Below are positions 1 to 64,000 of a stretch of DNA of 64,000 nucleotides, in pieces. The translations under genes and the position numbers were made by a program. The notes below the pieces were generated by a model. That model saw nothing but the letters and a program-made list of their open reading frames with translations. It did no database searches and was not told where the DNA came from. The stretch comes from Collinsella sp. MSK.8.10. Lineage in GTDB: Bacteria > Actinomycetota > Coriobacteriia > Coriobacteriales > Coriobacteriaceae. Each line of letters begins with the position of its first letter. Position 1 is the first letter of the stretch. The stretch is taken from the NCBI RefSeq assembly GCF_019041915.1, contig NZ_JAHPYF010000002.1, positions 62,001 to 126,000 of the forward strand, given 5' to 3'.

Positions 1-640
1 TCATGACGCTGAAGATGGACTTTTTGATCTCGCCGGAGTAGCCGGTGCCAGCGACCAGAATCACGCGCTCCTGAAAGTTGATGACCACGGCGGCGCTGGA
101 GTTGAGGCCCTTGATGGCGGGATCGCACTGGTAGCCCGGCGCGGCGAGCACGCAGAAGTCCGGCTCACCGGTGCGTGCGATTTCGCGGGCAAGCGGGCGG
201 GCGAGCATCTGCTTAATAAAAAGCGCCTGGCTGGCACGCTCGCAGGCGACAAGCAGGCGACGCGTATGATTGCGGTCGGCACCGGCCATACCGCGGGTGA
301 CGAACACATCGCGCTCGTTGAGATAGTCGACGATGCCGGCCTTGATGGCCTCGTAGCTCTCGACAGGCAGCGGGCGGTTGACGGCGCCCCAGGCGATCTT
401 GTCGTGCACGTCGGGCGTGTCGGCGATAAAGCGGTCGTTGGGCGAACGTCCGGTACGCTCCCCCGTCTCGATCACCAGTGCGCCGTTGGAGGCCATGCGG
501 CCTTCGTTGCGGCGGATGGCGTGCTCGACGAGCTCGGCTGCCGGCAGGTCAACCAGCAGGCGGGGCTGGTTCTCGGCAGGGTCTTCGACCAGCGTAATGC
601 CAAAGTTGGATAGAACTTCTGCAGGGGTAACTCCTGGCAT
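1..640 (-). CDS. pckA: Phosphoenolpyruvate carboxykinase (ATP), 5' part only
   Basis: The first 213 codons are present; the gene runs off the left edge. ATP-dependent PEP carboxykinase converts oxaloacetate to PEP with ATP (or the reverse, fixing CO2 in fermenters). The visible protein has the family's N-terminal signatures: NEGRMASNGALVIETGERTG followed by RSPNDRF, then VDYLNERDVFV, and near the edge GYSGEIKKSIFSVM, which directly precedes the nucleotide-binding region. The ATG at 638-640 has a strong ribosome site (AGGAGG on the minus strand) about 7 bases upstream. The catalytic kinase loops lie outside the window. A LacI-type palindrome lies about 75 bases upstream of the start. Confidence 0.95.
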   Translation of the reverse strand, partial: MPGVTPAEVLSNFGITLVEDPAENQPRLLVDLPAAELVEHAIRRNEGRMASNGALVIETGERTGRSPNDRFIADTPDVHDKIAWGAVNRPLPVESYEAIKAGIVDYLNERDVFVTRGMAGADRNHTRRLLVACERASQALFIKQMLARPLAREIARTGEPDFCVLAAPGYQCDPAIKGLNSSAAVVINFQERVILVAGTGYSGEIKKSIFSVM

Positions 641-681
641 GGGGCCTCCTTTAAAAGCGCGACACGTGGACGCGGCGCGCA

Positions 682-697
682 CTTTACTCACGTAAAG
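682..697. promoter_or_regulatory. Short palindrome upstream of pckA
   Basis: CTTTAC-TCAC-GTAAAG, 6-base arms around a 4-base centre, about 45 bases upstream of the pckA start. It could be an operator or an RNA hairpin in the leader. No regulator is identifiable here. Confidence 0.35.
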
Positions 698-714
698 CCC
701 GTTGTACCCGATAT

Positions 715-730
715 GCAAAAACGTTTTTGC
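715..730. promoter_or_regulatory. LacI/GalR-type operator-like palindrome upstream of pckA
   Basis: GCAAAAACGTTTTTGC is a perfect 16-base palindrome with a central CG, the layout typical of LacI-family operators (PurR and CcpA sites share the central CG and flanking A/T runs). It lies 75-90 bases upstream of the pckA start, where a repressor or activator of gluconeogenic flux would plausibly bind. That it is a LacI-family site is inference from symmetry alone. Confidence 0.5.
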
Positions 731-779
731 GGCAACAGCGAAGCGCCCGCTCAACGGTCAAAAATCGCACGCAAGCGGC

Positions 780-833
780 CTAGTCATTGGGAACGTTCTT
801 AAACGACTAGTCATTGGGGACGCTCTTGAACAG
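780..833. repeat. Two tandem 27-base repeats
   Basis: Positions 780-806 and 807-833 are imperfect copies of one 27-base unit starting CTAGTCATTGGG and continuing GACG(T/C)TCTT. No coding potential is convincing across 641-991. Related words (AGGAACG-C/T-CCC followed by AAGT and GCCG) occur near 870-890 and again near 52700-52725, so this looks like debris of a dispersed intergenic repeat. Confidence 0.55.
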
Positions 834-916
834 GCAACAGCCAAGGAGTGTTCCATGATGCCTGTACTTAGGGGCGTTCCTAAAGTGCCGACCACTGAAT
901 GGCGCCGCCGAAATTA

Positions 917-933
917 TTGAACAACCTGTTCAA
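917..933. promoter_or_regulatory. Inverted repeat in front of the flippase-like gene
   Basis: TTGAAC-AACCT-GTTCAA, perfect 6-base arms, about 60 bases upstream of the start of the membrane protein gene, a usual operator position. Which protein binds it cannot be told. Confidence 0.35.
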
Positions 934-991
934 AAACACGAGCAAACGCCGTCGAGTCTATACTAGAGCACAGTAATAGAAAGGAATCGTC

Positions 992-2566
992 TTGAGCATC
1001 ACGCCCCTCGATAGCATCCGCCGCACCATCGCCCGCCGCAACGGCGTCACCGACCCCACCGTATCGGGCGGGGCGCACGGGCAAGGTGGACGCATCGAGA
1101 ACGGTCTGTTCCCTGCATCGCACACCGCCGAGGAGCTCGCACGAATCCAAGAGCTAAGCCAGCGTAACGCTGGCGGTCCCGACAGCAGCCAGGCCACACG
1201 CCGTCGCCGCGAGCGCGATCGCCAGCCCGGCCCCATCCACCGCATGGTCAATGCCTGGTGGAACCGCCTGCTCGGAGCCGTCTACGGCGGCGGCTTCTCC
1301 ATGCAAGAAGCCGAGTACGAAGATCACGCCACCCGTCGCGACTACCTTTGGAATACTCTGGGCACCGCTGTATGGGGCATGGCGTTTCCGCTGCTCACCA
1401 TTGTGTCGACACAGCTCGTGGGCGCCGAGGAAGCCGGCAAGTTTTCCATCGCCTTTGTCACCGGCACGCTCATCATGATCGCGTGCAACTACGGCGTGCG
1501 CAACTTTCAGGTCTCGGACATCGACGAAAAAACCTCCTTCGCCTCCTACCAGCTCAACCGCTGGCTTTGCGGAGCGCTCGCGCTAGCATGCGGACTGGTA
1601 TACAGCAGCGCCCGCGGCTATGACGCGCAGATGGCCACGATCGGCCTGGGCGTCTACCTGTATAAGGTGATCGACGGCATCGCCGACGTATACGAGGGCC
1701 GCCTGCAGCAGGCCGACAAGCTCTACCTGGCCGGCATGAGCCAAACGCTGCGCTCCGCCGGCGTCATCGCGGTCTTTAGCGTGGCACTGTTCCTCACGCG
1801 CAGCATGCCTATCGCGGCCATGGCCATGGGTGTCACCGCCATCGCCTCGCTCGTGCTGGTCACCGCGCCGCTCGCCCTGCTCGAAACCGAAAAATCACGC
1901 CGCGTGAGTCTGCGCGAGGCTGGCCACCTGTTTGTCCAGTGCGCCCCGCTCTTTGGTGCGCTGTTCCTGTTCAACCTTATCGAGAGCATGCCCAAGTTCG
2001 TGATGGAGGGCACGCTGGCCTACAAGTATCAGCTGTACTTTAATGCCCTGTTCTTTCCGGCGCAGGCCATTTTGTTGAGCATCGGATTTATCTACAAACC
2101 GCAGCTCCTGCGTCTGTCGAGCATTTGGGCGAATCCGCGCAAGCGTCGCCGCTTTGACCTAATTATTGTTGCCGTTATGGCACTGATCGTGGTCATTACC
2201 GGAGCATGCGCCGCATTTATGGCAGGCCCCGGCATCCCCATCATGAGCTTTATGTACGGCCTTAACTTTGAGCGCTACCGCACGCTGGCGCTGCTAATGG
2301 TTGTCGCCGGCGGCGTCACCGCGGCAATCGACTTTATCTACGCCATCATCACGGTGTTGCGCCACGCCGGCGACGTCACCAGGATCTACCTAATCTGCTT
2401 CGCCGTAAGCGTGGTGCTGCCGGTGATTCTGATTAAGCTGCTGGGTCTGATGGGCGCTGTGGTGAGCTACCTAGCCATCATGGCCCTACTCCTGGTGCTA
2501 CTGATTATCGAGTACGCCCACATCCGCCAACGCATCGAACGCGACCGCAACCCATACGGCGCCTAA
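992..2566 (+). CDS. MATE/flippase-like polytopic membrane protein
   Basis: A 524-residue protein: a hydrophilic, Arg-rich cytosolic N-terminus of about 100 residues, then roughly a dozen hydrophobic segments from about residue 125 to 515 and a short basic tail. Length and topology fit polysaccharide (Wzx-like) flippases of the MOP superfamily, which move lipid-linked sugars across the membrane; no substrate can be inferred. The start is TTG at 992 with AAAGGA 7-12 bases upstream; no in-frame ATG with a comparable ribosome site lies near. It stands alone, downstream of a short inverted repeat. The long N-terminal extension is unusual for the family. Distant MOP membership is moderately certain, the function is not. 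Confidence 0.7.
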   Translation: MSITPLDSIRRTIARRNGVTDPTVSGGAHGQGGRIENGLFPASHTAEELARIQELSQRNAGGPDSSQATRRRRERDRQPGPIHRMVNAWWNRLLGAVYGGGFSMQEAEYEDHATRRDYLWNTLGTAVWGMAFPLLTIVSTQLVGAEEAGKFSIAFVTGTLIMIACNYGVRNFQVSDIDEKTSFASYQLNRWLCGALALACGLVYSSARGYDAQMATIGLGVYLYKVIDGIADVYEGRLQQADKLYLAGMSQTLRSAGVIAVFSVALFLTRSMPIAAMAMGVTAIASLVLVTAPLALLETEKSRRVSLREAGHLFVQCAPLFGALFLFNLIESMPKFVMEGTLAYKYQLYFNALFFPAQAILLSIGFIYKPQLLRLSSIWANPRKRRRFDLIIVAVMALIVVITGACAAFMAGPGIPIMSFMYGLNFERYRTLALLMVVAGGVTAAIDFIYAIITVLRHAGDVTRIYLICFAVSVVLPVILIKLLGLMGAVVSYLAIMALLLVLLIIEYAHIRQRIERDRNPYGA

Positions 2567-2617
2567 TTCGAATCAATTTGAAGAAAAGAAACGTCGATGT
2601 TTTGGCACCGACAGCGA

Positions 2618-2717
2618 GCAGTCTCGAAGTGCCCCAGGTTGGCGCGAAAGAGGAGCGACGCGTACTTCTGTACGCGAGCGACGGTTTGAGCGACAAGATG
2701 GGGTGCTTCGGGGCTGC
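2618..2717. repeat. Long imperfect intergenic hairpin (MITE- or structured-RNA-like)
   Basis: Arms at 2618-2636 and 2699-2717 pair over 19 bases if G-U pairs are allowed. A perfect 7-base inner stem with loop TTCT lies at 2659-2676 (CGCGTAC/GTACGCG). The element fills most of the gap between two convergent genes. Pairing kept through G-U substitutions suggests selection as RNA, but no family is recognised. Confidence 0.55.
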
Positions 2718-2732
2718 GCAGCGTCAACGTGA

Positions 2733-2754
2733 CCGCCGTTCGGTAGAACGGCGG
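2733..2754. terminator. Hairpin between convergent genes
   Basis: CCGCCGTTC-GGTA-GAACGGCGG, 9 perfect base pairs with a 4-base loop, between the stop codons of the flippase-like gene and the phosphatase gene. No clear T run follows on either strand, so termination is inferred from position only. Confidence 0.4.
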
Positions 2755-2761
2755 AACAAGG

Positions 2762-3601
2762 TTATTCGCCCGGGTTGATGTTCGCATAGAACTCCGCACC
2801 GTCATCCAGACGCAGGATCCCAACGCGGCCGAACTCGGAGCCGGTGGCGGCGGCGCAGTCGATGTCGATGCGATCGGGCACGCCGGCGGTATCCTCGCCG
2901 CCCAGGCGCACAATCTGCCCACGGCCGGACTCCTCATCGAGCCCCGCCAGGCCGCCGACCTCGCAATAACGCCCAAGCGACACCGTGGGCGTGTGGCCGC
3001 TCACCACGACCGGGCCCTTGCCCTCGGCAGAAAGCAGCCCCGTCGGCGCATCCCAATAACCATGGCGAATCCACAGCAGGTCATCGGACGACTGCACCGC
3101 AAGCATCTGCTGCAGTAGCTCGCGATCGGCATCCACCGCTCCCGCACCATCGGCACAATCAACCCCGTGTTCAAGCAAAAACGCCCGCGCCGCCTCGGTT
3201 TGGATGCCGGCATGTACCAACAGGTACGGACGCTCGTCAGTCTCGGCCACCGCGTAGAGCGGCAGCGTCGCCATCCAACGCACAAGCTCCTCGTACGCCT
3301 CGAATTCCATATCGTTGAGCTGCTGACGGGTGGTCCAACCGCCGTTGATATCCCAGGTCTCGGCATCGAGCGGATCCTGGCCAATGATGGCGTCGAGCAT
3401 GATCTGCTCGTGATTGCCCTTGAGCACGCGAGCGTTGGGTAGCGAGCGCACGAGCTTAATAACGCCGACCGGATCGGGCCCGCGATCGATCATGTCGCCC
3501 AGCAAATACAGCGTATCGTCGGACGCCAGCGAAATCTTGGACAGGGCCTCGTCAAGCGCACGCACGTGCCCGTGAGCATCGGATGTCACATAGATCGCCA
3601 T
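2762..3601 (-). CDS. Calcineurin-like metallophosphoesterase (Ser/Thr phosphatase-like)
   Basis: A 279-residue protein with all metal-binding blocks of the PPP-type phosphoesterases in order: D-A-H at residues 8-10, GDMIDRGPD from residue 35, GNHE at 62-65, an HAG motif near residue 130 and SGHTP near residue 200. The short compact form resembles bacterial PrpA/ApaH-like enzymes, which hydrolyse phosphoprotein or dinucleoside polyphosphate substrates; the substrate cannot be decided. It is cytosolic, with no signal or membrane segment. Its ATG is 325 bases from the divergent antiporter gene, so the two probably have separate promoters in that gap. Confidence 0.85.
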   Translation of the reverse strand: MAIYVTSDAHGHVRALDEALSKISLASDDTLYLLGDMIDRGPDPVGVIKLVRSLPNARVLKGNHEQIMLDAIIGQDPLDAETWDINGGWTTRQQLNDMEFEAYEELVRWMATLPLYAVAETDERPYLLVHAGIQTEAARAFLLEHGVDCADGAGAVDADRELLQQMLAVQSSDDLLWIRHGYWDAPTGLLSAEGKGPVVVSGHTPTVSLGRYCEVGGLAGLDEESGRGQIVRLGGEDTAGVPDRIDIDCAAATGSEFGRVGILRLDDGAEFYANINPGE

Positions 3602-3926
3602 GAAACGCCTCTCTTTACATTGGTGCCGAAGCCCGGAGCCGCAACTAAAACTTCAAGTTGAACTTAAACGTTACCCATTGTACTCCGTAGCAATAAAGCT
3701 GGAAAGGGTTGCATACCGTCAACGGTCGCCGGCGCACGCCTGCCAACCCGCACCGCTCACGCCACGCCGTCTGACACAGCGCCCCGACCAGCGTCGCACA
3801 CACCGCAGCCTCGTGTCGAAAATGCGCATGCCAGCAATCCAAGCCCATAAACCCACCATCTTTGGGTACAAATAACCGCAGACAACTGACCGTGCCACGC
3901 CAACCACCCAGGAGCGGACACTATCC
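3602..3926. other. Divergent intergenic region, 325 bases
   Basis: Lies between the phosphatase (minus) and the antiporter (plus). The half near the phosphatase is AT-rich and contains the short palindrome AAGTTGAACTT; the centre is C-rich with no reading frame that looks real. Promoters must be here, but no -35/-10 pair is good enough to call. Confidence 0.4.
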
Positions 3927-5528
3927 ATGAACCAGATCCTTCTCTTTATCGGCCTCGTCATCATTCTGTGCCTGACCATCAAACCTGTCGGAAAAAAGCT
4001 CCCCTTCCCCACCCTGCTCATCTTTATCGTGCTCGGCATGCTGCTGGGCGTCAACGGCCCGGCGCGCATCGACTTTAGCGACTACGCGCTCACCGAAACC
4101 GTCTGCGGCACGGCGCTGCTGTTCATCATGTTCTATGGCGGCTTTAACACCAACATCGACCGCGCCAGACCCGTCTCCGTGCCCGCGGTGCTGCTGAGCA
4201 CACTCGGTGTCGTCATCACCGCTGGCATCACCGGCGTGTTCGCGCACTTTGTACTGGGCTTCGACTGGATCGGCGGCCTGCTGCTGGGATCGGTCGTGGC
4301 ATCCACCGACGCGGCCAGCGTCTTTAGCGTGCTGCGCGAGCACAACCTTTCGCTGAGAGGCGGCACCGACTCGCTGCTCGAGGTCGAATCGGGCTCCAAC
4401 GACCCCGTCGCTTACATGCTCACCGCCGTGCTCGCGACCCTCGCGGCGGGCGGCGACGTTAACATCCCCGTGCTGCTGGCCAAGCAAATCATCCTAGGCG
4501 TGGGGCTGGGTCTTGCCATTGGCTGGACATCCAGCCGCTTGATCGAACGCGCGCAGGCAACAGCCGAGGGTGCGCAGACCATCTTCTTGTTCGCCGTGGC
4601 AATCGTCGCCTACGCGCTGCCGAGCTACCTGGGCGGCAACGGCTTTTTAGCCGTGTACCTTGCCGGCATTGTGCTAGGCGCGAGCGACATCACCGGCAAG
4701 GTCGAACTGGCGCACTTCTTCGACACCCTCACCGAGATGGCCGAGATGACCATCTTCTTCTTGCTCGGCCTGCTCGTGACGCCCGCACGCCTGCCGCAAA
4801 TGCTGCTGCCGGGCCTGGCGCTCATGGCGTTTATGCTCTTTGTGAGCCGCCCCATTGCCGTTGGCATGCTACTGCCGCCCTTTAAGACGACCCCTCGCCA
4901 GGTCGCGCTCGTAAGCTGGGCGGGCCTGCGTGGCGCGGCTTCGGTCGTCTTTAGCCTCTTTGCCGTGGTGTCCGGCGTTCCCGGTGGCCACGACCTATTT
5001 GACCTGGTGTTTGTGATCGCCGTGTCGAGCATTGTGGTGCAGGGCTCGCTGCTGCCGGCAGTGGCGAAGAAACTCGACATGATCGACGCGGAAGGCGACG
5101 TGCGCCGCACCTTTAACGACTACCGCGACGAGGACGGCATGTCGTTTGTCAAGCTCAAGGTGGGTGCGGGCCATCCGTTTGCCGGTCGCTCGCTCGCGGA
5201 TATTGGCAGCGCGACGGACATGCTGGTGGTCCTGGTGCTGCGCGACGGTGCGCACCCGGTGCTGCCCAACGGCGATACCGTAATTGAAGAAGGCGACCTT
5301 CTGGTTATGGCCGCGCCGACGTTTGAAGAGCGTGCCGAGGTTACGCTGCGCGAGGTCACCGTGACACCCCACGGCCGCCTGGCCGGCCAGCGCCTGCGCG
5401 ATGTGCCGCAGGGCAAGCGCCCCTTTATCGTCGTGATGCTCAAGCGCGAAGGTCAAACGATCATCCCCGACGGCAACACCCTCATATACGCCGGCGACGA
5501 AGCCGTCATTGCCACCCTGGCGTCGTAG
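3927..5528 (+). CDS. K+/H+ antiporter, NhaP2/CvrA type with C-terminal TrkA-C domain
   Basis: A 533-residue cation:proton antiporter of the CPA1 type that exchanges cytosolic K+ (or Na+) for protons. Residues 1-385 hold about 12 membrane segments; the conserved core Asp motifs are TDAA at 127-130 and SGSNDP ending near 160. Residues about 400-530 are soluble and contain a TrkA-C (RCK-C) type domain with two related halves, which in the family binds a nucleotide or ligand to gate transport. Length matches NhaP2/CvrA. The ATG at 3927 is preceded by CAGGAG. It is monocistronic and followed by a dispersed palindrome. Confidence 0.9.
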   Translation: MNQILLFIGLVIILCLTIKPVGKKLPFPTLLIFIVLGMLLGVNGPARIDFSDYALTETVCGTALLFIMFYGGFNTNIDRARPVSVPAVLLSTLGVVITAGITGVFAHFVLGFDWIGGLLLGSVVASTDAASVFSVLREHNLSLRGGTDSLLEVESGSNDPVAYMLTAVLATLAAGGDVNIPVLLAKQIILGVGLGLAIGWTSSRLIERAQATAEGAQTIFLFAVAIVAYALPSYLGGNGFLAVYLAGIVLGASDITGKVELAHFFDTLTEMAEMTIFFLLGLLVTPARLPQMLLPGLALMAFMLFVSRPIAVGMLLPPFKTTPRQVALVSWAGLRGAASVVFSLFAVVSGVPGGHDLFDLVFVIAVSSIVVQGSLLPAVAKKLDMIDAEGDVRRTFNDYRDEDGMSFVKLKVGAGHPFAGRSLADIGSATDMLVVLVLRDGAHPVLPNGDTVIEEGDLLVMAAPTFEERAEVTLREVTVTPHGRLAGQRLRDVPQGKRPFIVVMLKREGQTIIPDGNTLIYAGDEAVIATLAS

Positions 5529-5540
5529 CCATCCCCACCC

Positions 5541-5613
5541 ATAAGTTGCGGTGAAATAGGGACTGAATAGGCCTTCTAACAGCCTAAACAGCCCCTATTT
5601 CACCGCAAGTTAT
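5541..5613. repeat. Dispersed palindrome family A, copy 1
   Basis: Arms 5541-5565 and 5589-5613 pair over 25 bases with two mismatches; the outer core is TTGCGGTGAAATAGGG. The loop contains a further small stem (AGGC/GCCT). The same core bounds palindromes at 59441-59508 and 62714-62780. Confidence 0.8.
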
Positions 5614-5643
5614 TTAGGGGATGGAGTTGAAGTTCAATCGCGG

Positions 5644-5868
5644 CTACCAGTCCTCGTCTGCGCCGTAGTCATCGTCCGCGTCATCGTCGACGGCAAAGTC
5701 GCGGAGGTCGAGGCCTTCGCGTTCGGCTCGGGCTAGGAGCTCTTGGGGCGACTCGTCCTCGATATCCACTACGTCGAGCATAGCGGCCGAAAAGCCCACG
5801 CCCGCCGCACTCCCCGCGCGGTCGCGTAGGCTCTCGCGCAGCTGATCGACATCGACTTCGATTTTCAT
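5644..5868 (-). CDS. Small acidic protein, last gene of the BREX operon
   Basis: A 74-residue protein of unknown function. It starts with a short beta-like stretch MKIEVDVDQL and ends in a strongly acidic Asp-rich tail (DDDADDDYGADEDW). The ATG at 5868 is chosen because GGGAGG stands 7-12 bases upstream; an ATG 18 bases further out lacks a ribosome site. It begins 27 bases after the preceding 454-residue gene, so it is probably co-transcribed with BREX. A charge-mimicking or partner-binding role is possible but purely speculative. Confidence 0.65.
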   Translation of the reverse strand: MKIEVDVDQLRESLRDRAGSAAGVGFSAAMLDVVDIEDESPQELLARAEREGLDLRDFAVDDDADDDYGADEDW

Positions 5869-5895
5869 GGTGAAACCTCCCGCCAAACCAGGCCC

Positions 5896-7260
5896 TTACT
5901 CGTCAGTGCCGAGCGCATCCACGGCAGCGACAAAAGCCTCAACCTGCTTGTCGTCCATCTGCGTGGCCAAACGGCCCACGGGTTCATCGTAGGCGAACTG
6001 CACCTTATCGATAAAGCAATCCCAAGCACGCACGTCCACACGCACGGCTGCCTCGCAATACTGGCTGAGCTTTTTGAGTCCATACCAAAACGCATTCACA
6101 TGGCGCGCAGGGTCCTCATCCAGCACACCATCGTAGCGACGCTCATTGAACTCGCGCATGCGTGCCACGGCAACCTCGAGCGAGTCGCCGCCATCAGTCG
6201 AAGCCTCATCCACAAGCTCGGGAATCGCGACCTCACGCCGAACATCATGCCTGGTAGCGCCGTCGTACTCGCCCACCAGCACGTCTTCGTCAAGCCGTGA
6301 ATCGTAGTCTAAATAGCTCGAGCCCCGGCAAATCCCATGCGGTGAGCCAGAGCCAAACGCACAGAACAACCCGCCGTCGGCAACAACACGACGGTAGGTC
6401 TCAAACGACTTCTTAACCTGAGCGAGCAACTCGGAAAGCTCCCCGGCATCGCACGCCGTCTCACACGCAACGCACACAGACTCGGGCAACGATACCGGCT
6501 CCACCGTGCTCCCCGTAACGCGGGCGGCACGCTCGGCCCGATACGCCTGAGCCGCCAAGCGCGCTCGCTGCGCAGCGCCGCGCACGTTGGTAAGTTCACG
6601 CCCCAACGCCACGTCACTAGCAACATCGCCAGCCAAATCGCCCGTAAACCCGCCAGCGCCCTGCGACCCTGTCGCACTCAGCTCGGACTCAAACGTCGCT
6701 GTGATCATACCCGCAAGGTCCGTCGCATCGGCGGCACAACGCAACTGCTCCAGCTGCGTGCACAGCAGATCGGCATCCAGGGGCACGGCATCCACAACGC
6801 GCACGTCACTCAGGCGTGCCGCATCCCGCAACACCAAGGCCCCCGCAGCCTCGTACGCCGCACGAACCCTGTCAGCCGTATTCGCACGCAGCTTAACCTC
6901 GATAAACGCAAGCGTCTGTTCCAGGCGCGCCAGCAGCTCAGCCTTGTCTTCCATGCGCAAAAAGGCAGCATAGCGCCGCTCCATCTGCAGCGGACCCACA
7001 ACGCCTGTCTGCTTGCGAGCGCGCGCAAGGGCCGCACCCTCAACACGGCGCACGTACGTATCAACAGCCCGCACGGCAGAGTCGCGCGCAGCGTGCTCGG
7101 CAGCCTCGACGCCCCTAAGCACGCCCAGCAGCTCGCGAGAGCGCGCCTTGCGCACCAACTCTCCGCGATCGTACTGCTCAAGCGCCGTCTGACGCCTGGC
7201 CACCGACTCAAAGCCAAACAGCTCGTCGAGCAACTCGCCAACGCAACGCTCGTCCGCCAT
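5896..7260 (-). CDS. Unknown 454-residue protein downstream of brxL
   Basis: Not recognised. It is largely helical and rich in Ala, Arg and Glu, with no membrane segment and no nucleotide-binding motif. Residues 1-200 look like extended helices. Residues about 285-330 include a Cys-containing stretch (VCVACETACD) and then a short Gly/Ser-rich segment CAFGSGSPHGICRGSSYLD that could form a binding loop. The C-terminal 100 residues are again helical. The ATG at 7260 has GGAGG upstream, and the gap to brxL is only 74 bases, so it is very probably in the BREX operon. Canonical type 1 BREX does not end with such a gene. Confidence 0.75.
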   Translation of the reverse strand: MADERCVGELLDELFGFESVARRQTALEQYDRGELVRKARSRELLGVLRGVEAAEHAARDSAVRAVDTYVRRVEGAALARARKQTGVVGPLQMERRYAAFLRMEDKAELLARLEQTLAFIEVKLRANTADRVRAAYEAAGALVLRDAARLSDVRVVDAVPLDADLLCTQLEQLRCAADATDLAGMITATFESELSATGSQGAGGFTGDLAGDVASDVALGRELTNVRGAAQRARLAAQAYRAERAARVTGSTVEPVSLPESVCVACETACDAGELSELLAQVKKSFETYRRVVADGGLFCAFGSGSPHGICRGSSYLDYDSRLDEDVLVGEYDGATRHDVRREVAIPELVDEASTDGGDSLEVAVARMREFNERRYDGVLDEDPARHVNAFWYGLKKLSQYCEAAVRVDVRAWDCFIDKVQFAYDEPVGRLATQMDDKQVEAFVAAVDALGTDE

Positions 7261-7334
7261 GGCAAGGCCTCCTTACCCGAACACGCCAACACGCTCGCGG
7301 GCCCACGCGTACGCAAGCCCGCACGCCCGCACTC

Positions 7335-9686
7335 CTACAGATCCAGCGCCTTCTTCGCGGCGTCGACGGGATCGCCATCCATGTAGAACACCGGGCTCAA
7401 GCCCGAGATAATCTCGGACGAAACACTCTGCAGGCCCGCGATGGCGCTCAGCGGCAAAATCACGCGCTTGGCGCCGGCGTTTTTGGCCACGCGCATAATG
7501 TCCTCGAGCCCGCGGATCTCGTCCATAGAGCCCGACATGCGCAAGATTCCTGGAATCGCCAGCGCGGGCATCACCGGGCGGTTGCACGCCGCGGAGCACA
7601 GGCCCACAAACTCGGCGAGCGAAACTTCTTCGGACAGGCCCTTGCTCTGCAGGTCGTTGTAGAACAGCAGGTAATCCTTGGAGCCAATGTGCATGCCCGG
7701 CGCCACGCGGTTCGCCAGGTTCACAAAGTTGTCGAACGCGGCTTCCAGCGTATCGCGCACCGGCTTGTTAAAGGCAACGCCCTCGTGCTTAAACTTGCAC
7801 TCGCCGGCAACGGCCTTGTTCTCCAGCTTGTACACGGCAACCTCGCCGCCCTGCGACCTGCCCACGCCAAACACGTGGCCGGACAGCAGCGGCCCGTCGG
7901 GAATCAGGGTGTCCTCGCTCTGCTCGGGCACGCGCACCACGTGCACGTCCTGCGGGTTGTCGGCATCCATATAGCCCAGGTTGACGTCGATAAACTCGAC
8001 GCCCGCCATAATCTTGAGCTGCTCCTTTACGCGGCGACGGCCCTCGATGGCGTAGTCCAGCAGCCAGCGCACGTCGTCCTTATCCATGGCCTCGTCGGGA
8101 AACAGCAGCTTGGCCAGGCCGCTAAAGGTCTTGCGCACGGCAATCTCGTCACGCTTGTTAAAGTCGCTGTTAAAGCGGAAGTAACGGTCGATATGGTGCG
8201 TAAAGTCCTTGCGGCGCATCTCCTTGCAAAACTCCGACAGGCAGTCGGTGATCAGGCCATAATGCCCGGTCAGCAGGCTCGAGCGCATCTTGGGAATCTC
8301 CCAACCCGGCAGGTAATAGTGGATACGGTCGAAGAAAGCCGAATCGTTGTTAAACTCCGGCGGGAACGGATCAAACAGGTGCGTGGTCTTAAGGACATTT
8401 TGCACGGTGTCGTTGATGTTGCCCTCAAAGACCATGGAGGCATCGGCGTTAATCTGGTCGCGGCCGCGCGCGTAGCTGCCACTCGCCATGTAGTCCTTCA
8501 TGATCTGCACGGCGTTGGTGTCCTTAAAGCGCATGCCGGCGACCTCGTCGAACGTCACGCAGTCCCAGTGGCCCACCAAGCCCACGCGATCGGCGCGCAT
8601 GGAGTTCATGCGGCCGAACAGATTGGCCGTGGTGGTCTGGCCGCCCGAAAGCAAGATGGCGTAGGGCGAGACCTCTTTGTAGATGTGACTCTTACCGGTG
8701 CCGCGGGGACCCAGCTCGCACAGGTTGTAGTTGCGCTCGATCAGCGGCACCATGCGCTCGATAAAGTGCAGACGCTCTTTCTCGGAAAGCTCGCTGGGCT
8801 CATAGCCAGCCGAACGCAGCAGCATATTGAGCCACTCGTCGCGCGTAAAGTACTGGCGCTCGTCGACCATGGCATCCAGGTCCAGATTGGGCATCTGGAT
8901 GGGCGTGAGCGACGCCACGCTAAAGGGAGAGTCCTCGGGTCCGCGCTTTTTGCGCTTGGCCTTGGAGCGGCGTGGCGCATCATCGCCAAAGACCTCCATA
9001 CCAAACTCGTCTTCCTCATCCAGGGGGTGACGATACTCGATGCTCATAATGCACCAAATGCCACCTTGCAGAATTTTGGAATAGTCGCGCACGTACTCAG
9101 CCGGCATTACAAACGGCTCGATGGTCAGATTGGCAAACGATGCCACGTAAATGTCTTTATACTCGTCGAGCTTGGCCGTCACCTTGTCGATGATGGTAAA
9201 GCGGCCCAGTTCGCGAATCTTGGACTTAATGCGCTCGGACTCGTCGGGGCGCACGTAATTATCGGTGAGGATCCTGCGAATACGGTCCAGGCCCTCTGCC
9301 ACGGCATCCTCGTCGTCGGTTGAGCAGTACATGCCCAGCAGATACTCCAGCACAAAGGTCGGCACGTTGGCGCCACGCTTCATAAGGGCCGTCAGGTCCT
9401 TGCGCACGATCTTGCCGGCAAAGTGCTCGAGCAGCTTGCCGTCCAACCCATCCATGTCGTAGCCGTCGTCCTCGGGAGTCTCGGCCACAGCCTGGTCATA
9501 GCCATCGGTCGAGGACTCGTCCTCGGCGGGCGCGGCGGCCTCAACGGACGCGGCGGCCGCCGCCGGCTCCGGGGCAGGCGCAGCAGCCTCAGCCGCCGGC
9601 GCCTCCGCAGGCGCCGCAGCCGCCGCAGGCACATCCACATCAATCGAGGGGACTTCCCACAGACCGTCGTCATGGCTATCAAACAT
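7335..9686 (-). CDS. brxL: BREX protein BrxL (Lon-like AAA+ protein)
   Basis: A 783-residue BrxL. Residues 1-75 are a low-complexity Ala/Pro/Glu extension absent from most homologues. The conserved part starts at about residue 80 (DGLDGKLLEHFAGKIVRKDL). The AAA+ core carries Walker A GPRGTGKS near residue 326-333, with DEVAGM as the Walker B region, followed by the BrxL-typical segment FDPFPPEFNNDSAFFDRIHY. The C-terminus has a Lon-protease-like fold. In known systems BrxL forms ring-shaped, DNA-binding assemblies needed for phage restriction. The ATG at 9686 is preferred over GTG at 9695 because AGGAG is 9 bases from the ATG and 1 base from the GTG. It starts 11 bases after pglZ. Confidence 0.95.
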   Translation of the reverse strand: MFDSHDDGLWEVPSIDVDVPAAAAAPAEAPAAEAAAPAPEPAAAAASVEAAAPAEDESSTDGYDQAVAETPEDDGYDMDGLDGKLLEHFAGKIVRKDLTALMKRGANVPTFVLEYLLGMYCSTDDEDAVAEGLDRIRRILTDNYVRPDESERIKSKIRELGRFTIIDKVTAKLDEYKDIYVASFANLTIEPFVMPAEYVRDYSKILQGGIWCIMSIEYRHPLDEEDEFGMEVFGDDAPRRSKAKRKKRGPEDSPFSVASLTPIQMPNLDLDAMVDERQYFTRDEWLNMLLRSAGYEPSELSEKERLHFIERMVPLIERNYNLCELGPRGTGKSHIYKEVSPYAILLSGGQTTTANLFGRMNSMRADRVGLVGHWDCVTFDEVAGMRFKDTNAVQIMKDYMASGSYARGRDQINADASMVFEGNINDTVQNVLKTTHLFDPFPPEFNNDSAFFDRIHYYLPGWEIPKMRSSLLTGHYGLITDCLSEFCKEMRRKDFTHHIDRYFRFNSDFNKRDEIAVRKTFSGLAKLLFPDEAMDKDDVRWLLDYAIEGRRRVKEQLKIMAGVEFIDVNLGYMDADNPQDVHVVRVPEQSEDTLIPDGPLLSGHVFGVGRSQGGEVAVYKLENKAVAGECKFKHEGVAFNKPVRDTLEAAFDNFVNLANRVAPGMHIGSKDYLLFYNDLQSKGLSEEVSLAEFVGLCSAACNRPVMPALAIPGILRMSGSMDEIRGLEDIMRVAKNAGAKRVILPLSAIAGLQSVSSEIISGLSPVFYMDGDPVDAAKKALDL

Positions 9687-9697
9687 AGGGCACACTC

Positions 9698-12379
9698 CTA
9701 AAAACCAAAGTCAGCAACAGGGGCAAACGAAACGGCGATGGTATACGTCTCGCGCCAAACGATCTTGCCCGTCTGCGCATCGCGACAAACCAGCAAATGG
9801 GACGAGCCGGACCCAAACGACACGCCCGCCTTAAGCGTAAAGCGAGCCTCGACCACGCGGTCCTGCGGGTTGGGCGAGGTCATGTCCGCATGCACGCGGG
9901 CAACGTCGCTCACCTCGTTGCCAGTCTCGTCGGTAAACACCAGCTCGTACTCGCACGGCAACACCTTGCCCGTAGCGGCCTCCTCCTGCAACAACTTAAT
10001 GCCAAACAGCGAGTTGGTAACGCGACGGCTCTCGCTCAGCACGCGCAGCTGAGCCATTTGCGTGTCGACAAATTCCTTTGAGGAAGCGCTCAGACGACGA
10101 TACCCGACCACCGGCACCACGAGCTCCTGCAAGCTCACGCCGCCATGCACGTAGCGCTTGGTTCCGCCGGGTCGCTTATAGTGCACGATCCCGCGCGGGG
10201 CCAAGCCGACATAGCCGCCGCCCGGCACCACATGGTCCATGTTCATGGCCAAATACGGGCTACCGTCCGCACCGTTGGCGATATCGGCCAAGGCGTCGCC
10301 CTGAGCGACCACCGCATGGCGCTTGCCAAACAGCACCGGATCGTCGGGCAGGTCATTCTTGCCCAGGAACAGGCATTCCGGCAGCTCGTTGGCCGTGAAC
10401 AAAAAGCCATGGTCGGACGTAATCGTCACGCGGGCGCCCGGCGCATCGGTGCACACGCGCTTGGCGATCGAGACCAGCTCGTCCACGCTCTCGGCGCACG
10501 CATCGAACACGTCGCTTTCGGTGGCGAGTTTCTCCCCCGTCGCGTCGATCTTGTTGTGATACAGGTACACGATCTCACTGGACTTGAGCAGCTCCTTGCG
10601 TTCGGCGGCAGACATGTCCAGATACGCCGCGGCACTCAGGGCACGACCCACAGGCGCGGCCTTCTGCAGCACCGCTTGACGCTCGACCGTAGAGCCCGTG
10701 GGCATGCCATCGAGCTGCACGGCGCCCGTTTCCATGTTAAGCGTCATGCCCTGATGCGGCAACAACGCCGGCATGCCCATCTCGGTAATAGAGGGGAACA
10801 TCGCCTGCATGCTACCCATGCGCACCTCGCCGCCGCGCTCGCGCTCCAAAGCGGCAGCCACATCCTGCGCCACCTCGTAGCGCAGCGCATCGCTAATCAG
10901 GACCACCTTGGCCTTGGCACTGCCAGCATACGTGGGCAGCGTCTCCCAATAGAACAGGTCTTGGCGAGCGACGCCCTCAACATAGCCGGCATCGCGCCAC
11001 TGCGCCTGAGCGGCATTGGCCCAGCATGCGTTGCTCTCGGTCAGATACCAGTTAACGTAGTTGTTCTCGGCCCACTCGACCGCGCGGCGCTCGGGTTCCT
11101 CCAGCAGGTCGACACCACGCAGCTTGCAGCGTTCGTCTGCCTGACGCAGTGCGCGATATGCCGCATCCATGCGCCACCAATCTGTGGTATAGGCCTCCCA
11201 CACCTCGGCCGCCTGGGCAATGTGGAATCCGCCCGCATGGTCGCGCTTAAAGGCTGCCATATCGGCCAGTGCCAAAAGCACCTGGTAGTAGCAGGCGACA
11301 TCGTCGTACCAGCACAGATCGCGACGGGCCGCGGCAACACGACGGGCCTCGTCAACGCGGTCGGCCCCCTGTGCCAGTGAGGCGAGCAGGTCGCTCAAAA
11401 TGGCCTCGTCAACGCACGGGAACACATCGAGGCGCAGCAGATCGTCGGTAGACAGAGCGCCAAACACATGGCGCAGGCCGCACGCGTCCTGGACCAGCTC
11501 GCAAATCTCGCGCAGGTCATCAGACGCCGCAGCATCGCCCGCCCATTCGCGGACAACCGCGATGCAATACGGCGCGTAGGCAGGCGCAATATGGTTGGAG
11601 AGCTTTTGCAGCGCAGAGGCCGGCACCAACGAGGCCGCAGCCGTCAGCAGCACATGGGCGGCAAAATCCTGGAGCGAATCGCGCTCGAACAGCGCGCCCT
11701 CAAAGCCGGTGCGCTGACGCACAAAGGCAGCAAGACTGTCGGCGGCCTCAAACTTTTGCGCCAGCTCCGACAGCGCCTCCGGACCATCGTGCAGCAACAT
11801 GGTCAGGCACGCGCGCACAATAAACGGCATGGTGGCAGCGCTGGGATCGGAGCCACCAAACATGGCAGCCAGCAGGCCCAGCTCAACATCGGCCGCACAC
11901 GCAGGCGCGGGCATGCACTTGGAAAACTTGGCGACGCGACCCTTGGCGTCAAAGAACGACTTGTGCGCCTGCAGAGCCTTGCGAATATCCCTCGCGTTGG
12001 AGGCGCCCAGCTGATCGGCCAGCAGTGACAGATAGTCCGCCGAGAACTGATCGGCGTACAGCTCAACATCGGCCAGCCAATCGCCCTCAAGGCTACCGCG
12101 CCCATGTTGGCGATACACCAGCATGTCGCTCGTGGTGTCCTCGCGGGCGATAAGGCGCTTGACCTCAAACATATGCCCGTCGCAAGCCTCCACAAAGCGC
12201 ACCGGACGCGGCAGGCGCTGCTCTACCGCTTCGCCAAAGCCGCCCTCGGCAAGCTCGGCAAACGTAGCGGCAAACTCGCCCTCCGCGTCGTGCCACACCA
12301 CCACGCGGCGCTCACGGCAATCGGGCAACGGCTGTTCAAAGCGCGCCGCCAGCTCTTCAATTACATCGAACTTTGCCAT
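9698..12379 (-). CDS. pglZ: BREX-1 PglZ (type A) alkaline-phosphatase-fold protein
   Basis: An 893-residue PglZ of the BREX-1 type. The alkaline-phosphatase-superfamily core lies in the second half: VVLISDALRYEVA near residue 490 carries the nucleophile-region Asp, and ITSDHGF near residue 650 carries the metal-ligand Asp-His. The N-terminal half is the helical region seen in type A proteins. PglZ interacts with PglX and is needed for both methylation and phage exclusion in studied systems. It follows the C-terminal pglX fragment by 60 bases and precedes brxL by 11. It appears intact, with no frameshift or in-frame stop. Confidence 0.95.
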   Translation of the reverse strand: MAKFDVIEELAARFEQPLPDCRERRVVVWHDAEGEFAATFAELAEGGFGEAVEQRLPRPVRFVEACDGHMFEVKRLIAREDTTSDMLVYRQHGRGSLEGDWLADVELYADQFSADYLSLLADQLGASNARDIRKALQAHKSFFDAKGRVAKFSKCMPAPACAADVELGLLAAMFGGSDPSAATMPFIVRACLTMLLHDGPEALSELAQKFEAADSLAAFVRQRTGFEGALFERDSLQDFAAHVLLTAAASLVPASALQKLSNHIAPAYAPYCIAVVREWAGDAAASDDLREICELVQDACGLRHVFGALSTDDLLRLDVFPCVDEAILSDLLASLAQGADRVDEARRVAAARRDLCWYDDVACYYQVLLALADMAAFKRDHAGGFHIAQAAEVWEAYTTDWWRMDAAYRALRQADERCKLRGVDLLEEPERRAVEWAENNYVNWYLTESNACWANAAQAQWRDAGYVEGVARQDLFYWETLPTYAGSAKAKVVLISDALRYEVAQDVAAALERERGGEVRMGSMQAMFPSITEMGMPALLPHQGMTLNMETGAVQLDGMPTGSTVERQAVLQKAAPVGRALSAAAYLDMSAAERKELLKSSEIVYLYHNKIDATGEKLATESDVFDACAESVDELVSIAKRVCTDAPGARVTITSDHGFLFTANELPECLFLGKNDLPDDPVLFGKRHAVVAQGDALADIANGADGSPYLAMNMDHVVPGGGYVGLAPRGIVHYKRPGGTKRYVHGGVSLQELVVPVVGYRRLSASSKEFVDTQMAQLRVLSESRRVTNSLFGIKLLQEEAATGKVLPCEYELVFTDETGNEVSDVARVHADMTSPNPQDRVVEARFTLKAGVSFGSGSSHLLVCRDAQTGKIVWRETYTIAVSFAPVADFGF

Positions 12380-12439
12380 CTAACAATCCCACTGTCATAC
12401 CGGTCAAAACAATTCGCGTAACGCGTAATCACGTGTGCA

Positions 12440-13408
12440 TTATTTTATCTTTGCCAGCACATCCTGGAACTTGGCATAGTTGACCTTAACACCGTCGTCC
12501 AGGTCGATCTTGATCATCTGGTCGGCCAGGTGATGCAGCTTTTCCTCGTAGGCAACGGTCTCGGTCAGCTGGTCCTTGAGCTTTTTGATGCGCTTGGTCA
12601 GCGCGACCTTCTCGCCGCGCTCGGCCGTGGCCAGCGCATCCTCGGCATCGGCGATCTGCGAGCGATAGCGCTCCTGCTGCTCGTGCACGTAGTCGGTACG
12701 AATGCGCGCCAGCAGATCGGGAGTATAGCGGTGCATGTAGACCAGAGCCATAAAGCCGTTCTTTTTGCCCGAGTCGAACAACCAGTAGATGGGGCGTTTC
12801 TTGTAGGTCTGGCAGTGGTCCTTAAAGAAGTCCTTCAAAAAGTAGGTGCGGATGACCTCGCGCGAGGTACCCTTGCCGCCGAGCGCCTCGGCAATAAAGG
12901 CCAGGTTCTGCTCGAGCGTCTCCTCGCCATACACAGTGCGCACAAAGTCGATAAAGTAGCGCACGATGTCGTCGTCAAAGTACTCGTCGTCGGTGATGGG
13001 CAGCACGTTGTCGCCATCGGGCATAAAGGTCACGTGATCGGGATCGGGCATCTTGGCCAGATAGTCAGAGACCGTGGCGCCCTGGTCGGCCAAGACCAGA
13101 CCGTCCACGTCCAGCGAATAGCGACCAAACATGCAGCCCACGGCATAGCTTATGAGCGAGGTGATCTCGTCGCGCTTGGTGCGCACGTACTTGTTGCCCT
13201 TATAGCTCTCGGGGATCTCGTCGGCGGTGTCGAAGATGCGCGCAACCGATACATACTTGTCCTCGACCTCGATGGGCACCTCGCCCTCCATGTTGTAGAT
13301 CTTGGCAAAGATTCGGTTGAGCTCCTCCTCGTTAGCGCGAAGCTTCTCAAAGCGAGCATTGACCTCGGCCTTGCGAGCCTCGTATTTATCGGCGAGCAAC
13401 GTTGCCAT
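12440..13408 (-). CDS. pglX: PglX C-terminal fragment (BREX adenine methyltransferase, split gene)
   Basis: A 322-residue protein corresponding to the last third of PglX. It begins with a coiled helix and then the PglX signature ANEEELNRIFAKIYNMEGE. It continues with RPIYWLFDSGKKNGFMALVY and a long charged coiled coil before the end. No methyltransferase motif is present; those lie in the separate gene at 17784-20276. The two products together total 1152 residues, the usual length of one PglX, so little or nothing is lost. The fragment has its own ATG (weak ribosome site) and an in-frame stop 30 bases upstream. GC-rich codon use matches pglZ and contrasts with the AT-rich DNA immediately upstream. 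It may work as a second subunit or be a remnant. Confidence 0.85.
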   Translation of the reverse strand: MATLLADKYEARKAEVNARFEKLRANEEELNRIFAKIYNMEGEVPIEVEDKYVSVARIFDTADEIPESYKGNKYVRTKRDEITSLISYAVGCMFGRYSLDVDGLVLADQGATVSDYLAKMPDPDHVTFMPDGDNVLPITDDEYFDDDIVRYFIDFVRTVYGEETLEQNLAFIAEALGGKGTSREVIRTYFLKDFFKDHCQTYKKRPIYWLFDSGKKNGFMALVYMHRYTPDLLARIRTDYVHEQQERYRSQIADAEDALATAERGEKVALTKRIKKLKDQLTETVAYEEKLHHLADQMIKIDLDDGVKVNYAKFQDVLAKIK

Positions 13409-13601
13409 ATCTCTATCCCATCCAATCAGGACCGATTAAAAGCCCAATAAAACTAGCTAAGTCAACATAGACAAGTCTACCCGACAGCAAAGCTAATAGC
13501 GCCCCGTGCAGAGCATTCGCAGGCACCATTTTGAGAGTACTTCCACTACAGGCCGACCCCGCTTTGCAGCCAATATGTATTAACTTACTCCACCAGCTCC
13601 A

Positions 13602-13632
13602 CCATTTGTTGAGCAACAAGTGCGAGCGGTAG
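13602..13632. repeat. 31-base direct repeat with palindromic core, copy 1
   Basis: Identical over 31 bases to 16475-16505, same orientation; weaker similarity extends about 20 bases further upstream. The core TTGTTG-AG-CAACAA (13606-13619) is a perfect palindrome. It lies about 200 bases upstream of the C-terminal pglX fragment. It may be an operator or a recombination site. Confidence 0.75.
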
Positions 13633-13770
13633 CCATAACGCCACGACCGCAGCAACCGGTTCAAAGCAACACGAACGAGCGCGCCCCCACCATCTCATGC
13701 CAAAAGTCTGTCGTTATCCTAAAATCGCAGGCAGATTGACGAACATGTGTTTGGTCATTATAATTTCTAC

Positions 13771-13800
13771 TTGAATAGACTCCTCGTCTCGTGGTATAAA
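13771..13800 (+). promoter_or_regulatory. Sigma-70 type promoter for the DUF3800 RNA/gene unit
   Basis: TTGAAT (13771-13776), 18-base spacer, TATAAA (13795-13800). It reads into a GC-rich hairpin and then the DUF3800 gene. The region around is AT-rich, unlike the surrounding BREX genes. Confidence 0.6.
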
Positions 13801-13806
13801 AAGGTT

Positions 13807-13860
13807 ACGTTCCTTTATGGAGGGCAGTCAAGGGCCGGGGGATCCCCCCGGCATTTTTGT
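13807..13860 (+). ncRNA. Hairpin RNA upstream of DUF3800 gene
   Basis: Transcript expected from the promoter just upstream. A strong hairpin (GCCGGGGG-AT-CCCCCCGGC region, 13834-13852) is followed by ATTTTTGTTTTT, an intrinsic terminator shape, only about 15 bases before the ribosome site of the DUF3800 gene. So most transcripts should end as a short RNA. A similar block follows the gene. Conserved RNA motifs accompanying DUF3800 genes have been published as a set of comparative-genomics motifs; membership of this RNA in one of them is not tested here. Confidence 0.6.
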
Positions 13861-13878
13861 TTTTAGGGAGACTGCATC

Positions 13879-14556
13879 ATGAGGGAGCTTTCCGTCTTCG
13901 TCGACGAATCCGGCAACTACGGAGGGCAAAGTGCTAAGTACTATCTCGTCACGCTTGTATTTCATGACCAGTCAGCATCAATTGCTGAAATTATCGAGCG
14001 TTATAAACACACGCTTAGAACGCGTGGACTTCCCGATATTCCCCTACACATGAACCCCCTGATGCACGGCAACGAATCCTACGGAGCCATGGACACTCGC
14101 TTGCGCAATCGGCTTCTGGCGAGCTTTGCAACATTTGCAAACAAATGCCCCGTTACATACATGACGCTCAGTTACCAAAGAAACAAATTTAAAAGCGATG
14201 CGGCAATGTTCGCAAGGATGCGTCGCGATTTGATCCTCTTTTTGTTCGACAGGCTTCAGTCTTTTCAAGACTATAGCGTCATCAAGATTTATTACGACGA
14301 CGGACAAGACGAAGTAACAGCTGTCCTCCATGCGGCATTCGAATACGTCCTTGGGAAACAGGCTGTGGTTTACAAAGAATGTGATCCGAAGCACTTCAGG
14401 CTTCAGCAAATTGCTGACTATATTTGCGAAATCGAGCTGGCGGAGATTAAATACGGTAATTCCGAGCAATCAAATACCGAGCAAATCTTTTTTGGAAACT
14501 ACCGTGATTTCAGAAAGAATCACCTTAGAAAGATTCGGGCGAAACGTCTCGCGTAG
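13879..14556 (+). CDS. DUF3800 protein (RNase H-like fold) inside the split pglX locus
   Basis: A 225-residue DUF3800 protein. It has the family's N-terminal DESG (residues 9-12), a central YYDDGQDEV strand with acidic residues, and a C-terminal QQIADYI block; these acidic positions line the active site of an RNase H-like fold. The family is often found in mobile or defence loci and beside conserved small RNAs; its biochemical role is not established. AGGGAG lies 7 bases before the ATG. It is the only plus-strand gene within the BREX region and is AT-rich compared with neighbours. Hairpin RNAs precede and follow it, suggesting one RNA-protein unit. Confidence 0.85.
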   Translation: MRELSVFVDESGNYGGQSAKYYLVTLVFHDQSASIAEIIERYKHTLRTRGLPDIPLHMNPLMHGNESYGAMDTRLRNRLLASFATFANKCPVTYMTLSYQRNKFKSDAAMFARMRRDLILFLFDRLQSFQDYSVIKIYYDDGQDEVTAVLHAAFEYVLGKQAVVYKECDPKHFRLQQIADYICEIELAEIKYGNSEQSNTEQIFFGNYRDFRKNHLRKIRAKRLA

Positions 14557-14576
14557 ACCCGGCGCGCAGCTTCTGG

Positions 14577-14668
14577 TATAAAGATATCGGTACCCTCGAA
14601 TAGAGGGACCTCCAAGAGCCGGGGGCTTCCCTCCGGCAAGAGCCGGGGGATGTCCCCCGGCATTTTTT
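14577..14668 (+). ncRNA. Tandem-hairpin RNA downstream of DUF3800 gene
   Basis: Starts with a -10-like TATAAA (14577-14582) in the same TGGTATAAA context as the promoter upstream of the gene. Two exact-period 24-base units follow (14613-14636 and 14637-14660), each beginning CAAGAGCCGGGGG and folding into an 8-pair hairpin. ATTTTTT follows the second. The layout (promoter-like box, AGAGGG or GAGGGC box, GCCGGGGG hairpin, T run) repeats that of 13795-13860, so this is a duplicated RNA module. It also serves as the gene's terminator. Confidence 0.6.
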
Positions 14669-14692
14669 ATGCCTGGATCCAATGCAAGCTCG

Positions 14693-14727
14693 ACATAAAA
14701 ACGGGGGGCATCCCTAGAGATGCCCCC
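14693..14727 (-). terminator. Intrinsic terminator of the 531-residue coiled-coil gene
   Basis: On the minus strand GGGGGCATC-TCTAGG-GATGCCCCC (9 pairs) is followed by CGTTTTTATG. It lies 30 bases after the stop codon of the coiled-coil gene, so transcription of that gene stops here rather than running into pglX's C-terminal fragment. Confidence 0.85.
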
Positions 14728-14757
14728 TGCAAAATACAGCCGACTCCTAAACAAGAA

Positions 14758-16344
14758 TCAATCGTCCAATAAATCCATGAACCTTTTGTCGGTAAACACA
14801 TAGGCAGGGAGGTTGTAAAGCGGGGCGACCCGTTTTACTGAATGGGTCTTGTCGTAGTATTTCTGAACAATAATCGAAGCCGTTGAAACCGAGTCTATTC
14901 CGTCGACCGCATCAACCATATCTCGCAGACCAAATTCTTCGCCAACTTCGACTGTTTGTGCAAACTGTTTTGCAAAACGCCGTTTTTTCTGCTGGTATTC
15001 AGCCCGCTCTTTGCGATCACGCGCCTGTTTTATGCGCCAATCGGCATCCCAGCAAAACCTATCCATTTTTGGATTATCTGGCACGCTGGCGCAGAACGCT
15101 TCAAGCTCAGCCTTGCCTTCTTTCCATGTAGCCTCTTTCTGCTCAAAGTTCGCCTCGGCCTCCTTAAGCGCCAGTTGAGCATCGCCCTCTTGCTGCTGCA
15201 ACTTATCGACCTCAACTTTGGCAAGCTCACTCGATCCTTCAAAGAGATCGATCCCAATAGACTTGAGGCTGGAATCGACCTTTTCTATGCGCCCGGCAAG
15301 ATTCGAAAGCTTTTTCTTTACTTGGCGCTTATTGCTAATGTCAAACAGTCCAAACGACTGAAGCTCTTTCTCGCAGCTCGAAACCTCATTATCAAGGTTG
15401 TTCCTCTGCTCTGTCAGCTGCTCTCGCTTGCGCTCCAGGTCCCGGAAGTGATCGTATGTCGAGGTTGCCTCGGCCAGAGCCTTAGTAATCGAGTCAAGCT
15501 TTCGTTGAAGTTGCGCCTTTTCCGCTTCGGCTTGATCTAATTCGTCCTGGTCAGCGAGGCATCGATCAGCAAGCGCGTAGACCCTATCCCTCGTCTCGTC
15601 CTCTGCCCAAGACTTTGGTTGAAACGGTTGAGGCTTCTCGTCCGCGCCCCTGCTCTTTTTGCCGGGAGCATCGCCATCGTTCTCTAGCGCGACGGATGCC
15701 GATACCAATTCCGATCCATTACAAGCATCCAGCCGAATCTTCGGGGCAGAGTAGACCATCGTCGTTCCCGGCTTTTCCTGCACACCCACAACGTCCGTCA
15801 CGTCGTCTACGACCAGCATAGATAGATCGACGTTCTTCGCCGCAACAAACGTCACCTTAAACGAAACGTCTTGCTGGCTACGCAGCCCTTGGCGCATATC
15901 CCAAAGCATGCGTGTGACCAAGTTGAAGAACTGGGGGATACCGCGAGCGATTCGCGTGTCATACATTACGCAATACGCATCGGGGGCCGGATTGTCGATT
16001 ACGAGCGCCTTGTTACAGCCGCAGAAATCAGCCAAGACAAGGCCCGTCAAATCCCCTTCTCGAAGCATAGGGTAAAGCGCCTCGTGGATTGCGCTCCTGG
16101 GAACAATAAGGTCCTCATCGGCCTCAACCAGGTTATTCAGAAAGCCATCTACAAAGCAGTTGAGATAATCATTCAGATCATCAAAGCCGCCCCGCGTGGC
16201 AAACTCGGTGAGCTCGGGAACCTTTTCGTTATCGACATGCAGACCGGTCGCAGCGTGATGACGACCATCCCAGGTGATCATTCCATCGTCAAAGCAAACG
16301 CAATAATCGGACAGAAGGTGGAAAAAAGAAGTCACCAAATCCAT
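14758..16344 (-). CDS. Coiled-coil protein with N-terminal domain shared with 25376-26404
   Basis: About 528 residues, function unknown. Residues 1-165 form a globular domain containing ITWDGRHHA, VPRSAIHE, REGDLTGL and YDTRIARGI. The same blocks, in the same order, occur in the 342-residue protein before brxA (VTWDG, VPRD, EGDLT, YDERLA). A variable linker follows (residues about 195-255), then a long coiled coil (about 255-440) with many Glu/Lys/Gln heptads, and a final basic helical part. There is no membrane segment. The ATG at 16344 has GAAAGG 9 bases upstream; TTG at 16353 would sit on the ribosome site. It is AT-rich, lies within the DNA that splits pglX, and has its own terminator. 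Confidence 0.8.
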   Translation of the reverse strand: MDLVTSFFHLLSDYCVCFDDGMITWDGRHHAATGLHVDNEKVPELTEFATRGGFDDLNDYLNCFVDGFLNNLVEADEDLIVPRSAIHEALYPMLREGDLTGLVLADFCGCNKALVIDNPAPDAYCVMYDTRIARGIPQFFNLVTRMLWDMRQGLRSQQDVSFKVTFVAAKNVDLSMLVVDDVTDVVGVQEKPGTTMVYSAPKIRLDACNGSELVSASVALENDGDAPGKKSRGADEKPQPFQPKSWAEDETRDRVYALADRCLADQDELDQAEAEKAQLQRKLDSITKALAEATSTYDHFRDLERKREQLTEQRNNLDNEVSSCEKELQSFGLFDISNKRQVKKKLSNLAGRIEKVDSSLKSIGIDLFEGSSELAKVEVDKLQQQEGDAQLALKEAEANFEQKEATWKEGKAELEAFCASVPDNPKMDRFCWDADWRIKQARDRKERAEYQQKKRRFAKQFAQTVEVGEEFGLRDMVDAVDGIDSVSTASIIVQKYYDKTHSVKRVAPLYNLPAYVFTDKRFMDLLDD

Positions 16345-16474
16345 CTCAATCAACCTTTCGCTTTAGCTCCAGAAGCTACTTGGCTTCCTTCGGGGCGCTT
16401 TCGATGAGTGCTTCGATTCCCTCTATCCCCTCGCCTTGACCGAACACTGCTATCAACTTAGCCCATCAACCTCG

Positions 16475-16505
16475 CCATTTGTTGAGCAACAAGTGCGAGC
16501 GGTAG
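16475..16505. repeat. 31-base direct repeat with palindromic core, copy 2
   Basis: Identical to 13602-13632. The palindrome TTGTTGAGCAACAA is at 16479-16492, 135 bases upstream of the coiled-coil gene start. The segment between the two copies (2.9 kb) holds the DUF3800 unit and the coiled-coil gene. A related palindrome, TTGTTGTGCAACAA, lies at 34457-34470. Confidence 0.75.
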
Positions 16506-16564
16506 GTATTGGCTATGACCGTTGGGGATTGAATGCAGCAGGCAGAATAAAGTAACCCGATTGC

Positions 16565-17128
16565 CTAAAGGGCTGAAACTGTCCATTTTCCGGTACTTCC
16601 ATCCTGGAACAGAGAGAAACCGTCGACAAATTCCCCGGTTTTTGTAGTCAGCAAATACTCCAATGAGTCGCCATGCGACAATCCGACAGACCTAGCATAA
16701 TCTTTATACATAAAGCGCTTAGGATGAGCAGCTTTCGGGACCAAAAGAGATTCTTTCGCCCCGGGAGCAATTGTCCAATTAACAGGAACGTTGCAAACAG
16801 AAAGAACAATAAACGGATAGGCACCCTTGTTTTCAATTTGCAGAACACTTGCACCATTGGCCGACTCAACAGAAGCCTCAAATCGCGGAAAACACTCCGC
16901 CCTAGTTTCCCAGTCCAGCTTTCTCCTTGCTTCTCCAAGTACCTTTCCGCCAATAAAAAGGCCCGCAATAGTTCCCCAAAACTGCAGTACAGAATCTGCG
17001 GAAATCCTTGGCTCGACCAGGGGAATCGTATATACAACCTGTAAGACAATCGGAGTGAATAGCATAAACGCTAATACGACAAGTATGTTAGTGAATGTTC
17101 CCCTCGCCATCTTTTTCCTATTACTCAT
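16565..17128 (-). CDS. Small membrane protein coupled to the metallopeptidase gene
   Basis: 187 residues, unknown function. A short basic N-terminus is followed by two hydrophobic helices (about residues 14-37 and 45-65), then a soluble domain of about 120 residues that looks beta-rich. The ATG at 17128 overlaps the stop of the upstream gene as ATGA, so translation is coupled and the two proteins probably act together. An earlier in-frame start exists but lies inside the preceding gene. AT-rich composition marks it as part of the DNA that splits pglX. Confidence 0.75.
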   Translation of the reverse strand: MSNRKKMARGTFTNILVVLAFMLFTPIVLQVVYTIPLVEPRISADSVLQFWGTIAGLFIGGKVLGEARRKLDWETRAECFPRFEASVESANGASVLQIENKGAYPFIVLSVCNVPVNWTIAPGAKESLLVPKAAHPKRFMYKDYARSVGLSHGDSLEYLLTTKTGEFVDGFSLFQDGSTGKWTVSAL

Positions 17129-17775
17129 GCACCCTGCCCGCCAAACCGCGCCTTTCCGACGCACGCTGCTATCAACTTCTCTTTAAAACGGTCAATTTGC
17201 AACAGCTGGACCAAATAGTCAGAAGCAATAGAATCCGCTTGTTTCTCAAGCGGGAGTCTCCTATAAGAAATGGCGTTCTCTTCAGCAAGAACCGTGTATC
17301 CACGCTCGCCAATACCATTGTCGGCCTTACTTTGAAATAATTGAGCGGCCCGAGCTTTCGCGTCTTCTCTCGCTCTTGCTTGCCTATTGCGATCCGATTC
17401 GCTCATCGTGGACAAATCAGTCGCATGGCCAAACTCATGAAGGCACGAGAATAGTAGGAACAGCATATCATCCGAAATAGAGCGTCTTTGGCGATTGTCA
17501 CGTATAGACCTTCGAGCGACTTTCAGAATCTGCTCATAATGGCACTTTTTCTGAATCCTATTACCTGGGCCATCTTTCGAAAGCCCATTCTTTTCAGCAT
17601 CGAGTATCCATGCCAAATTGGCATCGGTGCAATGCACGGTTACTGGATCATCGGTCACAACGAAGTGGTCCCCATCATCTACTTCAGAATCGATTGGAAA
17701 AGTCAGCTCGAGCAATTCAGCTAAGCCCCTAGCCAGCTGCAAGCCCGTACATTCATGCAAGAACTGATTACACAC
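17125..17775 (-). CDS. HExxH metallopeptidase-like protein (ImmA/IrrE-like pattern)
   Basis: A 216-residue protein with a gluzincin-type zinc site: HEFGH at residues 113-117 and a downstream E-x2-A-D block near residues 177-181 (EKQAD) that fits the third ligand in ImmA/IrrE-like peptidases. Such enzymes often cleave a repressor or partner in mobile elements, so control of this locus by proteolysis is a reasonable hypothesis. The start is GTG at 17775 with GGAG five bases away, only 8 bases past the pglX stop, and its stop overlaps the next gene's ATG. Exact family membership is uncertain. Confidence 0.7.
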   Translation of the reverse strand: MCNQFLHECTGLQLARGLAELLELTFPIDSEVDDGDHFVVTDDPVTVHCTDANLAWILDAEKNGLSKDGPGNRIQKKCHYEQILKVARRSIRDNRQRRSISDDMLFLLFSCLHEFGHATDLSTMSESDRNRQARAREDAKARAAQLFQSKADNGIGERGYTVLAEENAISYRRLPLEKQADSIASDYLVQLLQIDRFKEKLIAACVGKARFGGQGA

Positions 17776-17783
17776 AATGACTC

Positions 17784-20276
17784 CTACAGTAAGGGGTGAC
17801 GTTTGAAGTCCCAGGAGGTTTCAAGCGAATCCCAATCGGCCTTAGAGGCATCAAGCGAACGCTGAGATAGATCCGAAATGCGTTGTTTATCTACCGCTGC
17901 AGGCGCAAGATATGGAACCCTGGCGACATCACCAACTTGGCAGTGCATCGTAGAATTGAATAGCTGCAAGACAAATGAAAATAGGGACGAGTTTGAATAC
18001 GCAAGAAGCTCTAGCTGATTATCCGAACTAGGGAAATAACAATGCCCCGAAATATCATAAAAGGTATCTTGCGGAGCGAACCTGAAGCTATTTGCACCCG
18101 AGGTTAAATCCGTCCACGTGTTCTTTCTTTTCTCGAGAAATGATTCACTCAAGACTCGAGCATGAGGCTGTTGCAGAATCCAGGTGGGATCATTTTTATA
18201 CAAAAGAAGCCATTCAAGATTTCCGTACCACTTACGATAGTCGCCGCCTTTAAGATACTTAATCCACTTCTTATCACTCCTAGAAGGACGAAAGTCCGAT
18301 TCGTGCCACAAGCGTAAGTACTTCTCATTTTTAGACGTCTGCATTCCAACTTTGGGATGAGCCACTGAATCGAAGCTGCAGCCATTTTTAAACGCCGCCA
18401 ACAATCCACTCCCAAGCCAGTAGGCGATGGGGGTGCCGGGGATCTGCTTGAAGGTCTCGGCGTCGCGGCGGTAGAACCATCCGCAGCCGGGGTTGCCGAT
18501 CGCCTCGAGGACCTTCTGGCGCTTGGCCTCGCTGCCGTTGATGTCGACGAGGCGCACGTAGGCGCCTTCGCATACCGCGCGGCCGTTGTAGACGACGTCG
18601 GCCGTGACGTTGACGACCTCGCCGCCGATGGCGTCGAACGCGCGGGGGCCCAGGTGCAGCATGGACAGGATCGACTTGGACCCGATGAGCGCGGAGCGCA
18701 TCTTCTCGAAGCTGCCCAGGAACATCCAGCTCTGCATGGTGATCATTGCCGCGTAGCCGCGGTCCTTCGCCAGGTTGAACCCGCGCTCGATGAAGCACGC
18801 GCACAGGTCGCTCTTGACGTCGGGATAGTTCTTCTTGACCCACTTGGACATGAAGGGGCCGAAACTGGAGCTGCCCATGTAGGGCGGGTTGGCCACCACG
18901 CAGTCGTGGCGGCGGGAAAGTACCTCGCAGGTATCGAGGGCGCGCTGGAGCCTCTCCTTGAAGCTGCTGCCGAACAGGCCATCGGCGCCGGTGAGCGCCA
19001 TCGCCTCGCGGATCGCGGCGAGGTCGCCCTCGCCCGGAGCGAGCAGGGAGCCCACCTCGTCCAGGTGCGCCAGGGCGTCGACGAGGTCTTTCCTCTTGGC
19101 AAGGGCGCTCCCCTGCGGGACGTCGCCCTCCCCCAGCGCCACCGGGGCGAGCACGGCGATGTCGGCCTGCACGCCGCGGCCGAAGAAGCGGCGGTCGAGC
19201 TCACGGGCGCACATGGCCAGCGCCAGGCGCGCGATCTGGGCGGCGCGGGGGTCAATCTCCATGCCGTGCAGGTTCTTTGACAAGACGAGCTCGGGAATCT
19301 CGCGCTCGCGATAGCCGCGCTCCAGGTACATCTTTGACAGCAGCTCGAAGGCGTAGACCAGGATGTGGCCCGAGCCGCAGGCCGGGTCGCACAGGGAGAT
19401 GTCCTCGGGGCCGTTGATCTTGATAAAGTCCTCATGCTCCGCATCGGGCTCGATGTAGTACTCCATCTCGGCGCGAAGCGGGCTTGCGGGGTTGTTGAGC
19501 ATCCACAGGCGCCCCAGCGAGTTCTGCACCATGTAGCGCACGATCCAGTCGGGCGTGAACAGCTGGGTGGCCGGGCCTATGGTATCGGGAGTCTCCTTTG
19601 CCTTGGAGGCAAAAAAAGCGTCCTTGACCTCAGAGTTGTAGTACTGGTACATCCAGCCCAGGACCTGGACGTTCTTTTCCCAGTCCTCCTCGGGGATGTC
19701 GCCCACCATGCGGCCGATGACGCCGTCGGGGTCCATGAGGTTGGCCGGCAGGAGGAGCGCCATGCAGGCGTCCACGGGCTGGAACACGCCGGGCAGGCAC
19801 CCGGAGAGCTCGGCGCACTGGGCAAGGAACAGATAGCGGAACAGCGGCCCGTCCTCGCCGGCCTGCTTGAGTTCGGCGATGCGCACCGGGTCTGCGCCCT
19901 CGATCACCACGTCGAGCGCCTCGTCCACGGCCTGGCTGCCCAGCTCCCAGGAGCCGTCCGCCGCGGGGCGGGTGAACATGCGCACGCGGCTGGGCAGGAA
20001 GTCGTGGACCTCCATGTAGCGCACGGCGGCGATGCGGTTGAACCAGGTGTAGGCGGCGCGGTCGCGCAGGTGCTCCAGGCCCTCCTCGGCGCCGGCGCGC
20101 AGTAGGGCGTCGCGCCACTCGGTCTCCTCCGGGGACAGGGCGCGCCCGCCCACCGCCGCGGAGCCGACGGGCTCGGCGCCCTCGGCAACGTCATAGAGCC
20201 TCATGCGGGCCTCGACGCCGGCGATGAGTTCGTTGCGGGCCCAGATGCAGTAGTTCTTGATGGCGGTATCGTTCAT
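17784..20276 (-). CDS. pglX: PglX methyltransferase and target-recognition part (BREX-1), lacking the usual C-terminus
   Basis: 830 residues. The adenine-N6 methyltransferase core is complete: DPACGSG at 297-303 binds S-adenosylmethionine and NPPY at 463-466 is the catalytic loop. The target-recognition region runs from about residue 620 to the end, finishing with the family's conserved WDSLETSWDFKRHPLL, where the protein stops instead of continuing into the coiled C-terminal third (found separately at 12440-13408). Codon use is very GC-rich up to about position 18415 and AT-rich afterwards, so the recognition region was replaced recently by recombination at the conserved PIAYWLG block. PglX methylates host DNA to mark self. 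It lies 30 bases downstream of brxC. Confidence 0.93.
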   Translation of the reverse strand: MNDTAIKNYCIWARNELIAGVEARMRLYDVAEGAEPVGSAAVGGRALSPEETEWRDALLRAGAEEGLEHLRDRAAYTWFNRIAAVRYMEVHDFLPSRVRMFTRPAADGSWELGSQAVDEALDVVIEGADPVRIAELKQAGEDGPLFRYLFLAQCAELSGCLPGVFQPVDACMALLLPANLMDPDGVIGRMVGDIPEEDWEKNVQVLGWMYQYYNSEVKDAFFASKAKETPDTIGPATQLFTPDWIVRYMVQNSLGRLWMLNNPASPLRAEMEYYIEPDAEHEDFIKINGPEDISLCDPACGSGHILVYAFELLSKMYLERGYREREIPELVLSKNLHGMEIDPRAAQIARLALAMCARELDRRFFGRGVQADIAVLAPVALGEGDVPQGSALAKRKDLVDALAHLDEVGSLLAPGEGDLAAIREAMALTGADGLFGSSFKERLQRALDTCEVLSRRHDCVVANPPYMGSSSFGPFMSKWVKKNYPDVKSDLCACFIERGFNLAKDRGYAAMITMQSWMFLGSFEKMRSALIGSKSILSMLHLGPRAFDAIGGEVVNVTADVVYNGRAVCEGAYVRLVDINGSEAKRQKVLEAIGNPGCGWFYRRDAETFKQIPGTPIAYWLGSGLLAAFKNGCSFDSVAHPKVGMQTSKNEKYLRLWHESDFRPSRSDKKWIKYLKGGDYRKWYGNLEWLLLYKNDPTWILQQPHARVLSESFLEKRKNTWTDLTSGANSFRFAPQDTFYDISGHCYFPSSDNQLELLAYSNSSLFSFVLQLFNSTMHCQVGDVARVPYLAPAAVDKQRISDLSQRSLDASKADWDSLETSWDFKRHPLL

Positions 20277-20306
20277 GGCGGTCTCCCCTTCCCCGGTGGT
20301 TCTTGG

Positions 20307-23300
20307 CTAGCTCAGACGAATGGCGTCGTTGCCCTGCAACTCGGCAAGCAGGCGTGCGCGAAGCTGACCAAGGTAGGCGTCGATGTCGCTTTCACTCTCT
20401 AGCTTTTTGCGCTCGCCCAGTTCGGCCAGGCGCAGCTTTTTAATCCTGGGCGCGGGCGCAAGCTCGGGCTTCGCGGTCGCCGGGGCATCCTTGTCGTTGT
20501 CCTTGATCGTGGTAACAATCTCGCCGGTGGACGTGACCTCCTTGCGGCGGCTCTCGCGCTGCTGGCGGGCCTTCTCCTCCTCGATGGCTGTATCGATCTT
20601 TTCGCATGCGCGGTCGCAATACTCAATCAGCTGCTGCTTGAGCGCGGCAAGCTCACTGGCCTTGGTGGCGCCGTGCGCACGGCCTTCGAACGTCTTTGCC
20701 ATGCGGCCGGCGTCCTCGATGGTGTGCTCGGCCAGTTTGGCATAGCCGTCCTGGCTCTGGGCATACTCGTGCACCTGGGCCATCTGTGCGGTAATGTCGT
20801 CCAGCATCTCCTTGCGCTTGGCATCGACCATCTGCTTATGGGCAGCCATGACCGGTTTCATCAGTTCATGGAGCTCGCGGACCTCGCGGTACGGACGCGG
20901 GTTCTTAAGAATCTGCTCAATGCGCTTGTTGGCCTCCACCGCCTGGGCGTTAGAGTCCATGTAGAAGCCCTCGTCCTTCATAAGGCCCATAAAGTCAACA
21001 GCCTTATCAAAGACGGGCTTTTGGCTCTCAAAGAAGAACGTGACCTGGTCGTAGTCCTCTTTCCAGTCATCCAGATCGTCTTGCGCTTTTACAAAGGCGT
21101 TGAACAGCGTCTGGGCGTCGTTCCGGTTATCCAGCAGGCGCGTGGTCAGCTTAATGCCGTCCTCCAGCACCTTTAGGCCCGGATACGGATAGGCCGGGGC
21201 CAGGCCCGTAAAGTTGTTGTTCGTGAGCTCCACGCACTCGTTCTTGTAGCCCGTAAGCGTATCGACCACCGTGGCGGTAAGCTCGTCCTCGTTGGAAATG
21301 TCACGCTTGGCATCGAAGGTCTCGCGCAGCACTCTGTTGACCTTCTTGATGAGCTCATCGCTCATCTTAATGCGCTCGCGCACCTGGGCCTTGTCGGCAT
21401 CCTTGCGCAGAAGGGTTACCATACGCAGGTCAGCAGGAGCAACATTGGCGCCGGCAGCCGTAATGGTCGCGCGCTGCGAAACCACCAGCTGAGCCACCAC
21501 GTTGGCAATGTCGATTTCGCGCCAGCCATAGGGAGCGTTCTGGAACTTGCGCTGCAGGTCGCCCATGGTCGTGTTAAGCGACATACGCGTCTGAAGATGC
21601 AAAAAGTCCGCGACCTCCTTCTCGGCGCGGGCGTTCTGGGAGCTCTGGCCGTCGAGCGCCACCTGGTTGGCACCGCGCAGCGTGGCGCGAATGTCCTCAT
21701 CGGTCTTGGCGGGGTCGGCAATGCAGTCGGCCTTGGTAAAGATGGCATCCGTCAGTTTGGACAAGGCCTGCTCGAACACGTCAGCAGGCTTGGTAGCGCG
21801 AATATTGACCATGGAGCCGTTTACGGCCACGCGGGCGTGCAACACGGCCTCTTTCAGCAGCTCCGTCGCCTCGCGCTCGGCGTACGAGGCCTCTTTCATC
21901 TTTGCCTGGACAATCTGCTGGGTCGAAGGCTGCAGCTCCTCGGTATTGATGGTCTTGCGGTACTTGCGAATCTTAGCCGCATTCTGCAGGTCATCGAAGT
22001 AGTCCACGTCGTCGGCAAGCACCACCAGCGCAATGTTGGCAGACTTAACGGCAAGCTCGGCATCATCGGCACGTGAGAGGTCGTTTGCCACTGTGACCAC
22101 GTTAAGCTTCATACCGCCTTGAACCACGCCATAGGCCGAATCGTCCACATAGCGATCAAAGGGGAAATCATTTGCTCCCACGCGCAGTTTTTTATCTTTA
22201 TAGACGCCTTCGAAGATTGTCTTTTTAATACCTTCGATAATCAGGGCCGCATCCACCGACGTATCGTTAATGATGCGCGAGATGCGCTGCTCCTCATCGG
22301 TAAGGAAATTGTAGGTATCACCCTGACGTGCCACATAGTTTTCGCGGACCAGGCGGTCGAGCGAATCTTTAACGCAGCTCTTAAGAGCGACCTTGTCCAC
22401 GTCCATACGATCGACCATAAGGATGGAAATATTCTCGATATTAGACTTGATGTAATCGATATAGCGGATCAAGTACAACAGCTTAAGAATCTTGACGTCT
22501 TCGGTCTGAAGGCCAAGACCGTCTTCCGCTGCACGCTCGGCACGCGTCACCGTCTGAATCACACCATGTTCCAAATCCTTGGCGATAGTATCAAAGAAGC
22601 GCCAGAAGGGCACCAGCGCGCCTACCTCCTGGGCCTGGATAGCCTGGGCCGATTCCTGGAAGGCCGAGAGCATGGAGCGCTCGCCCGTGGACATGTGCTT
22701 AGCCTTGACGCCGTGCTTGCGCACCTCGGTCATAACGTCGGGCATCACCTTAAACTGATAGTTCACAAAGGGATAGCTGTCCGTAAAGTCTTTGCGACTG
22801 GAGTAGCCGATCAGGTCGCTACGCGAGCCGTCGAAGGCAAATATATTTTTGAGTACGGCGCTCTGGGCATCGTAGCCCTGCTGGAGCTTTGCCGAGGCGG
22901 CATCGTTCTTTTGCAGCACGCGGCGCTGGATAACCTCGTCCACGCTGGAACTGGAGAGCGAAAGACGCGTGTTAAAACGACCTTGAATCGTGGAAAAGTC
23001 GCTGCCAACGAACATCGCGTTTCCATCAATGGCTTCCTGGCTGGTCACCATGACCCACACGCGACCGCCGCAGCGATTGCCCAAGCCCTCCACAAGTGTC
23101 TGCAGTGACAGCATGAGGTCCTTGCTGACACCAGCATCGGAGCCAATAAACTGACCCACTTCGTCAACCATAAACAATAGACGGAACTCGCCACCGTATT
23201 CCGCAGCGCGCTTGTCAACATATTGCTTAACCATGTTAACAAAGGCATCAGAAGCGATAACGTCATCCTCGGAACCATCGAACCAGTGACGTGCGGTCTG

Positions 23301-23963
23301 TTCGCTCATGCCCAAGACCTCTTGCAGGACTTCGACGATGGCGTCCTCAAAGTAGCTATAGCTCTCGCGGTCCTCGAGCCAGTTACCACGGCCGATGCGC
23401 TCGTAGGCAGCGCGGAACTCCTGTGTCTTGCCCTTGCTGTCGATATGTCGCTCTAGACGCGCAAGCTTAAGATCCTCGCCAAAAAAGCCCAGATGCTCAA
23501 AGAACACACGCTCAAAGGTGCGCAGCAGAGCCGTGCGTAAGGTATCGCCCTCTTTCCAATGGCCGCCCTTGCTGTCAATGTTAAACAGAATTGCCTCGGT
23601 AGGAACGTTGCAGCAGCGGCGCATCTTAGAGGCCACCATGGGATCCGAAATCTTGTCCTCGAAGTAATCGATGGCGGGCTTACCGGCGACCTCATCGTTT
23701 TGCAGCAAATACGAGAGCATCTTAAGGAAATGCGATTTACCTGAGCCAAAGAAGCCACTAATCCAAACGCCGATCTTATCGGTGGGCTCGTCAATTGCAC
23801 GCTCGTAAGAGTCAAAGAAGCGAGAGAAATGGCCCCGCAGTTCGCGCGTCACCACGTACTCGTCGAGCTCTTGGCGAACCGAGTCGTCGCTGGCATCTTG
23901 CACCTTAACGACGCCGTTGATGGAACGGTTGATGTCCTTGGAAAACAGGTCTTGGATGATCAT
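20307..23963 (-). CDS. brxC: BREX ATPase BrxC (PglY-like)
   Basis: A 1218-residue P-loop ATPase of the BREX core. The N-terminus is typical (IIQDLFSKDINRSINGVVK) and Walker A GFFGSGKSH lies at residues 70-78; a Walker B-like LLFMVDEVGQF lies near residue 270. Long helical and coiled segments fill the second half. The length and single reading frame indicate an intact gene. BrxC is needed for both methylation and exclusion in known BREX-1 systems. AGGAG precedes the ATG and the gap to brxB is only 9 bases. Confidence 0.95.
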   Translation of the reverse strand: MIIQDLFSKDINRSINGVVKVQDASDDSVRQELDEYVVTRELRGHFSRFFDSYERAIDEPTDKIGVWISGFFGSGKSHFLKMLSYLLQNDEVAGKPAIDYFEDKISDPMVASKMRRCCNVPTEAILFNIDSKGGHWKEGDTLRTALLRTFERVFFEHLGFFGEDLKLARLERHIDSKGKTQEFRAAYERIGRGNWLEDRESYSYFEDAIVEVLQEVLGMSEQTARHWFDGSEDDVIASDAFVNMVKQYVDKRAAEYGGEFRLLFMVDEVGQFIGSDAGVSKDLMLSLQTLVEGLGNRCGGRVWVMVTSQEAIDGNAMFVGSDFSTIQGRFNTRLSLSSSSVDEVIQRRVLQKNDAASAKLQQGYDAQSAVLKNIFAFDGSRSDLIGYSSRKDFTDSYPFVNYQFKVMPDVMTEVRKHGVKAKHMSTGERSMLSAFQESAQAIQAQEVGALVPFWRFFDTIAKDLEHGVIQTVTRAERAAEDGLGLQTEDVKILKLLYLIRYIDYIKSNIENISILMVDRMDVDKVALKSCVKDSLDRLVRENYVARQGDTYNFLTDEEQRISRIINDTSVDAALIIEGIKKTIFEGVYKDKKLRVGANDFPFDRYVDDSAYGVVQGGMKLNVVTVANDLSRADDAELAVKSANIALVVLADDVDYFDDLQNAAKIRKYRKTINTEELQPSTQQIVQAKMKEASYAEREATELLKEAVLHARVAVNGSMVNIRATKPADVFEQALSKLTDAIFTKADCIADPAKTDEDIRATLRGANQVALDGQSSQNARAEKEVADFLHLQTRMSLNTTMGDLQRKFQNAPYGWREIDIANVVAQLVVSQRATITAAGANVAPADLRMVTLLRKDADKAQVRERIKMSDELIKKVNRVLRETFDAKRDISNEDELTATVVDTLTGYKNECVELTNNNFTGLAPAYPYPGLKVLEDGIKLTTRLLDNRNDAQTLFNAFVKAQDDLDDWKEDYDQVTFFFESQKPVFDKAVDFMGLMKDEGFYMDSNAQAVEANKRIEQILKNPRPYREVRELHELMKPVMAAHKQMVDAKRKEMLDDITAQMAQVHEYAQSQDGYAKLAEHTIEDAGRMAKTFEGRAHGATKASELAALKQQLIEYCDRACEKIDTAIEEEKARQQRESRRKEVTSTGEIVTTIKDNDKDAPATAKPELAPAPRIKKLRLAELGERKKLESESDIDAYLGQLRARLLAELQGNDAIRLS

Positions 23964-23972
23964 CTGTCGCTC

Positions 23973-24596
23973 CTAAGAAATATCGAACGCGCGGTAATAG
24001 TTACTGGCGCTCTCTCTGTTAAACAACTTGAGCTGGTAGCCATCAAAGCTGCCGGGGTACATGACGACGACGGGCACGGTTTCGAAATCGGCAAACATGT
24101 CGTTGAGCAGGTTATGCACGCGCAGCAGCGGAAAGACCTCGCCCACGCCCGTGAGCAAGATCACGTCGCCGGGCTGATGTGGCTGGGTATGCTCCAGGAG
24201 GTACTGGGCAAAGCTCTTGGAGCTGCAGGGCTTCTGAAGCTCTTTGATCTGGGCCTCCGAGCCGACCTTTGCCTCACGCCGGGGAATCGCACGAAGGATG
24301 CGGCGCTGCTCGCAGATGTCGAGCATCACGTCGTACAGGTTAAAGATCTCCAGATTGCACGGCAGCTTGCCAGCCTGGGCGTCTGCCATGAGCTCGTCCA
24401 CATAGGCGCGGCACTCAAACTCCAGCGAAGGGTCGTAGCAAAACGTGTAGAAGCCGATCTCGTTGCCAATGCCCTTGTTGGCCAAGAAGTCCTGATCTTG
24501 CAGACGCTCGCGCAGCACCTCGCGGCGATGGTCAAAGTCCTCATGTATGCGCTCGGCGCGGTTGCGCGGGCGAATGTGCGGCTGGTTTATTGCCAT
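23973..24596 (-). CDS. brxB: BREX protein BrxB (DUF1788)
   Basis: A 207-residue BrxB. The DUF1788 pattern is visible in IGFYTFCYDPSLEFECR, the middle LYDVMLDIC block and the C-terminal VVVMYPGSFDGYQLKLF, where a strand ending YPG is typical. Its biochemical role is unknown, but it is required in characterised BREX-1 systems. The start lies two bases after the brxA stop and the end is 9 bases before brxC, showing tight operon packing. Confidence 0.95.
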   Translation of the reverse strand: MAINQPHIRPRNRAERIHEDFDHRREVLRERLQDQDFLANKGIGNEIGFYTFCYDPSLEFECRAYVDELMADAQAGKLPCNLEIFNLYDVMLDICEQRRILRAIPRREAKVGSEAQIKELQKPCSSKSFAQYLLEHTQPHQPGDVILLTGVGEVFPLLRVHNLLNDMFADFETVPVVVMYPGSFDGYQLKLFNRESASNYYRAFDIS

Positions 24597-24598
24597 GT

Positions 24599-25270
24599 CT
24601 ACATCACCTGCCCGGCGAGAGCGGCCAGAGCGTCCATGTCTCCCAGGTCGCGGATGGCCTGTTCCACGTCGGGGTCGAGCAGCAGGGGCTGGAGCGCGTC
24701 GGTGCGCTGCGATGCCTTAAAACCGGCGCTGCGCAGAATCTGACGCAGGGTGCTTTTTATACGGCCCAGCGTGGCATCGGACCATTTGACGGCCTCGGCA
24801 TGCTCAACCTGAAAACGGGTGAGAAACGCGTTAAGGTCAACGTCGGTAAAGGTGTAGTCGAAGTTGGCCATACGCTCGCCAATCTCCACTTGGATGAACT
24901 CGCGGACCATGACGTAGCGGCACATCATGGCAAATAGGTTTGCCTGGGCTGCCTGGTCGGGCATGCCGTTGGCGATGAGGTCCATGATGCGCGTGGCCGC
25001 TTGGTCGGCGGTGTCCTTGTCGATGCTGCGGGCAGCGCACTGCGCCTCGTCGAGCGCTACGGCATCGAAGCGGCGCAGGCACACGCGGGCGCGATCGGCC
25101 AGCATGCGCTCGGTGGGATACTGAAACAGGTTGTCGTGCTTAACGCGCGCGATGATCTCGTCGTCGCTCACGCCCTCCAGGCGCAATGCTGCGACGATGC
25201 GCATCTCGGGCAGTAAAAACTGCTCGCGCGTGAGCACGCCTCCCAGCGATATTTTGTCGGTGTTATCCAC
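24599..25270 (-). CDS. brxA: BREX protein BrxA (DUF1819)
   Basis: About 223 residues of a small helical BrxA, a DNA-binding BREX core protein. Recognisable parts are LTREQFLLPEMRIVAAL near the N-terminus, YPTERMLADRARVCLRRFDA, and the C-terminal repeats of short helices. GTG at 25270 is chosen because GGAG stands 8 bases upstream and homologues begin at this point; a TTG 51 bases further upstream is also open. The gap to the preceding coiled-coil gene is about 105 bases, the largest inside this part of the operon, and might hold an internal promoter. Confidence 0.93.
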   Translation of the reverse strand: MDNTDKISLGGVLTREQFLLPEMRIVAALRLEGVSDDEIIARVKHDNLFQYPTERMLADRARVCLRRFDAVALDEAQCAARSIDKDTADQAATRIMDLIANGMPDQAAQANLFAMMCRYVMVREFIQVEIGERMANFDYTFTDVDLNAFLTRFQVEHAEAVKWSDATLGRIKSTLRQILRSAGFKASQRTDALQPLLLDPDVEQAIRDLGDMDALAALAGQVM

Positions 25271-25375
25271 AGGACACACTCCAAGGGTTCGGGCCTTTTT
25301 ATTTGCATCGGGGCGATGCAAACATGCCTTCCAATCATACCGTTTAAGTACCGGGCCGTGGGGGTTGTTGCTGCC

Positions 25376-26404
25376 TTACTGCCCCAGCTCCTTAAGTGCT
25401 TGTATGGACGCGTGGCTGGTCTTGGCGTAGGCAAGGCGCGCGTCGCGGAGCTGGTCGTCGAGCCAATCCACCTGCGCGCTCAATTCCTTAATCTGATTGG
25501 AACCGCTCTGATTGGAAAGATCTGGATACTCGCGGCGCAGCACCAGCAGCCGGTTGAGCAGCTTGCCTCGTACTTTGTCCAGCAACTCCATCTTGTCGCG
25601 CGCTGCCTTTACCTCCCTTGCGATGCGCTGCTTTTCCTGCTCTTTTGCAGAGGGCTCGGGGACAGGTTCCGATGCAGGCCCTGGCTCAAGCTCGGACTCG
25701 GGCTCAATGTCAGGCTCGAGCTCTGGTGCCGTCTCGGACACCTGCTCAGGCGACACCTCGGGGCTAGGTTCAGGCGTCGCTTCGAGCGCGGGCTCGGGCT
25801 CCCGTTCAACACCGAGCGCATCCTCGGGTTCGGGCTCCGCGGAAACCGCATCATCCATCTCCAAAAACGCGCATATGCCAGGCTCCGTTGCCGGCCTTGC
25901 CTCAAACACCGTGGCAACCGATCCGTCACTCAACATAGTGCTCTGAGAGCAAAGCGACTCGACAAAGCTCGCCATAAACAGGCCGAACCCGGAAATCTGC
26001 TGAGCCAGACGTTCGTCGTAGGTAACGCGAATCTCGCCCTCATTGCCTTGACGTACCGAAAGCCAGTCGCCCACACACATGAGCTGCACCAGCGTAATCG
26101 GCGTCAAGTCGCCCTCAAACAGCAACTGCAGACGGGGCGAAACAACGTCGCGGGGAACAACCGGCTCGGCATGCTTCTCGAGCTCTTCTAGCGTGGTACC
26201 GACGTATTGGCACAGATCGATGTTGCTCGGAACATCATTAAAATGCTCACGCGTATGGCTCAGGAGCCATAAGCTTTTGTCCGCGTTGATACGAACACGC
26301 TTAAGAGCGTGCGACGACCCGTCCCAGGTAACATCCGAATGCTCCAAAAACAGCCAGCCATCGCAAAACAGCTCCATGGCAAAGATGGGAAAGGCTTTCT
26401 GCAT
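25376..26404 (-). CDS. Coiled-coil protein upstream of brxA, paralogue of 14758-16344
   Basis: 342 residues, unknown function. Residues 1-175 match the N-terminal domain of the 531-residue protein in the pglX gap: VTWDGSSHA, VVPRD, LLFEGDLT and YDERLAQQI in the same order and spacing. Residues about 185-255 are a Glu/Pro-rich linker with EPEPE-type repeats, similar in character to linkers in the giant protein at the operon head. The last 90 residues are a charged helix likely to form a coiled coil. The ATG is 4 bases past the stop of the SNF2 gene, with AAGGAG upstream. Co-transcription with BREX is clear; its task is not. Confidence 0.8.
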   Translation of the reverse strand: MQKAFPIFAMELFCDGWLFLEHSDVTWDGSSHALKRVRINADKSLWLLSHTREHFNDVPSNIDLCQYVGTTLEELEKHAEPVVPRDVVSPRLQLLFEGDLTPITLVQLMCVGDWLSVRQGNEGEIRVTYDERLAQQISGFGLFMASFVESLCSQSTMLSDGSVATVFEARPATEPGICAFLEMDDAVSAEPEPEDALGVEREPEPALEATPEPSPEVSPEQVSETAPELEPDIEPESELEPGPASEPVPEPSAKEQEKQRIAREVKAARDKMELLDKVRGKLLNRLLVLRREYPDLSNQSGSNQIKELSAQVDWLDDQLRDARLAYAKTSHASIQALKELGQ

Positions 26405-26407
26405 CGT

Positions 26408-28336
26408 TTACATCTCCTTGCGTTCTTGCGTATCGTCCGCGGCGTCCTGGTCGTTGACCTCGCTCCGCTGCTCTTCGTCATCAAACAGGCCCTTAAACAC
26501 GAGCTCCAGATCTCGCTCGTCGGTATAGCCGGGTTCCAACGTGCCGCGGTCGATCGAGTCGAGCATGACCTGTTCCTTGTGCTGCAATCGCTCGTAGATA
26601 TTGCGGTCGAGCGACCAGGGCCCACCGCGGCGTTCGTACACAGCGCGCAGGTAGTGATACTGCGTGTATTGCTCTTGCGGCAGGCCCAAGCGGTGAATGC
26701 GATCTTTGGACTGCAGCAGGTGCACCAGGTTGTAGCTGCACTCAAAGTAGACGGCGTCGTGGCACACGCTGTGGAGCGAGACCGACTCTGCCAGCGTATG
26801 TGGGTTGGTAACCAACACGCTCGTCTCCCCCGCCTTAAACGAATCGATGACGCGGGCGCGCGCGGGCATGTCGGTGCCACCGCTAATGGCGCGGGCCGTA
26901 ATGCCACGCTCGTGCAGCTCATGCACCACCTTGCGAATACTGCGCTTAAAGATGCACCACACGATGACCGACTTGCCCTGGGCTACCAGGGACTCGACCA
27001 GGTCCAGGCAGGCTACCATCTTGGCTGTGGGCCGGTCATCCACCTGCAGCCCTTCCAGTGCCTTGCCCGCACCCGCCAGCACCTCGCCATCGAACAGGTC
27101 GGCATAGTCGCCGGCACTCAGGTCCTCGGCCAGCATACGCGGGTCGGACGAAAGCTGCAGCAGGCGAATAATCATCTCGAACGGCTCGCCCGAAAGCGTA
27201 CGTAGCACCTTTTGGAACAGCTGCTGCTCCCAACGGTCCACCGGCACATCGACCAAATGGTCCTCGTTGGCCTGAGGAACGCCCAGCTGGTACTTGTTGG
27301 TGCGACAAAAGAACGGCGCGATGGACTCGTTGATATGCTCAACGTCGTCCTCGCTCGTCGACCTGAGCGAATTGGCGCTCAAACCAAAGTACCAGCTGTA
27401 ATCGCGCGGCCATAGACAGTGGAGCAGGTTATATAGGTCCTCAAACGAGTTGGGGATCGGCGTACCGGTGAGCGCGATAAAGTACGGCGCCGCCGCGGCA
27501 ATCTGCACGGCACTCGCCGCGCGCTTACCGCCCACGCGCTTCACCTTATGCACCTCGTCAAACACCACCAGGGCGCGATCGGCCGCAATGCGAGCGGCCG
27601 CCTCCCCCAGCGCGACCGACTCGTAATTGAGCAAAATCATGTCGTAGCGCTTGTAGTCGAACAGCAGGGTGCTGCACTTATCGCGCGTGGAACGACCGCG
27701 AAACTCGGGGTCGTGGAAGCACAGCGAGCGCAACGGGCGGTCGGCTCCAAAGCAAGCCGCCCATTCATCACGCCACGAGCCAAAGGCATTCTTAGGCGAA
27801 AGTACGATGATGCGGTCGACCAGGTCGCGCTCGCGCAGGTACGCATACGTGCCCAGGACCGAAGCCGTCTTGCCCGAACCGGGAACGGAGAAATTGGCGC
27901 TGCGGCCCATGGCGCTCATAAAGAACGCGTCCCACAGCTGGCGATCCTTGAGCGGGCGCTGCATCAGGATATCCTCGGCGCGACAGAACTCATCAAAGCG
28001 ATCGGCCACCGACGCGTCGTGCGCCTTGATCAGCAGGCCCACGCGCGCCTTCTCACGCAGATAGTCCTCGCGCGCCGTAAGGCCTCGCAACAAGTCGGGG
28101 TCAATTTCGCAGTCCACGCCAAAGTTTGCCGCCTGTTGCAGCAGCTCAACAACGCGCCTGGCGCCTGGATCGTCAATCCCCAGAGAAAAGAGCACGTCCG
28201 CCTCTCGATAGCTCGGCGCATAGCGGCGCAGCGCCGAAAGCCGAATCTTCCAGACTGGCTCGCGGCGCAGCTGCTCAACCGTCATGTCGAGCGGCACGAC
28301 GGAAATGCCGTCGCTATACGAGAGGCGGAGTTTCAT
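26408..28336 (-). CDS. SNF2-type DEAD/DEAH helicase/ATPase in the BREX operon
   Basis: A 642-residue superfamily 2 ATPase of SNF2 layout: motif I PGSGKT at 152-157, motif II DEVH at 260-263, motif III LTGTP at 289-293, and the C-lobe motif VI QSKDRIHRLG near residue 545. About 120 residues precede the motor. SNF2 proteins translocate on double-stranded DNA and remodel bound proteins. This is not the Lhr-like BrxHI or the BrxHII type known from other BREX subtypes, so it is an accessory. The ATG directly abuts the stop codon of the ParB-like gene, and four bases separate its stop from the next gene. Confidence 0.9.
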   Translation of the reverse strand: MKLRLSYSDGISVVPLDMTVEQLRREPVWKIRLSALRRYAPSYREADVLFSLGIDDPGARRVVELLQQAANFGVDCEIDPDLLRGLTAREDYLREKARVGLLIKAHDASVADRFDEFCRAEDILMQRPLKDRQLWDAFFMSAMGRSANFSVPGSGKTASVLGTYAYLRERDLVDRIIVLSPKNAFGSWRDEWAACFGADRPLRSLCFHDPEFRGRSTRDKCSTLLFDYKRYDMILLNYESVALGEAAARIAADRALVVFDEVHKVKRVGGKRAASAVQIAAAAPYFIALTGTPIPNSFEDLYNLLHCLWPRDYSWYFGLSANSLRSTSEDDVEHINESIAPFFCRTNKYQLGVPQANEDHLVDVPVDRWEQQLFQKVLRTLSGEPFEMIIRLLQLSSDPRMLAEDLSAGDYADLFDGEVLAGAGKALEGLQVDDRPTAKMVACLDLVESLVAQGKSVIVWCIFKRSIRKVVHELHERGITARAISGGTDMPARARVIDSFKAGETSVLVTNPHTLAESVSLHSVCHDAVYFECSYNLVHLLQSKDRIHRLGLPQEQYTQYHYLRAVYERRGGPWSLDRNIYERLQHKEQVMLDSIDRGTLEPGYTDERDLELVFKGLFDDEEQRSEVNDQDAADDTQERKEM

Positions 28337-29569
28337 TTAGGCTTCCTCGCCGCCCATCTTGTACGCAATCTTGTCTTTGATCATATGCACCCTGGCCTCG
28401 AGCTTGGCAACCTCGGCAGCGATATTGGCGATCTCATCCGCAGGCAGCAGGCCAAAGGTGGACTCCTCCACCTGATCGAGGTCCTTGATGGCGCGGATAA
28501 TCGAAAGCGAAGGCGACTTGAGGGCCTTGTTCATCTTGGTGGTGTTCTCGGCCGACTCCATAACCTCACGGAAGGTCGTCGCCAGCTGAACATCGTCGCG
28601 AATCTCGGCGATGTCGGTCGAGGTCACGACCTCTTTGTTCTTCAGGCGCTCGGCAACCTCAAAGGCCAGCTCGTTTTCGCGCTCGATAAAGCGGTCCGCA
28701 TCGGGGCCTTCCAGAATCGGCTTCATCTTGCGGACAAAGCGCACGATGTCGCCCTGCGGTTCGGCAATCATGTTGGCAAAGACGATGTTCTTAACGTCCT
28801 CTTCCTGATCGTCGCTCTTGCACTTTTTTAGGACGCCCTGCAGGTCGTTGATAACGCCGGCAACCTTGAGCTCGCGCGCCAGGTGGAACTGGTCCTTGGC
28901 GTTGGCAAACTCCAGGAATTCGTTCATATAGCGGGCTTTTACAATCTCCTTCTCGAGCTCCTTGGGCTCAACGCCAATGCACTGGGCGTATTCCTCCTTC
29001 GAGAGCAAGTTGGAGCTGATGATGTCGTTGTAGATGCCCACCAGGCGGTCGACCGGGTCGTAGCCAACCTTCTCTTCCTCGCCATGCTGGATCGAAAGCT
29101 CCAGCATCTTGATCTTCTTGGAATCGTTACCCAGGCTCTCGGGAAGAATAACAGCCTCAAACCAGCCAAAGCTTGGGTTTTCGGCGGCAAGACGACGCAG
29201 GCAGGTAAAGCGACGGTTGCCGTCGACGATCAGGCCGTCGGCCAGCACCACGCCGGGACGCTCTTGCGAACGCAGGGCAATGCTACGCTGCGTCTTTTCG
29301 ATGGCATCCTTGTTGCTGTCGACGATAAAGCCCTCGATGATGTCATTGCAGGCGGCAACATCCAGCTCGTTAAATGCACTCTCGCCATGCTCGGCCTTGT
29401 AGCGGCTAATCCAGGAGGCAATACGGTCGTTCTGCACGTTGTAGCGCAGGAACTCGAGCTTAATGCTGTAAACGGGATACATCTCGGGCTTGCCGTCGAT
29501 CACAATCTTGTGGTTGGCGCCGGTCGGTTTAATGTTGACGCCGTCGCCGATCATCTCGAGCAGGTTCAT
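28337..29569 (-). CDS. ParB/Srx-like N-terminal domain protein
   Basis: 410 residues. The N-terminal 150 residues have a ParB/sulfiredoxin-like pattern: VYSIKLEFLRYNVQNDRIAS, then LADGLIVDGNRRFTCLRRL, where DGNRR (116-120) corresponds to the DG-x-RR motif of ParB-like NTPase/nuclease folds. The remaining 260 residues are helical. Members of this fold in defence loci can bind or cut DNA or hydrolyse nucleotides; the activity here is unknown. It sits between the giant DNA-binding-like protein and the SNF2 ATPase, with intergenic gaps of 12 and 0 bases, so the three are surely one transcriptional unit. Confidence 0.8.
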   Translation of the reverse strand: MNLLEMIGDGVNIKPTGANHKIVIDGKPEMYPVYSIKLEFLRYNVQNDRIASWISRYKAEHGESAFNELDVAACNDIIEGFIVDSNKDAIEKTQRSIALRSQERPGVVLADGLIVDGNRRFTCLRRLAAENPSFGWFEAVILPESLGNDSKKIKMLELSIQHGEEEKVGYDPVDRLVGIYNDIISSNLLSKEEYAQCIGVEPKELEKEIVKARYMNEFLEFANAKDQFHLARELKVAGVINDLQGVLKKCKSDDQEEDVKNIVFANMIAEPQGDIVRFVRKMKPILEGPDADRFIERENELAFEVAERLKNKEVVTSTDIAEIRDDVQLATTFREVMESAENTTKMNKALKSPSLSIIRAIKDLDQVEESTFGLLPADEIANIAAEVAKLEARVHMIKDKIAYKMGGEEA

Positions 29570-29581
29570 GTCTGTTTCCTC

Positions 29582-32500
29582 CTATTGGTTGTTTTTGATA
29601 TACAGTTCGCGCAGGTAAGCTGCATTCGCTTCCTTGTTGGGCATAACCATGTCAAGGTCCTCGTTGTAGAACAGGTCTTTGTCCTTGACCGCCCTGTTGA
29701 TGTCGTAAGCGGTAACGACCACACCGTAATCGTCCTGAAACGCATCGATAAGGTCGTCTACACCAATGGGGCCCCTTTGCTTGGCGACATATTCGACCGC
29801 GTCGGCAATGGAGAAACTCCCTTCCTTTCGGCAGAACATGTAGGTGCCGCCAAAGCGGGTGCGCCTAATCTGTTCTTGCGGCAGCCCGTACACAACAATC
29901 GAGTCGAAAAACGCATCGTCAAAGCCACACTCCTCTGCCACAGTATCGAGTTTGTGCTCAAAGCCCTGTTTGCGCAGGCTTGCCACTGTAAATGGCACGC
30001 CCGGCTCCGTACGACCAAAAACGGCATATGCATATGAGCTTAGGTCTGTACGTCGAATTCCCACCGACTCCTCTAGGTGCTTGAGCGAAATAAATGAACC
30101 GTGATTACACTCGATAAAGGTGAAGTTGCGTAGCAGCTGAGCTATTGCCAGCCTAAAGTCCTGGTGGTTAATGACTTCATCGCCAAACCCCGGCGCTCCA
30201 TAGGCAAAGCTATCGCGCGACATAAGCAGATTTTCAAACGATTTCCGCAGGTCAACGCCCTTTTTAACGATCAGGTCCCTCGAGACCTCCAAGCCCAGGG
30301 GCGCGAGCGTCTGATCGTTAATGAGACGACCGGACGTGGAGCCAAACTTAGCAATAAAGCTCGCCCTGACGTACGGCAGCGATACATAGTCTTCGGTCAC
30401 CATGTCCTTGATGAATTGTTGCTGCTCGGCAGAAAGGTCGACATCGACATACGAGTAGCGATCGTTTCGCAGATATGCGTTCATGTCGCGCAGGTAGTTA
30501 CTGCGAACCGTCTTCGTGTCTATGCAGTACTTGTCCGCGTAGCGCTGGGCAAACTCCTCGCGCGACAGCTCGGTGCCCGCGTCGCGCAGCACATCGAGCA
30601 TCTGACGCTTGCGATCCGTCTCGCCCAAGCGTATCACGGGGGGCATAACCGTCCGCAAACCGTGCACCGTATCCGGGCGCACGTACGTGCGGATAATCTC
30701 GTAGAGCTCCTCGTCATCACGCACGTCGTATAGGTCGCACAACTCCTTGTTCTCGCGCAGGATAAGACCCGCGCCGCACTCGATATTGCGCCCGGCGGCG
30801 AGCGTTAAGACCCGACGCAACTCGGACGTAAGGCGGTTGTCAATCTTGTAGGAGCGTATCTTGTTGCCATGCGCCACCAAAAAACTTCCGGTGCCGCGTA
30901 ATTCGTTAAGGCACTTGGTGTCTTCGGAAGGCATCACCAACATCTGTTTAAAGCCGCACTTGTTATCATTCAAAAACCGCTGGTACTTGATGCGGATGTC
31001 TTTGAGCGTGTGATATTCCTCAACAGCTCCGGTCTCGGCAAAGGCACGCAGCGCGGCGCAGCGAGTGGAGAAGCTGCCCAGCTTTTTACGCGCAATCTGC
31101 TCGAGCCGAGAGGCGTTGTCCTTTTCGATGTTTACAGGCGCTCGAGGCGTATCCGCGGCAGGACGGCGGTGCAGCTGCGCTATCCTATCACGCCACTCCT
31201 GCGGCAATGTCGGATCATTGGCGGCGCGGCGAAGACTAAACCTGTTCGAGACTTTAATGGCCTTCAGATAGCCAAAGGCCATCGGAGACGCCTGTGTTAT
31301 CTCGCAAAACGTCTCCACGGTAAGGTCGTAACACGTGTAAAACGAACTAAATTGATCCTCGTCCAATTGCGGACGGCTGCTGATCAGGTCATCACGACGT
31401 CGACGCAGAGAACCGAGTCCGGCCGGCTTGCGAGGGTAATCCATAAGGGGCTTGTCGCTAAAGACCCAGCGCAGCAGGTCGGCATCGTCGGCGGGAAGCA
31501 CCGCCAGCCACGCCTCGATAGACATAGGGCCTTTGCCGGTGAGGTCTTCGATTTTGCTGGTAAAGGGCTTTGCCGGCTGTTGTGGGGCCGGGGCGGAAGT
31601 TGGCTCCGGAGCGGCAGGGTCAGGCATCTGGTCTGGCTCGGGCTCGGTCGCAGGCTCGGGCTCGGGTGCGACGGCCGTCTCAGCCTCGGCCTCGGGCTCG
31701 GGCGTCGGCGCGATAGCCTGCTCCGCAGGCGCGGTCCCCTCCCCAGCCGGCTCGTCAGCGTTTTCGGCTTCCATGCTCGCAAAGTACGCGCGAACCACAT
31801 CGCAAACAGACGGCGCAAGGTCCTTATCGACCCTTGCATATTTAAGCGGGATGGTGCCCTGTCCGTATATGCGCTTCATATAAAGGAATGCAGGCTGCGC
31901 GGTTTGCGTAAGGCCGTAAAACTCCTCGGCGGTCAGCTTATACACATGGAAGAGCGGACCAAATGTATCGACGTCAAACGTTGGACGACCTTCCATGAGC
32001 GCATCGTAACGCACCCCAATATAGCTGGAAGGCCTTCCGATGCTGCCGGCCCATTTAGCCGGATTGTTCTCGATGAGCATATAGCCCATCAGGGTGCGGT
32101 CCTGGTATGCAAGGTCAGCGAACCACCTGTTGAACTTTGCAGCATCCGGGTCGATGGCCAGCTTGAGCGCCTGCCCAACCGTAAGGTTCTGAACCTGCGG
32201 CCGCTTGAGCTCACCAGAGGATGCCGTCGTGCGAGATTGGGCCTGGGCATCGGGCTGATTGCTCGGTTGGGTCACGCTGGACGGTGCAATAACGGTATCC
32301 ACAGGATTAGCGTCTGTGCAGACAGAGTCAGTATCGGCCGCATCAATATCTTCCCGATCATGAGGAGCCTCAAAGTTCAGACGCTTGAACGTTATTACGG
32401 CCGCATTAAAGGCGGGGTATTCGTTTTTGAACTCATTGAGTGTCAATTTGACAGAATACTTTTCGCTGTAACCCTCCGCAAGCTTACCCGCCAATCTGGT

Positions 32501-34267
32501 GCAGAAAAGTAGGCGGAAAGAGGGCTCGTTTACGGACAGGCGCTCTTTTCGCAACTCAAGCACTGTTTCGTCGGCAAGGCGGTTTATAGCTATAGCACGT
32601 TCAACGGGCGTATTGACCGACGGATACCAACCTCCTATCGCCGCTTGACGGGCAAGCTCCATCTCATACTTGATTCTTGCCAGTTGCAAACTCCCCGCTG
32701 GCCAATCTTTCAAAGCAGCGACAATCGAGCGCACTTCGGCGGGAGCGAGGCCCCCCGAGCGCAGCCTAGAAGCGCTATAAGTGAGTAGCTCGGGCAAGTC
32801 GTAGATATTAAGGTTCCATTTTAATTTGCGCTGAATTGCCGGAGTAATCGAAAGGTTCCACAGCGAAAGCGGCGCGCCGTCGCGCGTATACACCGTGCTG
32901 AGCGTTTCGGTAATCGGTCCTTTGACGTTGGCGAAGGCACGACAATCGCGCTCAATGCTGCGCAAATTACCAAAGACGTCAAACACCAGCCTCGCATTGC
33001 CCGATAGTCTGCCGAGCTCCGGCACCTGCGCGCGATACTGCGGAGAAAGCGGCAAAGCATAGGCGGTAAGATGCTTTTCGAAAGCAGTGCGTAAGGCCTC
33101 GTCCTCAGTCTTGCCCAACTTGCGCACGAGGTCAAATACATCGTGAATCTCTTGCTTGTTGAGGAAGGCAACCTGGGTCTCGGTATCAAACACACAACGC
33201 GGGTCATCCCAACCGCTCAGGTACTTGGGACGCTCGAGCTTTTTAACGGCATCCTCGGAAGGCTCTAGCGCGGATGTGGGCATGGCCTCAAGCTCGGGCT
33301 CAGGCTCTTCAACGGACGCGAGTTCGTTTGAAGGCTCGGGTTCACACTCGAGCGCAAGCGCGGGCTGCTCAGGCTCGGCGGCGGGTGCGGGCTCGGCGAC
33401 CGGTGCAGGCTCGGCGACCGGTTCGGACTCAGCAACGGCCTTCGCGGTCTCAATACTTTCGGAGAAGGAAATGGACAGCTGGTGCGGCTCGGAAGACAGC
33501 GTGGGTTCGGGACGTCCGGGCTGGATGGACTCCCCTTGCTCTGCCTGCACTGGCTCTTGCTGCTCAGCCGACTGCTCGGCGGTCGCCACAGGCTCCGTCG
33601 GCGGCTCGTATCCCATTAGGGACAGGCCGTCGGCCGGCTTCTTGTCATACGAAACGCCCACGGCAACGGGGATAGGCCAGCTGCGCCCATTAACCTTCAA
33701 CTGCACAAGGGTCGAATCTGCGCGCAACGAAATGGGGCCGCAAGCCATAGGTGCAGGGGGCTCAGGGGCAGGAGGCTCCGCGAACTCGGGCTGAGCGTCC
33801 ATCGGCTCCGGCACATCCACATCGACGGATTCAATTTCTGCGACTTCATCCGCTTCGGGCTGAACGTGTTCGGAATCCTCTAGCTCGCCTGTATCCTCGA
33901 CAACCTCAAGCGCATCGCCTTCGGCAGCCTCAAGCACAGCTTCTTCGGACTCGGTGTCCTCGTCATCAACGAAGGCATTGTCAATTGCTTCAGACTCAGC
34001 GGCCTCGCCATCAACAGTAGCATCGTCAACATCTCCGGTATCAACGACTTCAAGCTCGACAGCGTTGGACTCGACGAAATCCGAAGGCACCGGCCCCGCT
34101 GCCTCCACGGCCGCATCAGGCGCCATGCTGTACTCGCCGTTGGCATACAAAAGTTCGCCATGTATATAGTTGGGCCAGCGCGCGCTCGTATGAGTCATTA
34201 ATGGTGCGATACACGCTCGAGCGTACCAACGCTTCGTGAAGCGGAGCATCGGCCTGCGCGACCGCAT
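29582..34267 (-). CDS. Giant multi-domain putative DNA-binding protein, head of the BREX operon
   Basis: The open frame covers about 1515-1560 residues. From the N-terminus: an acidic region; a long Glu/Pro/Ala linker; a helical segment whose LSITPAIQRKL and IYDLPELLTYSASRL blocks resemble the RNA polymerase alpha C-terminal helix-hairpin fold; two repeats of a domain (LMGYMLIENNP with YKLTAEEFYGLTQ; LMDYPRKPAG with YDLTVETFCEITQ) separated by a second Glu/Pro linker; and a C-terminal half of several winged-helix-like units. ATG at 34267 is only the first start in this frame. The natural N-terminus is probably in the overlapping frame from 34340, broken by a frameshift near 34164-34169; ATG 34126 is another possible start. 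No enzyme motif is visible. Confidence 0.7.
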   Translation of the reverse strand: MRSRRPMLRFTKRWYARACIAPLMTHTSARWPNYIHGELLYANGEYSMAPDAAVEAAGPVPSDFVESNAVELEVVDTGDVDDATVDGEAAESEAIDNAFVDDEDTESEEAVLEAAEGDALEVVEDTGELEDSEHVQPEADEVAEIESVDVDVPEPMDAQPEFAEPPAPEPPAPMACGPISLRADSTLVQLKVNGRSWPIPVAVGVSYDKKPADGLSLMGYEPPTEPVATAEQSAEQQEPVQAEQGESIQPGRPEPTLSSEPHQLSISFSESIETAKAVAESEPVAEPAPVAEPAPAAEPEQPALALECEPEPSNELASVEEPEPELEAMPTSALEPSEDAVKKLERPKYLSGWDDPRCVFDTETQVAFLNKQEIHDVFDLVRKLGKTEDEALRTAFEKHLTAYALPLSPQYRAQVPELGRLSGNARLVFDVFGNLRSIERDCRAFANVKGPITETLSTVYTRDGAPLSLWNLSITPAIQRKLKWNLNIYDLPELLTYSASRLRSGGLAPAEVRSIVAALKDWPAGSLQLARIKYEMELARQAAIGGWYPSVNTPVERAIAINRLADETVLELRKERLSVNEPSFRLLFCTRLAGKLAEGYSEKYSVKLTLNEFKNEYPAFNAAVITFKRLNFEAPHDREDIDAADTDSVCTDANPVDTVIAPSSVTQPSNQPDAQAQSRTTASSGELKRPQVQNLTVGQALKLAIDPDAAKFNRWFADLAYQDRTLMGYMLIENNPAKWAGSIGRPSSYIGVRYDALMEGRPTFDVDTFGPLFHVYKLTAEEFYGLTQTAQPAFLYMKRIYGQGTIPLKYARVDKDLAPSVCDVVRAYFASMEAENADEPAGEGTAPAEQAIAPTPEPEAEAETAVAPEPEPATEPEPDQMPDPAAPEPTSAPAPQQPAKPFTSKIEDLTGKGPMSIEAWLAVLPADDADLLRWVFSDKPLMDYPRKPAGLGSLRRRRDDLISSRPQLDEDQFSSFYTCYDLTVETFCEITQASPMAFGYLKAIKVSNRFSLRRAANDPTLPQEWRDRIAQLHRRPAADTPRAPVNIEKDNASRLEQIARKKLGSFSTRCAALRAFAETGAVEEYHTLKDIRIKYQRFLNDNKCGFKQMLVMPSEDTKCLNELRGTGSFLVAHGNKIRSYKIDNRLTSELRRVLTLAAGRNIECGAGLILRENKELCDLYDVRDDEELYEIIRTYVRPDTVHGLRTVMPPVIRLGETDRKRQMLDVLRDAGTELSREEFAQRYADKYCIDTKTVRSNYLRDMNAYLRNDRYSYVDVDLSAEQQQFIKDMVTEDYVSLPYVRASFIAKFGSTSGRLINDQTLAPLGLEVSRDLIVKKGVDLRKSFENLLMSRDSFAYGAPGFGDEVINHQDFRLAIAQLLRNFTFIECNHGSFISLKHLEESVGIRRTDLSSYAYAVFGRTEPGVPFTVASLRKQGFEHKLDTVAEECGFDDAFFDSIVVYGLPQEQIRRTRFGGTYMFCRKEGSFSIADAVEYVAKQRGPIGVDDLIDAFQDDYGVVVTAYDINRAVKDKDLFYNEDLDMVMPNKEANAAYLRELYIKNNQ

Positions 34268-34340
34268 CTAAAATAAGTGACTCGTAGTACGCGACTACGT
34301 CCATCGAATCATTTGCAGCGCTCGTAGCATTTTTATTCAT
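34116..34340 (-). CDS. Probable original N-terminus of the giant protein (frameshifted)
   Basis: A 74-residue frame starting at ATG 34340 (MNKNATSAAND) and ending at 34116. Its first 60 residues (AYYESLILDAVAQADAPLHE onward) look like a winged-helix unit, and the frame change to the giant gene at TATATA (34164-34169) would complete the domain as ALAQLY-IHGELLYANGEY. Loss of one TA unit, or of one base, explains the break. Alternatively it is a genuine small upstream gene whose end overlaps the next start. Confidence 0.5.
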   Translation of the reverse strand: MNKNATSAANDSMDVVAYYESLILDAVAQADAPLHEALVRSSVYRTINDSYERALAQLYTWRTFVCQRRVQHGA

Positions 34341-34456
34341 ACAGAAACGACCCCCAAGATTCCCCAAACAACCTACTGGCCGTATTGGAAATAAGGAAGA
34401 ACTATGCCAATGATTACTTGATACGCCACTTGCGCGTGTTTTTGTTTAGCAACATT

Positions 34457-34500
34457 TTGTTGTGCAACAAATCAACTGTGCATATGCAGATGAGCGGTAG
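34457..34500. promoter_or_regulatory. Palindrome and GAGCGGTAG box upstream of the BREX operon
   Basis: TTGTTGTGCAACAA (34457-34470) followed after 21 bases by GAGCGGTAG (34492-34500). The same two elements, closer together, form the 31-base repeats at 13602-13632 and 16475-16505. All three lie 100-200 bases upstream of minus-strand genes of this locus, so a shared operator is likely. Confidence 0.5.
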
Positions 34501-34688
34501 TTTTAATCGGTGAACGGCAGTCACGCACGCTTGAAGGCCCTTTCATTTTCCTTGGCACCAAGGCAATTAAAATGGACCTGTCGCGCGGTCACGCCGCGCG
34601 TCATACACGTCTTTCTGCCATCAGATAGGACAAGCAAGGCTGATCGCTCATGTTCTCATTTGGCTTTGCGCTATAATCATCATAAAAC

Positions 34689-34708
34689 TGTACATATGAT
34701 TCTATGTA
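34689..34708. promoter_or_regulatory. Operator-like inverted repeat of the toxin-antitoxin pair
   Basis: TACATA-TGATTC-TATGTA (34691-34708), overlapping TGTACA (34689-34694), a core known in YefM/Phd operators. A TATAAT box lies just upstream at 34672-34677. It ends at the ribosome site of the antitoxin gene, so binding by antitoxin would block transcription. Confidence 0.55.
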
Positions 34709-34719
34709 AGGAGTTTCAT

Positions 34720-35022
34720 ATGCCTGTCGTAAAGCCTATTTCCGATCTGCAACGCAACTTTGGTTCCATAGCAGATAGCTGCCACCAAACCAAAGAGCCC
34801 GTCTACCTAACCAAAAACGGGTCGGCATCGCTTGTCGTCATGGATGCCGAGGCCTATGACGAGCAGACGCGCGCACTAACCGCCATTCAGGAGCGCGAAG
34901 AACGCATCCAGCGAGCCATCATGCGTGGCTACGACGACTTAGTGAACGGTCGTGTGCGGCCCTGGAAACAGGCCAAGGCAGATGCGGATCGCATCAGGGC
35001 AGCTCGCCATGAAATTGGATAA
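34720..35022 (+). CDS. Antitoxin, Phd/YefM family
   Basis: A 100-residue antitoxin. The N-terminal DNA-binding fold is clear (VKPISDLQRNFGSIAD, then PVYLTKNGSASLVVMDAEAY), and the C-terminal 40 residues are a charged helix expected to wrap the toxin. AAGGAG lies 6 bases before the ATG at 34720. The toxin gene overlaps its last 14 bases. Autorepression through the palindrome just upstream is expected for the family. Confidence 0.9.
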   Translation: MPVVKPISDLQRNFGSIADSCHQTKEPVYLTKNGSASLVVMDAEAYDEQTRALTAIQEREERIQRAIMRGYDDLVNGRVRPWKQAKADADRIRAARHEIG

Positions 35023-35359
35023 CGCAGACGTCGAGTTCTACTCGGAGCTCGACGAACTTGATAAGCCTTTTGATGTTGTCATGACTGACGAGGCACTCTA
35101 TGCATATGCCGAAATTCCTTCGGAGCGAGTCTACGCCAGAATCGGCAACCTCATCGACTTTCTAGCCGAGCATCCTTATTTTGGCGAAGAATACGACCCC
35201 TACTATCAGGCGGCCTTTCCGCCCATTGACTGCAGGGTCTTCTTTTGCGCGCACTACGGCGTGTACTACCACGTGGATGTTGAGCAGCGAAACATCAGCA
35301 TCCTGGCAATCGAGGACCATCGAAAGAACCCTTTGAGTAGATTCAAACTACTCAAGTAG
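35009..35359 (+). CDS. Toxin, RelE/ParE superfamily
   Basis: A 116-residue partner of the antitoxin. The ATG at 35009 lies within the antitoxin's end (14-base overlap), as usual for such pairs. The family pattern is visible in the helix (AEIPSERVYARIGNLIDFLA), the strand CRVFFCAHYGVYYHV and the C-terminal ILAIEDHRKNP. RelE-type toxins cut mRNA on the ribosome while ParE-type poison gyrase; the two cannot be separated here. It lies just upstream of the BREX promoter region on the other strand, marking the edge of the accessory DNA. Confidence 0.85.
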   Translation: MKLDNADVEFYSELDELDKPFDVVMTDEALYAYAEIPSERVYARIGNLIDFLAEHPYFGEEYDPYYQAAFPPIDCRVFFCAHYGVYYHVDVEQRNISILAIEDHRKNPLSRFKLLK

Positions 35360-35491
35360 CCTCCCCCCCCCATGTAACCATCCTATAAATCATAGCGGCA
35401 CACTCGGGTTTTACCGTGATGCGGTCGCGCCTGGCGCTCCACTGTGCTAAAGTATCCCGAACGTTCAAACGACTACGAGGGAGATTAGAAG

Positions 35492-36616
35492 ATGGCACGT
35501 GTGCACAACTTCTCAGCTGGCCCGGCTGCACTGCCCACAAGCGTGCTCGCCGAGATCGCCGACGAGATGATGGACTACCGCGGTTGCGGCATGTCCGTGC
35601 TCGAGATGAGCCATCGATCTAGCATGTACCAGCAGATTATCGACGACGCCGAGGCAACCCTGCGCCGCCTGCTGAGCATCCCCGACAACTACCGCGTCCT
35701 GTTTTTGCAGGGCGGCGCCACGCTGCAGTTTGCGGGCATCCCCATGAACCTCATGCGCCGCGGCCGCGCCGGCTACGTCGTGACCGGCAACTTTGCCAAC
35801 AAAGCGTACAAGGAGGCCGCCAAGTACGGCGAGGCCGTGCTGCTCGCGAGCTCCGAGGACACCAACTTCGACCGCATTCCCAACATGGCCGACATCAACG
35901 CGCGCATTGCCGCCGAGGCCGCGGGCAACGGGCTCGACTACGTCTACATCTGCCAGAACAACACCATCTTTGGCACCATGTTCCACGAGCTGCCCGAGTG
36001 CGGCAACGTGCCACTGGTCGCCGATGTCTCGAGCTGCTTCCTGTCGCAGCCACTCGACGTCGAGCGCTACGGACTCATCTACGCCGGCGCGCAGAAAAAC
36101 GCCGGCGCTGCGGGCGTGACCGTGGCCATCGTGCGCGACGACCTGATCGCCGACGGCCCGGCCTTTGCGCAGACGCCGCAGTACATGGACCTTAAGACCC
36201 AGGCCGCCAAGGGCTCCATGCTCAACACGCCCAACACCTTTGGCATCTACGTGTGCGGCAAGGTGTTCCGTTGGGTTGAGCAGACCGGCGGACTTGCCGC
36301 CATGGCCGAGCGCAACTGGGCCAAGGCCAACCTGCTCTACGACCTGCTCGAGCGCAGCGAGCTATTCCATGGCACTGCGCAGGCCGACAGCCGCTCCATC
36401 GCCAACGTCACCTTCCGCACCGGCGACGCCGAGTTCGATACGGCCTTTGTCGCAGGCGCGACCGAGCACCAGATTCAAAACGTCAAGGGCCATCGCCTGG
36501 TGGGCGGCATGCGCGCCAGCGTCTACAACGCCGTAACCATGGAAGACGTGCAGGCACTGGCCTCGTACATGAAGGACTTCGAAGCACAGCATAGTTTGAG
36601 TCCGCGATCTAACTAG
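35492..36616 (+). CDS. serC: Phosphoserine aminotransferase
   Basis: A 374-residue PLP enzyme that converts 3-phosphohydroxypyruvate and glutamate to phosphoserine in serine biosynthesis. It begins with the family's HNFSAGPAALP and continues with GGATLQFAGIPMNL (cofactor phosphate binding), DVSSCFLSQPLDVERYGLIY, and AGAQKNAGAAG with the PLP-binding Lys. GAGGGAG is upstream of the ATG. serA follows by 72 bases and catalyses the preceding step, so the pair is an operon. Confidence 0.97.
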   Translation: MARVHNFSAGPAALPTSVLAEIADEMMDYRGCGMSVLEMSHRSSMYQQIIDDAEATLRRLLSIPDNYRVLFLQGGATLQFAGIPMNLMRRGRAGYVVTGNFANKAYKEAAKYGEAVLLASSEDTNFDRIPNMADINARIAAEAAGNGLDYVYICQNNTIFGTMFHELPECGNVPLVADVSSCFLSQPLDVERYGLIYAGAQKNAGAAGVTVAIVRDDLIADGPAFAQTPQYMDLKTQAAKGSMLNTPNTFGIYVCGKVFRWVEQTGGLAAMAERNWAKANLLYDLLERSELFHGTAQADSRSIANVTFRTGDAEFDTAFVAGATEHQIQNVKGHRLVGGMRASVYNAVTMEDVQALASYMKDFEAQHSLSPRSN

Positions 36617-36688
36617 TCCGCAACACGCGGGCCGACCAGCCACCTCAGACCACCCTGCTTAGATCAAAACCTGCTAAGGAGTTTTTCC

Positions 36689-37852
36689 ATGCGTAAGATT
36701 AAGACCATCGACGACATCACTAAAGACGGCAAAGTCGAGTTTGGCGAGGGCTACGAGTTTGTAAGCACCGCCGAGGAGGCCGACGCCATCCTGATGCGCT
36801 CGACCGACCTGCACGGCTACGAGCTGCCCGAGGGCATCCGCGCCATCGCCCGCTGCGGCGCCGGCGTCAACAACATCCCCATCGAGGAGTACGCCAAGAA
36901 AGGCGTCGTCGTCTTTAACTCCCCCGGCGCCAACAGCAACGCCGTCAAGGAGCTTGTCCTGGGCATGCTGGTGCTTTCGAGCCGCGGCGTAGTGCAATCG
37001 ATGAACTGGGTGCGCGACAACGCCGACGATCCCGAAATCCAGGTCGATGCCGAGAAAGCCAAGAAGGCCTTTGTGGGCCGCGAGCTCAAGGGCAAGCGCA
37101 TCGGCGTCATCGGTCTGGGCAACGTGGGCTCCAAGGTCGCCAACGCCTGCGTCGATCTGGGCATGGATGTCTACGGCTACGATCCGTTCATTTCCGTCGA
37201 ACACGCGTGGGTGCTGAGCCGCGAAGTGCAGCGTGTGGGCACGCTCGAGGACCTCTGCCGCGGCTGCGACTACCTCACCGTGCACGTGCCCAGCAAGGCC
37301 GACACCATCGGCATGATCAGCACCGAGCAGATTAACCTGCTGGCACCCAACGCCGTCCTCATCAACTACGCGCGCGAAACCATCATTGACGAGGACGCCG
37401 TCGACGCTGCCCTGCGCGAGGGCAAGCTCAGCTGGTTTAGCTGCGACTTTGCCACGCCCAAGACCGTCAAGATGCCCAATACGTTTATCACCACGCACTC
37501 GGGCGCCGGCACCGGCGAGGCCGAGGCCAACTGCGCCGACATGGCCATCAGCGAGCTCAAGGATTACCTGGAGAACGGCAACATCGCGCACAGCGTCAAC
37601 TACCCCGCCTGCAGCATGGGCAAGGCGCGCGCCGCGAGCCGCATCGCCTGCCTGCACGCCAACGTGCCCAACATGATCGGCCAGATTACGGCAATCCTGG
37701 CCAAGGACAACGCCAACGTGCAGCGTATGACCAACGAGTCTGCCGGCGAGAACGCCTACACCATGTTCGACACCGACGAGCACCTGGACAGCAGCACCAT
37801 CGAGGCGCTCAAGCAGATTCCGTCGATGTATCGCGTGCGCGTGATCAAATAG
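36689..37852 (+). CDS. serA: D-3-phosphoglycerate dehydrogenase
   Basis: A 387-residue NAD-dependent dehydrogenase that starts serine biosynthesis from 3-phosphoglycerate. Visible parts: RCGAGVNNIP (substrate loop), the Rossmann motif GVIGLGNVGSKVA, the conserved Arg in INYARE, a catalytic-region HSGAGTGEAE where the usual His is present, and a C-terminal ACT domain (about residues 315-387) for serine feedback. It resembles the shorter form without the extra intervening domain. AAGGAG precedes the ATG. A GC-rich terminator follows. Confidence 0.96.
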   Translation: MRKIKTIDDITKDGKVEFGEGYEFVSTAEEADAILMRSTDLHGYELPEGIRAIARCGAGVNNIPIEEYAKKGVVVFNSPGANSNAVKELVLGMLVLSSRGVVQSMNWVRDNADDPEIQVDAEKAKKAFVGRELKGKRIGVIGLGNVGSKVANACVDLGMDVYGYDPFISVEHAWVLSREVQRVGTLEDLCRGCDYLTVHVPSKADTIGMISTEQINLLAPNAVLINYARETIIDEDAVDAALREGKLSWFSCDFATPKTVKMPNTFITTHSGAGTGEAEANCADMAISELKDYLENGNIAHSVNYPACSMGKARAASRIACLHANVPNMIGQITAILAKDNANVQRMTNESAGENAYTMFDTDEHLDSSTIEALKQIPSMYRVRVIK

Positions 37853-37892
37853 CGCCGGCGCCAAGCCTGCGAGGCAGTCCATGAAGCCCATT

Positions 37893-37921
37893 CGGCCCCC
37901 GTTTTAACGAAACGGGGGCCG
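37893..37921 (+). terminator. Terminator of serC-serA
   Basis: GGCCCCCGTTT-TAACG-AAACGGGGGCC, 11 perfect pairs plus a closing C-G, 40 bases after the serA stop. Only a weak T stretch (ATTTCGTT) follows. Confidence 0.75.
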
Positions 37922-37940
37922 ATTTCGTTGCTCCGGCTAG

Positions 37941-38126
37941 TTTTGAAAATGCTATCCAAAATAAGTTTTTTCGGATAATCGACAGTCCCACCCAAATCAC
38001 TGAGCACACCTGCCTTGATTAATAGCTTTATCAGGGGCTTTAGTAGGTAAAAATCGATCTCTATATATCACATTCAAGTTGACTGTCGATTTTCCGAAAC
38101 AACTTGTTTTGGATAGTATTTTTAAA
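37941..38126. repeat. MITE-like inverted repeat element, about 186 bases
   Basis: Arms 37941-37986 and 38082-38126 are inverted copies about 45 bases long with roughly five differences; each contains CTATCCAAAA and ATCGACAGT. The 95-base centre is AT-rich and noncoding. It sits between the serA terminator and the 3' end of a nuclease-like gene. No transposase is encoded. Target-site duplications were not clear. Confidence 0.75.
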
Positions 38127-38201
38127 GCCCTTCCAAGGCGAAACTGAAGCCTTTTTCGCGCCCAAAACTCTAGTTCACGCGACCGTTTTCCACCCGCGCG
38201 A

Positions 38202-39251
38202 CTACATTTCCGCCCAATTGATAAAAATCTCCTCACGAAGCCGCCGTTCGAGCTCCTGCTGCCGCGGTGTCTTGTCTTTCAGCGGCACATCGAGATAGGA
38301 CATGATGAGCTCCATCACCACGCGGAAGGCATCGGAGTCGGCCAGCTGACCATAGGTCATCAAAACGACGGGATATCCCATCGCTTGCAGCGCCGTCGTT
38401 CGGTCGGAGTCCGAAATCTTGGATTCTATGGATCCATGAATGGCTTTACCTTGGCATTCAACCAGACACTCTCGACTACCGTCCTTATTTGCCAGCAAAA
38501 TATCGGCATAGCGCCTATCAAGCCCCGAAATCAGGCGGGCGCTGCGCGTCATACGAATTTCAACGTTATTGGTAAGGCGCAGCCCTTCGCCGCCGCGCAG
38601 CCTCGAAAGGCCAAACAGCATCGATGCCTGGACCTCGAGCGGCGATGCCACCACCCCCGTAATGCATTTCGCGGCTCGTATGAACGATTTAGCGCCGCGG
38701 AGCCCCCGGATCTTATCGACGTACTCTGCAAGCTCAGAGAGCTCGATCAAGGGCGGTCGTTTCCACAAGTCCGTTGGACTCCCCGAGACATCCTTTACGT
38801 TTTCCCAGCCCAACCGTGCGCCACCCCACCGGCCCCCATATGCCTGCACAAGTGCCGACTTTACCTGAGGCGCAATCTTGCACACGGCAAAGGTGCCGCA
38901 CATCTCATACATGCACATAATCAGACGCTCGTTTGAGACCGAGGAAGCCAGGGACAGCAGGGTAAAGAGTGGGGACGCGACATCGAGGCCAAACTCTGTC
39001 TGCCGCACGGAATCAAACGGCCTCTCCCCGTTCCAAACATGCCTGACAATGCGATCGCCCTTACGCCCGCAGCCGCCCTGCGCCAACACGTGTAACGGGG
39101 TGCCCAGGAAATGCTTGACGAGCGGGTGCTCACAAAGATGCTCCCTGCGCGGATCGTCTACAGAATCGGGCAGGTCCGGCATTATCGCCAAGACCTGTGG
39201 AGGTATCCGGTGATACCGAAAGGCAGATATGTCGCACAACATGTCATCCAT
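38202..39251 (-). CDS. PD-(D/E)XK-like endonuclease-fold protein, paralogue of 47520-48758
   Basis: About 349 residues. The N-terminal 180 residues are of unknown fold and begin with DISAFRYHRIPPQVL, reminiscent of AbiEi-like proteins. Near residue 200 is the block ASPLEVQASMLFGL with GGEGL after it, and then DILLANKDG-S-RECLVECQGK, a D...E-x-Q-x-K pattern of the DUF559/Vsr-type nuclease fold. The block RTTALQAMGYPVVLMTY follows. All these blocks recur in the 412-residue protein at 47.5 kb. ATG at 39251 is chosen over TTG 39299; neither has a strong ribosome site. It lies next to a MITE-like repeat, so recent transfer is plausible. Confidence 0.65.
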   Translation of the reverse strand: MDDMLCDISAFRYHRIPPQVLAIMPDLPDSVDDPRREHLCEHPLVKHFLGTPLHVLAQGGCGRKGDRIVRHVWNGERPFDSVRQTEFGLDVASPLFTLLSLASSVSNERLIMCMYEMCGTFAVCKIAPQVKSALVQAYGGRWGGARLGWENVKDVSGSPTDLWKRPPLIELSELAEYVDKIRGLRGAKSFIRAAKCITGVVASPLEVQASMLFGLSRLRGGEGLRLTNNVEIRMTRSARLISGLDRRYADILLANKDGSRECLVECQGKAIHGSIESKISDSDRTTALQAMGYPVVLMTYGQLADSDAFRVVMELIMSYLDVPLKDKTPRQQELERRLREEIFINWAEM

Positions 39252-39405
39252 AAAGGCTACGTACCCACCGCGCCGTTTGTGAACCCGCTCGGACGGCAAA
39301 CGCGCTGGCTCGGCCTGCGAACGGTAAATACTGCTGCGCGCATGTCACGAATCTCTCGGGAGGCTTACAATCGGTTTGGAAAGCAGACTGATTGTGAGGT
39401 TGCAT

Positions 39406-40626
39406 ATGGTTGATGAGGACTTTGCCTGGCGGCTTGCGCAGGAGCTTGTGCGGATTGACAGCTCAGACCCGGGCGCGTATGAGGATGAAATTGAGCGGTA
39501 TATCAAAGCGCTGGTTGAGGAACGGCTGGCACGGTTGAACCACCCGACACTCGATGCCATACGGGTTGAGGAGCTCGAGGTGCTCCCCGGACGCCGCAAC
39601 CTCATGGTCACCGTGCCCGGTTTGAGCGACGAGCCACGGCTCGTCTACATCTGCCACATGGATACCGTCACCTTGGGCGACGGCTGGGACGCGGACATCG
39701 CACCGCTTGGGGCAGTTGTGCGCAACGACAAGCTCTATGGCCGGGGCGCCTGCGACATGAAGGGTGGCCTGGCCTGCGCCATTGCCGCACTGGTCCATAC
39801 GCTCGAGCGCGTGGCGGCGGATGGCGCGCTGCCCCGCCGCGGCTTTTCGCTCATCTGCTCGGTCGACGAAGAGGACTTTATGCGCGGCTCCGAGGCCGCC
39901 ATCGATGCCGGATGGGTATGCTCGCGCGAATGGGTGCTGGATACCGAGCCCACCGACAGACAGATTCAGGTAGCGCACAAGGGGCGCACGTGGTTCGAGA
40001 TTGAAATGGCTGGCGTGACGGCGCATGCGAGCCAGCCCTGGAAGGGCGCGGATGCCGTCGCCGCCATGGCCGAGGTCGTCTGCGCGTTACGCCGCGCGTT
40101 CATGGCGCTGCCCGTACACGATGAGCTGGGGCCATCGACCATCACGTTTGGACAGATCGAGGGTGGCTACCGTCCCTATGTCGTGCCCGATCACGCCAAG
40201 GTCTGGGTCGATATGCGCCTGACCCCGCCGACCGATACGGCCACCGTGACGCGCATGGTAGAGCAGGCCATCGCCGTCGCCGAGGCCGCGGTCCCCGGCT
40301 GCCATGGCAGCTATACCGTGACAGGCGACCGCCCCGCCATCGAGCGCGACCCGAACTCTCCCCTTCTGGCTGCACTCAAGCATGCCGCCGACAGCGTTAC
40401 GGGCATGGACACGGCCGTCGGCTTCTTTACCGGCTACACCGACACTGCCGTCATTGCCGGCAAGACGGGTAACCGCAACTGCATGAGCTATGGCCCAGGC
40501 TCGCTCGCGCTCGCGCACAAGCCCAACGAATATGTGCCCCATGCCGATATCGTTCGCTGCCAAAACGTGCTCATCGCGCTCGCCGACAACACGCTCTGGG
40601 GCGCAGATGGCCAAGTTGGGGCATAA
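39406..40626 (+). CDS. M20 family peptidase/deacylase
   Basis: A 406-residue metal-dependent amidohydrolase of the ArgE/DapE/carboxypeptidase G2 group. Metal-site motifs appear in order: YICHMDTV (His, Asp), GRGACDMKGG (Asp) and SVDEEDFMRGSE (catalytic Glu pair), then the dimerisation-domain part AGVTAHASQP and the final metal region ending VPHADI. The substrate is not decidable; a succinyl-diaminopimelate or acyl-amino-acid hydrolase is possible. ATG at 39406 has GAGG 6 bases upstream; an earlier in-frame ATG lacks one. It is divergent from the nuclease-like gene. Confidence 0.88.
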   Translation: MVDEDFAWRLAQELVRIDSSDPGAYEDEIERYIKALVEERLARLNHPTLDAIRVEELEVLPGRRNLMVTVPGLSDEPRLVYICHMDTVTLGDGWDADIAPLGAVVRNDKLYGRGACDMKGGLACAIAALVHTLERVAADGALPRRGFSLICSVDEEDFMRGSEAAIDAGWVCSREWVLDTEPTDRQIQVAHKGRTWFEIEMAGVTAHASQPWKGADAVAAMAEVVCALRRAFMALPVHDELGPSTITFGQIEGGYRPYVVPDHAKVWVDMRLTPPTDTATVTRMVEQAIAVAEAAVPGCHGSYTVTGDRPAIERDPNSPLLAALKHAADSVTGMDTAVGFFTGYTDTAVIAGKTGNRNCMSYGPGSLALAHKPNEYVPHADIVRCQNVLIALADNTLWGADGQVGA

Positions 40627-40665
40627 TAGGCCGCGAACAAACCGACTCGCGCGTTAGGACCGCCC

Positions 40666-41349
40666 ATGAAAGCACTTCCGTTTCCCTGCATCCGCCCGGC
40701 TCAGGACCGCGTGCTCGAAGCGCTGCCGCAGATGGGCGGTATCCTGAGCGGCAACGACGCCCTGCGCGGCGCCATTGCTGACGGCCTAATGCTCAAGGAT
40801 CCAGGCGCGGCGTATTACGTGTACGAATGCTCGGGTGAGCCGGGTCGTGTGACGGGCGTCGTGGCGATTTGCCCGACGAGTGTATTTGCGGGCGGCAAGG
40901 GCGATGCCAGCGCTGACGTGGCCGCCGCTGCGCACGCGATCGCCGAACTCAAAGTTCAGCCTCGTCCCGTGTCGCTCGCTTACGAGGCCTCGCCCGTCAT
41001 GGATATCATCCTGGGTGGCGCCAAAGAGGGTGCGTCGCTCTACGCCGTCACCGACCCCACCGGCATTACGCATCGCGTATGGGAAGTCAAGCGCGAGGAC
41101 GCTGTTGCCGCCATCCGAGCCATGCTCGACCAGGCACCGGAGCCGACGCCGGCAGACGACCCCGCCTACGCCACCGCTCTGACCGGGGCATCGCAGCTGC
41201 TGGCCGATGAGGCCCGCGCCGCCGGAACGTACACCGGCAAAGAGCCGTTCAACTTTACCGTTGCCGCACTGTTCCCCGCCGCGCAGGTCGCCGGCGCCGC
41301 GCCGCAGGTTCCGACGGGTTTGCTCACCCACCAGATCGCACGGTTCTAA
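40666..41349 (+). CDS. Short DUF1015-like protein
   Basis: 227 residues. The first 130 residues resemble the N-terminal part of DUF1015 proteins (ALPFPCIRPAQDRV near the start, YYVYECSGEPGRVTGVVAI, then PVSLAYEASP). Full-length relatives are about 400 residues and contain a conserved DGHHR block; here the protein is about half that length and the block is missing, replaced by an Ala-rich C-terminus. It may be a shortened lineage-specific form or a decayed copy. It follows the M20 gene by 39 bases and could share its transcript. A strong terminator follows. Confidence 0.5.
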   Translation: MKALPFPCIRPAQDRVLEALPQMGGILSGNDALRGAIADGLMLKDPGAAYYVYECSGEPGRVTGVVAICPTSVFAGGKGDASADVAAAAHAIAELKVQPRPVSLAYEASPVMDIILGGAKEGASLYAVTDPTGITHRVWEVKREDAVAAIRAMLDQAPEPTPADDPAYATALTGASQLLADEARAAGTYTGKEPFNFTVAALFPAAQVAGAAPQVPTGLLTHQIARF

Positions 41350-41393
41350 CAGAGTCTAAACGCCCAGCACAAAGACTCGATAGCTCAACAAAC

Positions 41394-41432
41394 AAGGGGC
41401 GGGGATGCATACGCATGCATCCCCGCCCCTTT
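41394..41432. terminator. Bidirectional terminator between convergent genes
   Basis: A perfect 17-base stem (41394-41410 with 41415-41431) around the loop ACGC; arms AAGGGGCGGGGATGCAT and complement. Short T/A tracts on both sides suit termination of the plus-strand DUF1015-like gene and the minus-strand phosphatase gene. Confidence 0.85.
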
Positions 41433-41476
41433 CACATCGAGCAATGGTGTTGGCGATCCACATCGCCATGCCCGCA

Positions 41477-42112
41477 CTACCCGCGCTGCGGGCCTGCTGC
41501 CGCCACGAGCGGCTCAAGCCCCAGCTCGCGCGCGTAGTCTTCCTGCGTAAAGATCTCAACCAGTTCAAACGTATCCGTCGCATCATCAAACGCAAAATGC
41601 AGTACCGAGCAGTTGCCCGGCACACGGTCGCGCTCGTCTGCCGCCGCGCCCTTCACGTGATCCATAAACTCCTTGATAGCCGAGCCATGGCTTACAGCGA
41701 GCACGCACGTATGGTCCGGACGCTGCATAAGCTCGGTCAACGTCGCCACCATGCGCTCGCGCACCTGCATCTGACCCTCGCCGCCAAACTGGCGATAGAA
41801 GTCGCGCCACGGGCGCTCGGGCATGAGTATCACGCGCTCGGCCTCAAAGTCGCCAAAGAACCACTCGCGCAGGCCGTCCAGGCGCTCGTACGCCAAGCCC
41901 GGCCACAAGTTGGCGATAGTCTGCTCGGTGCGATGAAGTGTCGAGGTATAGGCATGATCGGGCTCAATGCCGCGCGCACGCAAGAACATGCCGGCACGCG
42001 CCGCCTGGTCGCATCCCAGCTGCGTAAGTGGCGAGTCACTCCAGCCCTGAATAATGCGCTTGAGGTTAAATATCGTCTGTCCGTGACGGACCAGATACAG
42101 GTCCTTATTCAT
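41477..42112 (-). CDS. Histidine phosphatase (phosphoglycerate-mutase-like), tandem copy 1
   Basis: A 211-residue histidine phosphatase. LVRHGQT at the N-terminus carries the phospho-accepting His 9; the second catalytic His is in VLAVSHGSAIKEF near residue 150, and the acid residue lies in LREWFFGDFE. Such enzymes dephosphorylate small metabolites; the substrate is unknown. It lies 18 bases downstream of a paralogue sharing RHGQT, QGW-DS-LT, LREW and AVSHGSA blocks, so the pair arose by tandem duplication and is co-transcribed. Confidence 0.9.
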   Translation of the reverse strand: MNKDLYLVRHGQTIFNLKRIIQGWSDSPLTQLGCDQAARAGMFLRARGIEPDHAYTSTLHRTEQTIANLWPGLAYERLDGLREWFFGDFEAERVILMPERPWRDFYRQFGGEGQMQVRERMVATLTELMQRPDHTCVLAVSHGSAIKEFMDHVKGAAADERDRVPGNCSVLHFAFDDATDTFELVEIFTQEDYARELGLEPLVAAAGPQRG

Positions 42113-42130
42113 AGGGGGTCCTTTCGTTTG

Positions 42131-42673
42131 TTACCAACCCAAGAGCGAAAACGCCCCGTCGCAATAGCCAAAATGAAGCACGGCACCGTTGTCGGGTTGC
42201 TCTCCCCCGCCAGTCACGCATCTAAGAAACTCCTGACAGGCTGAGCCGTGGGAGACGGCCAGCACGCAGTCGTGCCGGGGCCGAGCCATGATGCGGGACA
42301 GTGCCGCGACCATACGTGCGCGAAGCTCACTTTCCGACTCGCCGCCAAAGGCAACCGGATAATCGCCCCAGGGCTGCGCAGGCATCTCGCGATTTGATGT
42401 GCCCTCCAACGAACCCAAATGCCACTCGCGCAGTTCATCGACCAGCTCTATGGAACGACCCTCGCCAACGATAAGCTCGGCCGTACACCGCGCCCGCCCC
42501 AACGGAGACGAATACACATGGTCAAAGGTCACGCCGCGGTCCCCGAACGTCGCACGCGTCGCCAGCGCTTGCTCGCGCCCGCGCGCCGTAAGTCGCGAAT
42601 CGTGCCAGCCCTGCAAAATGTTCTTCACATTGAGCTCGGTCTGTCCATGCCGCACCAAATACAAATCGGCCAC
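42131..42673 (-). CDS. Histidine phosphatase (phosphoglycerate-mutase-like), tandem copy 2
   Basis: A 180-residue paralogue of the next gene. YLVRHGQTELNVKNILQGW gives the catalytic His, and VLAVSHGSACQEF the second His. GTG at 42673 is chosen because GGAGG stands 6 bases upstream; the longer open frame to 42736 crosses a dispersed palindrome and is not expected to be coding. It is first in a two-gene operon. Confidence 0.88.
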   Translation of the reverse strand: MADLYLVRHGQTELNVKNILQGWHDSRLTARGREQALATRATFGDRGVTFDHVYSSPLGRARCTAELIVGEGRSIELVDELREWHLGSLEGTSNREMPAQPWGDYPVAFGGESESELRARMVAALSRIMARPRHDCVLAVSHGSACQEFLRCVTGGGEQPDNGAVLHFGYCDGAFSLLGW

Positions 42674-42689
42674 ACACCCTCCCCTCGCA

Positions 42690-42722
42690 CCACCACAAAG
42701 GTGACAGGCGCCTTTGTGGTGG
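42690..42722. repeat. Dispersed palindrome family B, copy 1
   Basis: CCACCACAAAGG (42690-42701) pairs perfectly with 42711-42722; the loop holds GACAGG. In inverted orientation the same stem and loop word (GCCTGTC) occur at 55431-55465. It lies just upstream of the histidine phosphatase pair. Confidence 0.75.
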
Positions 42723-42756
42723 TTTTGCCGCCACATCGCGCCGCAACGACGCGCAA

Positions 42757-43428
42757 CTACAGCAGCACGTCGGCAAGCGGACGCTTGGGCACGTGATGCA
42801 CCTGCGCCTCATCGCGCCAGTAATTGATAGAGCCATCCGGGTTGGAGTCGATCGCGTCGACCACCTGTGTCTCGGATGGCACGCCAAAAGCCATGATCAG
42901 CTTGAGCTCGTATCTGTCGTTATCGAGCCCCATGGCATCGATTGCGCGGGGCGTAAAGGCCTTGAACATGCATGCCGCCACCTCGGGCGTGGCGCTGCGA
43001 GCGGCAAGCATCATCGTCTGGGCGGCAATGCCGGTGTCGACCTCGGTGATGGGCGCGGCGGGCTTACCCGGAACAGCGCGCTCGGCAAGAATCGCGATGT
43101 AGCCGGACGGGCGCTCGCCCTCATCGGGACCAGGCCAATCCTTAAGCGCACCGGCCCACGCGAGCTCATCAAATACGCGCGCGCAGTCCTCTGCACCGCT
43201 CACTACATGAAAACGCAGACGCTGAGCATTGGCGCCGCAGGGAGCCAGGTGCGCCAGTTCCGCCAGCTCGAGCAAAAACTCGCGCGGTACGCGCATGGAC
43301 TCGTCAAATCGGCGGCACGTGCGGGCGCGGCGGACCAGCGCGTCAAACGTGTCCAGGCCAAGCTTTTCGCAACCCTGCCTTGCCATCGACTCGGCGCTCA
43401 ACGGCACCACGGGAACTGCTTCGTTCAT
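42757..43428 (-). CDS. Nitroreductase family protein
   Basis: A 223-residue flavin-dependent reductase of the nitroreductase fold. The N-terminal RRARTCRRFDESMRVP is the family's FMN-binding R-x-x-RRF element; LAHLAPCGANAQRLRFHVV is the second FMN loop; DTGIAAQTMMLAA and the C-terminal GVPSE complete the pattern. The natural substrate is not inferable. ATG at 43428 with GGGGG upstream is preferred to TTG at 43440. It is divergent from the HdeD-like gene. Confidence 0.88.
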   Translation of the reverse strand: MNEAVPVVPLSAESMARQGCEKLGLDTFDALVRRARTCRRFDESMRVPREFLLELAELAHLAPCGANAQRLRFHVVSGAEDCARVFDELAWAGALKDWPGPDEGERPSGYIAILAERAVPGKPAAPITEVDTGIAAQTMMLAARSATPEVAACMFKAFTPRAIDAMGLDNDRYELKLIMAFGVPSETQVVDAIDSNPDGSINYWRDEAQVHHVPKRPLADVLL

Positions 43429-43663
43429 AGGAACCCCCAAATAAAAGGCAATTGTTCTTAGGAGAATCTAACCTAAAACGTAGGCAATTACACTCAACGG
43501 CATAATGTTCTACACCTGTTGAATATCCCACATCCAAACGGGAACAAAGGTAACAATTCGGGAAGATGAGGCTCCCATTCGCCCTTCCCGCCCCACACGA
43601 CGGCGCCCTTGGGCGATACTGGTTGCAAGAGCTACTGCTTACGCTGCACGGAAAGGAGACATC
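43429..43663. other. Divergent intergenic region without genes
   Basis: 235 bases between the nitroreductase and the HdeD-like gene. The half near the nitroreductase is AT-rich, as expected for promoters, but no convincing -35/-10 pair or operator was found. Confidence 0.3.
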
Positions 43664-44266
43664 ATGGGCATCTTTAAGAACGATGACAAGCAATCGAGCG
43701 CGTTTGGATTTGACGAGAAAAGCATGGCAGGCAAGGCCGTCAAGGCCGTGCGCTGGATTTACGCCATCACGGGCGTCTTGGCGCTCGTCGCCGGCATCGC
43801 ACTGCTGTTTGCGCCCGCCAAGTCCCTCGTCTTCCTGACGACCGTCTTGGGCATCTACTTTGTGATCACGGCCGCGATCAGGCTGTTTACCGCTGTTTTC
43901 GAGCCGCTGCTGCCCACCGGCTGGCGCGTTACGAGCATCATCTCCAACCTGCTCATCATTCTGGGCGGCGTCATAATCCTGCGCAACCAGGCCTTCTCGA
44001 CCGCGACGCTCACCACACTTGTAGTGGTCGTCGCCGGCTTTGGCTGGATCGTCGAGGGCGTCATGTCGATTCTGGAATCCGAGCTTTCCGCCAACCGCGC
44101 CCTCGCCATCCTGAGCGGCGCACTCTCCATCATCGCGGGCATGTTCGTGTTTATCTATCCGCTGTGGTCGGCCAAGATGCTCGTCATCTTTAGCGGCGCC
44201 GCGCTGCTGGTGTTTGGCGTGACGCTGATTGTTCGCGCTATTCAATTTGGCAAACTGGTGCGCTAG
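43664..44266 (+). CDS. HdeD-like membrane protein (DUF308)
   Basis: A 200-residue membrane protein with a short charged N-terminus and six hydrophobic helices arranged as three hairpin pairs (about residues 33-52, 55-80, 90-107, 115-133, 145-165, 172-192), typical of the HdeD/DUF308 family linked to acid or envelope stress. The internal repeats each contain a short G-rich turn. AAAGGAG lies before the ATG. The next gene starts directly at the base after its stop, so the two are translated together. Confidence 0.88.
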   Translation: MGIFKNDDKQSSAFGFDEKSMAGKAVKAVRWIYAITGVLALVAGIALLFAPAKSLVFLTTVLGIYFVITAAIRLFTAVFEPLLPTGWRVTSIISNLLIILGGVIILRNQAFSTATLTTLVVVVAGFGWIVEGVMSILESELSANRALAILSGALSIIAGMFVFIYPLWSAKMLVIFSGAALLVFGVTLIVRAIQFGKLVR

Positions 44267-44749
44267 ATGCCAAAGACGCTTTTTATTGATGCCGACGCTT
44301 GCCCGGTCACGCGCGAGTCGATCGACTGCGCGCGGAGGGCGGGCGTCGCCGTCGTTATCGCCGGCAACAGCACGCAGAACCTGGAACGCCACATTCGCCG
44401 CGACGATCCACGCGACGCCGAGCACGCTCGTCGGGGCTTTTGGGTCACGACGCTCGATGTGAGTGTGGGAGCCGATAGCGCCGACTTTGCTATTGTCGAG
44501 CGCCTGCAGGCTGGCGACGTGGTCGTGACGCAGGACATAGGCCTGGCGAGCATGGTGCTCGGACGCGATGCCGCCGCCATCGGCGTGCGCGGGCGCGTCT
44601 ACGATAAGGCGACCATCGACATGCAACTGTTTATTCGCCACGAGGAAAAGAAGGTGCGCCGCGCCGGGGGACGCACCCGCGGTCCGGCAGCCTTCACCAG
44701 CGAGGACCGCGCCCGCTTTAAGCGCAACCTCACCGAGCTGTTACGCTAA
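44267..44749 (+). CDS. YaiI/YqxD family protein (DUF188)
   Basis: A 160-residue protein with the family's DADACPVTRES start, VTTLDVSVGADSADFAI in the middle and GDVVVTQDIGLASMVL, which together form a PIN-like acidic site. The C-terminus is basic (RRAGGRTRGP, then RARFKRNL). The function is unknown, although the fold suggests a nuclease-like site. It begins immediately after the HdeD-like stop codon. Confidence 0.93.
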   Translation: MPKTLFIDADACPVTRESIDCARRAGVAVVIAGNSTQNLERHIRRDDPRDAEHARRGFWVTTLDVSVGADSADFAIVERLQAGDVVVTQDIGLASMVLGRDAAAIGVRGRVYDKATIDMQLFIRHEEKKVRRAGGRTRGPAAFTSEDRARFKRNLTELLR

Positions 44750-44768
44750 ACAAGGTAGATTTTTGGGC

Positions 44769-45857
44769 TTAGAGCCCAAAGGCGGAGAGAACGAGGCCCC
44801 AGCCGGCACCGATGACGTACATCATGATCAGGAACAGGACGTTTTCGCGGGCGCTGCGGTTGGTGCGGAACAGCACCAGGTAGCCCACGCCGGCGGAAAT
44901 GAGCGTGCCGGCGAGCATCGGCGCCAGCTGCAGCGCACCTTCGAGGTACAACTGCGTAATAACGACGCTGGCCGAGCAGTTGGGGATCAGACCGACAAGC
45001 GCCGAGCCCAGGACGGCGAGTGTCTCATTGCCGCGCAGGAACTGCTCGATTGCGGACTCGCCAAAGGTCTCAAGGACGGCGACCAGAATTAGCGTCACCA
45101 GGAAAATGAATACCGACACCTGCACGGTGTGCGAGATTGCGCTGCGGATAATCGACACGACGGGCGCGCCTTCGTGTAAGTGGGAGTGATCGTGGCCGTG
45201 GTGGTGTTCATGCTCGCCCCCATGACCGTGATCGTGGCCGTGTCCGTGGTCGGGTTCGCCCTCGTCTTCATCGCAGCCGCAATGGTCGCGCTCACACAGC
45301 TCGTGGATGTGATCGGCGCTCACGCCCGCCTCGGCCACCTCGTCAATGATGTCGCCACCGCTGTGGTCATCGTGCGCGCAGTTCACGTGGGCCGGATTGA
45401 CCGCGGTCCCCAGCACGGTACGGCGGATCGCCGCATGCGCGCGGGCATTACGACGAAGGCCGCGGATAGCCGCATCCACGATAAAGCCCGTGACCAGCGC
45501 GATCAGCGCCTTCGAAGCCAAAAGCATCGCCATGGTCTGCACGGGGACTTGCTCGGCGAGCAACAGCGGCAACATCTCGTCGGAGGTCGAGAGGAACACG
45601 GCGACCAGCGTGCCCAGCGTCACGACACGGCCGGCGTACAGCGTTGCTGCCATGGCCGAAAAGCCGCACTGCGGCACCATGCCCAGCAGCGAGCCAACCA
45701 CGGGACCCGCGGCGCCGGCGCGCTTGATAGCGCCGTTGACGCGATCGCCCGCAACGTGCTCAAGGGTTTCAAGAGCCAAATACGTCACCAACAAAAACGG
45801 CACCAGCGACAGCGTGTCCTTACCGGCGTCGAGCAGAATATCAATCAGTAAATCCAT
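44769..45857 (-). CDS. Putative 10-TM heavy-metal exporter (ArsP_2-like), annotated elsewhere as manganese transporter
   Basis: A 362-residue membrane protein. Two bundles of about five helices each (residues about 5-150 and 235-360) flank a long cytosolic or external loop with a striking His-rich cluster (residues about 200-232, repeated HGHDHGH and EHHHGHDHSH), which surely binds metal ions. Each bundle contains a Cys-Gly/Ser motif (PQCGFSA, PNCSASV) in equivalent positions, showing internal duplication; these are typical of this exporter family. The transported metal is unknown. Its promoter must lie in the 171-base gap to the divergent exonuclease gene. Confidence 0.82.
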   Translation of the reverse strand: MDLLIDILLDAGKDTLSLVPFLLVTYLALETLEHVAGDRVNGAIKRAGAAGPVVGSLLGMVPQCGFSAMAATLYAGRVVTLGTLVAVFLSTSDEMLPLLLAEQVPVQTMAMLLASKALIALVTGFIVDAAIRGLRRNARAHAAIRRTVLGTAVNPAHVNCAHDDHSGGDIIDEVAEAGVSADHIHELCERDHCGCDEDEGEPDHGHGHDHGHGGEHEHHHGHDHSHLHEGAPVVSIIRSAISHTVQVSVFIFLVTLILVAVLETFGESAIEQFLRGNETLAVLGSALVGLIPNCSASVVITQLYLEGALQLAPMLAGTLISAGVGYLVLFRTNRSARENVLFLIMMYVIGAGWGLVLSAFGL

Positions 45858-46028
45858 GACGGATGGAACCTTTCGTGTCTTTCGGCAGCATTGTAAAAGT
45901 CCTAGCGGTCAACTAGGGTATTGTAGTTGTCCCGGGCGCGGTGCCAATAGTTGCCCATGGTAAACTATCATCTCGCCACAACTCAGTAACCCCGAGCCGC
46001 GCGACGCGGCCCGTCCAAGGAGCAGCAT

Positions 46029-46997
46029 ATGAACGTATCGCAAGCACTCGAATACGAGCGCCAGCCGTTTATCCCCATGTTTATCTACGGCGATCACGGC
46101 GCCATGGAGTCCGAGCGCCAGAAGGGCGAGGAGGCCCTCAAGGTGCTCGAGACCGAGTACTTTACTGCCGAGGGCGACCCCGGCTTCGACTTTGCCACCG
46201 TGCGCGACCTGGCCGACCGCAACCGCGACCTGTGCGACCAGATTGGCGAGGCGCGCCTGCGCAACGTGACGCCCGCGACGCTCTCGCGCGGTCTGTCCGA
46301 CGCCGACACCTGCGCCGCCATCGGCAAGATGCAAAAGCGCACCGCCGCGTCCGTTATGCGCGAGATCCGCGGTGACCGCGACGCACTCGGCGTGGCCTAT
46401 GCCCGCAAGCCCATCCAGGGCACGGTGCTCGGCATCGACATCGAGACCACCGGTCGCGCGCCCGAGCGCGGCTACATCATCAACGTGGGCTGGGAGATTA
46501 TGGATCTCACCAGCGACGCCGTGCCGCATGACGCCGAGGCGCACTACTGCGGCCTGCCCGACATCTACCGCGGCGAGGATGTGCCGCTATCGAACATCCA
46601 TCACATCACCTGGGACGACATCGACGGCAAAAAGCCGTTCCGCGAGAACAAGGAGCTGCAGAAGCAGCTGCTCAAGCTCATGAAGAAGTACCCGTACATG
46701 GCACACAATGCCGCCTTCGAGGACAGCTGGTTCAAAATTCATCTGGACGGTTACGCCGAGGCACGCCGCGCAGGCAAGATCATCGTCATCGACTCGCGCC
46801 AGATCTGCCGCAGCCTGGACGCCGACGTGCGCTCGCTCCCCCGCGAGTCCGCGCCCGCTGCGCTCGAGAACTGGGCGCGCCGCCGTGGCACCCTCGCCGC
46901 CGACGCCAACGAGCAGCACCTGGGCCTCGACGACACCGACCTCATGCTCCGTACCGTCCAGGCCGAGTTCAACCTCAAGAACCTGTTTGCGAAATAA
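46029..46997 (+). CDS. DnaQ-like 3'-5' exonuclease
   Basis: 322 residues. The first 130 residues are helical and of unknown role; the exonuclease domain follows with Exo I DIETTG at 137-142, Exo II in YMAHNAAFEDSWF near 222 and Exo III in HLGLDDTDLM near 300. All acidic metal-binding residues of the DEDD family are present. The N-terminal extension is not typical of the polymerase III epsilon subunit, so a repair or RNA-processing role is as likely as proofreading. CAAGGAG stands before the ATG. Confidence 0.88.
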   Translation: MNVSQALEYERQPFIPMFIYGDHGAMESERQKGEEALKVLETEYFTAEGDPGFDFATVRDLADRNRDLCDQIGEARLRNVTPATLSRGLSDADTCAAIGKMQKRTAASVMREIRGDRDALGVAYARKPIQGTVLGIDIETTGRAPERGYIINVGWEIMDLTSDAVPHDAEAHYCGLPDIYRGEDVPLSNIHHITWDDIDGKKPFRENKELQKQLLKLMKKYPYMAHNAAFEDSWFKIHLDGYAEARRAGKIIVIDSRQICRSLDADVRSLPRESAPAALENWARRRGTLAADANEQHLGLDDTDLMLRTVQAEFNLKNLFAK

Positions 46998-47062
46998 CCG
47001 ATCCACCTGCGGGAGCGCCCGCCAGGCACAGCACAATCCGTCTGGGCGCACCGGCACGCAGT

Positions 47063-47099
47063 AAACTAGGGCGCAGCCTTATGACTGCACCCTAGTTTT
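47063..47099 (+). terminator. Terminator after the exonuclease gene
   Basis: AAACTAGGG-C-GCAG pairs with CTGC-A-CCCTAGTTT with one internal mismatch; the stem ends in TTTT. It lies 65 bases after the stop codon. Confidence 0.85.
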
Positions 47100-47146
47100 C
47101 ATCAAAACGAGCAAATACGCGTGCTTCACACAGTCGACTGGTTGGC

Positions 47147-47335
47147 CCACCTACATTTTTCGAGTTGTTCGGCCAGCTGAACCACTAGTCAAGGCCCCTC
47201 GAACCGCAATCGAGCGCTGTAGTCGCCTTAATTTCGCAACCAAGCCCCATTAATCTACCTGAATCAATTCGAATAAGACGTTGCGATCGCACCATTCATT
47301 TAGGATAAGGCCGAATAACTCAAATTATGTTGGTG
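47147..47335. repeat. MITE-like element upstream of the second nuclease-like gene
   Basis: Inverted arms of about 27 bases at 47148-47174 and 47309-47335 (22 of 27 positions paired), with the word TTCGGCC at their inner ends. The interior is noncoding. A second element with the same arms lies at 48779-48996, so the nuclease-like gene is bracketed by two copies. Confidence 0.7.
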
Positions 47336-47519
47336 AGGCATCTGGACGGTCGGCAAAAACGCTTAGAGGCTACGAATTCGCAACTAAAGTTCACCAAAAA
47401 AAGCGCAGCTGGCAGAAACCTCCCCAGCCGAAGCTGCTCCCTCGATACGACAGCTCAAAAGTCCACCGTTTGCAGAAGATAAGCTGCGCCCCAATACCGT
47501 TGCCCGAAGTTTCGAGCGT

Positions 47520-48758
47520 ATGTGGCGTCTGCTATGCCATCATGCGCGTATGGGAATCGTTCTGTCACATACCACGGCACGCGCTGTATACCAAACAGCC
47601 AACTCACTCGCAAGCTACGCGATCGATCCCTTACCTATGGAAAAGATCAGGGTGTCTGCGCCGACCACGTCCGACCTGGAAGCGGCGCGAGCATGGCTCA
47701 ACAGAAAGAATGTCGATTCTGAAAGCATCCATGTGCTGACGTTTTCCAATAATGCCAAAAGGCACCGTAAGGGCTGCATCTGCCACTGCACGCGCTATAC
47801 GTTTAATGCAGAAAGCTACCTAGAACTCGAGCCGAACGTCTACATCGTCGATATCAAGCTGTGCGCGTTAGAAGCAACAGCCGACCTCAACCTTACTGAG
47901 CTCGTTGAGTATTACTTTGAAATCTGCGGCTTCTACGCGCTTGAAACGTCCGACGAAACTCAATATCGCGAGCGCCCAGCCCTAACCAGCGTTGAAGAGC
48001 TCAGAGCCTTCTTTTCAAAGGCATCGGGGTATCGTGGATCCAATAAAGCCCTTAAGGCACTTTCTTATGTACGCGGAGGCTGTCGCTCTCCACTCGAAAC
48101 GGCGTTTGTCATGATGCTGACAATGCCCAAGTCAATGGGTGGCTTAGCCATACGTGCCATCAAAACGGATTATCCGATCCCAGTCCCCAAAAGATACGCC
48201 GCACTAACGCGACGGACGGTTTTCTACCTCGACGCGCTGCTCGAAAATTCGATGACCGATATCGAATACAACGGCTTTTACCACGACGAGCCCGAGCAGC
48301 AATCAATTGACGAGGAACGCCGAAACACGCTGCGAAACATGGGATATGCCGTTATCACAGTTAGTCGTCATTCGTTTTTCAAGCAGTCCACTTTTAGACG
48401 AGTCATGGAAGCGATTCGCATTCGCGAGAAGATCTGGCCCGGTCGGCTACCGGATAACTTCGCCATCCTGCAAGAAACTCTTCGTCAATTTGTCTTGCGG
48501 CGCTACTTCGAATACGGTCGCCGCGTCCTGGAGGCACTCAAAGAAGAAGAGACCACCAAGCGCGAAATTGCAAGCCAATATCCGCAAGCTGATGACCCGA
48601 GCATCAACGATGTGCCCGAACCCGATGACATGCAACACGTTGGGGCCCTTGCTGAGGAAATCAATGGGCCTTGGGAATGCGACATGTCCGTAAAAATCGA
48701 TGAGAACCGCACGGAAGACGACACGATTATTGATCTAATTGAGAATTCGCTCTTCTAA
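47520..48758 (+). CDS. PD-(D/E)XK-like endonuclease-fold protein, paralogue of 38202-39251
   Basis: 412 residues. It shares with the protein at 38.2 kb the blocks RGGCRSPLETAFVMMLT with GGL following, a Y-x-D...DIEYNG nuclease-like core, an R-x-x-LRNMGYAVI block and a C-terminal F-R-x-V-M-E-x-I helix. The N-terminal half has a Cys/His-containing segment (HRKGCICHCTRY). The acidic C-terminus ends with DENRTEDDTIIDLIE. The nuclease Glu-x-Lys residues are less clear than in the paralogue. Start is uncertain: ATG 47520 or 47550, both with poor ribosome sites. Lower GC and flanking inverted repeats suggest transfer. Confidence 0.6.
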   Translation: MWRLLCHHARMGIVLSHTTARAVYQTANSLASYAIDPLPMEKIRVSAPTTSDLEAARAWLNRKNVDSESIHVLTFSNNAKRHRKGCICHCTRYTFNAESYLELEPNVYIVDIKLCALEATADLNLTELVEYYFEICGFYALETSDETQYRERPALTSVEELRAFFSKASGYRGSNKALKALSYVRGGCRSPLETAFVMMLTMPKSMGGLAIRAIKTDYPIPVPKRYAALTRRTVFYLDALLENSMTDIEYNGFYHDEPEQQSIDEERRNTLRNMGYAVITVSRHSFFKQSTFRRVMEAIRIREKIWPGRLPDNFAILQETLRQFVLRRYFEYGRRVLEALKEEETTKREIASQYPQADDPSINDVPEPDDMQHVGALAEEINGPWECDMSVKIDENRTEDDTIIDLIENSLF

Positions 48759-48778
48759 AGGCGGTCTCTGCGGATGTC

Positions 48779-48996
48779 CACCTACATTTTTCGACTTATT
48801 CGGCCATCGATGTGCCTGATTGGCCGCAGCAATGCTCAATATAACTTTAGATAAAACTGATTCTGCAGGAACTCCCGTAGAGAAAGAACTGATTCTCACG
48901 GTATTTAACAAGATAAAGTACAAATATGAACAGCTCTAATGCTTCTCGAGGCGGTTTTCTTAGCATGCTGGCCGAACATCTCGAAATATGTTGGCG
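48779..48996. repeat. MITE-like element downstream of the second nuclease-like gene
   Basis: Inverted arms at 48779-48805 and 48970-48996, 27 bases each, homologous to the arms at 47148-47174 and 47309-47335. The interior is AT-rich with no gene. The element starts 20 bases after the nuclease-like stop codon. Confidence 0.7.
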
Positions 48997-49073
48997 AGCA
49001 TTGCGTCGATGCATCTTAACCCACAGAAAATCGCAGAGGCGGCAAACAGTCATCGAAATTATCGCAAATTGTA

Positions 49074-49130
49074 TTGACATGTGAACATGCGCTCATATAA
49101 TCGGAAGTGAGTTATATGAGCGCATGTTCA
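49074..49130 (+). promoter_or_regulatory. Promoter and ArsR-type operator of the metal-efflux operon
   Basis: TTGACA (49074-49079), 16-base spacer, TATAAT (49096-49101): a consensus promoter. A perfect 19-base inverted repeat, TGAACATGCGCTCATATAA (49082-49100) and its complement (49112-49130), covers the -10 box and start site. Each arm contains the TGAACA/TGTTCA type half-sites known for SmtB/CadC repressors, so the ArsR gene product should repress its own operon here. Confidence 0.9.
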
Positions 49131-49147
49131 TATGAAAGGATATTGCA

Positions 49148-49513
49148 GTGAGCATCCGCGATGATGAAACGAAACCCGACATCGAGGCCACCGAACCCGT
49201 GATCTCCACCACCTGCTCGCCCGAGGACCTTCCCGACGAGGAACTTCTCTACGACCTCGCCGACCTGTTCAAGGTCTTCAGCGACACCACGCGCATCAAG
49301 ATTCTCTATGCCCTCATGGGGCGCGAGCTCTGCGTGGCCGACATCGCCGAGGCGACCGCAACCTCGCAGTCGGCAGTATCGCACCAGCTGCGCACGCTTA
49401 AGCAGTCGCACCTGGTCAAGTTCCGCCGCGACGGCCGCAACATCCTCTACTCGCTTGCCGACGATCACGTCTACACCATGCTCAACCAGGGCATGAGCCA
49501 TATCTGCGAATAG
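49148..49513 (+). CDS. ArsR/SmtB family zinc-type metalloregulator
   Basis: A 121-residue winged-helix repressor. The HTH is ELCVADIAEATATSQSAVSH at about 60-79. The C-terminal helix holds a complete alpha-5 metal site: D105, H107, H118 and E121 in the spacing D-x-H-x10-H-x2-E of SmtB/CzrA, which senses zinc. Metal binding would release the operator. The start is GTG at 49148 with AAAGGA 8 bases upstream. It is the first gene of a metal-efflux cluster. Confidence 0.93.
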   Translation: MSIRDDETKPDIEATEPVISTTCSPEDLPDEELLYDLADLFKVFSDTTRIKILYALMGRELCVADIAEATATSQSAVSHQLRTLKQSHLVKFRRDGRNILYSLADDHVYTMLNQGMSHICE

Positions 49514-49576
49514 CAACCAACCACGGTACCAGCGCGGCCTGCACCCAAGCCGCAAAAACAAGGAAAGGAACCCGCC

Positions 49577-49795
49577 ATGAAAAAGCAGTTCAAACTCGAC
49601 GAGATCGACTGCGCCAACTGTGCGCGCGAGCTTCAGGACGAGCTGGCCAAGCTCGAGGGCGTCAAATCCGTGTCCGTCAACTTTATGACCCAGAAGCTGA
49701 CGCTCGAGGCCGATGACGCCGAGTTCGACGAGGTGCTCAACCGCGTCGTGGAATTCACCGCCGACGCCGAGCCGGACTGCGAGATCATTCTCTAG
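49577..49795 (+). CDS. Heavy-metal-associated (HMA) domain protein
   Basis: A 72-residue stand-alone ferredoxin-fold metal-binding domain with C-x-x-C at residues 12 and 15 (DCANC). Such domains normally form the N-terminus of P1B-type ATPases; here the ATPase encoded next lacks one, so this protein probably delivers metal to it in trans. It is 63 bases after the repressor gene and ends in its own terminator. Confidence 0.93.
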   Translation: MKKQFKLDEIDCANCARELQDELAKLEGVKSVSVNFMTQKLTLEADDAEFDEVLNRVVEFTADAEPDCEIIL

Positions 49796-49816
49796 CCCAG
49801 GTTTACGCCAGCCTGC

Positions 49817-49840
49817 AAGGCCGCGCTTGCCGCGGCCTTT
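49817..49840 (+). terminator. Hairpin between HMA and ATPase genes
   Basis: AAGGCCGCG-CTTGC-CGCGGCCTT, 9 perfect pairs. Only TTTG follows, so it may attenuate rather than stop transcription into the ATPase gene. Confidence 0.6.
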
Positions 49841-49850
49841 GCTCGCGAAA

Positions 49851-49872
49851 TTATATGAGCGAGTGTTCATAC
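49851..49872 (+). promoter_or_regulatory. Second ArsR-type operator, in front of the P-type ATPase
   Basis: TTATATGAGCGAGTGTTCAT matches the right arm of the operator at 49112-49130 in all but two or three bases. It lies about 25 bases upstream of the ATPase start, implying separate zinc-responsive control of that gene. Confidence 0.7.
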
Positions 49873-49895
49873 ATTCAATTGGGAGGATACGAGTC

Positions 49896-51848
49896 ATGGC
49901 CACTGCCGACCCCAAAAAGAAAAAGAAGAAGCGCAAGAAAAAAGAGTCACTCGAGCATAAGCGCAACCGCATCCTGGTAGCGCTGGGTATTTTTGCCGTG
50001 GTGTACGCCCTCGATGAGCTCGGCCCACTCGCCGCCGCATTCGGCACCCCGGACGACATCTACGCCAGCTTTGTGCTGTTCCTCGTGCCGTTTTTGATTG
50101 CCGGCTACGACGTGCTGCAAAAGGCATTCAATAACATCCGCCGCGGCAAGGCCTTCGACGAGAGTTTCCTTATGGCAGTCGCAACCATCGGCGCGTTTGC
50201 CATGGTGCTCTTCCCCGATACCGACCCGCACATGGCCGAAGGCGCCGCCGTCATGCTGTTCTACCAGGTCGGCGAGCTGTTCCAGGCATATGCCGTGGGC
50301 AAGAGCCGCAAGTCGATCAGTGCCATGATGGACATCGCGCCCGACTACGCCAACGTCGAGCAAGCCGACGGCACGCTCGAACAGGTCTTTCCCGATGACA
50401 TCGCCGTCGGCACCTTGATCGTGGTCAAGCCCGGCGAGCGCGTGCCTATCGACGGCGTCATCGTCGAGGGCGAAACCCAGCTCGACACCGCCGCGCTCAC
50501 GGGCGAGTCAGTCCCCCGCCCCGCCAAGTCCGGCGACGATATCATCAGCGGCTGCATCAACATGACGGGCCTCATCCACGTGCGCACCACCAAGCCCTTT
50601 GGCGAGTCCACCGTCGCACGCGTCCTAGAGCTCGTGGAAAATGCCAGCGAAAAGAAGGCGCGCACTGAGAACTTCATCACGCGCTTTGCTCGCGTCTACA
50701 CCCCCGCTGTCACCGGCGCGGCCGCGGTGCTCGCGCTCGGCGGCGGCCTGGTCACCGGCGCCTGGTCCGATTGGATCCTGCGCGGCCTGACCTTCCTCGT
50801 CGTCAGCTGCCCGTGCGCGCTCGTGATCAGTGTACCGTTGAGCTTCTTTGGCGGTATCGGCGGCGCGTCCAAGCTGGGCGTTCTCATCAAGGGTTCTAAC
50901 TACCTCGAGACGCTCGCTGACGTGGACACTGTCGTCTTTGACAAGACGGGCACCCTCACCAACGGCACGTTCTCGGTCGTGGCGGTACACCCCGAGGCAG
51001 GCTATACCGAGCAGTCGTTGCTCGAGGTCGCAGCCCTTGCGGAGTCGTTCTCCGATCACCCCATCGCGCAGTCCGTGCGCGTCGCCTACCAGGGCGAGGT
51101 CGACCCCAAGCGCGTGAGCGACTCCGCCAACGACGCGGGCCACGGCGTGACGGCAACCATCGACGGCAAGCATGTCGTCGTCGGCAACGCCAAGATGCTC
51201 GCCGCGGCCGGCGCTGAAGCACCCGATTGCGAGGTCGTCGGAACGATTCTGCATGTGCTTGTTGACGGCGTGTACGCCGGCCACATCGTGATTGCAGACA
51301 CCGTTAAGGCCGATGCCGAGCAGACGATCCGCGATCTGCACGCCGCCGGCGTCAAGCGCACCGTTATGCTCACGGGCGACCGCGAGGAAGCGGCTGCTGC
51401 GGTGGCCAAGCAGCTCGGCCTCGACGAGTTCCACGCGCAGCTGCTGCCGGACGACAAGGTCGAGCGCGTTGAAGCGCTGCTCGCGGCCGAAAGCGGCAAG
51501 GGCAAGCTCGCCTTTGTCGGCGACGGCATCAACGATGCGCCCGTGCTCACCCGTGCCGATGTGGGCATTGCCATGGGCGCCATGGGCTCCGACGCCGCGA
51601 TCGAGGCGGCCGACGTCGTGCTGATGGATGACAAGCCGTCCAACATCTCCCGCGCGATCCGCGTGGCGCGCAAGACCATGTCGATTGTTTGGCAGAACAT
51701 CATCTTTGCGCTGGGCATTAAGTTGCTGATTCTGGTGCTTGCGGCGCTCGGCATCGCCAATATGTGGCTTGCCGTCTTTGGCGACGTGGGTGTGGCGATC
51801 ATCGCCATCCTGAACGCCATGCGCGCGATGGGTGTCAAGAACCTGTAG
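49896..51848 (+). CDS. Heavy-metal translocating P1B-type ATPase (Zn/Cd type)
   Basis: A 650-residue metal export ATPase. Motifs in order: TGES at 202-205 (actuator), CPC at 305-307 in a membrane helix (metal site), DKTGT at 349-353 (phosphorylated Asp), SDHPIAQSV (HP motif) and GDGINDAPVL. The CPC motif with a zinc-type regulator suggests Zn/Cd/Pb export. There is no N-terminal HMA domain; instead residues 7-16 are almost all Lys/Arg. The ATG at 49896 is chosen with GGGAGG 9 bases upstream; a longer frame would overlap the HMA gene and terminator. Confidence 0.95.
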   Translation: MATADPKKKKKKRKKKESLEHKRNRILVALGIFAVVYALDELGPLAAAFGTPDDIYASFVLFLVPFLIAGYDVLQKAFNNIRRGKAFDESFLMAVATIGAFAMVLFPDTDPHMAEGAAVMLFYQVGELFQAYAVGKSRKSISAMMDIAPDYANVEQADGTLEQVFPDDIAVGTLIVVKPGERVPIDGVIVEGETQLDTAALTGESVPRPAKSGDDIISGCINMTGLIHVRTTKPFGESTVARVLELVENASEKKARTENFITRFARVYTPAVTGAAAVLALGGGLVTGAWSDWILRGLTFLVVSCPCALVISVPLSFFGGIGGASKLGVLIKGSNYLETLADVDTVVFDKTGTLTNGTFSVVAVHPEAGYTEQSLLEVAALAESFSDHPIAQSVRVAYQGEVDPKRVSDSANDAGHGVTATIDGKHVVVGNAKMLAAAGAEAPDCEVVGTILHVLVDGVYAGHIVIADTVKADAEQTIRDLHAAGVKRTVMLTGDREEAAAAVAKQLGLDEFHAQLLPDDKVERVEALLAAESGKGKLAFVGDGINDAPVLTRADVGIAMGAMGSDAAIEAADVVLMDDKPSNISRAIRVARKTMSIVWQNIIFALGIKLLILVLAALGIANMWLAVFGDVGVAIIAILNAMRAMGVKNL

Positions 51849-51864
51849 CGCCTGTGGTCCCTCC

Positions 51865-51993
51865 GGCCGGGGCCGGGCTTGGTTTTGAAAACGTCCTCGA
51901 CCAATGAAGTGCCCCCGTTCTGCTCCTTCGGAGCTACGAACGGGGGCACTTCTGGTCTGCGGAATGTTTTCAAAACCAAGCCCGGCCCCGGCC
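51865..51993. repeat. Nested long palindrome (129 bases)
   Basis: The outer arms 51865-51892 and 51966-51993 are perfect 28-base inverted repeats. Inside is a second perfect 15-base stem (51906-51920 with 51938-51952) closed by a small GCTCC/GGAGC hairpin. It lies between the ATPase and the convergent MntR-like gene and could end transcription from both, but its size and perfection go beyond a normal terminator. Confidence 0.85.
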
Positions 51994-52129
51994 TGCGGTG
52001 ACGTTGCTGACGGTTCTTGGGCATCGCTTGCTGGCGGGGTTCCTTGGCTGAGTTAGACTTGGTTGGTAGGGCCTCCTGTCCCGGTCGCTGGTTCGCGCTT
52101 TGCGCGAACGGCGCGCTACTGGGGGAACG

Positions 52130-52519
52130 TTAGTCGGTCATTGTTGGGGCCGATGTGCCGTCCCGGCCCAGCATTGCCCTTAGCTTCTCGAAGCTCTCCT
52201 CACTTAGGCAGTGCTCCATGTGGCAGCCCTCTTGCGACGCAACCTCAGCCGAAACGCCTGCATCCTCCAGCAACCCCACGAAAAAGCAGTGGCGCTCCCA
52301 CATTTGGCGAGCGACCTCCAGACCACGCTCCGTCAGATGCACATCGCGTTTACCCATTGCGACATAGCCGCTGTTCTCCAGCGTCGCCATGGCTTTAGAG
52401 ACGCTTGCCTTGGTTACGCCCAGGTATTCGGCGACGTCGATTGAGCGCACCGTGCCTTGGCGCTGCGACAGCACGTAGATCGATTCGAGATAGTCTTCTC
52501 CGGATTCACGCAGGGCCAT
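52130..52519 (-). CDS. DtxR/MntR family metal-dependent repressor
   Basis: A 129-residue repressor. The N-terminus has ESGEDYLESIYVLSQRQG and a winged helix with VAEYLGVTKASVSKAMATLE; the dimerisation and metal region carries GCHMEHCLSEESFEKL, where Cys/His/Glu ligands of the family lie. It lacks an SH3 domain and is MntR-sized, so manganese or iron is the likely effector. The ATG has AAAGGCGG upstream. An 8-base inverted repeat is in its promoter region. Confidence 0.88.
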   Translation of the reverse strand: MALRESGEDYLESIYVLSQRQGTVRSIDVAEYLGVTKASVSKAMATLENSGYVAMGKRDVHLTERGLEVARQMWERHCFFVGLLEDAGVSAEVASQEGCHMEHCLSEESFEKLRAMLGRDGTSAPTMTD

Positions 52520-52558
52520 GGGCCGCCTTTCGCGATGGCTTCTAGTTAGCCTTTGGAT

Positions 52559-52589
52559 ACTTTTGCTTGATTTACTTTACCGCAAAAGT
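52559..52589 (-). promoter_or_regulatory. Inverted repeat in the promoter of the MntR-like gene
   Basis: ACTTTTGC and GCAAAAGT, perfect 8-base arms separated by 15 AT-rich bases, 40-70 bases upstream of the repressor start. It is a candidate autoregulatory site; the arms differ from known MntR boxes. Confidence 0.45.
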
Positions 52590-52733
52590 TGCCCATGTCT
52601 TACTACATTGTTTGAAAAGTTAACCGTGCTTCACAAAATGCGCGGGGTAAACAAGGCGACACGGCACGAACCGCGCAAGGTGTGTCCCCGACTGCCGGCA
52701 GAAAAGGAACGTCCCCAAGTGCCGAATCTGCAG

Positions 52734-53504
52734 CTACACCAGCCCAAAGTGCTTGGCGGCGTTGTAGATGCCATCGTCGTCTACGGCGGTTGTAACGTAG
52801 GTCGCTGCGGCCTTCACGGTCTCCTGCGCGTTGCCCATGGCCACACTTGTACCCACGGCCGAGAACATCGACAGGTCGTTCTCACCGTCGCCAAAGGCAA
52901 TCGCCTCGCTCGCGTCGATGCCCAGGCGCTCCAGCGTCGCCGCCACGCCCAGGTCCTTGCCGCCGTTGGCCGGAATAATGTCGCAGAACAGATCGCACCA
53001 GCGCGTGGTGAGCGAATGCGACACGGCGTCGGTCACGATATGCTCGTCGGCCGGATCCACAAAGGCGCAGAACTGGTAAACCGGCGCATCGAAGGCATGC
53101 TCAAACGGCTCCTCGTGGTAGACGATTCCCGCGTTGCTGCCGGCCGTCACCACACGCTCGGACAGGCGGTTCACAAACGAGTTTTCGCCTTGCATGCACA
53201 GCGAGTCATAGCGCCCCTGCGCCACCTGGTCCACAATCACCGCGACGTCGTCCGGATCAATCGGACAGCTGCGGTAAACCCCCTCGGCATCAAAGCAGTG
53301 CTGGCCCGAGAGCGTAATGTACGCATCCCAGCCCAAGTCGAACAGCCAGTCCGGCATCTGGTAGGTCGGACGGCCCGTGGCGATCACGCACGCAATCCCC
53401 CGCTCGTGAAAGCTGCCGAGCACCTGCTGCGCCGAAGCCGGAATCCGATGGGTCTTAAAGCTCAGCAGCGTGCCGTCGATATCGAAAAACGCGGCTTTGA
53501 TCAT
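52734..53504 (-). CDS. HAD-superfamily phosphatase, Cof type
   Basis: A 256-residue hydrolase. FFDIDGTLL at residues 6-14 has the nucleophile Asp 8 and Asp 10; VIATGRP is motif II, a conserved Lys lies near NGGKDLGV, and GDGENDLSMF is motif IV. The large C2B cap between motifs II and III identifies the Cof/YidA group, which acts on sugar phosphates and flavin-related substrates; the exact one is unknown. Its ATG lies six bases from the ABC-F stop codon, so it is the second gene of a pair. Confidence 0.92.
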   Translation of the reverse strand: MIKAAFFDIDGTLLSFKTHRIPASAQQVLGSFHERGIACVIATGRPTYQMPDWLFDLGWDAYITLSGQHCFDAEGVYRSCPIDPDDVAVIVDQVAQGRYDSLCMQGENSFVNRLSERVVTAGSNAGIVYHEEPFEHAFDAPVYQFCAFVDPADEHIVTDAVSHSLTTRWCDLFCDIIPANGGKDLGVAATLERLGIDASEAIAFGDGENDLSMFSAVGTSVAMGNAQETVKAAATYVTTAVDDDGIYNAAKHFGLV

Positions 53505-53510
53505 CCTCGT

Positions 53511-55370
53511 CTACTCCTCGCCCTCGAGCTTTTCGCTCGCCTCGAGCCATGCCATCTCCAGCTCGTCCATGGCGGCGTGGGCCTCGTCGATCTTTGCCTG
53601 CTGCTCGCCCAGCGCCGTGTAGTTGGTGGGATCGACCTGAGCCATCGCGGCCTCGGCCTCCTCCACGCGAGCGCGCTGCGTCTCCATCTTGCGCTCGAGC
53701 GAGCTCACCTCGCGGCGGAGCTTCTGGCGCTCGGCGTTGGAAAGACCGTTGGGCTGCCCACTCGTCTTGGGCTTTTCATCCGCAACCGCTGCGGCGCCGG
53801 TGTCGAACGTGCCGGTCTTGGCGCTCGGCACGCCCACGGGCTCGCCCTCGGCCGTAGCGTTGCACAGGCGCAGGTACTGGTCAACGCCGCCGGGCATATG
53901 CGTCAGATGACCGTCAAGCAGCGCCCACTGCTGGTCGGTCACGCGCTCCATGAGGAAACGGTCGTGCGTCACCAGAATCAGCGTGCCGGGCCAGCCGTCG
54001 AGCAGGTCCTCGACAATCGCCAGCATATCGGTATCCAGGTCGTTGCCCGGCTCGTCCAGGATAAGCACGTTGGGCTCGTCCAGGATCGTCAGCAGCAGCG
54101 ACAGGCGACGGCGCTGGCCGCCCGAAAGATCGCCGATGCGGCTCCAGAGCTGCTGCGTCGTAAAGCCCAGGCGCTCGCAGAGCTTCTCGGGCGAGGTCTC
54201 CTTGCCGTCGATGACGTAGTACTTCTTGTAGTTGCTGAGCACCTCGCGAATCGTGTCGCCCATGTAGGGCTCGAGCTCCTCGAGCTGCTGCGACAGCACG
54301 CCAAAGCGCACCGTCTGGCCAATCTTCACGCGGCCGCGTAGGGGCGCGATCTTGCCCTGAATCACGTCGAGTAGCGTCGACTTGCCGGCGCCGTTCTCGC
54401 CCAAAAGACCATAGCGGTCGCCCGCACCAATGAGCCAGGTCACATCGGTGAGCACCTGCTTGGGTGCACCATCGGTATCCGCATAGCCGGCATCCACGTC
54501 GATGACATCGATAACCTGCTTGCCCAGGCGGCTCACCGCCAGGCGCTTGAGCTCCAGCTCGTCACGCACGGGCGGCACGTCGGCGATGAGCTCGCGGGCG
54601 GCCTCCACGCGAAACTTGGGCTTGGTGGAACGGGCTTGGGCGCCACGGCTCAGCCACGCGAGCTCCTTGCGCGCCATGTTGCGACGACGCTCCTCGGTGA
54701 CGGCGGCCATGCGGTCGCGCTCTACGCGCTGCAGGATGTATGCCGAGTAACCGCCCTCGAAGGGATCGACCTGGCCGTCGTGGACCTCCCACATGCTGGT
54801 GCAGACCTCGTCCAAGAACCAGCGGTCGTGCGTGACCACGAGCATGGCGCCCTGGCCGCGCTGCCAGCGGGCCTTTAAGTGACGCGCGAGCCAGTTGATG
54901 GTGCGCATGTCCAGGTGGTTGGTGGGCTCGTCGAGCATGAGCACGTCGTAGTCGCCGATCAGCAGGCGCGCGAGGTCCACGCGGCGGCGCTGACCGCCCG
55001 AAAGCTCGCCCACCGTGCCCTCCCAGGGCACATCGCTAATGAGGCCGGCAAGGATCTGGCGCGTGCGGGGGCTCGACGCCCACTCGTACTCGGGCGTGTC
55101 GCCCACAACGGCATGATGCACGGTATCGGTGTCGACAAGCTGGTCCTTTTGGCCGAGCAATCCGATCGTCGTGCCGCGGCGGTGCGTCACGCGTCCGTCG
55201 TCGGGTTCCAGCGTGCCGGCGAGTACACTCAGCAGCGTCGACTTGCCGTCGCCGTTTTTACCGACAATACCAATACGGTCGCCCTCGCCCACGCCGAGCG
55301 TTACGCTATCGAAAATATGCTTGGTGGGAAACTCTAGGCTGACGGAATCGCATCCCAAAAGAATCGCCAT
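53511..55370 (-). CDS. ABC-F family ATP-binding protein
   Basis: A 619-residue protein with two ABC ATPase domains and no membrane segment. The first Walker A GKNGDGKST is at about 37-45, the second GENGAGKST near 370. Both signature motifs LSGGQRRRV and LSGGQRRRL are present with LDEPTNHLD and LDEPGNDLD. The C-terminal 90 residues form a coiled coil of the Uup type. ABC-F proteins act on ribosomes or DNA; Uup-like ones are linked to translation and DNA repair. ATG 55370 is chosen because the conserved domain begins there. A longer frame lies across a palindromic repeat. Confidence 0.9.
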   Translation of the reverse strand: MAILLGCDSVSLEFPTKHIFDSVTLGVGEGDRIGIVGKNGDGKSTLLSVLAGTLEPDDGRVTHRRGTTIGLLGQKDQLVDTDTVHHAVVGDTPEYEWASSPRTRQILAGLISDVPWEGTVGELSGGQRRRVDLARLLIGDYDVLMLDEPTNHLDMRTINWLARHLKARWQRGQGAMLVVTHDRWFLDEVCTSMWEVHDGQVDPFEGGYSAYILQRVERDRMAAVTEERRRNMARKELAWLSRGAQARSTKPKFRVEAARELIADVPPVRDELELKRLAVSRLGKQVIDVIDVDAGYADTDGAPKQVLTDVTWLIGAGDRYGLLGENGAGKSTLLDVIQGKIAPLRGRVKIGQTVRFGVLSQQLEELEPYMGDTIREVLSNYKKYYVIDGKETSPEKLCERLGFTTQQLWSRIGDLSGGQRRRLSLLLTILDEPNVLILDEPGNDLDTDMLAIVEDLLDGWPGTLILVTHDRFLMERVTDQQWALLDGHLTHMPGGVDQYLRLCNATAEGEPVGVPSAKTGTFDTGAAAVADEKPKTSGQPNGLSNAERQKLRREVSSLERKMETQRARVEEAEAAMAQVDPTNYTALGEQQAKIDEAHAAMDELEMAWLEASEKLEGEE

Positions 55371-55430
55371 ATGCCCTGCTCCTTCGTAGAAATTCAACGT
55401 TGTCCATGATAGCAGCGAGCCCCACCCCAA

Positions 55431-55465
55431 ACCACCACGAAGGAGCCTGTCCCCTTTGTGGTGGT
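55431..55465. repeat. Dispersed palindrome family B, copy 2
   Basis: ACCACCACGAAGG pairs with CCTTTGTGGTGGT (one G-T pair). The stem and the loop word GCCTGTC match the complement of the copy at 42690-42722. It lies just upstream of the ABC-F gene. Confidence 0.75.
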
Positions 55466-55482
55466 CGTTTCGGTCGCAGAGC

Positions 55483-55519
55483 AAAAAGGCGGGCCATCTC
55501 CCGCAAGAGATGACCCGCC
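55483..55519 (-). terminator. Terminator of the pst operon
   Basis: On the minus strand GGCGGG-TC-ATCTC pairs with GAGAT-GG-CCCGCC, followed by TTTTTGC. It lies about 60 bases past the pstB stop. A further 8-base palindrome (CCCGCGGC/GCCGCGGG) lies in between. Confidence 0.8.
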
Positions 55520-55575
55520 CCTCCAATCAGTCCCGCGGCAACCATGGCCGCCGCGGGCCTCAAGCATGTCCCGGA

Positions 55576-56444
<869 letters not shown>

Positions 56445-56448
<4 letters not shown>

Positions 56449-57371
56449 TCGGCCGTCATCTTCCTTGCCAGTTGCTTGCCCACGATGCGGGCGACTACGT
56501 TAAACAGCAGCACGCAGATCATCAGCAGTGCGGCGGTGCCCCAGACGATCTGCTGTGCCTCGGGGCTGCCCTCGCCGTAAATCTTGTAGATGTGCACGGC
56601 GAGCGACTCACCGGGACGGAACACGTTCCAGGCGCAGGTAGGGCTCGACAGGTTAAAGCTCAAGAAGTTCAGACGCACCGGCGAGCTCATGCCCGAGGTA
56701 AAGAGCAGCGCCGCGGCCTCGCCAAACACACGGCCGGCCGAAAGCACGATGCCGGTCACGATGGCAGGCATGGCCTCGGGGATCAGGATGTGCAGCGTGG
56801 CCTCCCAGCGAGTAAGGCCCATGGCCAGGCACGCATCGCGCTGGGCCTGCGGCACGTCCTCGAGCGCCTGCTGAATCACGCGCACTAGGATGGGGATGTT
56901 GAACATAGTGAGCGCGACGGCGCCGGAGATGATGGAGTACTTCCAGCCCAGCTGCACCGAGAACACCAGGAAGCCGAACATGCCGACGACGATGGAGGGC
57001 AGCGAAGACAGTGTCTCGATGGCGGTGGAGGCAATGTCGCGGATGGGGCCGTCGGGTGCGTACTCAACCAGGAAGACCGCTCCGCCCAGGCTGATGGGCA
57101 CCGAGATGACCAGAGTGATCAGCAGCAGATAGAACGAGTCGAACAGTTGGTAGAGCACGCCGCCCTGTGTTCCGTTGGCGCGTGCGGGCTGCGTGAGAAA
57201 GCCCGGCTGGAACAGCGTCGAGATGTCCTCGAACAGAATATAGGCCACCATGGAGACGACGATGAGCATGACGATGGCGACGATTGACGTCAACACGCCC
57301 GTGGCGATGCGGTCCTGCCTTTGGACGCGCCCGAGTCTCGCCTCGTCGATATGGATGCGCGTGCTAGCCAC
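56445..57371 (-). CDS. pstA: Phosphate ABC transporter permease
   Basis: A 308-residue membrane permease with six helices. The family's loop interacting with PstB is in EALEDVPQAQRDACLAMGLTRW-type sequence (QALEDVPQAQRDACLAMGLT), where the EAA-G motif sits. It forms the channel with PstC. It overlaps pstC by 8 bases and pstB by 4. Confidence 0.95.
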
Positions 57372-58272
57372 GAGTCTTCGCCCCCTTGCGGCCGATAAGG
57401 TGGATGATCAGGATGAAGATGAGGCTCATGCCCAACAGCAGCAGACCGAGCGCCCACAGGACGTCGTCCTGGGCCGAGCCCTCGGCATAGACCGCCATGG
57501 ACGTGGTGAGCGTGGTGGTGATGGTCGAGGCAGGCGACAGCAGCGACGTCGGCATGGCCTCGATGCCGCCGATAACCATGCGCACGGCGAGCGTTTCGCC
57601 AAAGGCGCGGGTCATGCCCAGGATGATTGCGGTCATGAGTGACGGCATAGCGCTCTTGAGTACCACGTGCCAGATGGTCTGCCAGCGGGTGTAGCCCAGC
57701 GCGAGCGAACCCTGGCGGTAGCTATCGGGCACGGCGCGCAGACCATCGACCGAAAGCGTGGTCATGGTCGGCAGGATCATGACGGCCAGCACGATGGCGC
57801 CGGGCAAGATGCCCAGACCCGTGCTCACGTGGAAAACGCTCTTCATAAAACCGACGACTACGTGAAAGCCAATCAGGCCAAAAACGACCGAGGGAATGCC
57901 GGTCAAAAGCTCAATGAGCGGCTGAAAGACCTTGGAGCCAAACTTAGGCTGGATCTCGACCGCAAAGATGGCAGAGCCGATGGCGATGGGCAGCGCGATG
58001 AGCGTGGAGAGCACCATGACCGCAAACGAGGTGACAATCAGGGGCAGGGCGCCGGTGTAGGGCAGGCCGTTTTCGGCTGTGTTGGCCAGGTCCCACTTGG
58101 TGCCGGTGAAAAACTCGACGACCGAAACGTCGTCCTTAATAAATGCCGAGAGGCCCTTTTGGGCGACCATAAAGATGAGCGCGGCAACGACAAGCGTCAC
58201 GAGCGCTACGCACGCACCCGTGACGCCCAGGCCCACGTTCTCAAGGTCGCGCTTCGGCAGCTGTTTTGCCAT
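57364..58272 (-). CDS. pstC: Phosphate ABC transporter permease
   Basis: A 302-residue permease with six predicted helices. The ATPase-contact loop reads DGLRAVPDSYRQGSLALGYT. The substrate path residues lie in GLIGFHVVVG. Together with PstA it makes the phosphate channel. It starts 25 bases after pstS and overlaps pstA. Confidence 0.95.
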   Translation of the reverse strand: MAKQLPKRDLENVGLGVTGACVALVTLVVAALIFMVAQKGLSAFIKDDVSVVEFFTGTKWDLANTAENGLPYTGALPLIVTSFAVMVLSTLIALPIAIGSAIFAVEIQPKFGSKVFQPLIELLTGIPSVVFGLIGFHVVVGFMKSVFHVSTGLGILPGAIVLAVMILPTMTTLSVDGLRAVPDSYRQGSLALGYTRWQTIWHVVLKSAMPSLMTAIILGMTRAFGETLAVRMVIGGIEAMPTSLLSPASTITTTLTTSMAVYAEGSAQDDVLWALGLLLLGMSLIFILIIHLIGRKGAKTRG

Positions 58273-58297
58273 TGCAAACCTTTCCGGGGGCGATTGC

Positions 58298-59236
58298 TTA
58301 TTTAGCAGAGACCTTGCCGCTGGCGTCCTTGACGACCTTCATGGCAGAGACGGGGATAAAGCCCTGCTCCTCGACGAGCTTGCCCTGGACGTCGTCAGAA
58401 AGCATGAATTCCAGGAAGGCCTTGGTGGCCTCGTCGGCGTCCTTCGCGCAGTACATGTGCTCGGTAGCCCAGATCTTGAAGGAGTCGTCGGCAACATTTG
58501 TGCTCTTGGGCTCCACGCCCTCGACCTTGATGGCGTTGAACTTGGAGTCATCGAAGTGCGAGAAGTCGAGGTAGGAGATGGCGTTGTCGGTGCTGCCCAT
58601 CTGAGTCTGGACGTCGCCGGACTTGTCGAGCTCGGCGTCGCCCTTAAAGTCGACGGCCTCGTCGCCAAAGACGGCGGCCTCGAAGGTGGCGCGGGTGCCG
58701 GAGCCGGCCTTGCGGTTGAGGACGACGATCTTGGCGTCGCCGCCGCCGACCTCCTTCCAGTTGGTGATCTGGCCGGAGAAGATGCCCTTGAGCTGCTCGA
58801 GGGACAGGTCGTCGACCGTGACGTTCTTGGAAACGACGGGGCCCATGCCCACGACGGCGACCTCGTGGTCGACAAGGTTCTTGACTTGGTCGGCCTCGAG
58901 CTTGGTCTCGGCAAAGACGTCGGAGTTACCGATGGTGACGGTGCCGGCGGCAACGGCGGTCAGGCCCTTGCCCGAACCGTTACCCGAGCCGGAGACGGAG
59001 ACGTCCGGGTTGGCATCCATGAACTTCTCGGCAGCGGCCTCGACGAGAGCCTGGAACGAAGAGGCGCCGTCGTAGGTCACCTCGCCCGAGACGGACTCGG
59101 CAGCAGCAGCGCTGCCCTCAGCAGCGGTGTTGGCGACGTTGGAGCCACCGCAGCCAACGAGGCCGAGGCCGACGATGCTGGCAAGACCACCAGCGAGGCC
59201 GAGGAACTGACGACGAGAATAAGCCTGATCGAGCAT
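58298..59236 (-). CDS. pstS: Phosphate-binding lipoprotein, probable Tat substrate
   Basis: A 312-residue periplasmic-type binding protein anchored outside the membrane. The signal peptide contains the twin-arginine block SRRQFLGLAGG and a lipobox LVGC near residue 30, so it is probably exported folded by Tat and then lipidated. Phosphate-binding loops such as GSGNGSGKGL and KAGSGTRATFE are clear. ATG 59236 is chosen with AAGGAAG 4-10 bases upstream; earlier starts lack one. It is first in pstSCAB, so phosphate control should act on the region 59237-59440. Confidence 0.95.
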   Translation of the reverse strand: MLDQAYSRRQFLGLAGGLASIVGLGLVGCGGSNVANTAAEGSAAAAESVSGEVTYDGASSFQALVEAAAEKFMDANPDVSVSGSGNGSGKGLTAVAAGTVTIGNSDVFAETKLEADQVKNLVDHEVAVVGMGPVVSKNVTVDDLSLEQLKGIFSGQITNWKEVGGGDAKIVVLNRKAGSGTRATFEAAVFGDEAVDFKGDAELDKSGDVQTQMGSTDNAISYLDFSHFDDSKFNAIKVEGVEPKSTNVADDSFKIWATEHMYCAKDADEATKAFLEFMLSDDVQGKLVEEQGFIPVSAMKVVKDASGKVSAK

Positions 59237-59440
59237 GATCTTCCTTTCATACATGCAACTCGCGGGCACCCTGCCCGCTTTGCTGTTTGGAAAGATACGA
59301 CCCCGATCGGGCGACGCCCGCCTTATCTGCGGTTTCTTACGGTCATTTGATAGACCCTTACCGCAAGCGCGGCCCAGCCTTTACAAACGAATAACAATCC
59401 CCACCCAAGCATGGCACGCTTTTTACACCAATAAAAACAG

Positions 59441-59508
59441 AGTTGCGGTGAAATAGTTCCTGCTTGGCCATCAAATGGCCCATTCTAGGAACTATTCCAC
59501 CGCAACTT
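59441..59508. repeat. Dispersed palindrome family A, copy 2
   Basis: Arms 59441-59461 and 59488-59508 pair over 21 bases with one G-T/A-C type difference. The outer core TTGCGGTGAAATAG is as in copy 1, but the next bases differ (TTCCT) and are changed on both sides, so pairing is kept. The loop contains TGGCCA twice. Confidence 0.8.
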
Positions 59509-59529
59509 AGATTGGGAAAGCGCGTAACC

Positions 59530-60966
59530 TTAAAGTTCTAATTCATTCAAACGGAGGATTGCCACGATGTAGATCTTGAGCGCTTGCTTGAGTTGCTCTT
59601 CGTTGGCGCACTCGTTGGGGCCGTGCATCTGGCCGCCCCATGCGGGCAGCTCCAGGCCGGTCTCCTCGGGGCCAAACGAGACGGCGCGGGCGAAGTTGCG
59701 CGCGTACGTGCCGCCGCCCATGGCAAAAGGCTCGGCATGCTTGCCCGTAAACTCGTTATAGGTATCGATAAGCGCCTTCACGGCCGGATCGTCGGCAGAC
59801 ACCGAGAACGGCACCTTTGCACGACCCACACGACACGACACGCCAAAGCGGCCCACGAGCGGCTCGAGCTGCTCGCGGATGGTATCGGCACTGGTGCTAT
59901 CGGGGAAACGCACGTCGATGACCTGCTCAATGTGGCCATCCACCACGCGGATGACGCCGGGGTTGCACGTGAGCGGGCCAAACGCGGGGCTCGTCGCGTC
60001 GATACCCAGGCCGCGGCCATAGGCGTCCGCATGCACAAAGGCCAGAAACTTGACAAACTCGTGCTCGGCAGGCGTCAGCAGGCGCTCGTCGCGCGCACCA
60101 AACGCGTCCTCGGCCTCGCGCAGGTACGTCACGATCAGGCCGACGGCGTTGATCGTCCCCTCGGGCATCGAGGCATGGCCACCGATACCGTGCGCAAAAA
60201 TCTGGGCATGGCCGTTCTCGAGCGCCGTAATCTCCAGGCGGTCGGCGTTCTCAACGGGCGCCGGCAGCTCATCGGCGGCAATCGCAAGCTCACAGATAGA
60301 CTGCGACGGAATAGCGTTGCTCGCCTCGGCACCGCTCCACGACACAATGCGCCCGCCGTCAATCTTGGAGCTCACGAACGTCGCCCCAAACTGGCCCTTC
60401 TCGGCATTGCAGACCGGGAACTCGGCATCGGGCGTAAACAGGAAATCGGGGTCTGCATAGTTCTCCAGATAATGGTGAACGTCGGACATGCCCACTTCCT
60501 CATCGCAGCCCAGCAGCGCGCGGAAGGTATAGCGCGGGGTGATGCCGTGCTTGAGCAGATAGGCGCCGGCGTAGAGCGACAGCACAGCCGGACCCTTGTC
60601 GTCGATCACGCCGCGACCGAGCAGCCAGCCCTCGCGGCGCTCCATCGCAAACGGATTGGTATTCCAGCCCGGGCCGGCGGGCACCACGTCCACATGGCAG
60701 ATGGTCGCGAGTTGCTTGTCGCCGCGGCCAGGGATATCGGCAATGCCCACATAGCCCTCGTCGTCGCTCGTCTGGTAGCCGAGCTTTTGCGCAATGCCGA
60801 GCGCGCAATCGAGCGCATCACGGACCGGGCGGCCAAACGGCGCGCCGGGCTCCGCATCGGCAGAAACTGCCACGGACGGATAGCTCACCAGCTGCTCGAT
60901 ATCGGCGACGACATCTTCCCAGACCTCGTCGACATACTCAGCGACGCTCTGCTCCACCTGATTCAT
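59530..60966 (-). CDS. M20 dipeptidase, PepV/Sapep type
   Basis: A 478-residue metallo-dipeptidase. The two-zinc site is seen in ICHVDVVPAGPGWNTNPF, GRGVIDDKGP (bridging Asp) and LGCDEEVGMSD (catalytic Glu), and the lid domain carries GIGGHASMPEGTINA. It fits the Sapep/PepV group that hydrolyses dipeptides with various N-terminal residues. ATG at 60966 has GGAGG 8 bases upstream, better than the upstream start in the same frame. Cytosolic. Confidence 0.92.
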   Translation of the reverse strand: MNQVEQSVAEYVDEVWEDVVADIEQLVSYPSVAVSADAEPGAPFGRPVRDALDCALGIAQKLGYQTSDDEGYVGIADIPGRGDKQLATICHVDVVPAGPGWNTNPFAMERREGWLLGRGVIDDKGPAVLSLYAGAYLLKHGITPRYTFRALLGCDEEVGMSDVHHYLENYADPDFLFTPDAEFPVCNAEKGQFGATFVSSKIDGGRIVSWSGAEASNAIPSQSICELAIAADELPAPVENADRLEITALENGHAQIFAHGIGGHASMPEGTINAVGLIVTYLREAEDAFGARDERLLTPAEHEFVKFLAFVHADAYGRGLGIDATSPAFGPLTCNPGVIRVVDGHIEQVIDVRFPDSTSADTIREQLEPLVGRFGVSCRVGRAKVPFSVSADDPAVKALIDTYNEFTGKHAEPFAMGGGTYARNFARAVSFGPEETGLELPAWGGQMHGPNECANEEQLKQALKIYIVAILRLNELEL

Positions 60967-61020
60967 GGACGACCTCCTTACCAATGAGCGGCGAGCGTGC
61001 CCGCCCCTCACATTACGTCA

Positions 61021-61683
61021 TTAGATAGCGAAAAGTTTAGCAAGCTCGGCCACCGAGCGCACCACCGCATCGGCACCCGCGGCCTCGTGCTCCCCCGGCG
61101 CCGCCGCGCCCGAATAGATGCCGATGCACGGCACGCCCATCGCGTGCGCGCCCTCCACATCGTTAAAGCGGTCGCCGACCATCACGGCCTCGTCGGCCGT
61201 CGCGCCCAGAGCCGCCAGCGCATCGCGGACCGAATCGGCCTTGGTCTCGCGTCCCAGCGGCGGATTCATGCCAACCACGGCTTCGAACTGGCAAAGCCCC
61301 AGCTCACGCACCATGTCGATGCACTTCGCCTCCATGCGCGACGTCGCCACGGTCATACGCTTGCCCTGGGCGGCCAACCCATCCAGCAGCTCGGGGATCC
61401 CATCGAACACGGGGTACTCTTCCGGCCCCAGCTCATCAAAAAAGGCGCGGTACTCATCGGCCACCACAAGCGACTCCTCGCGGGAAAAGCCATAAAAGTC
61501 GTGAAAGCTCTTCCACAGCGGAGGCCCGATCATACGGCGCAAGTCACCCATCTGCGCCTCCGAAAACCCGCGCGCAGCAAGCGTCTTGTGCGTCGAGGTC
61601 ATCACCGCCCGACCCGTATCGGCCACCGTGCCGTCAAAATCGAACAGCACAATCGGCCGCTCGCATAGCTGTAATGCCGCCAT
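61021..61683 (-). CDS. HAD hydrolase, phosphoglycolate-phosphatase-like
   Basis: A 220-residue hydrolase. FDFDGTVAD at about 14-22 holds the nucleophile Asp; ATSRMEAK gives the motif II Thr/Ser, a conserved Lys is in GRETKADSV and VGDRFNDVEGA is motif IV. The small helical C1 cap and MIGPP-W motif are typical of Gph/PpaX-type enzymes, which act on phosphoglycolate, pyrophosphate or nucleotides. ATG 61683 has GAGGG upstream. It lies 54 bases past the dipeptidase start region in the same direction. Confidence 0.9.
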   Translation of the reverse strand: MAALQLCERPIVLFDFDGTVADTGRAVMTSTHKTLAARGFSEAQMGDLRRMIGPPLWKSFHDFYGFSREESLVVADEYRAFFDELGPEEYPVFDGIPELLDGLAAQGKRMTVATSRMEAKCIDMVRELGLCQFEAVVGMNPPLGRETKADSVRDALAALGATADEAVMVGDRFNDVEGAHAMGVPCIGIYSGAAAPGEHEAAGADAVVRSVAELAKLFAI

Positions 61684-61733
61684 CGATATCCCTCTTCCCC
61701 AGTTGGCGATTTCCACACCGACACTTCAAACTG

Positions 61734-61762
61734 TTGACTATTCAACAATTGAACCTAGTAAT
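61734..61762 (+). promoter_or_regulatory. Probable promoter of degV-like gene
   Basis: TTGACT (61734-61739), 17-base spacer, AGTAAT (61757-61762), about 75 bases upstream of the start. A short palindrome GTTGA-CTAT-TCAAC overlaps the -35 box. Confidence 0.4.
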
Positions 61763-61839
61763 GTGGAGCGACTCAACTATACTTGTCGCACTTTGCTCTC
61801 AGAAGGCGGCACGCAAGCGCCCCAACGAAAGGTGCAATT

Positions 61840-62700
61840 ATGTCTTTTGCCATCATAACCGACTCCACGTCGGACATCTCCCCCGCCCGTGCTCAAGAGC
61901 TCGGCATTTACGTGATTCCGCTGCATGTGATTATCGAGGGCGAGGACCTGCTCGACCAGGTGCAGATTACCGCCGAGGAATACGTCGCGCGCATGGCCGA
62001 CTCCGAGCAGCTGCCGCACACCTCGCAGCCGAGCGCCGGCGAGTTCAAGGCACTCTTTGACCGCGTACGCGCCGACGGCCACGACAGCGCCATCTTTATC
62101 TCACTGTGCAGCGAGTGGTCCGCTTGCTATTCCAATGCATGCCTGGTAGCCGATACCCACGAGCTCGACGTGCGCTGCATCGATTCGCGCACCGGCTCGG
62201 GCGCCGAGGGCCTGCTGGTGGAGTACGCGCTCGCCATGCGCGAGGACGGCCGCAGCCTGGACGAGACCGAGGCTCAGATCCGCGCGACGCTGCCCGACGC
62301 CCATCTGCTGCTGATTCCGCGCACGCTCGAGAACCTGGTCAAGAACGGCCGCGCGCCCAAGCTCGCCGGCCAGCTGACGCAGATGCTCAACATTCGCCTG
62401 GCCGTTTCGCCGGAGTGGCAGTCGGGCGAGATCAAGGCCATCAAGAAGGGCCGCGGCGCCAAGCGCATCGTCGCCAACACCATGGCCGACTGCCTCGCGT
62501 TTTTGGCTGAACACCCGGGTTCGAGCGTGCGCGTGCTCACGACCGGTGCCGCCGAAGAGCAGGAGCTCGTCAACCAAGCACTCGCAGGCCAGAACTACGT
62601 AGACGCCGGCACCGGCCCCATCGGCTGTACCATCGCCACCCACGTAGGCGTCGACGCCATAGCCATCAGCTACTGCCCCCGCTACCAGCCCATCCACTAG
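61840..62700 (+). CDS. DegV family fatty-acid-binding protein
   Basis: A 286-residue DegV protein. The N-terminus IITDSTSDISPARAQELGIY is the family hallmark, and LPHTSQPSAGEFKALF carries the conserved TSQPS ligand loop; SLCSEWSACYSNA and DSRTGSGAEG follow. Members of the family bind a fatty acid between two domains, and some (FakB) hand it to a kinase for phosphorylation; a fakA gene is not seen nearby. GAAAGG precedes the ATG at 61840. Confidence 0.93.
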   Translation: MSFAIITDSTSDISPARAQELGIYVIPLHVIIEGEDLLDQVQITAEEYVARMADSEQLPHTSQPSAGEFKALFDRVRADGHDSAIFISLCSEWSACYSNACLVADTHELDVRCIDSRTGSGAEGLLVEYALAMREDGRSLDETEAQIRATLPDAHLLLIPRTLENLVKNGRAPKLAGQLTQMLNIRLAVSPEWQSGEIKAIKKGRGAKRIVANTMADCLAFLAEHPGSSVRVLTTGAAEEQELVNQALAGQNYVDAGTGPIGCTIATHVGVDAIAISYCPRYQPIH

Positions 62701-62713
62701 GGGCACCTTTACC

Positions 62714-62780
62714 ACTTGCGGTGGAATAGGGACTGTTTTTGGCTTATCAGCCGCAAATCAATCCCTATTCCACCGCAACT
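62714..62780. repeat. Dispersed palindrome family A, copy 3
   Basis: Arms 62714-62733 and 62761-62780 pair over 20 bases with two differences. The outer core is TTGCGGTGGAATAGGG; here the eighth core position is G instead of A with matching C on the other arm. The loop contains GGCTTATCAGCC. Confidence 0.8.
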
Positions 62781-62802
62781 TAGAAGCAGTTCATTTGAGA
62801 CT

Positions 62803-62850
62803 GGGCTAAAAAGACTGGTATCAAACGTTTCAGACCAGTCTTTTTAGCCC
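62803..62850. terminator. Strong terminator between degV-like and LOG genes
   Basis: A perfect 17-base stem (GGGCTAAAAAGACTGGT and its complement, 62803-62819 with 62834-62850). The arms contain A5/T5 runs suited to termination in both directions for the two convergent genes. Confidence 0.9.
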
Positions 62851-62868
62851 CGTCCCATGTTAGCTACC

Positions 62869-63627
62869 CTACATCAGCCCGCTCAGGGCAATGTCGACGG
62901 CCTCGTTGAGGTCGTCGGTAATATGCACCAGATCAGGATCGAGCGGGCTGATCATACCGGCGTCCATCACCGGACCGTTGAGCCAGTCGAACAGGCCCTG
63001 CCAGTACTCGCTGCCTACCAGCACGAGCGGCATGCGCTTAACCTTGTGCGTTTGCACCAGCGTGAGCACCTCGAACATCTCGTCGAGTGTGCCAAACCCA
63101 CCGGGAAAAACAATAGCGCCCGAGCTGTATTTGACGAACATGGTCTTGCGCACAAAGAAGTAACGGAAGTCCATACCAAGGTTCACGTATTTGTTGAGCC
63201 CCTGCTCGTGCGGCAGCTCAATGCCCAAACCAACTGACTTGCCATTGACGCTCGCCGCCCCCTTATTAGCCGCTTCCATGACACCAGGACCACCGCCGGT
63301 GATAACCGCCACGCCGCGCTGGGCAATCTTACGGCCGACTGTGCGCGCCGCCTTGTAGAGCGGATCGGTCTTGGGCGTGCGGGCGCTGCCGAAGATGGTT
63401 ACTGCGGGTCCGAGCTCGGCAAGCGCGCCGAAGCCATCGACAAACTCGGCCTGAATGCGCAGCACGCGCCACGGATCGGCATGCAACCAGTCGGTCGAAT
63501 CCTCGGGCGCCAGCAGGTTGGCGTAGGTGTTGTCCTTAGGAATCATGGGGCCGCGCATGACCACGGGACCGCGGCGATATGTCTCGTCGTAGGCAGGCTC
63601 GCCCTCGACATTCTCGTTCTTAATCAT
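62869..63627 (-). CDS. LOG family protein (Rossmann-fold phosphoribohydrolase-like)
   Basis: A 252-residue protein with the family's nucleotide-binding block GGGPGVMEAANKGA and the active-site PGGFGTLDEMFE. It belongs to the longer 'lysine decarboxylase-like' TIGR00730 group, whose members split nucleoside monophosphates into base and ribose phosphate (cytokinin-like activation). ATG 63627 has GGAGT 4-8 bases upstream. Cytosolic. Confidence 0.9.
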   Translation of the reverse strand: MIKNENVEGEPAYDETYRRGPVVMRGPMIPKDNTYANLLAPEDSTDWLHADPWRVLRIQAEFVDGFGALAELGPAVTIFGSARTPKTDPLYKAARTVGRKIAQRGVAVITGGGPGVMEAANKGAASVNGKSVGLGIELPHEQGLNKYVNLGMDFRYFFVRKTMFVKYSSGAIVFPGGFGTLDEMFEVLTLVQTHKVKRMPLVLVGSEYWQGLFDWLNGPVMDAGMISPLDPDLVHITDDLNEAVDIALSGLM

Positions 63628-63835
63628 GGGTACTCCTATCGAGAAAAAACGGGCGGGGTCGACGCCATGCGCCAAACACCCGCCCGAACATCAACTATTC
63701 GGTATGGTACCCACGAAGCATAAAGCGCTTGCAAGGCATCGGTCAGCGGTCGCGCACACGGCGTTATCGAACGTGATGACCGGCCGGCGCTCGCCCCTTG
63801 CCGTTGCCCGCGCTCTGCAAGCGCCCGTGCCGCTC
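63628..63835. other. Intergenic region, no gene seen
   Basis: 208 bases between the tgt 3' end and the LOG gene, both minus strand. It contains GC-rich words but no convincing terminator, promoter or reading frame. Confidence 0.3.
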
Positions 63836-64000
63836 TTAGTAATCCACCGCCGCAGGGCTGTTCATCCAGTCGCTCACAAACGCGCCGTAGCGGCCCTCGA
63901 TAATGGCCTGACGGGCACGCTGCATAAGGTTGAGCAGGTAGTAGATGTTGTGCATCGACAGCAGAATACCGCCGAGCATCTCCTTCTGCGTGACCATGTG
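63836..64000 (-). CDS. tgt: tRNA-guanine transglycosylase, C-terminal end only
   Basis: The last 54 residues and the stop codon; the rest lies beyond the right edge. MHNIYYLLNLMQRARQAI and YGAFVSDWMNS are typical of the C-terminus of bacterial Tgt, which exchanges guanine 34 for preQ1 in tRNAs with GUN anticodons during queuosine synthesis. The frame is open to the edge of the window. Confidence 0.88.
   Translation of the reverse strand, partial: HMVTQKEMLGGILLSMHNIYYLLNLMQRARQAIIEGRYGAFVSDWMNSPAAVDY

Follow-up and report, generated by a model that had tools for sequence, protein, structure and literature searches.

Do the genes that stand directly upstream of a BREX type 1 locus in Collinsella sp. 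MSK.8.10 belong to BREX, or do they form a system of their own? The window analysed here, a stretch of 64 kb from this genome, holds four such genes, coding for a giant protein, a ParB-like protein, a SNF2 ATPase and a coiled-coil protein. With a probability of roughly 0.6, the upstream genes are predicted to be a mobile defence system that stands on its own and came to lie next to BREX in some Collinsella.

The BREX-1 locus and its flanking genes

Pfam and PADLOC recover the BREX type 1 core (BrxA, BrxB, BrxC, PglX, PglZ and BrxL) at one locus, on the minus strand and in canonical order. The original prediction of six core genes holds to this extent, with the exception that pglX is two open reading frames (ORFs) instead of one gene. 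brxA (24599..25270, minus strand; Pfam BrxA, E 4.5e-38) is given a GTG start at 25270 from alignment. It is followed on the same strand by brxB (23973..24596; Pfam BrxB, E 9.7e-34), brxC (20307..23963; PADLOC BrxC, 1182 bits), the two parts of pglX, pglZ (9698..12379; Pfam PglZ, E 2.6e-40) and brxL (7335..9695; Pfam BrxL_ATPase, E 1.3e-131). The set and its order are those of BREX type 1, whereas pglX in the window is split by cargo and the giant-ParB-SNF2 trio upstream does not belong to BREX, in whose absence it is mostly found.

Two further predicted genes are present after brxL on the minus strand, as expected. The first codes for a 454-aa protein with no assigned function (5896..7260) and is kept 3' of brxL in close Collinsella BREX loci. 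The second, kept 3' of the 454-aa gene, codes for a small acidic protein (5644..5886; an 80-aa ORF, 63-76 aa in relatives). Both genes lie 3' of brxL in all eight complete BREX loci of Collinsella in which BrxC shares at least 53% identity with that of the window, the window itself being counted. They were not seen 3' of brxL in G015, G020 and G040, and G044 falls outside this comparison because that end of its locus was not fetched. Searches of the 64-kb window for Rfam families and tRNA genes found none.

The four upstream genes are likewise found in the order and on the strand first described. The gaps in the series leading from the module to brxA are 12, 0, 3 and 105 bases, counted to the GTG at 25270; the third had been given as 4 bases, and the giant gene is frameshifted or mis-assembled here, as set out below.

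A three-gene unit with its own distribution

That the giant, ParB-like and SNF2 genes form a separate module is borne out by their distribution. Among 79 loci found through the ParB-like protein, 48 have the three genes in this order. The order ParB-giant is seen at 20 of the 79 loci, and 19 of these 20 have a HEPN-type motif on a long ParB. The trio recurs in Bacillota, Coriobacteriia, Bifidobacterium and Treponema and also on plasmids of Enterococcus, in most cases with no BREX. Distances among the trio proteins correlate over 38 loci (r 0.87-0.91, shared species history not subtracted), and none of 999 permutations gives a value as high. These 38 are what remains of the 48 trio loci once six copies of the same length, three loci that are duplicates and one with a truncated giant are set aside.

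Confinement to one strain or independent scattering among relatives was to tell against the original prediction. The trio withstands this check, which does tell against the fourth gene and against a linkage to BREX. The fourth gene (25376..26404, minus strand), coding for a coiled-coil protein of 342 aa, was found solely in the window, G001 and G002. It is paralogous to cargo of the pglX insert, sharing its N-terminal domain with the coiled-coil protein inside pglX (BLASTP, E 4e-9). A unit of four genes is therefore not upheld, and both this gene and the link to BREX seem to be peculiar to Collinsella.

Genes for restriction-modification often lie beside the module, as raw counts with no control set. 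The scan covered 137 of 229 neighbouring proteins, and among the best 25 of 106 Pfam families and of 199 PADLOC families are C5 methylase (9), MutH-type (7), HIRAN (5), AspBHI (3), GmrSD (2) and Mrr (2). Non-defence families occur among the neighbours too, with LRR in 5 and BRCT in 4. Since a separate unit, nuclease-bearing variants and restriction-modification neighbours come together, the earlier suggestion of a candidate new defence system is a reasonable prediction.

The giant protein

Of 195 giant homologues, most of the 120 listed are 1500-1600 aa in length. Among 36 giants, the window copy counted, Pfam at E up to 0.01 detects sigma-4 in 31 and alpha-CTD in 28. PDB profile matches of the giants reach E 1.1e-16 for alpha-CTD and E 3.3e-9 for sigma region 4, and winged helices are also carried. 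In 72 giants near L008, an alignment that omits the window's giant and other divergent giants, the positions matched to sigma70 R584, E585, R588 and Q589 are kept in 69, 70, 70 and 72, respectively. The positions matched to alpha R265, N268, G296, K298 and E302 are kept in 66, 65, 69, 56 and 70 of the 72. We take the positions of both sets to be promoter contacts. A structure model of a giant (pLDDT 86.9) gives fold matches to alpha-CTD and winged helix, such matches on long models being short-domain ones to families among the matches listed; the arrangement of the domains is uncertain because the pTM of the model is 0.49.

The window's giant is listed as an ORF of 1561 aa (29582..34267, minus strand), with a low-complexity N-half and a winged-helix-rich C-half homologous to the alpha-CTD/sigma-4 family. 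Pieces of its C-terminal part match profiles built from up to 72 giant relatives with the window protein excluded (E 9e-14, 3.7e-24 and 8.6e-33). Using relatives' profiles, alpha-CTD has no match in the window giant and sigma-4 reaches only E 0.65. The homology of the C-half and the position before ParB-SNF2 tie the window copy to the family, and because alpha-CTD and sigma-4 are not recognisable in it, it is, by its sequence, a derived member. The conserved start of the gene lies in another frame (34116..34340, minus strand), at the ATG at 34340, which is also the coordinate at which the original prediction ended. Since this frame runs into a stop after 74 codons, with the long ORF lying in another phase, the gene is frameshifted near its N-terminus in this copy, or mis-assembled. 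Full-length copies are present in other Collinsella, and the giant of G002 contains a TAG.

The ParB-like protein, the SNF2 motor and effector variants

The ParB-like NTPase (28337..29569, minus strand; 410 aa) carries the motif DGNRR at residues 116-120, which is invariant in 33 of 33 aligned ParB-like proteins. Its AlphaFold2 model (pLDDT 91.6) has ParB, KorB and Noc as best fold matches, although a ParB profile searched against PDB sequences finds no relative (best E 0.051). The fold and the conserved nucleotide-site-like motif place the protein in the ParB/Srx superfamily, and its NTPase activity is predicted. Relatives of ParB occur on 66 plasmid records; the fold and plasmid carriage would suit a partition or maintenance role too.

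The SNF2 motor (26408..28336, minus strand; 642 aa; Pfam SNF2, E 2.5e-13, and Helicase_C, E 4.6e-9) has readable GSGKT and DEVH motifs. It is a short form without a PLD-like domain and brings no known nuclease. The 642-aa SNF2 relatives of L001 and L002 have GSGKT at 153 and DEVH at 260 and show no HxK near 133, a motif found there in 23 of 52 SNF2 proteins. A PLD-like domain was found on the one long SNF2 scanned. Effector types vary by branch: SNF2 by itself, SNF2 joined to a PLD-like domain, a fusion of HEPN RNase with ParB and, in one case, BrxL. HEPN_Swt1 is matched on the one ParB scanned (E 3.8e-29), and an RNxxxH motif is present in 21 of 24 long ParB ORFs. At L014 a BrxL-like gene replaces SNF2, and at L031 ParB and SNF2 are fused.

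Comparison with known systems

Nothing in PADLOC, Pfam or NCBIfam matches the window's giant and ParB, and its SNF2 shows just general or partial similarity. One giant and its ParB from Enterococcus have no PADLOC match either. No description of the trio was found in the papers searched, a search outside which most subscription journals lie; a name for it was not found in PADLOC, NCBIfam or this literature. The original premise that sets BREX helicases apart from SNF2 needs a small correction, as a passage of PMC12839542 classes BrxHII of BREX type 3 as Swi2/Snf2. The window SNF2 nevertheless has no full-length match to these helicases: BrxHI matches at 438-554 (E 1.6e-8) and BrxHII at 483-555 (E 1.3e-5), and the partial PADLOC matches to ZorD and DpdE are stronger.

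GmrSD/BrxU and SspE (DUF262-type NTPase plus nuclease) resemble the module in a ParB/Srx-like fold, in a motif of the DG-x-R-R type and in the fusion to nuclease domains seen in some ParB branches of the module. In the module, by contrast, ParB has as its partners a giant DNA-binding protein and either SNF2 or HEPN. The window ParB, with no GmrSD_N (DUF262) or HNH match in Pfam (E up to 0.001) or NCBIfam (E up to 0.1), falls outside GmrSD/BrxU. PbeA of PbeABCD, one of the PLD-helicase proteins, matches the first ~220 aa of the long SNF2 at L059 (E 3.4e-62), but this strong match is to the PLD part, which is absent from the window SNF2. The latter matches PbeA just at 437-510 (E 5.6e-10) and, with a giant and ParB that PADLOC does not match, the window trio is not PbeABCD. 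NCBIfam models of MzaA (MZA) and of PglW (BREX type 2) match the L008 giant (E 1.7e-5 and 4.8e-9, respectively), and PglW is the one PADLOC match of the L041 giant (E 2.4e-5); these matches are limited to the sigma-4 or alpha-CTD piece of the giant. Swt1-type HEPN fused to ParB (Saro_3948) has been tabulated (Anantharaman et al. 2013; PMC3710099), in passages that describe neither the alpha-CTD/sigma-4 giant nor the SNF2 counterpart. Azaca and Menshen were considered as the identity of the trio and rejected, as the components described for them in passages of PMC10952713 (PLD-like domains for Azaca, DUF262 plus OLD nuclease for Menshen) differ from those of the trio.

How the module may act

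In a defence system of this kind, the giant would bind DNA and serve as a platform, docking at promoter-like sequences (UP and -35 elements) that incoming elements carry. Alternatively, the giant could mimic parts of RNA polymerase and serve as a target for phage proteins that attack RNA polymerase. The ParB-like protein may work as a clamp, gated by nucleotide, that detects docking and then fires the effector, which would act by SNF2 translocation or remodelling (the window type), by a PLD nuclease driven by SNF2, or by HEPN cleavage of RNA. As promoter-reading domains are not recognisable in the window's giant, action there would fall to its winged-helix half, the ParB clamp and the motor alone, if the frameshifted gene works at all. 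More tentatively, the family may represent a defence class with a recognition core of two alpha-CTDs and sigma region 4, which reads invader promoters or baits anti-RNA-polymerase phage proteins and works through a ParB clamp whose effectors (DNase, RNase or motor) can be exchanged. If this is true, bacteria have repurposed for immune sensing the domains with which their transcription machinery binds promoters, effectors are exchanged as they are in other modular defences, and there would be a way to ask whether immunity reads promoters instead of base marks or replication intermediates.

Machines that regulate transcription or maintain genetic elements use alpha-CTD, sigma-4, ParB and SNF2 as well, and the plasmid records with ParB relatives would agree with such a role. 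On this view the giant would bind promoters, the ParB-type protein would serve in partition or silencing, and SNF2, like RapA, would remodel RNA polymerase. This reading is unlikely, however, as branches have swapped in a HEPN RNase or PLD-like domain and restriction enzymes are frequent among the neighbours.

Relation to BREX and control of the locus

In the window and in G001 the module immediately precedes brxA, a BrxL-like gene stands in the place of SNF2 at L014, and the same rare palindrome is found upstream of the module and, in BREX-only relatives, upstream of brxA. These features would suit a dedicated BREX accessory, i.e. the extra effector or anti-escape layer that had been proposed, working with BrxC/PglX. 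The wider distribution argues against this role and makes it improbable. BREX genes were detected in 2 of the 79 fetched stretches with ParB loci, and of 50 carrier genomes 2 have BrxC. The module occurs in BrxC-negative genomes, in a close version in G002 and a remote one in G003 and G004, and the giant has no match in 13 of 14 BrxC-positive Collinsella.

The palindrome, TTGTTGCACAACAA (34457..34470), lies 116 bp upstream of the ATG at 34340. It recurs at 13607 and 16480 within the two copies of a 55-bp direct repeat (13578..13632 and 16451..16505; 85% identical). Each of eight Collinsella genomes scanned holds 1-5 matches and the reversed control pattern gives 0. A BREX-only element was rejected, as BrxC-less genomes have the palindrome too. 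No match turned up in the stretches fetched from G015 and G040, and that of G020 has the palindrome in the pglX part, not before brxA.

The sequence GGTATGATT (25333..25341, minus strand), a putative -10 element of brxA, is the same in front of brxA in all 9 Collinsella loci aligned and is followed by a 5' hairpin. It is called a candidate because the promoter scan of the minus strand found no sigma-70-like site between the module and brxA; the scan found none upstream of the giant either. The shared palindrome hints that module and BREX may be under common control; nonetheless, brxA of the window keeps its own conserved GGTATGATT block.

That the module is decaying baggage in this strain, with BREX alone at work, would fit the frameshifted window giant without alpha-CTD/sigma-4 and the TAG in that of G002, but is very unlikely given the 1500-1600 aa of most homologues, the open frames of ParB and SNF2 and a window frameshift that may be an assembly error.

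The split pglX and its cargo

PADLOC PglX identifies two ORFs 4.4 kb apart and no intact single-ORF pglX in the window. The N-terminal part (17784..20276, minus strand; 830 aa) contains the methyltransferase domain (Pfam Eco57I) and matches model positions 1-869 of 1174 (E 1.8e-259); the C-terminal part (12440..13408, minus strand; 322 aa) matches positions 877-1170 of 1174 (E 5.3e-122). The gap holds three minus-strand ORFs and one plus-strand DUF3800 gene (13879..14556; Pfam, E 3.7e-8). A 216-aa protein (17125..17775) has no Pfam match even at E up to 5, and its HEFGH motif is a lead towards a zinc-peptidase-like function. A 199-aa ORF (16565..17164), judged by eye a probable membrane protein, has no Pfam or NCBIfam match. 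The third minus-strand ORF codes for the 528-aa coiled-coil protein (14758..16344) that shares its N-terminal domain with the 342-aa protein upstream of brxA. pglX is split in 10 of the 11 complete Collinsella BREX loci fetched and fused in G015. A HEPN-like ribonuclease candidate is often present between the two pglX pieces of Collinsella BREX, which would be a natural arrangement for a fail-safe triggered by PglX inhibition.

The giant-ParB-SNF2 trio as an independent unit

The most likely reading of the giant, ParB-like and SNF2 genes upstream of the BREX-1 genes is a new candidate defence system that adjoins BREX and is not a component of it. Of 7999 sequences scored in a protein search with the ParB-like protein, 2757 were relatives. 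A genome-collection scan using an alignment of 33 ParB relatives gave 104 relatives, of which the best 80 were kept, representing 79 loci. Profile searches of these loci found the order giant-ParB-SNF2 in 48 of the 79, ParB-giant in 20, giant-ParB without SNF2 in four (two stop at a contig end), ParB-SNF2 without the giant in three (all begin near a contig end) and ParB alone in three; one locus, L031, carries a ParB-SNF2 fusion. Intergenic gaps within module loci are mostly short or overlapping. BREX proteins were detected in two of the 79 stretches (up to 10 kb each side), namely L001 from Collinsella and L014, which has a BrxL-like gene, and a whole-genome search with one BrxC domain found BrxC in two of 50 carrier genomes. 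Given the recurring order and these BREX counts, the trio is an independent unit.

The original prediction proposed checking whether the three large proteins co-occur; they stand together in order at the 48 loci, mostly without BREX. Its description of a candidate new defence system is reasonable, as the trio is portable, conserved and nuclease-linked and was not found in the family libraries and literature searched. A role as a BREX effector or anti-escape module is not supported, given the few stretches and genomes with BREX. In a Ruminococcus flavefaciens MAG (L014, 9965-13211), giant and ParB genes are followed by the BrxL-like gene in SNF2's place.

ParB relatives were also found in 66 plasmid records, 52 of them Enterococcus. 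A large gene, a ParB relative and a DEAD/DEAH helicase are consecutive in each of three plasmid regions inspected; the large gene is annotated as sigma factor-like in two, and a type I restriction system adjoins the module in one. Another module version (locus L131, 8134-18755) lies on Collinsella, Bifidobacterium, Paraeggerthella, Arcanobacterium and Olsenella contigs; its genes are the same length and score almost alike in all of them (a comparison of lengths and scores, not sequences), and recent transfer is likely. In Collinsella, an Eco57I-type fragment, a ResIII helicase and GmrSD lie near this version.

Neighbour genes were scanned for 137 of 229 listed proteins from 37 loci. The first 25 of 106 Pfam families include C5 DNA methylase (9), MutH-type (7), HIRAN (5), leucine-rich repeat (5), BRCT (4), AspBHI N-terminal (3), HNH (3), and GmrSD_N, Mrr, BglII, integrase and resolvase (2 each), and type II methyltransferases are foremost among PADLOC families. 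These neighbour counts, which have no control set, are suggestive only.

Distribution in Collinsella

The giant was matched in five of 43 Collinsella genomes, closely in two (G001 and G002), and BrxC in 14 (one a 45-residue fragment, one partial). Module and BREX are arranged in G001 as in the window; G002 has the module without BrxC, and G003 and G004 have a remote version, also without BrxC. The window has the same chromosomal flanks as G001, G002 and seven BREX-only loci, with no match to them in genomes G015 and G020. The four-gene unit originally proposed is reduced to the trio, since the fourth gene, encoding a 342-aa coiled-coil protein between SNF2 and brxA, was the top-scoring match in no locus other than those of G001, G002 and the window. 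Its N-terminal domain recurs in the coiled-coil protein inside pglX. In G002 (L108, 1-2803), a second giant paralogue with sigma-4 occupies the BREX position and adjoins a leftover copy of the small 74-aa gene.

Domains of the module proteins

Pfam searches (E up to 0.01) found sigma-70 region 4 in 31 of 36 giants and the RNA polymerase alpha-CTD in 28. Contact residues were counted across 72 aligned giants that are close to that of locus L008. At positions that we equate with E. coli sigma70 R584, E585, R588 and Q589, identity is 69, 70, 70 and 72 of 72; in the first alpha-CTD repeat, at positions likewise equated with alpha R265, N268, G296, K298 and E302, it is 66, 65, 69, 56 and 70. Structural matches of the L008 giant model (pLDDT 86.9, pTM 0.49) are to alpha-CTD, helix-hairpin-helix and winged-helix folds, with no nuclease fold among the matches listed. 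The window giant retains its C-terminal half (E 9e-14, 3.7e-24 and 8.6e-33, profiles built without it); profiles from relatives gave no alpha-CTD match and sigma-4 at E 0.65 only. The window ParB-like protein has a confident predicted fold (pLDDT 91.6) with structural matches to ParB, KorB and Noc. We infer that the module would work by promoter mimicry, a mechanism weakest for the window copy.

The effector-type partner differs between branches of the module. A PLD-like domain stands at the N-terminus of the long SNF2 of locus L059 (PbeA E 3.4e-62; PLDc_2 E 8e-5, short of the curated cut-off). Of the 52 SNF2 proteins listed, 23 have an HxK motif near residues 132-138; the pattern is loose, with chance matches elsewhere too. 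The window SNF2 is the short form. The one long ParB scanned (locus L041) starts with HEPN_Swt1 (E 3.8e-29), and an RNxxxH-type motif lies within the first 170 residues of 21 of 24 long ParB ORFs, the remaining three being the SNF2 fusion and two ORFs extended at the C-terminus.

Organization of the window locus and the split pglX

The predicted genes occupy 34267-5644 on the minus strand, and BrxA, BrxB, BrxC, PglX, PglZ and BrxL were identified with Pfam and PADLOC. PglX is present as predicted but is encoded by two ORFs, not one, which had been overlooked: an N-terminal ORF (20276-17784, minus strand; PADLOC PglX positions 1-869) and a C-terminal ORF (13408-12440, minus strand; positions 877-1170). 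The interval separating the two holds a 216-aa ORF containing an HEFGH motif, another ORF of 199 aa, a 528-aa coiled-coil protein and a plus-strand DUF3800 gene. Also overlooked was that the giant's conserved start, ATG 34340, meets a stop after 74 codons; the 1561-aa ORF is in a different frame. Because most of the 120 Collinsella-type homologues listed (of 195) are full length, this is a frameshift in the window copy or an assembly error. Two small plus-strand genes at 34510-35359 were seen by eye as a candidate Phd/RelE-type toxin-antitoxin pair, the putative antitoxin region being common to BREX-only Collinsella.

Among the 11 Collinsella BREX loci fetched complete, ten have pglX split at the same place and G015 has it fused; G036 (cut by a contig end) and two further BrxC-match loci lie outside the 11. 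Inserts differ between loci. A small RNxxxH or RHxxxH protein is present in eight of 11 split loci, the window included, with 93% identity between two of these proteins. Seven of the eight were scanned: the match to RiboL-PSP HEPN is clear for one (E 1.3e-10), four have weak HEPN family matches (E 0.0013-0.14) and two have none. Direct repeats of 55 bp (13578-13632 and 16451-16505) flank the coiled-coil and DUF3800 cargo, and copies of the repeat core lie either side of a related coiled-coil gene in G001 (L107). HEPN genes adjoining BREX are described in a 2026 BREX survey (PMC12839542), whose main text contains neither 'split' nor 'Collinsella'.

Upstream elements and control of the locus

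The rare palindrome TGTTGNNCAACA has three copies in the window, at 34458 (upstream of the giant) and at 16480 and 13607 (both in the pglX insert); 50 first-order simulations gave a mean of 0.02 per window and a maximum of 1. One copy lies upstream of brxA in each of seven BREX-only Collinsella loci and also in G044, and one upstream of the giant in G002. G001 has a one-mismatch version upstream of the giant and two copies in the pglX insert, and G020 a single copy in its pglX part; it is absent from the fetched stretches of G015 and G040. Genome-wide, 1-5 copies were found in all eight Collinsella genomes scanned, including genomes without BrxC. As the palindrome lies upstream of the module and, in relatives, upstream of brxA, the module may respond to the same regulator as BREX. 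The sequence GGTATGATT upstream of brxA is identical in nine of nine aligned loci including the window, and BREX therefore probably retains its own start. A hairpin lies in the brxA 5' leader (25270-25332); its position is similar in the window and G001 and in BREX-only Collinsella loci, whereas its sequence differs between the two groups.
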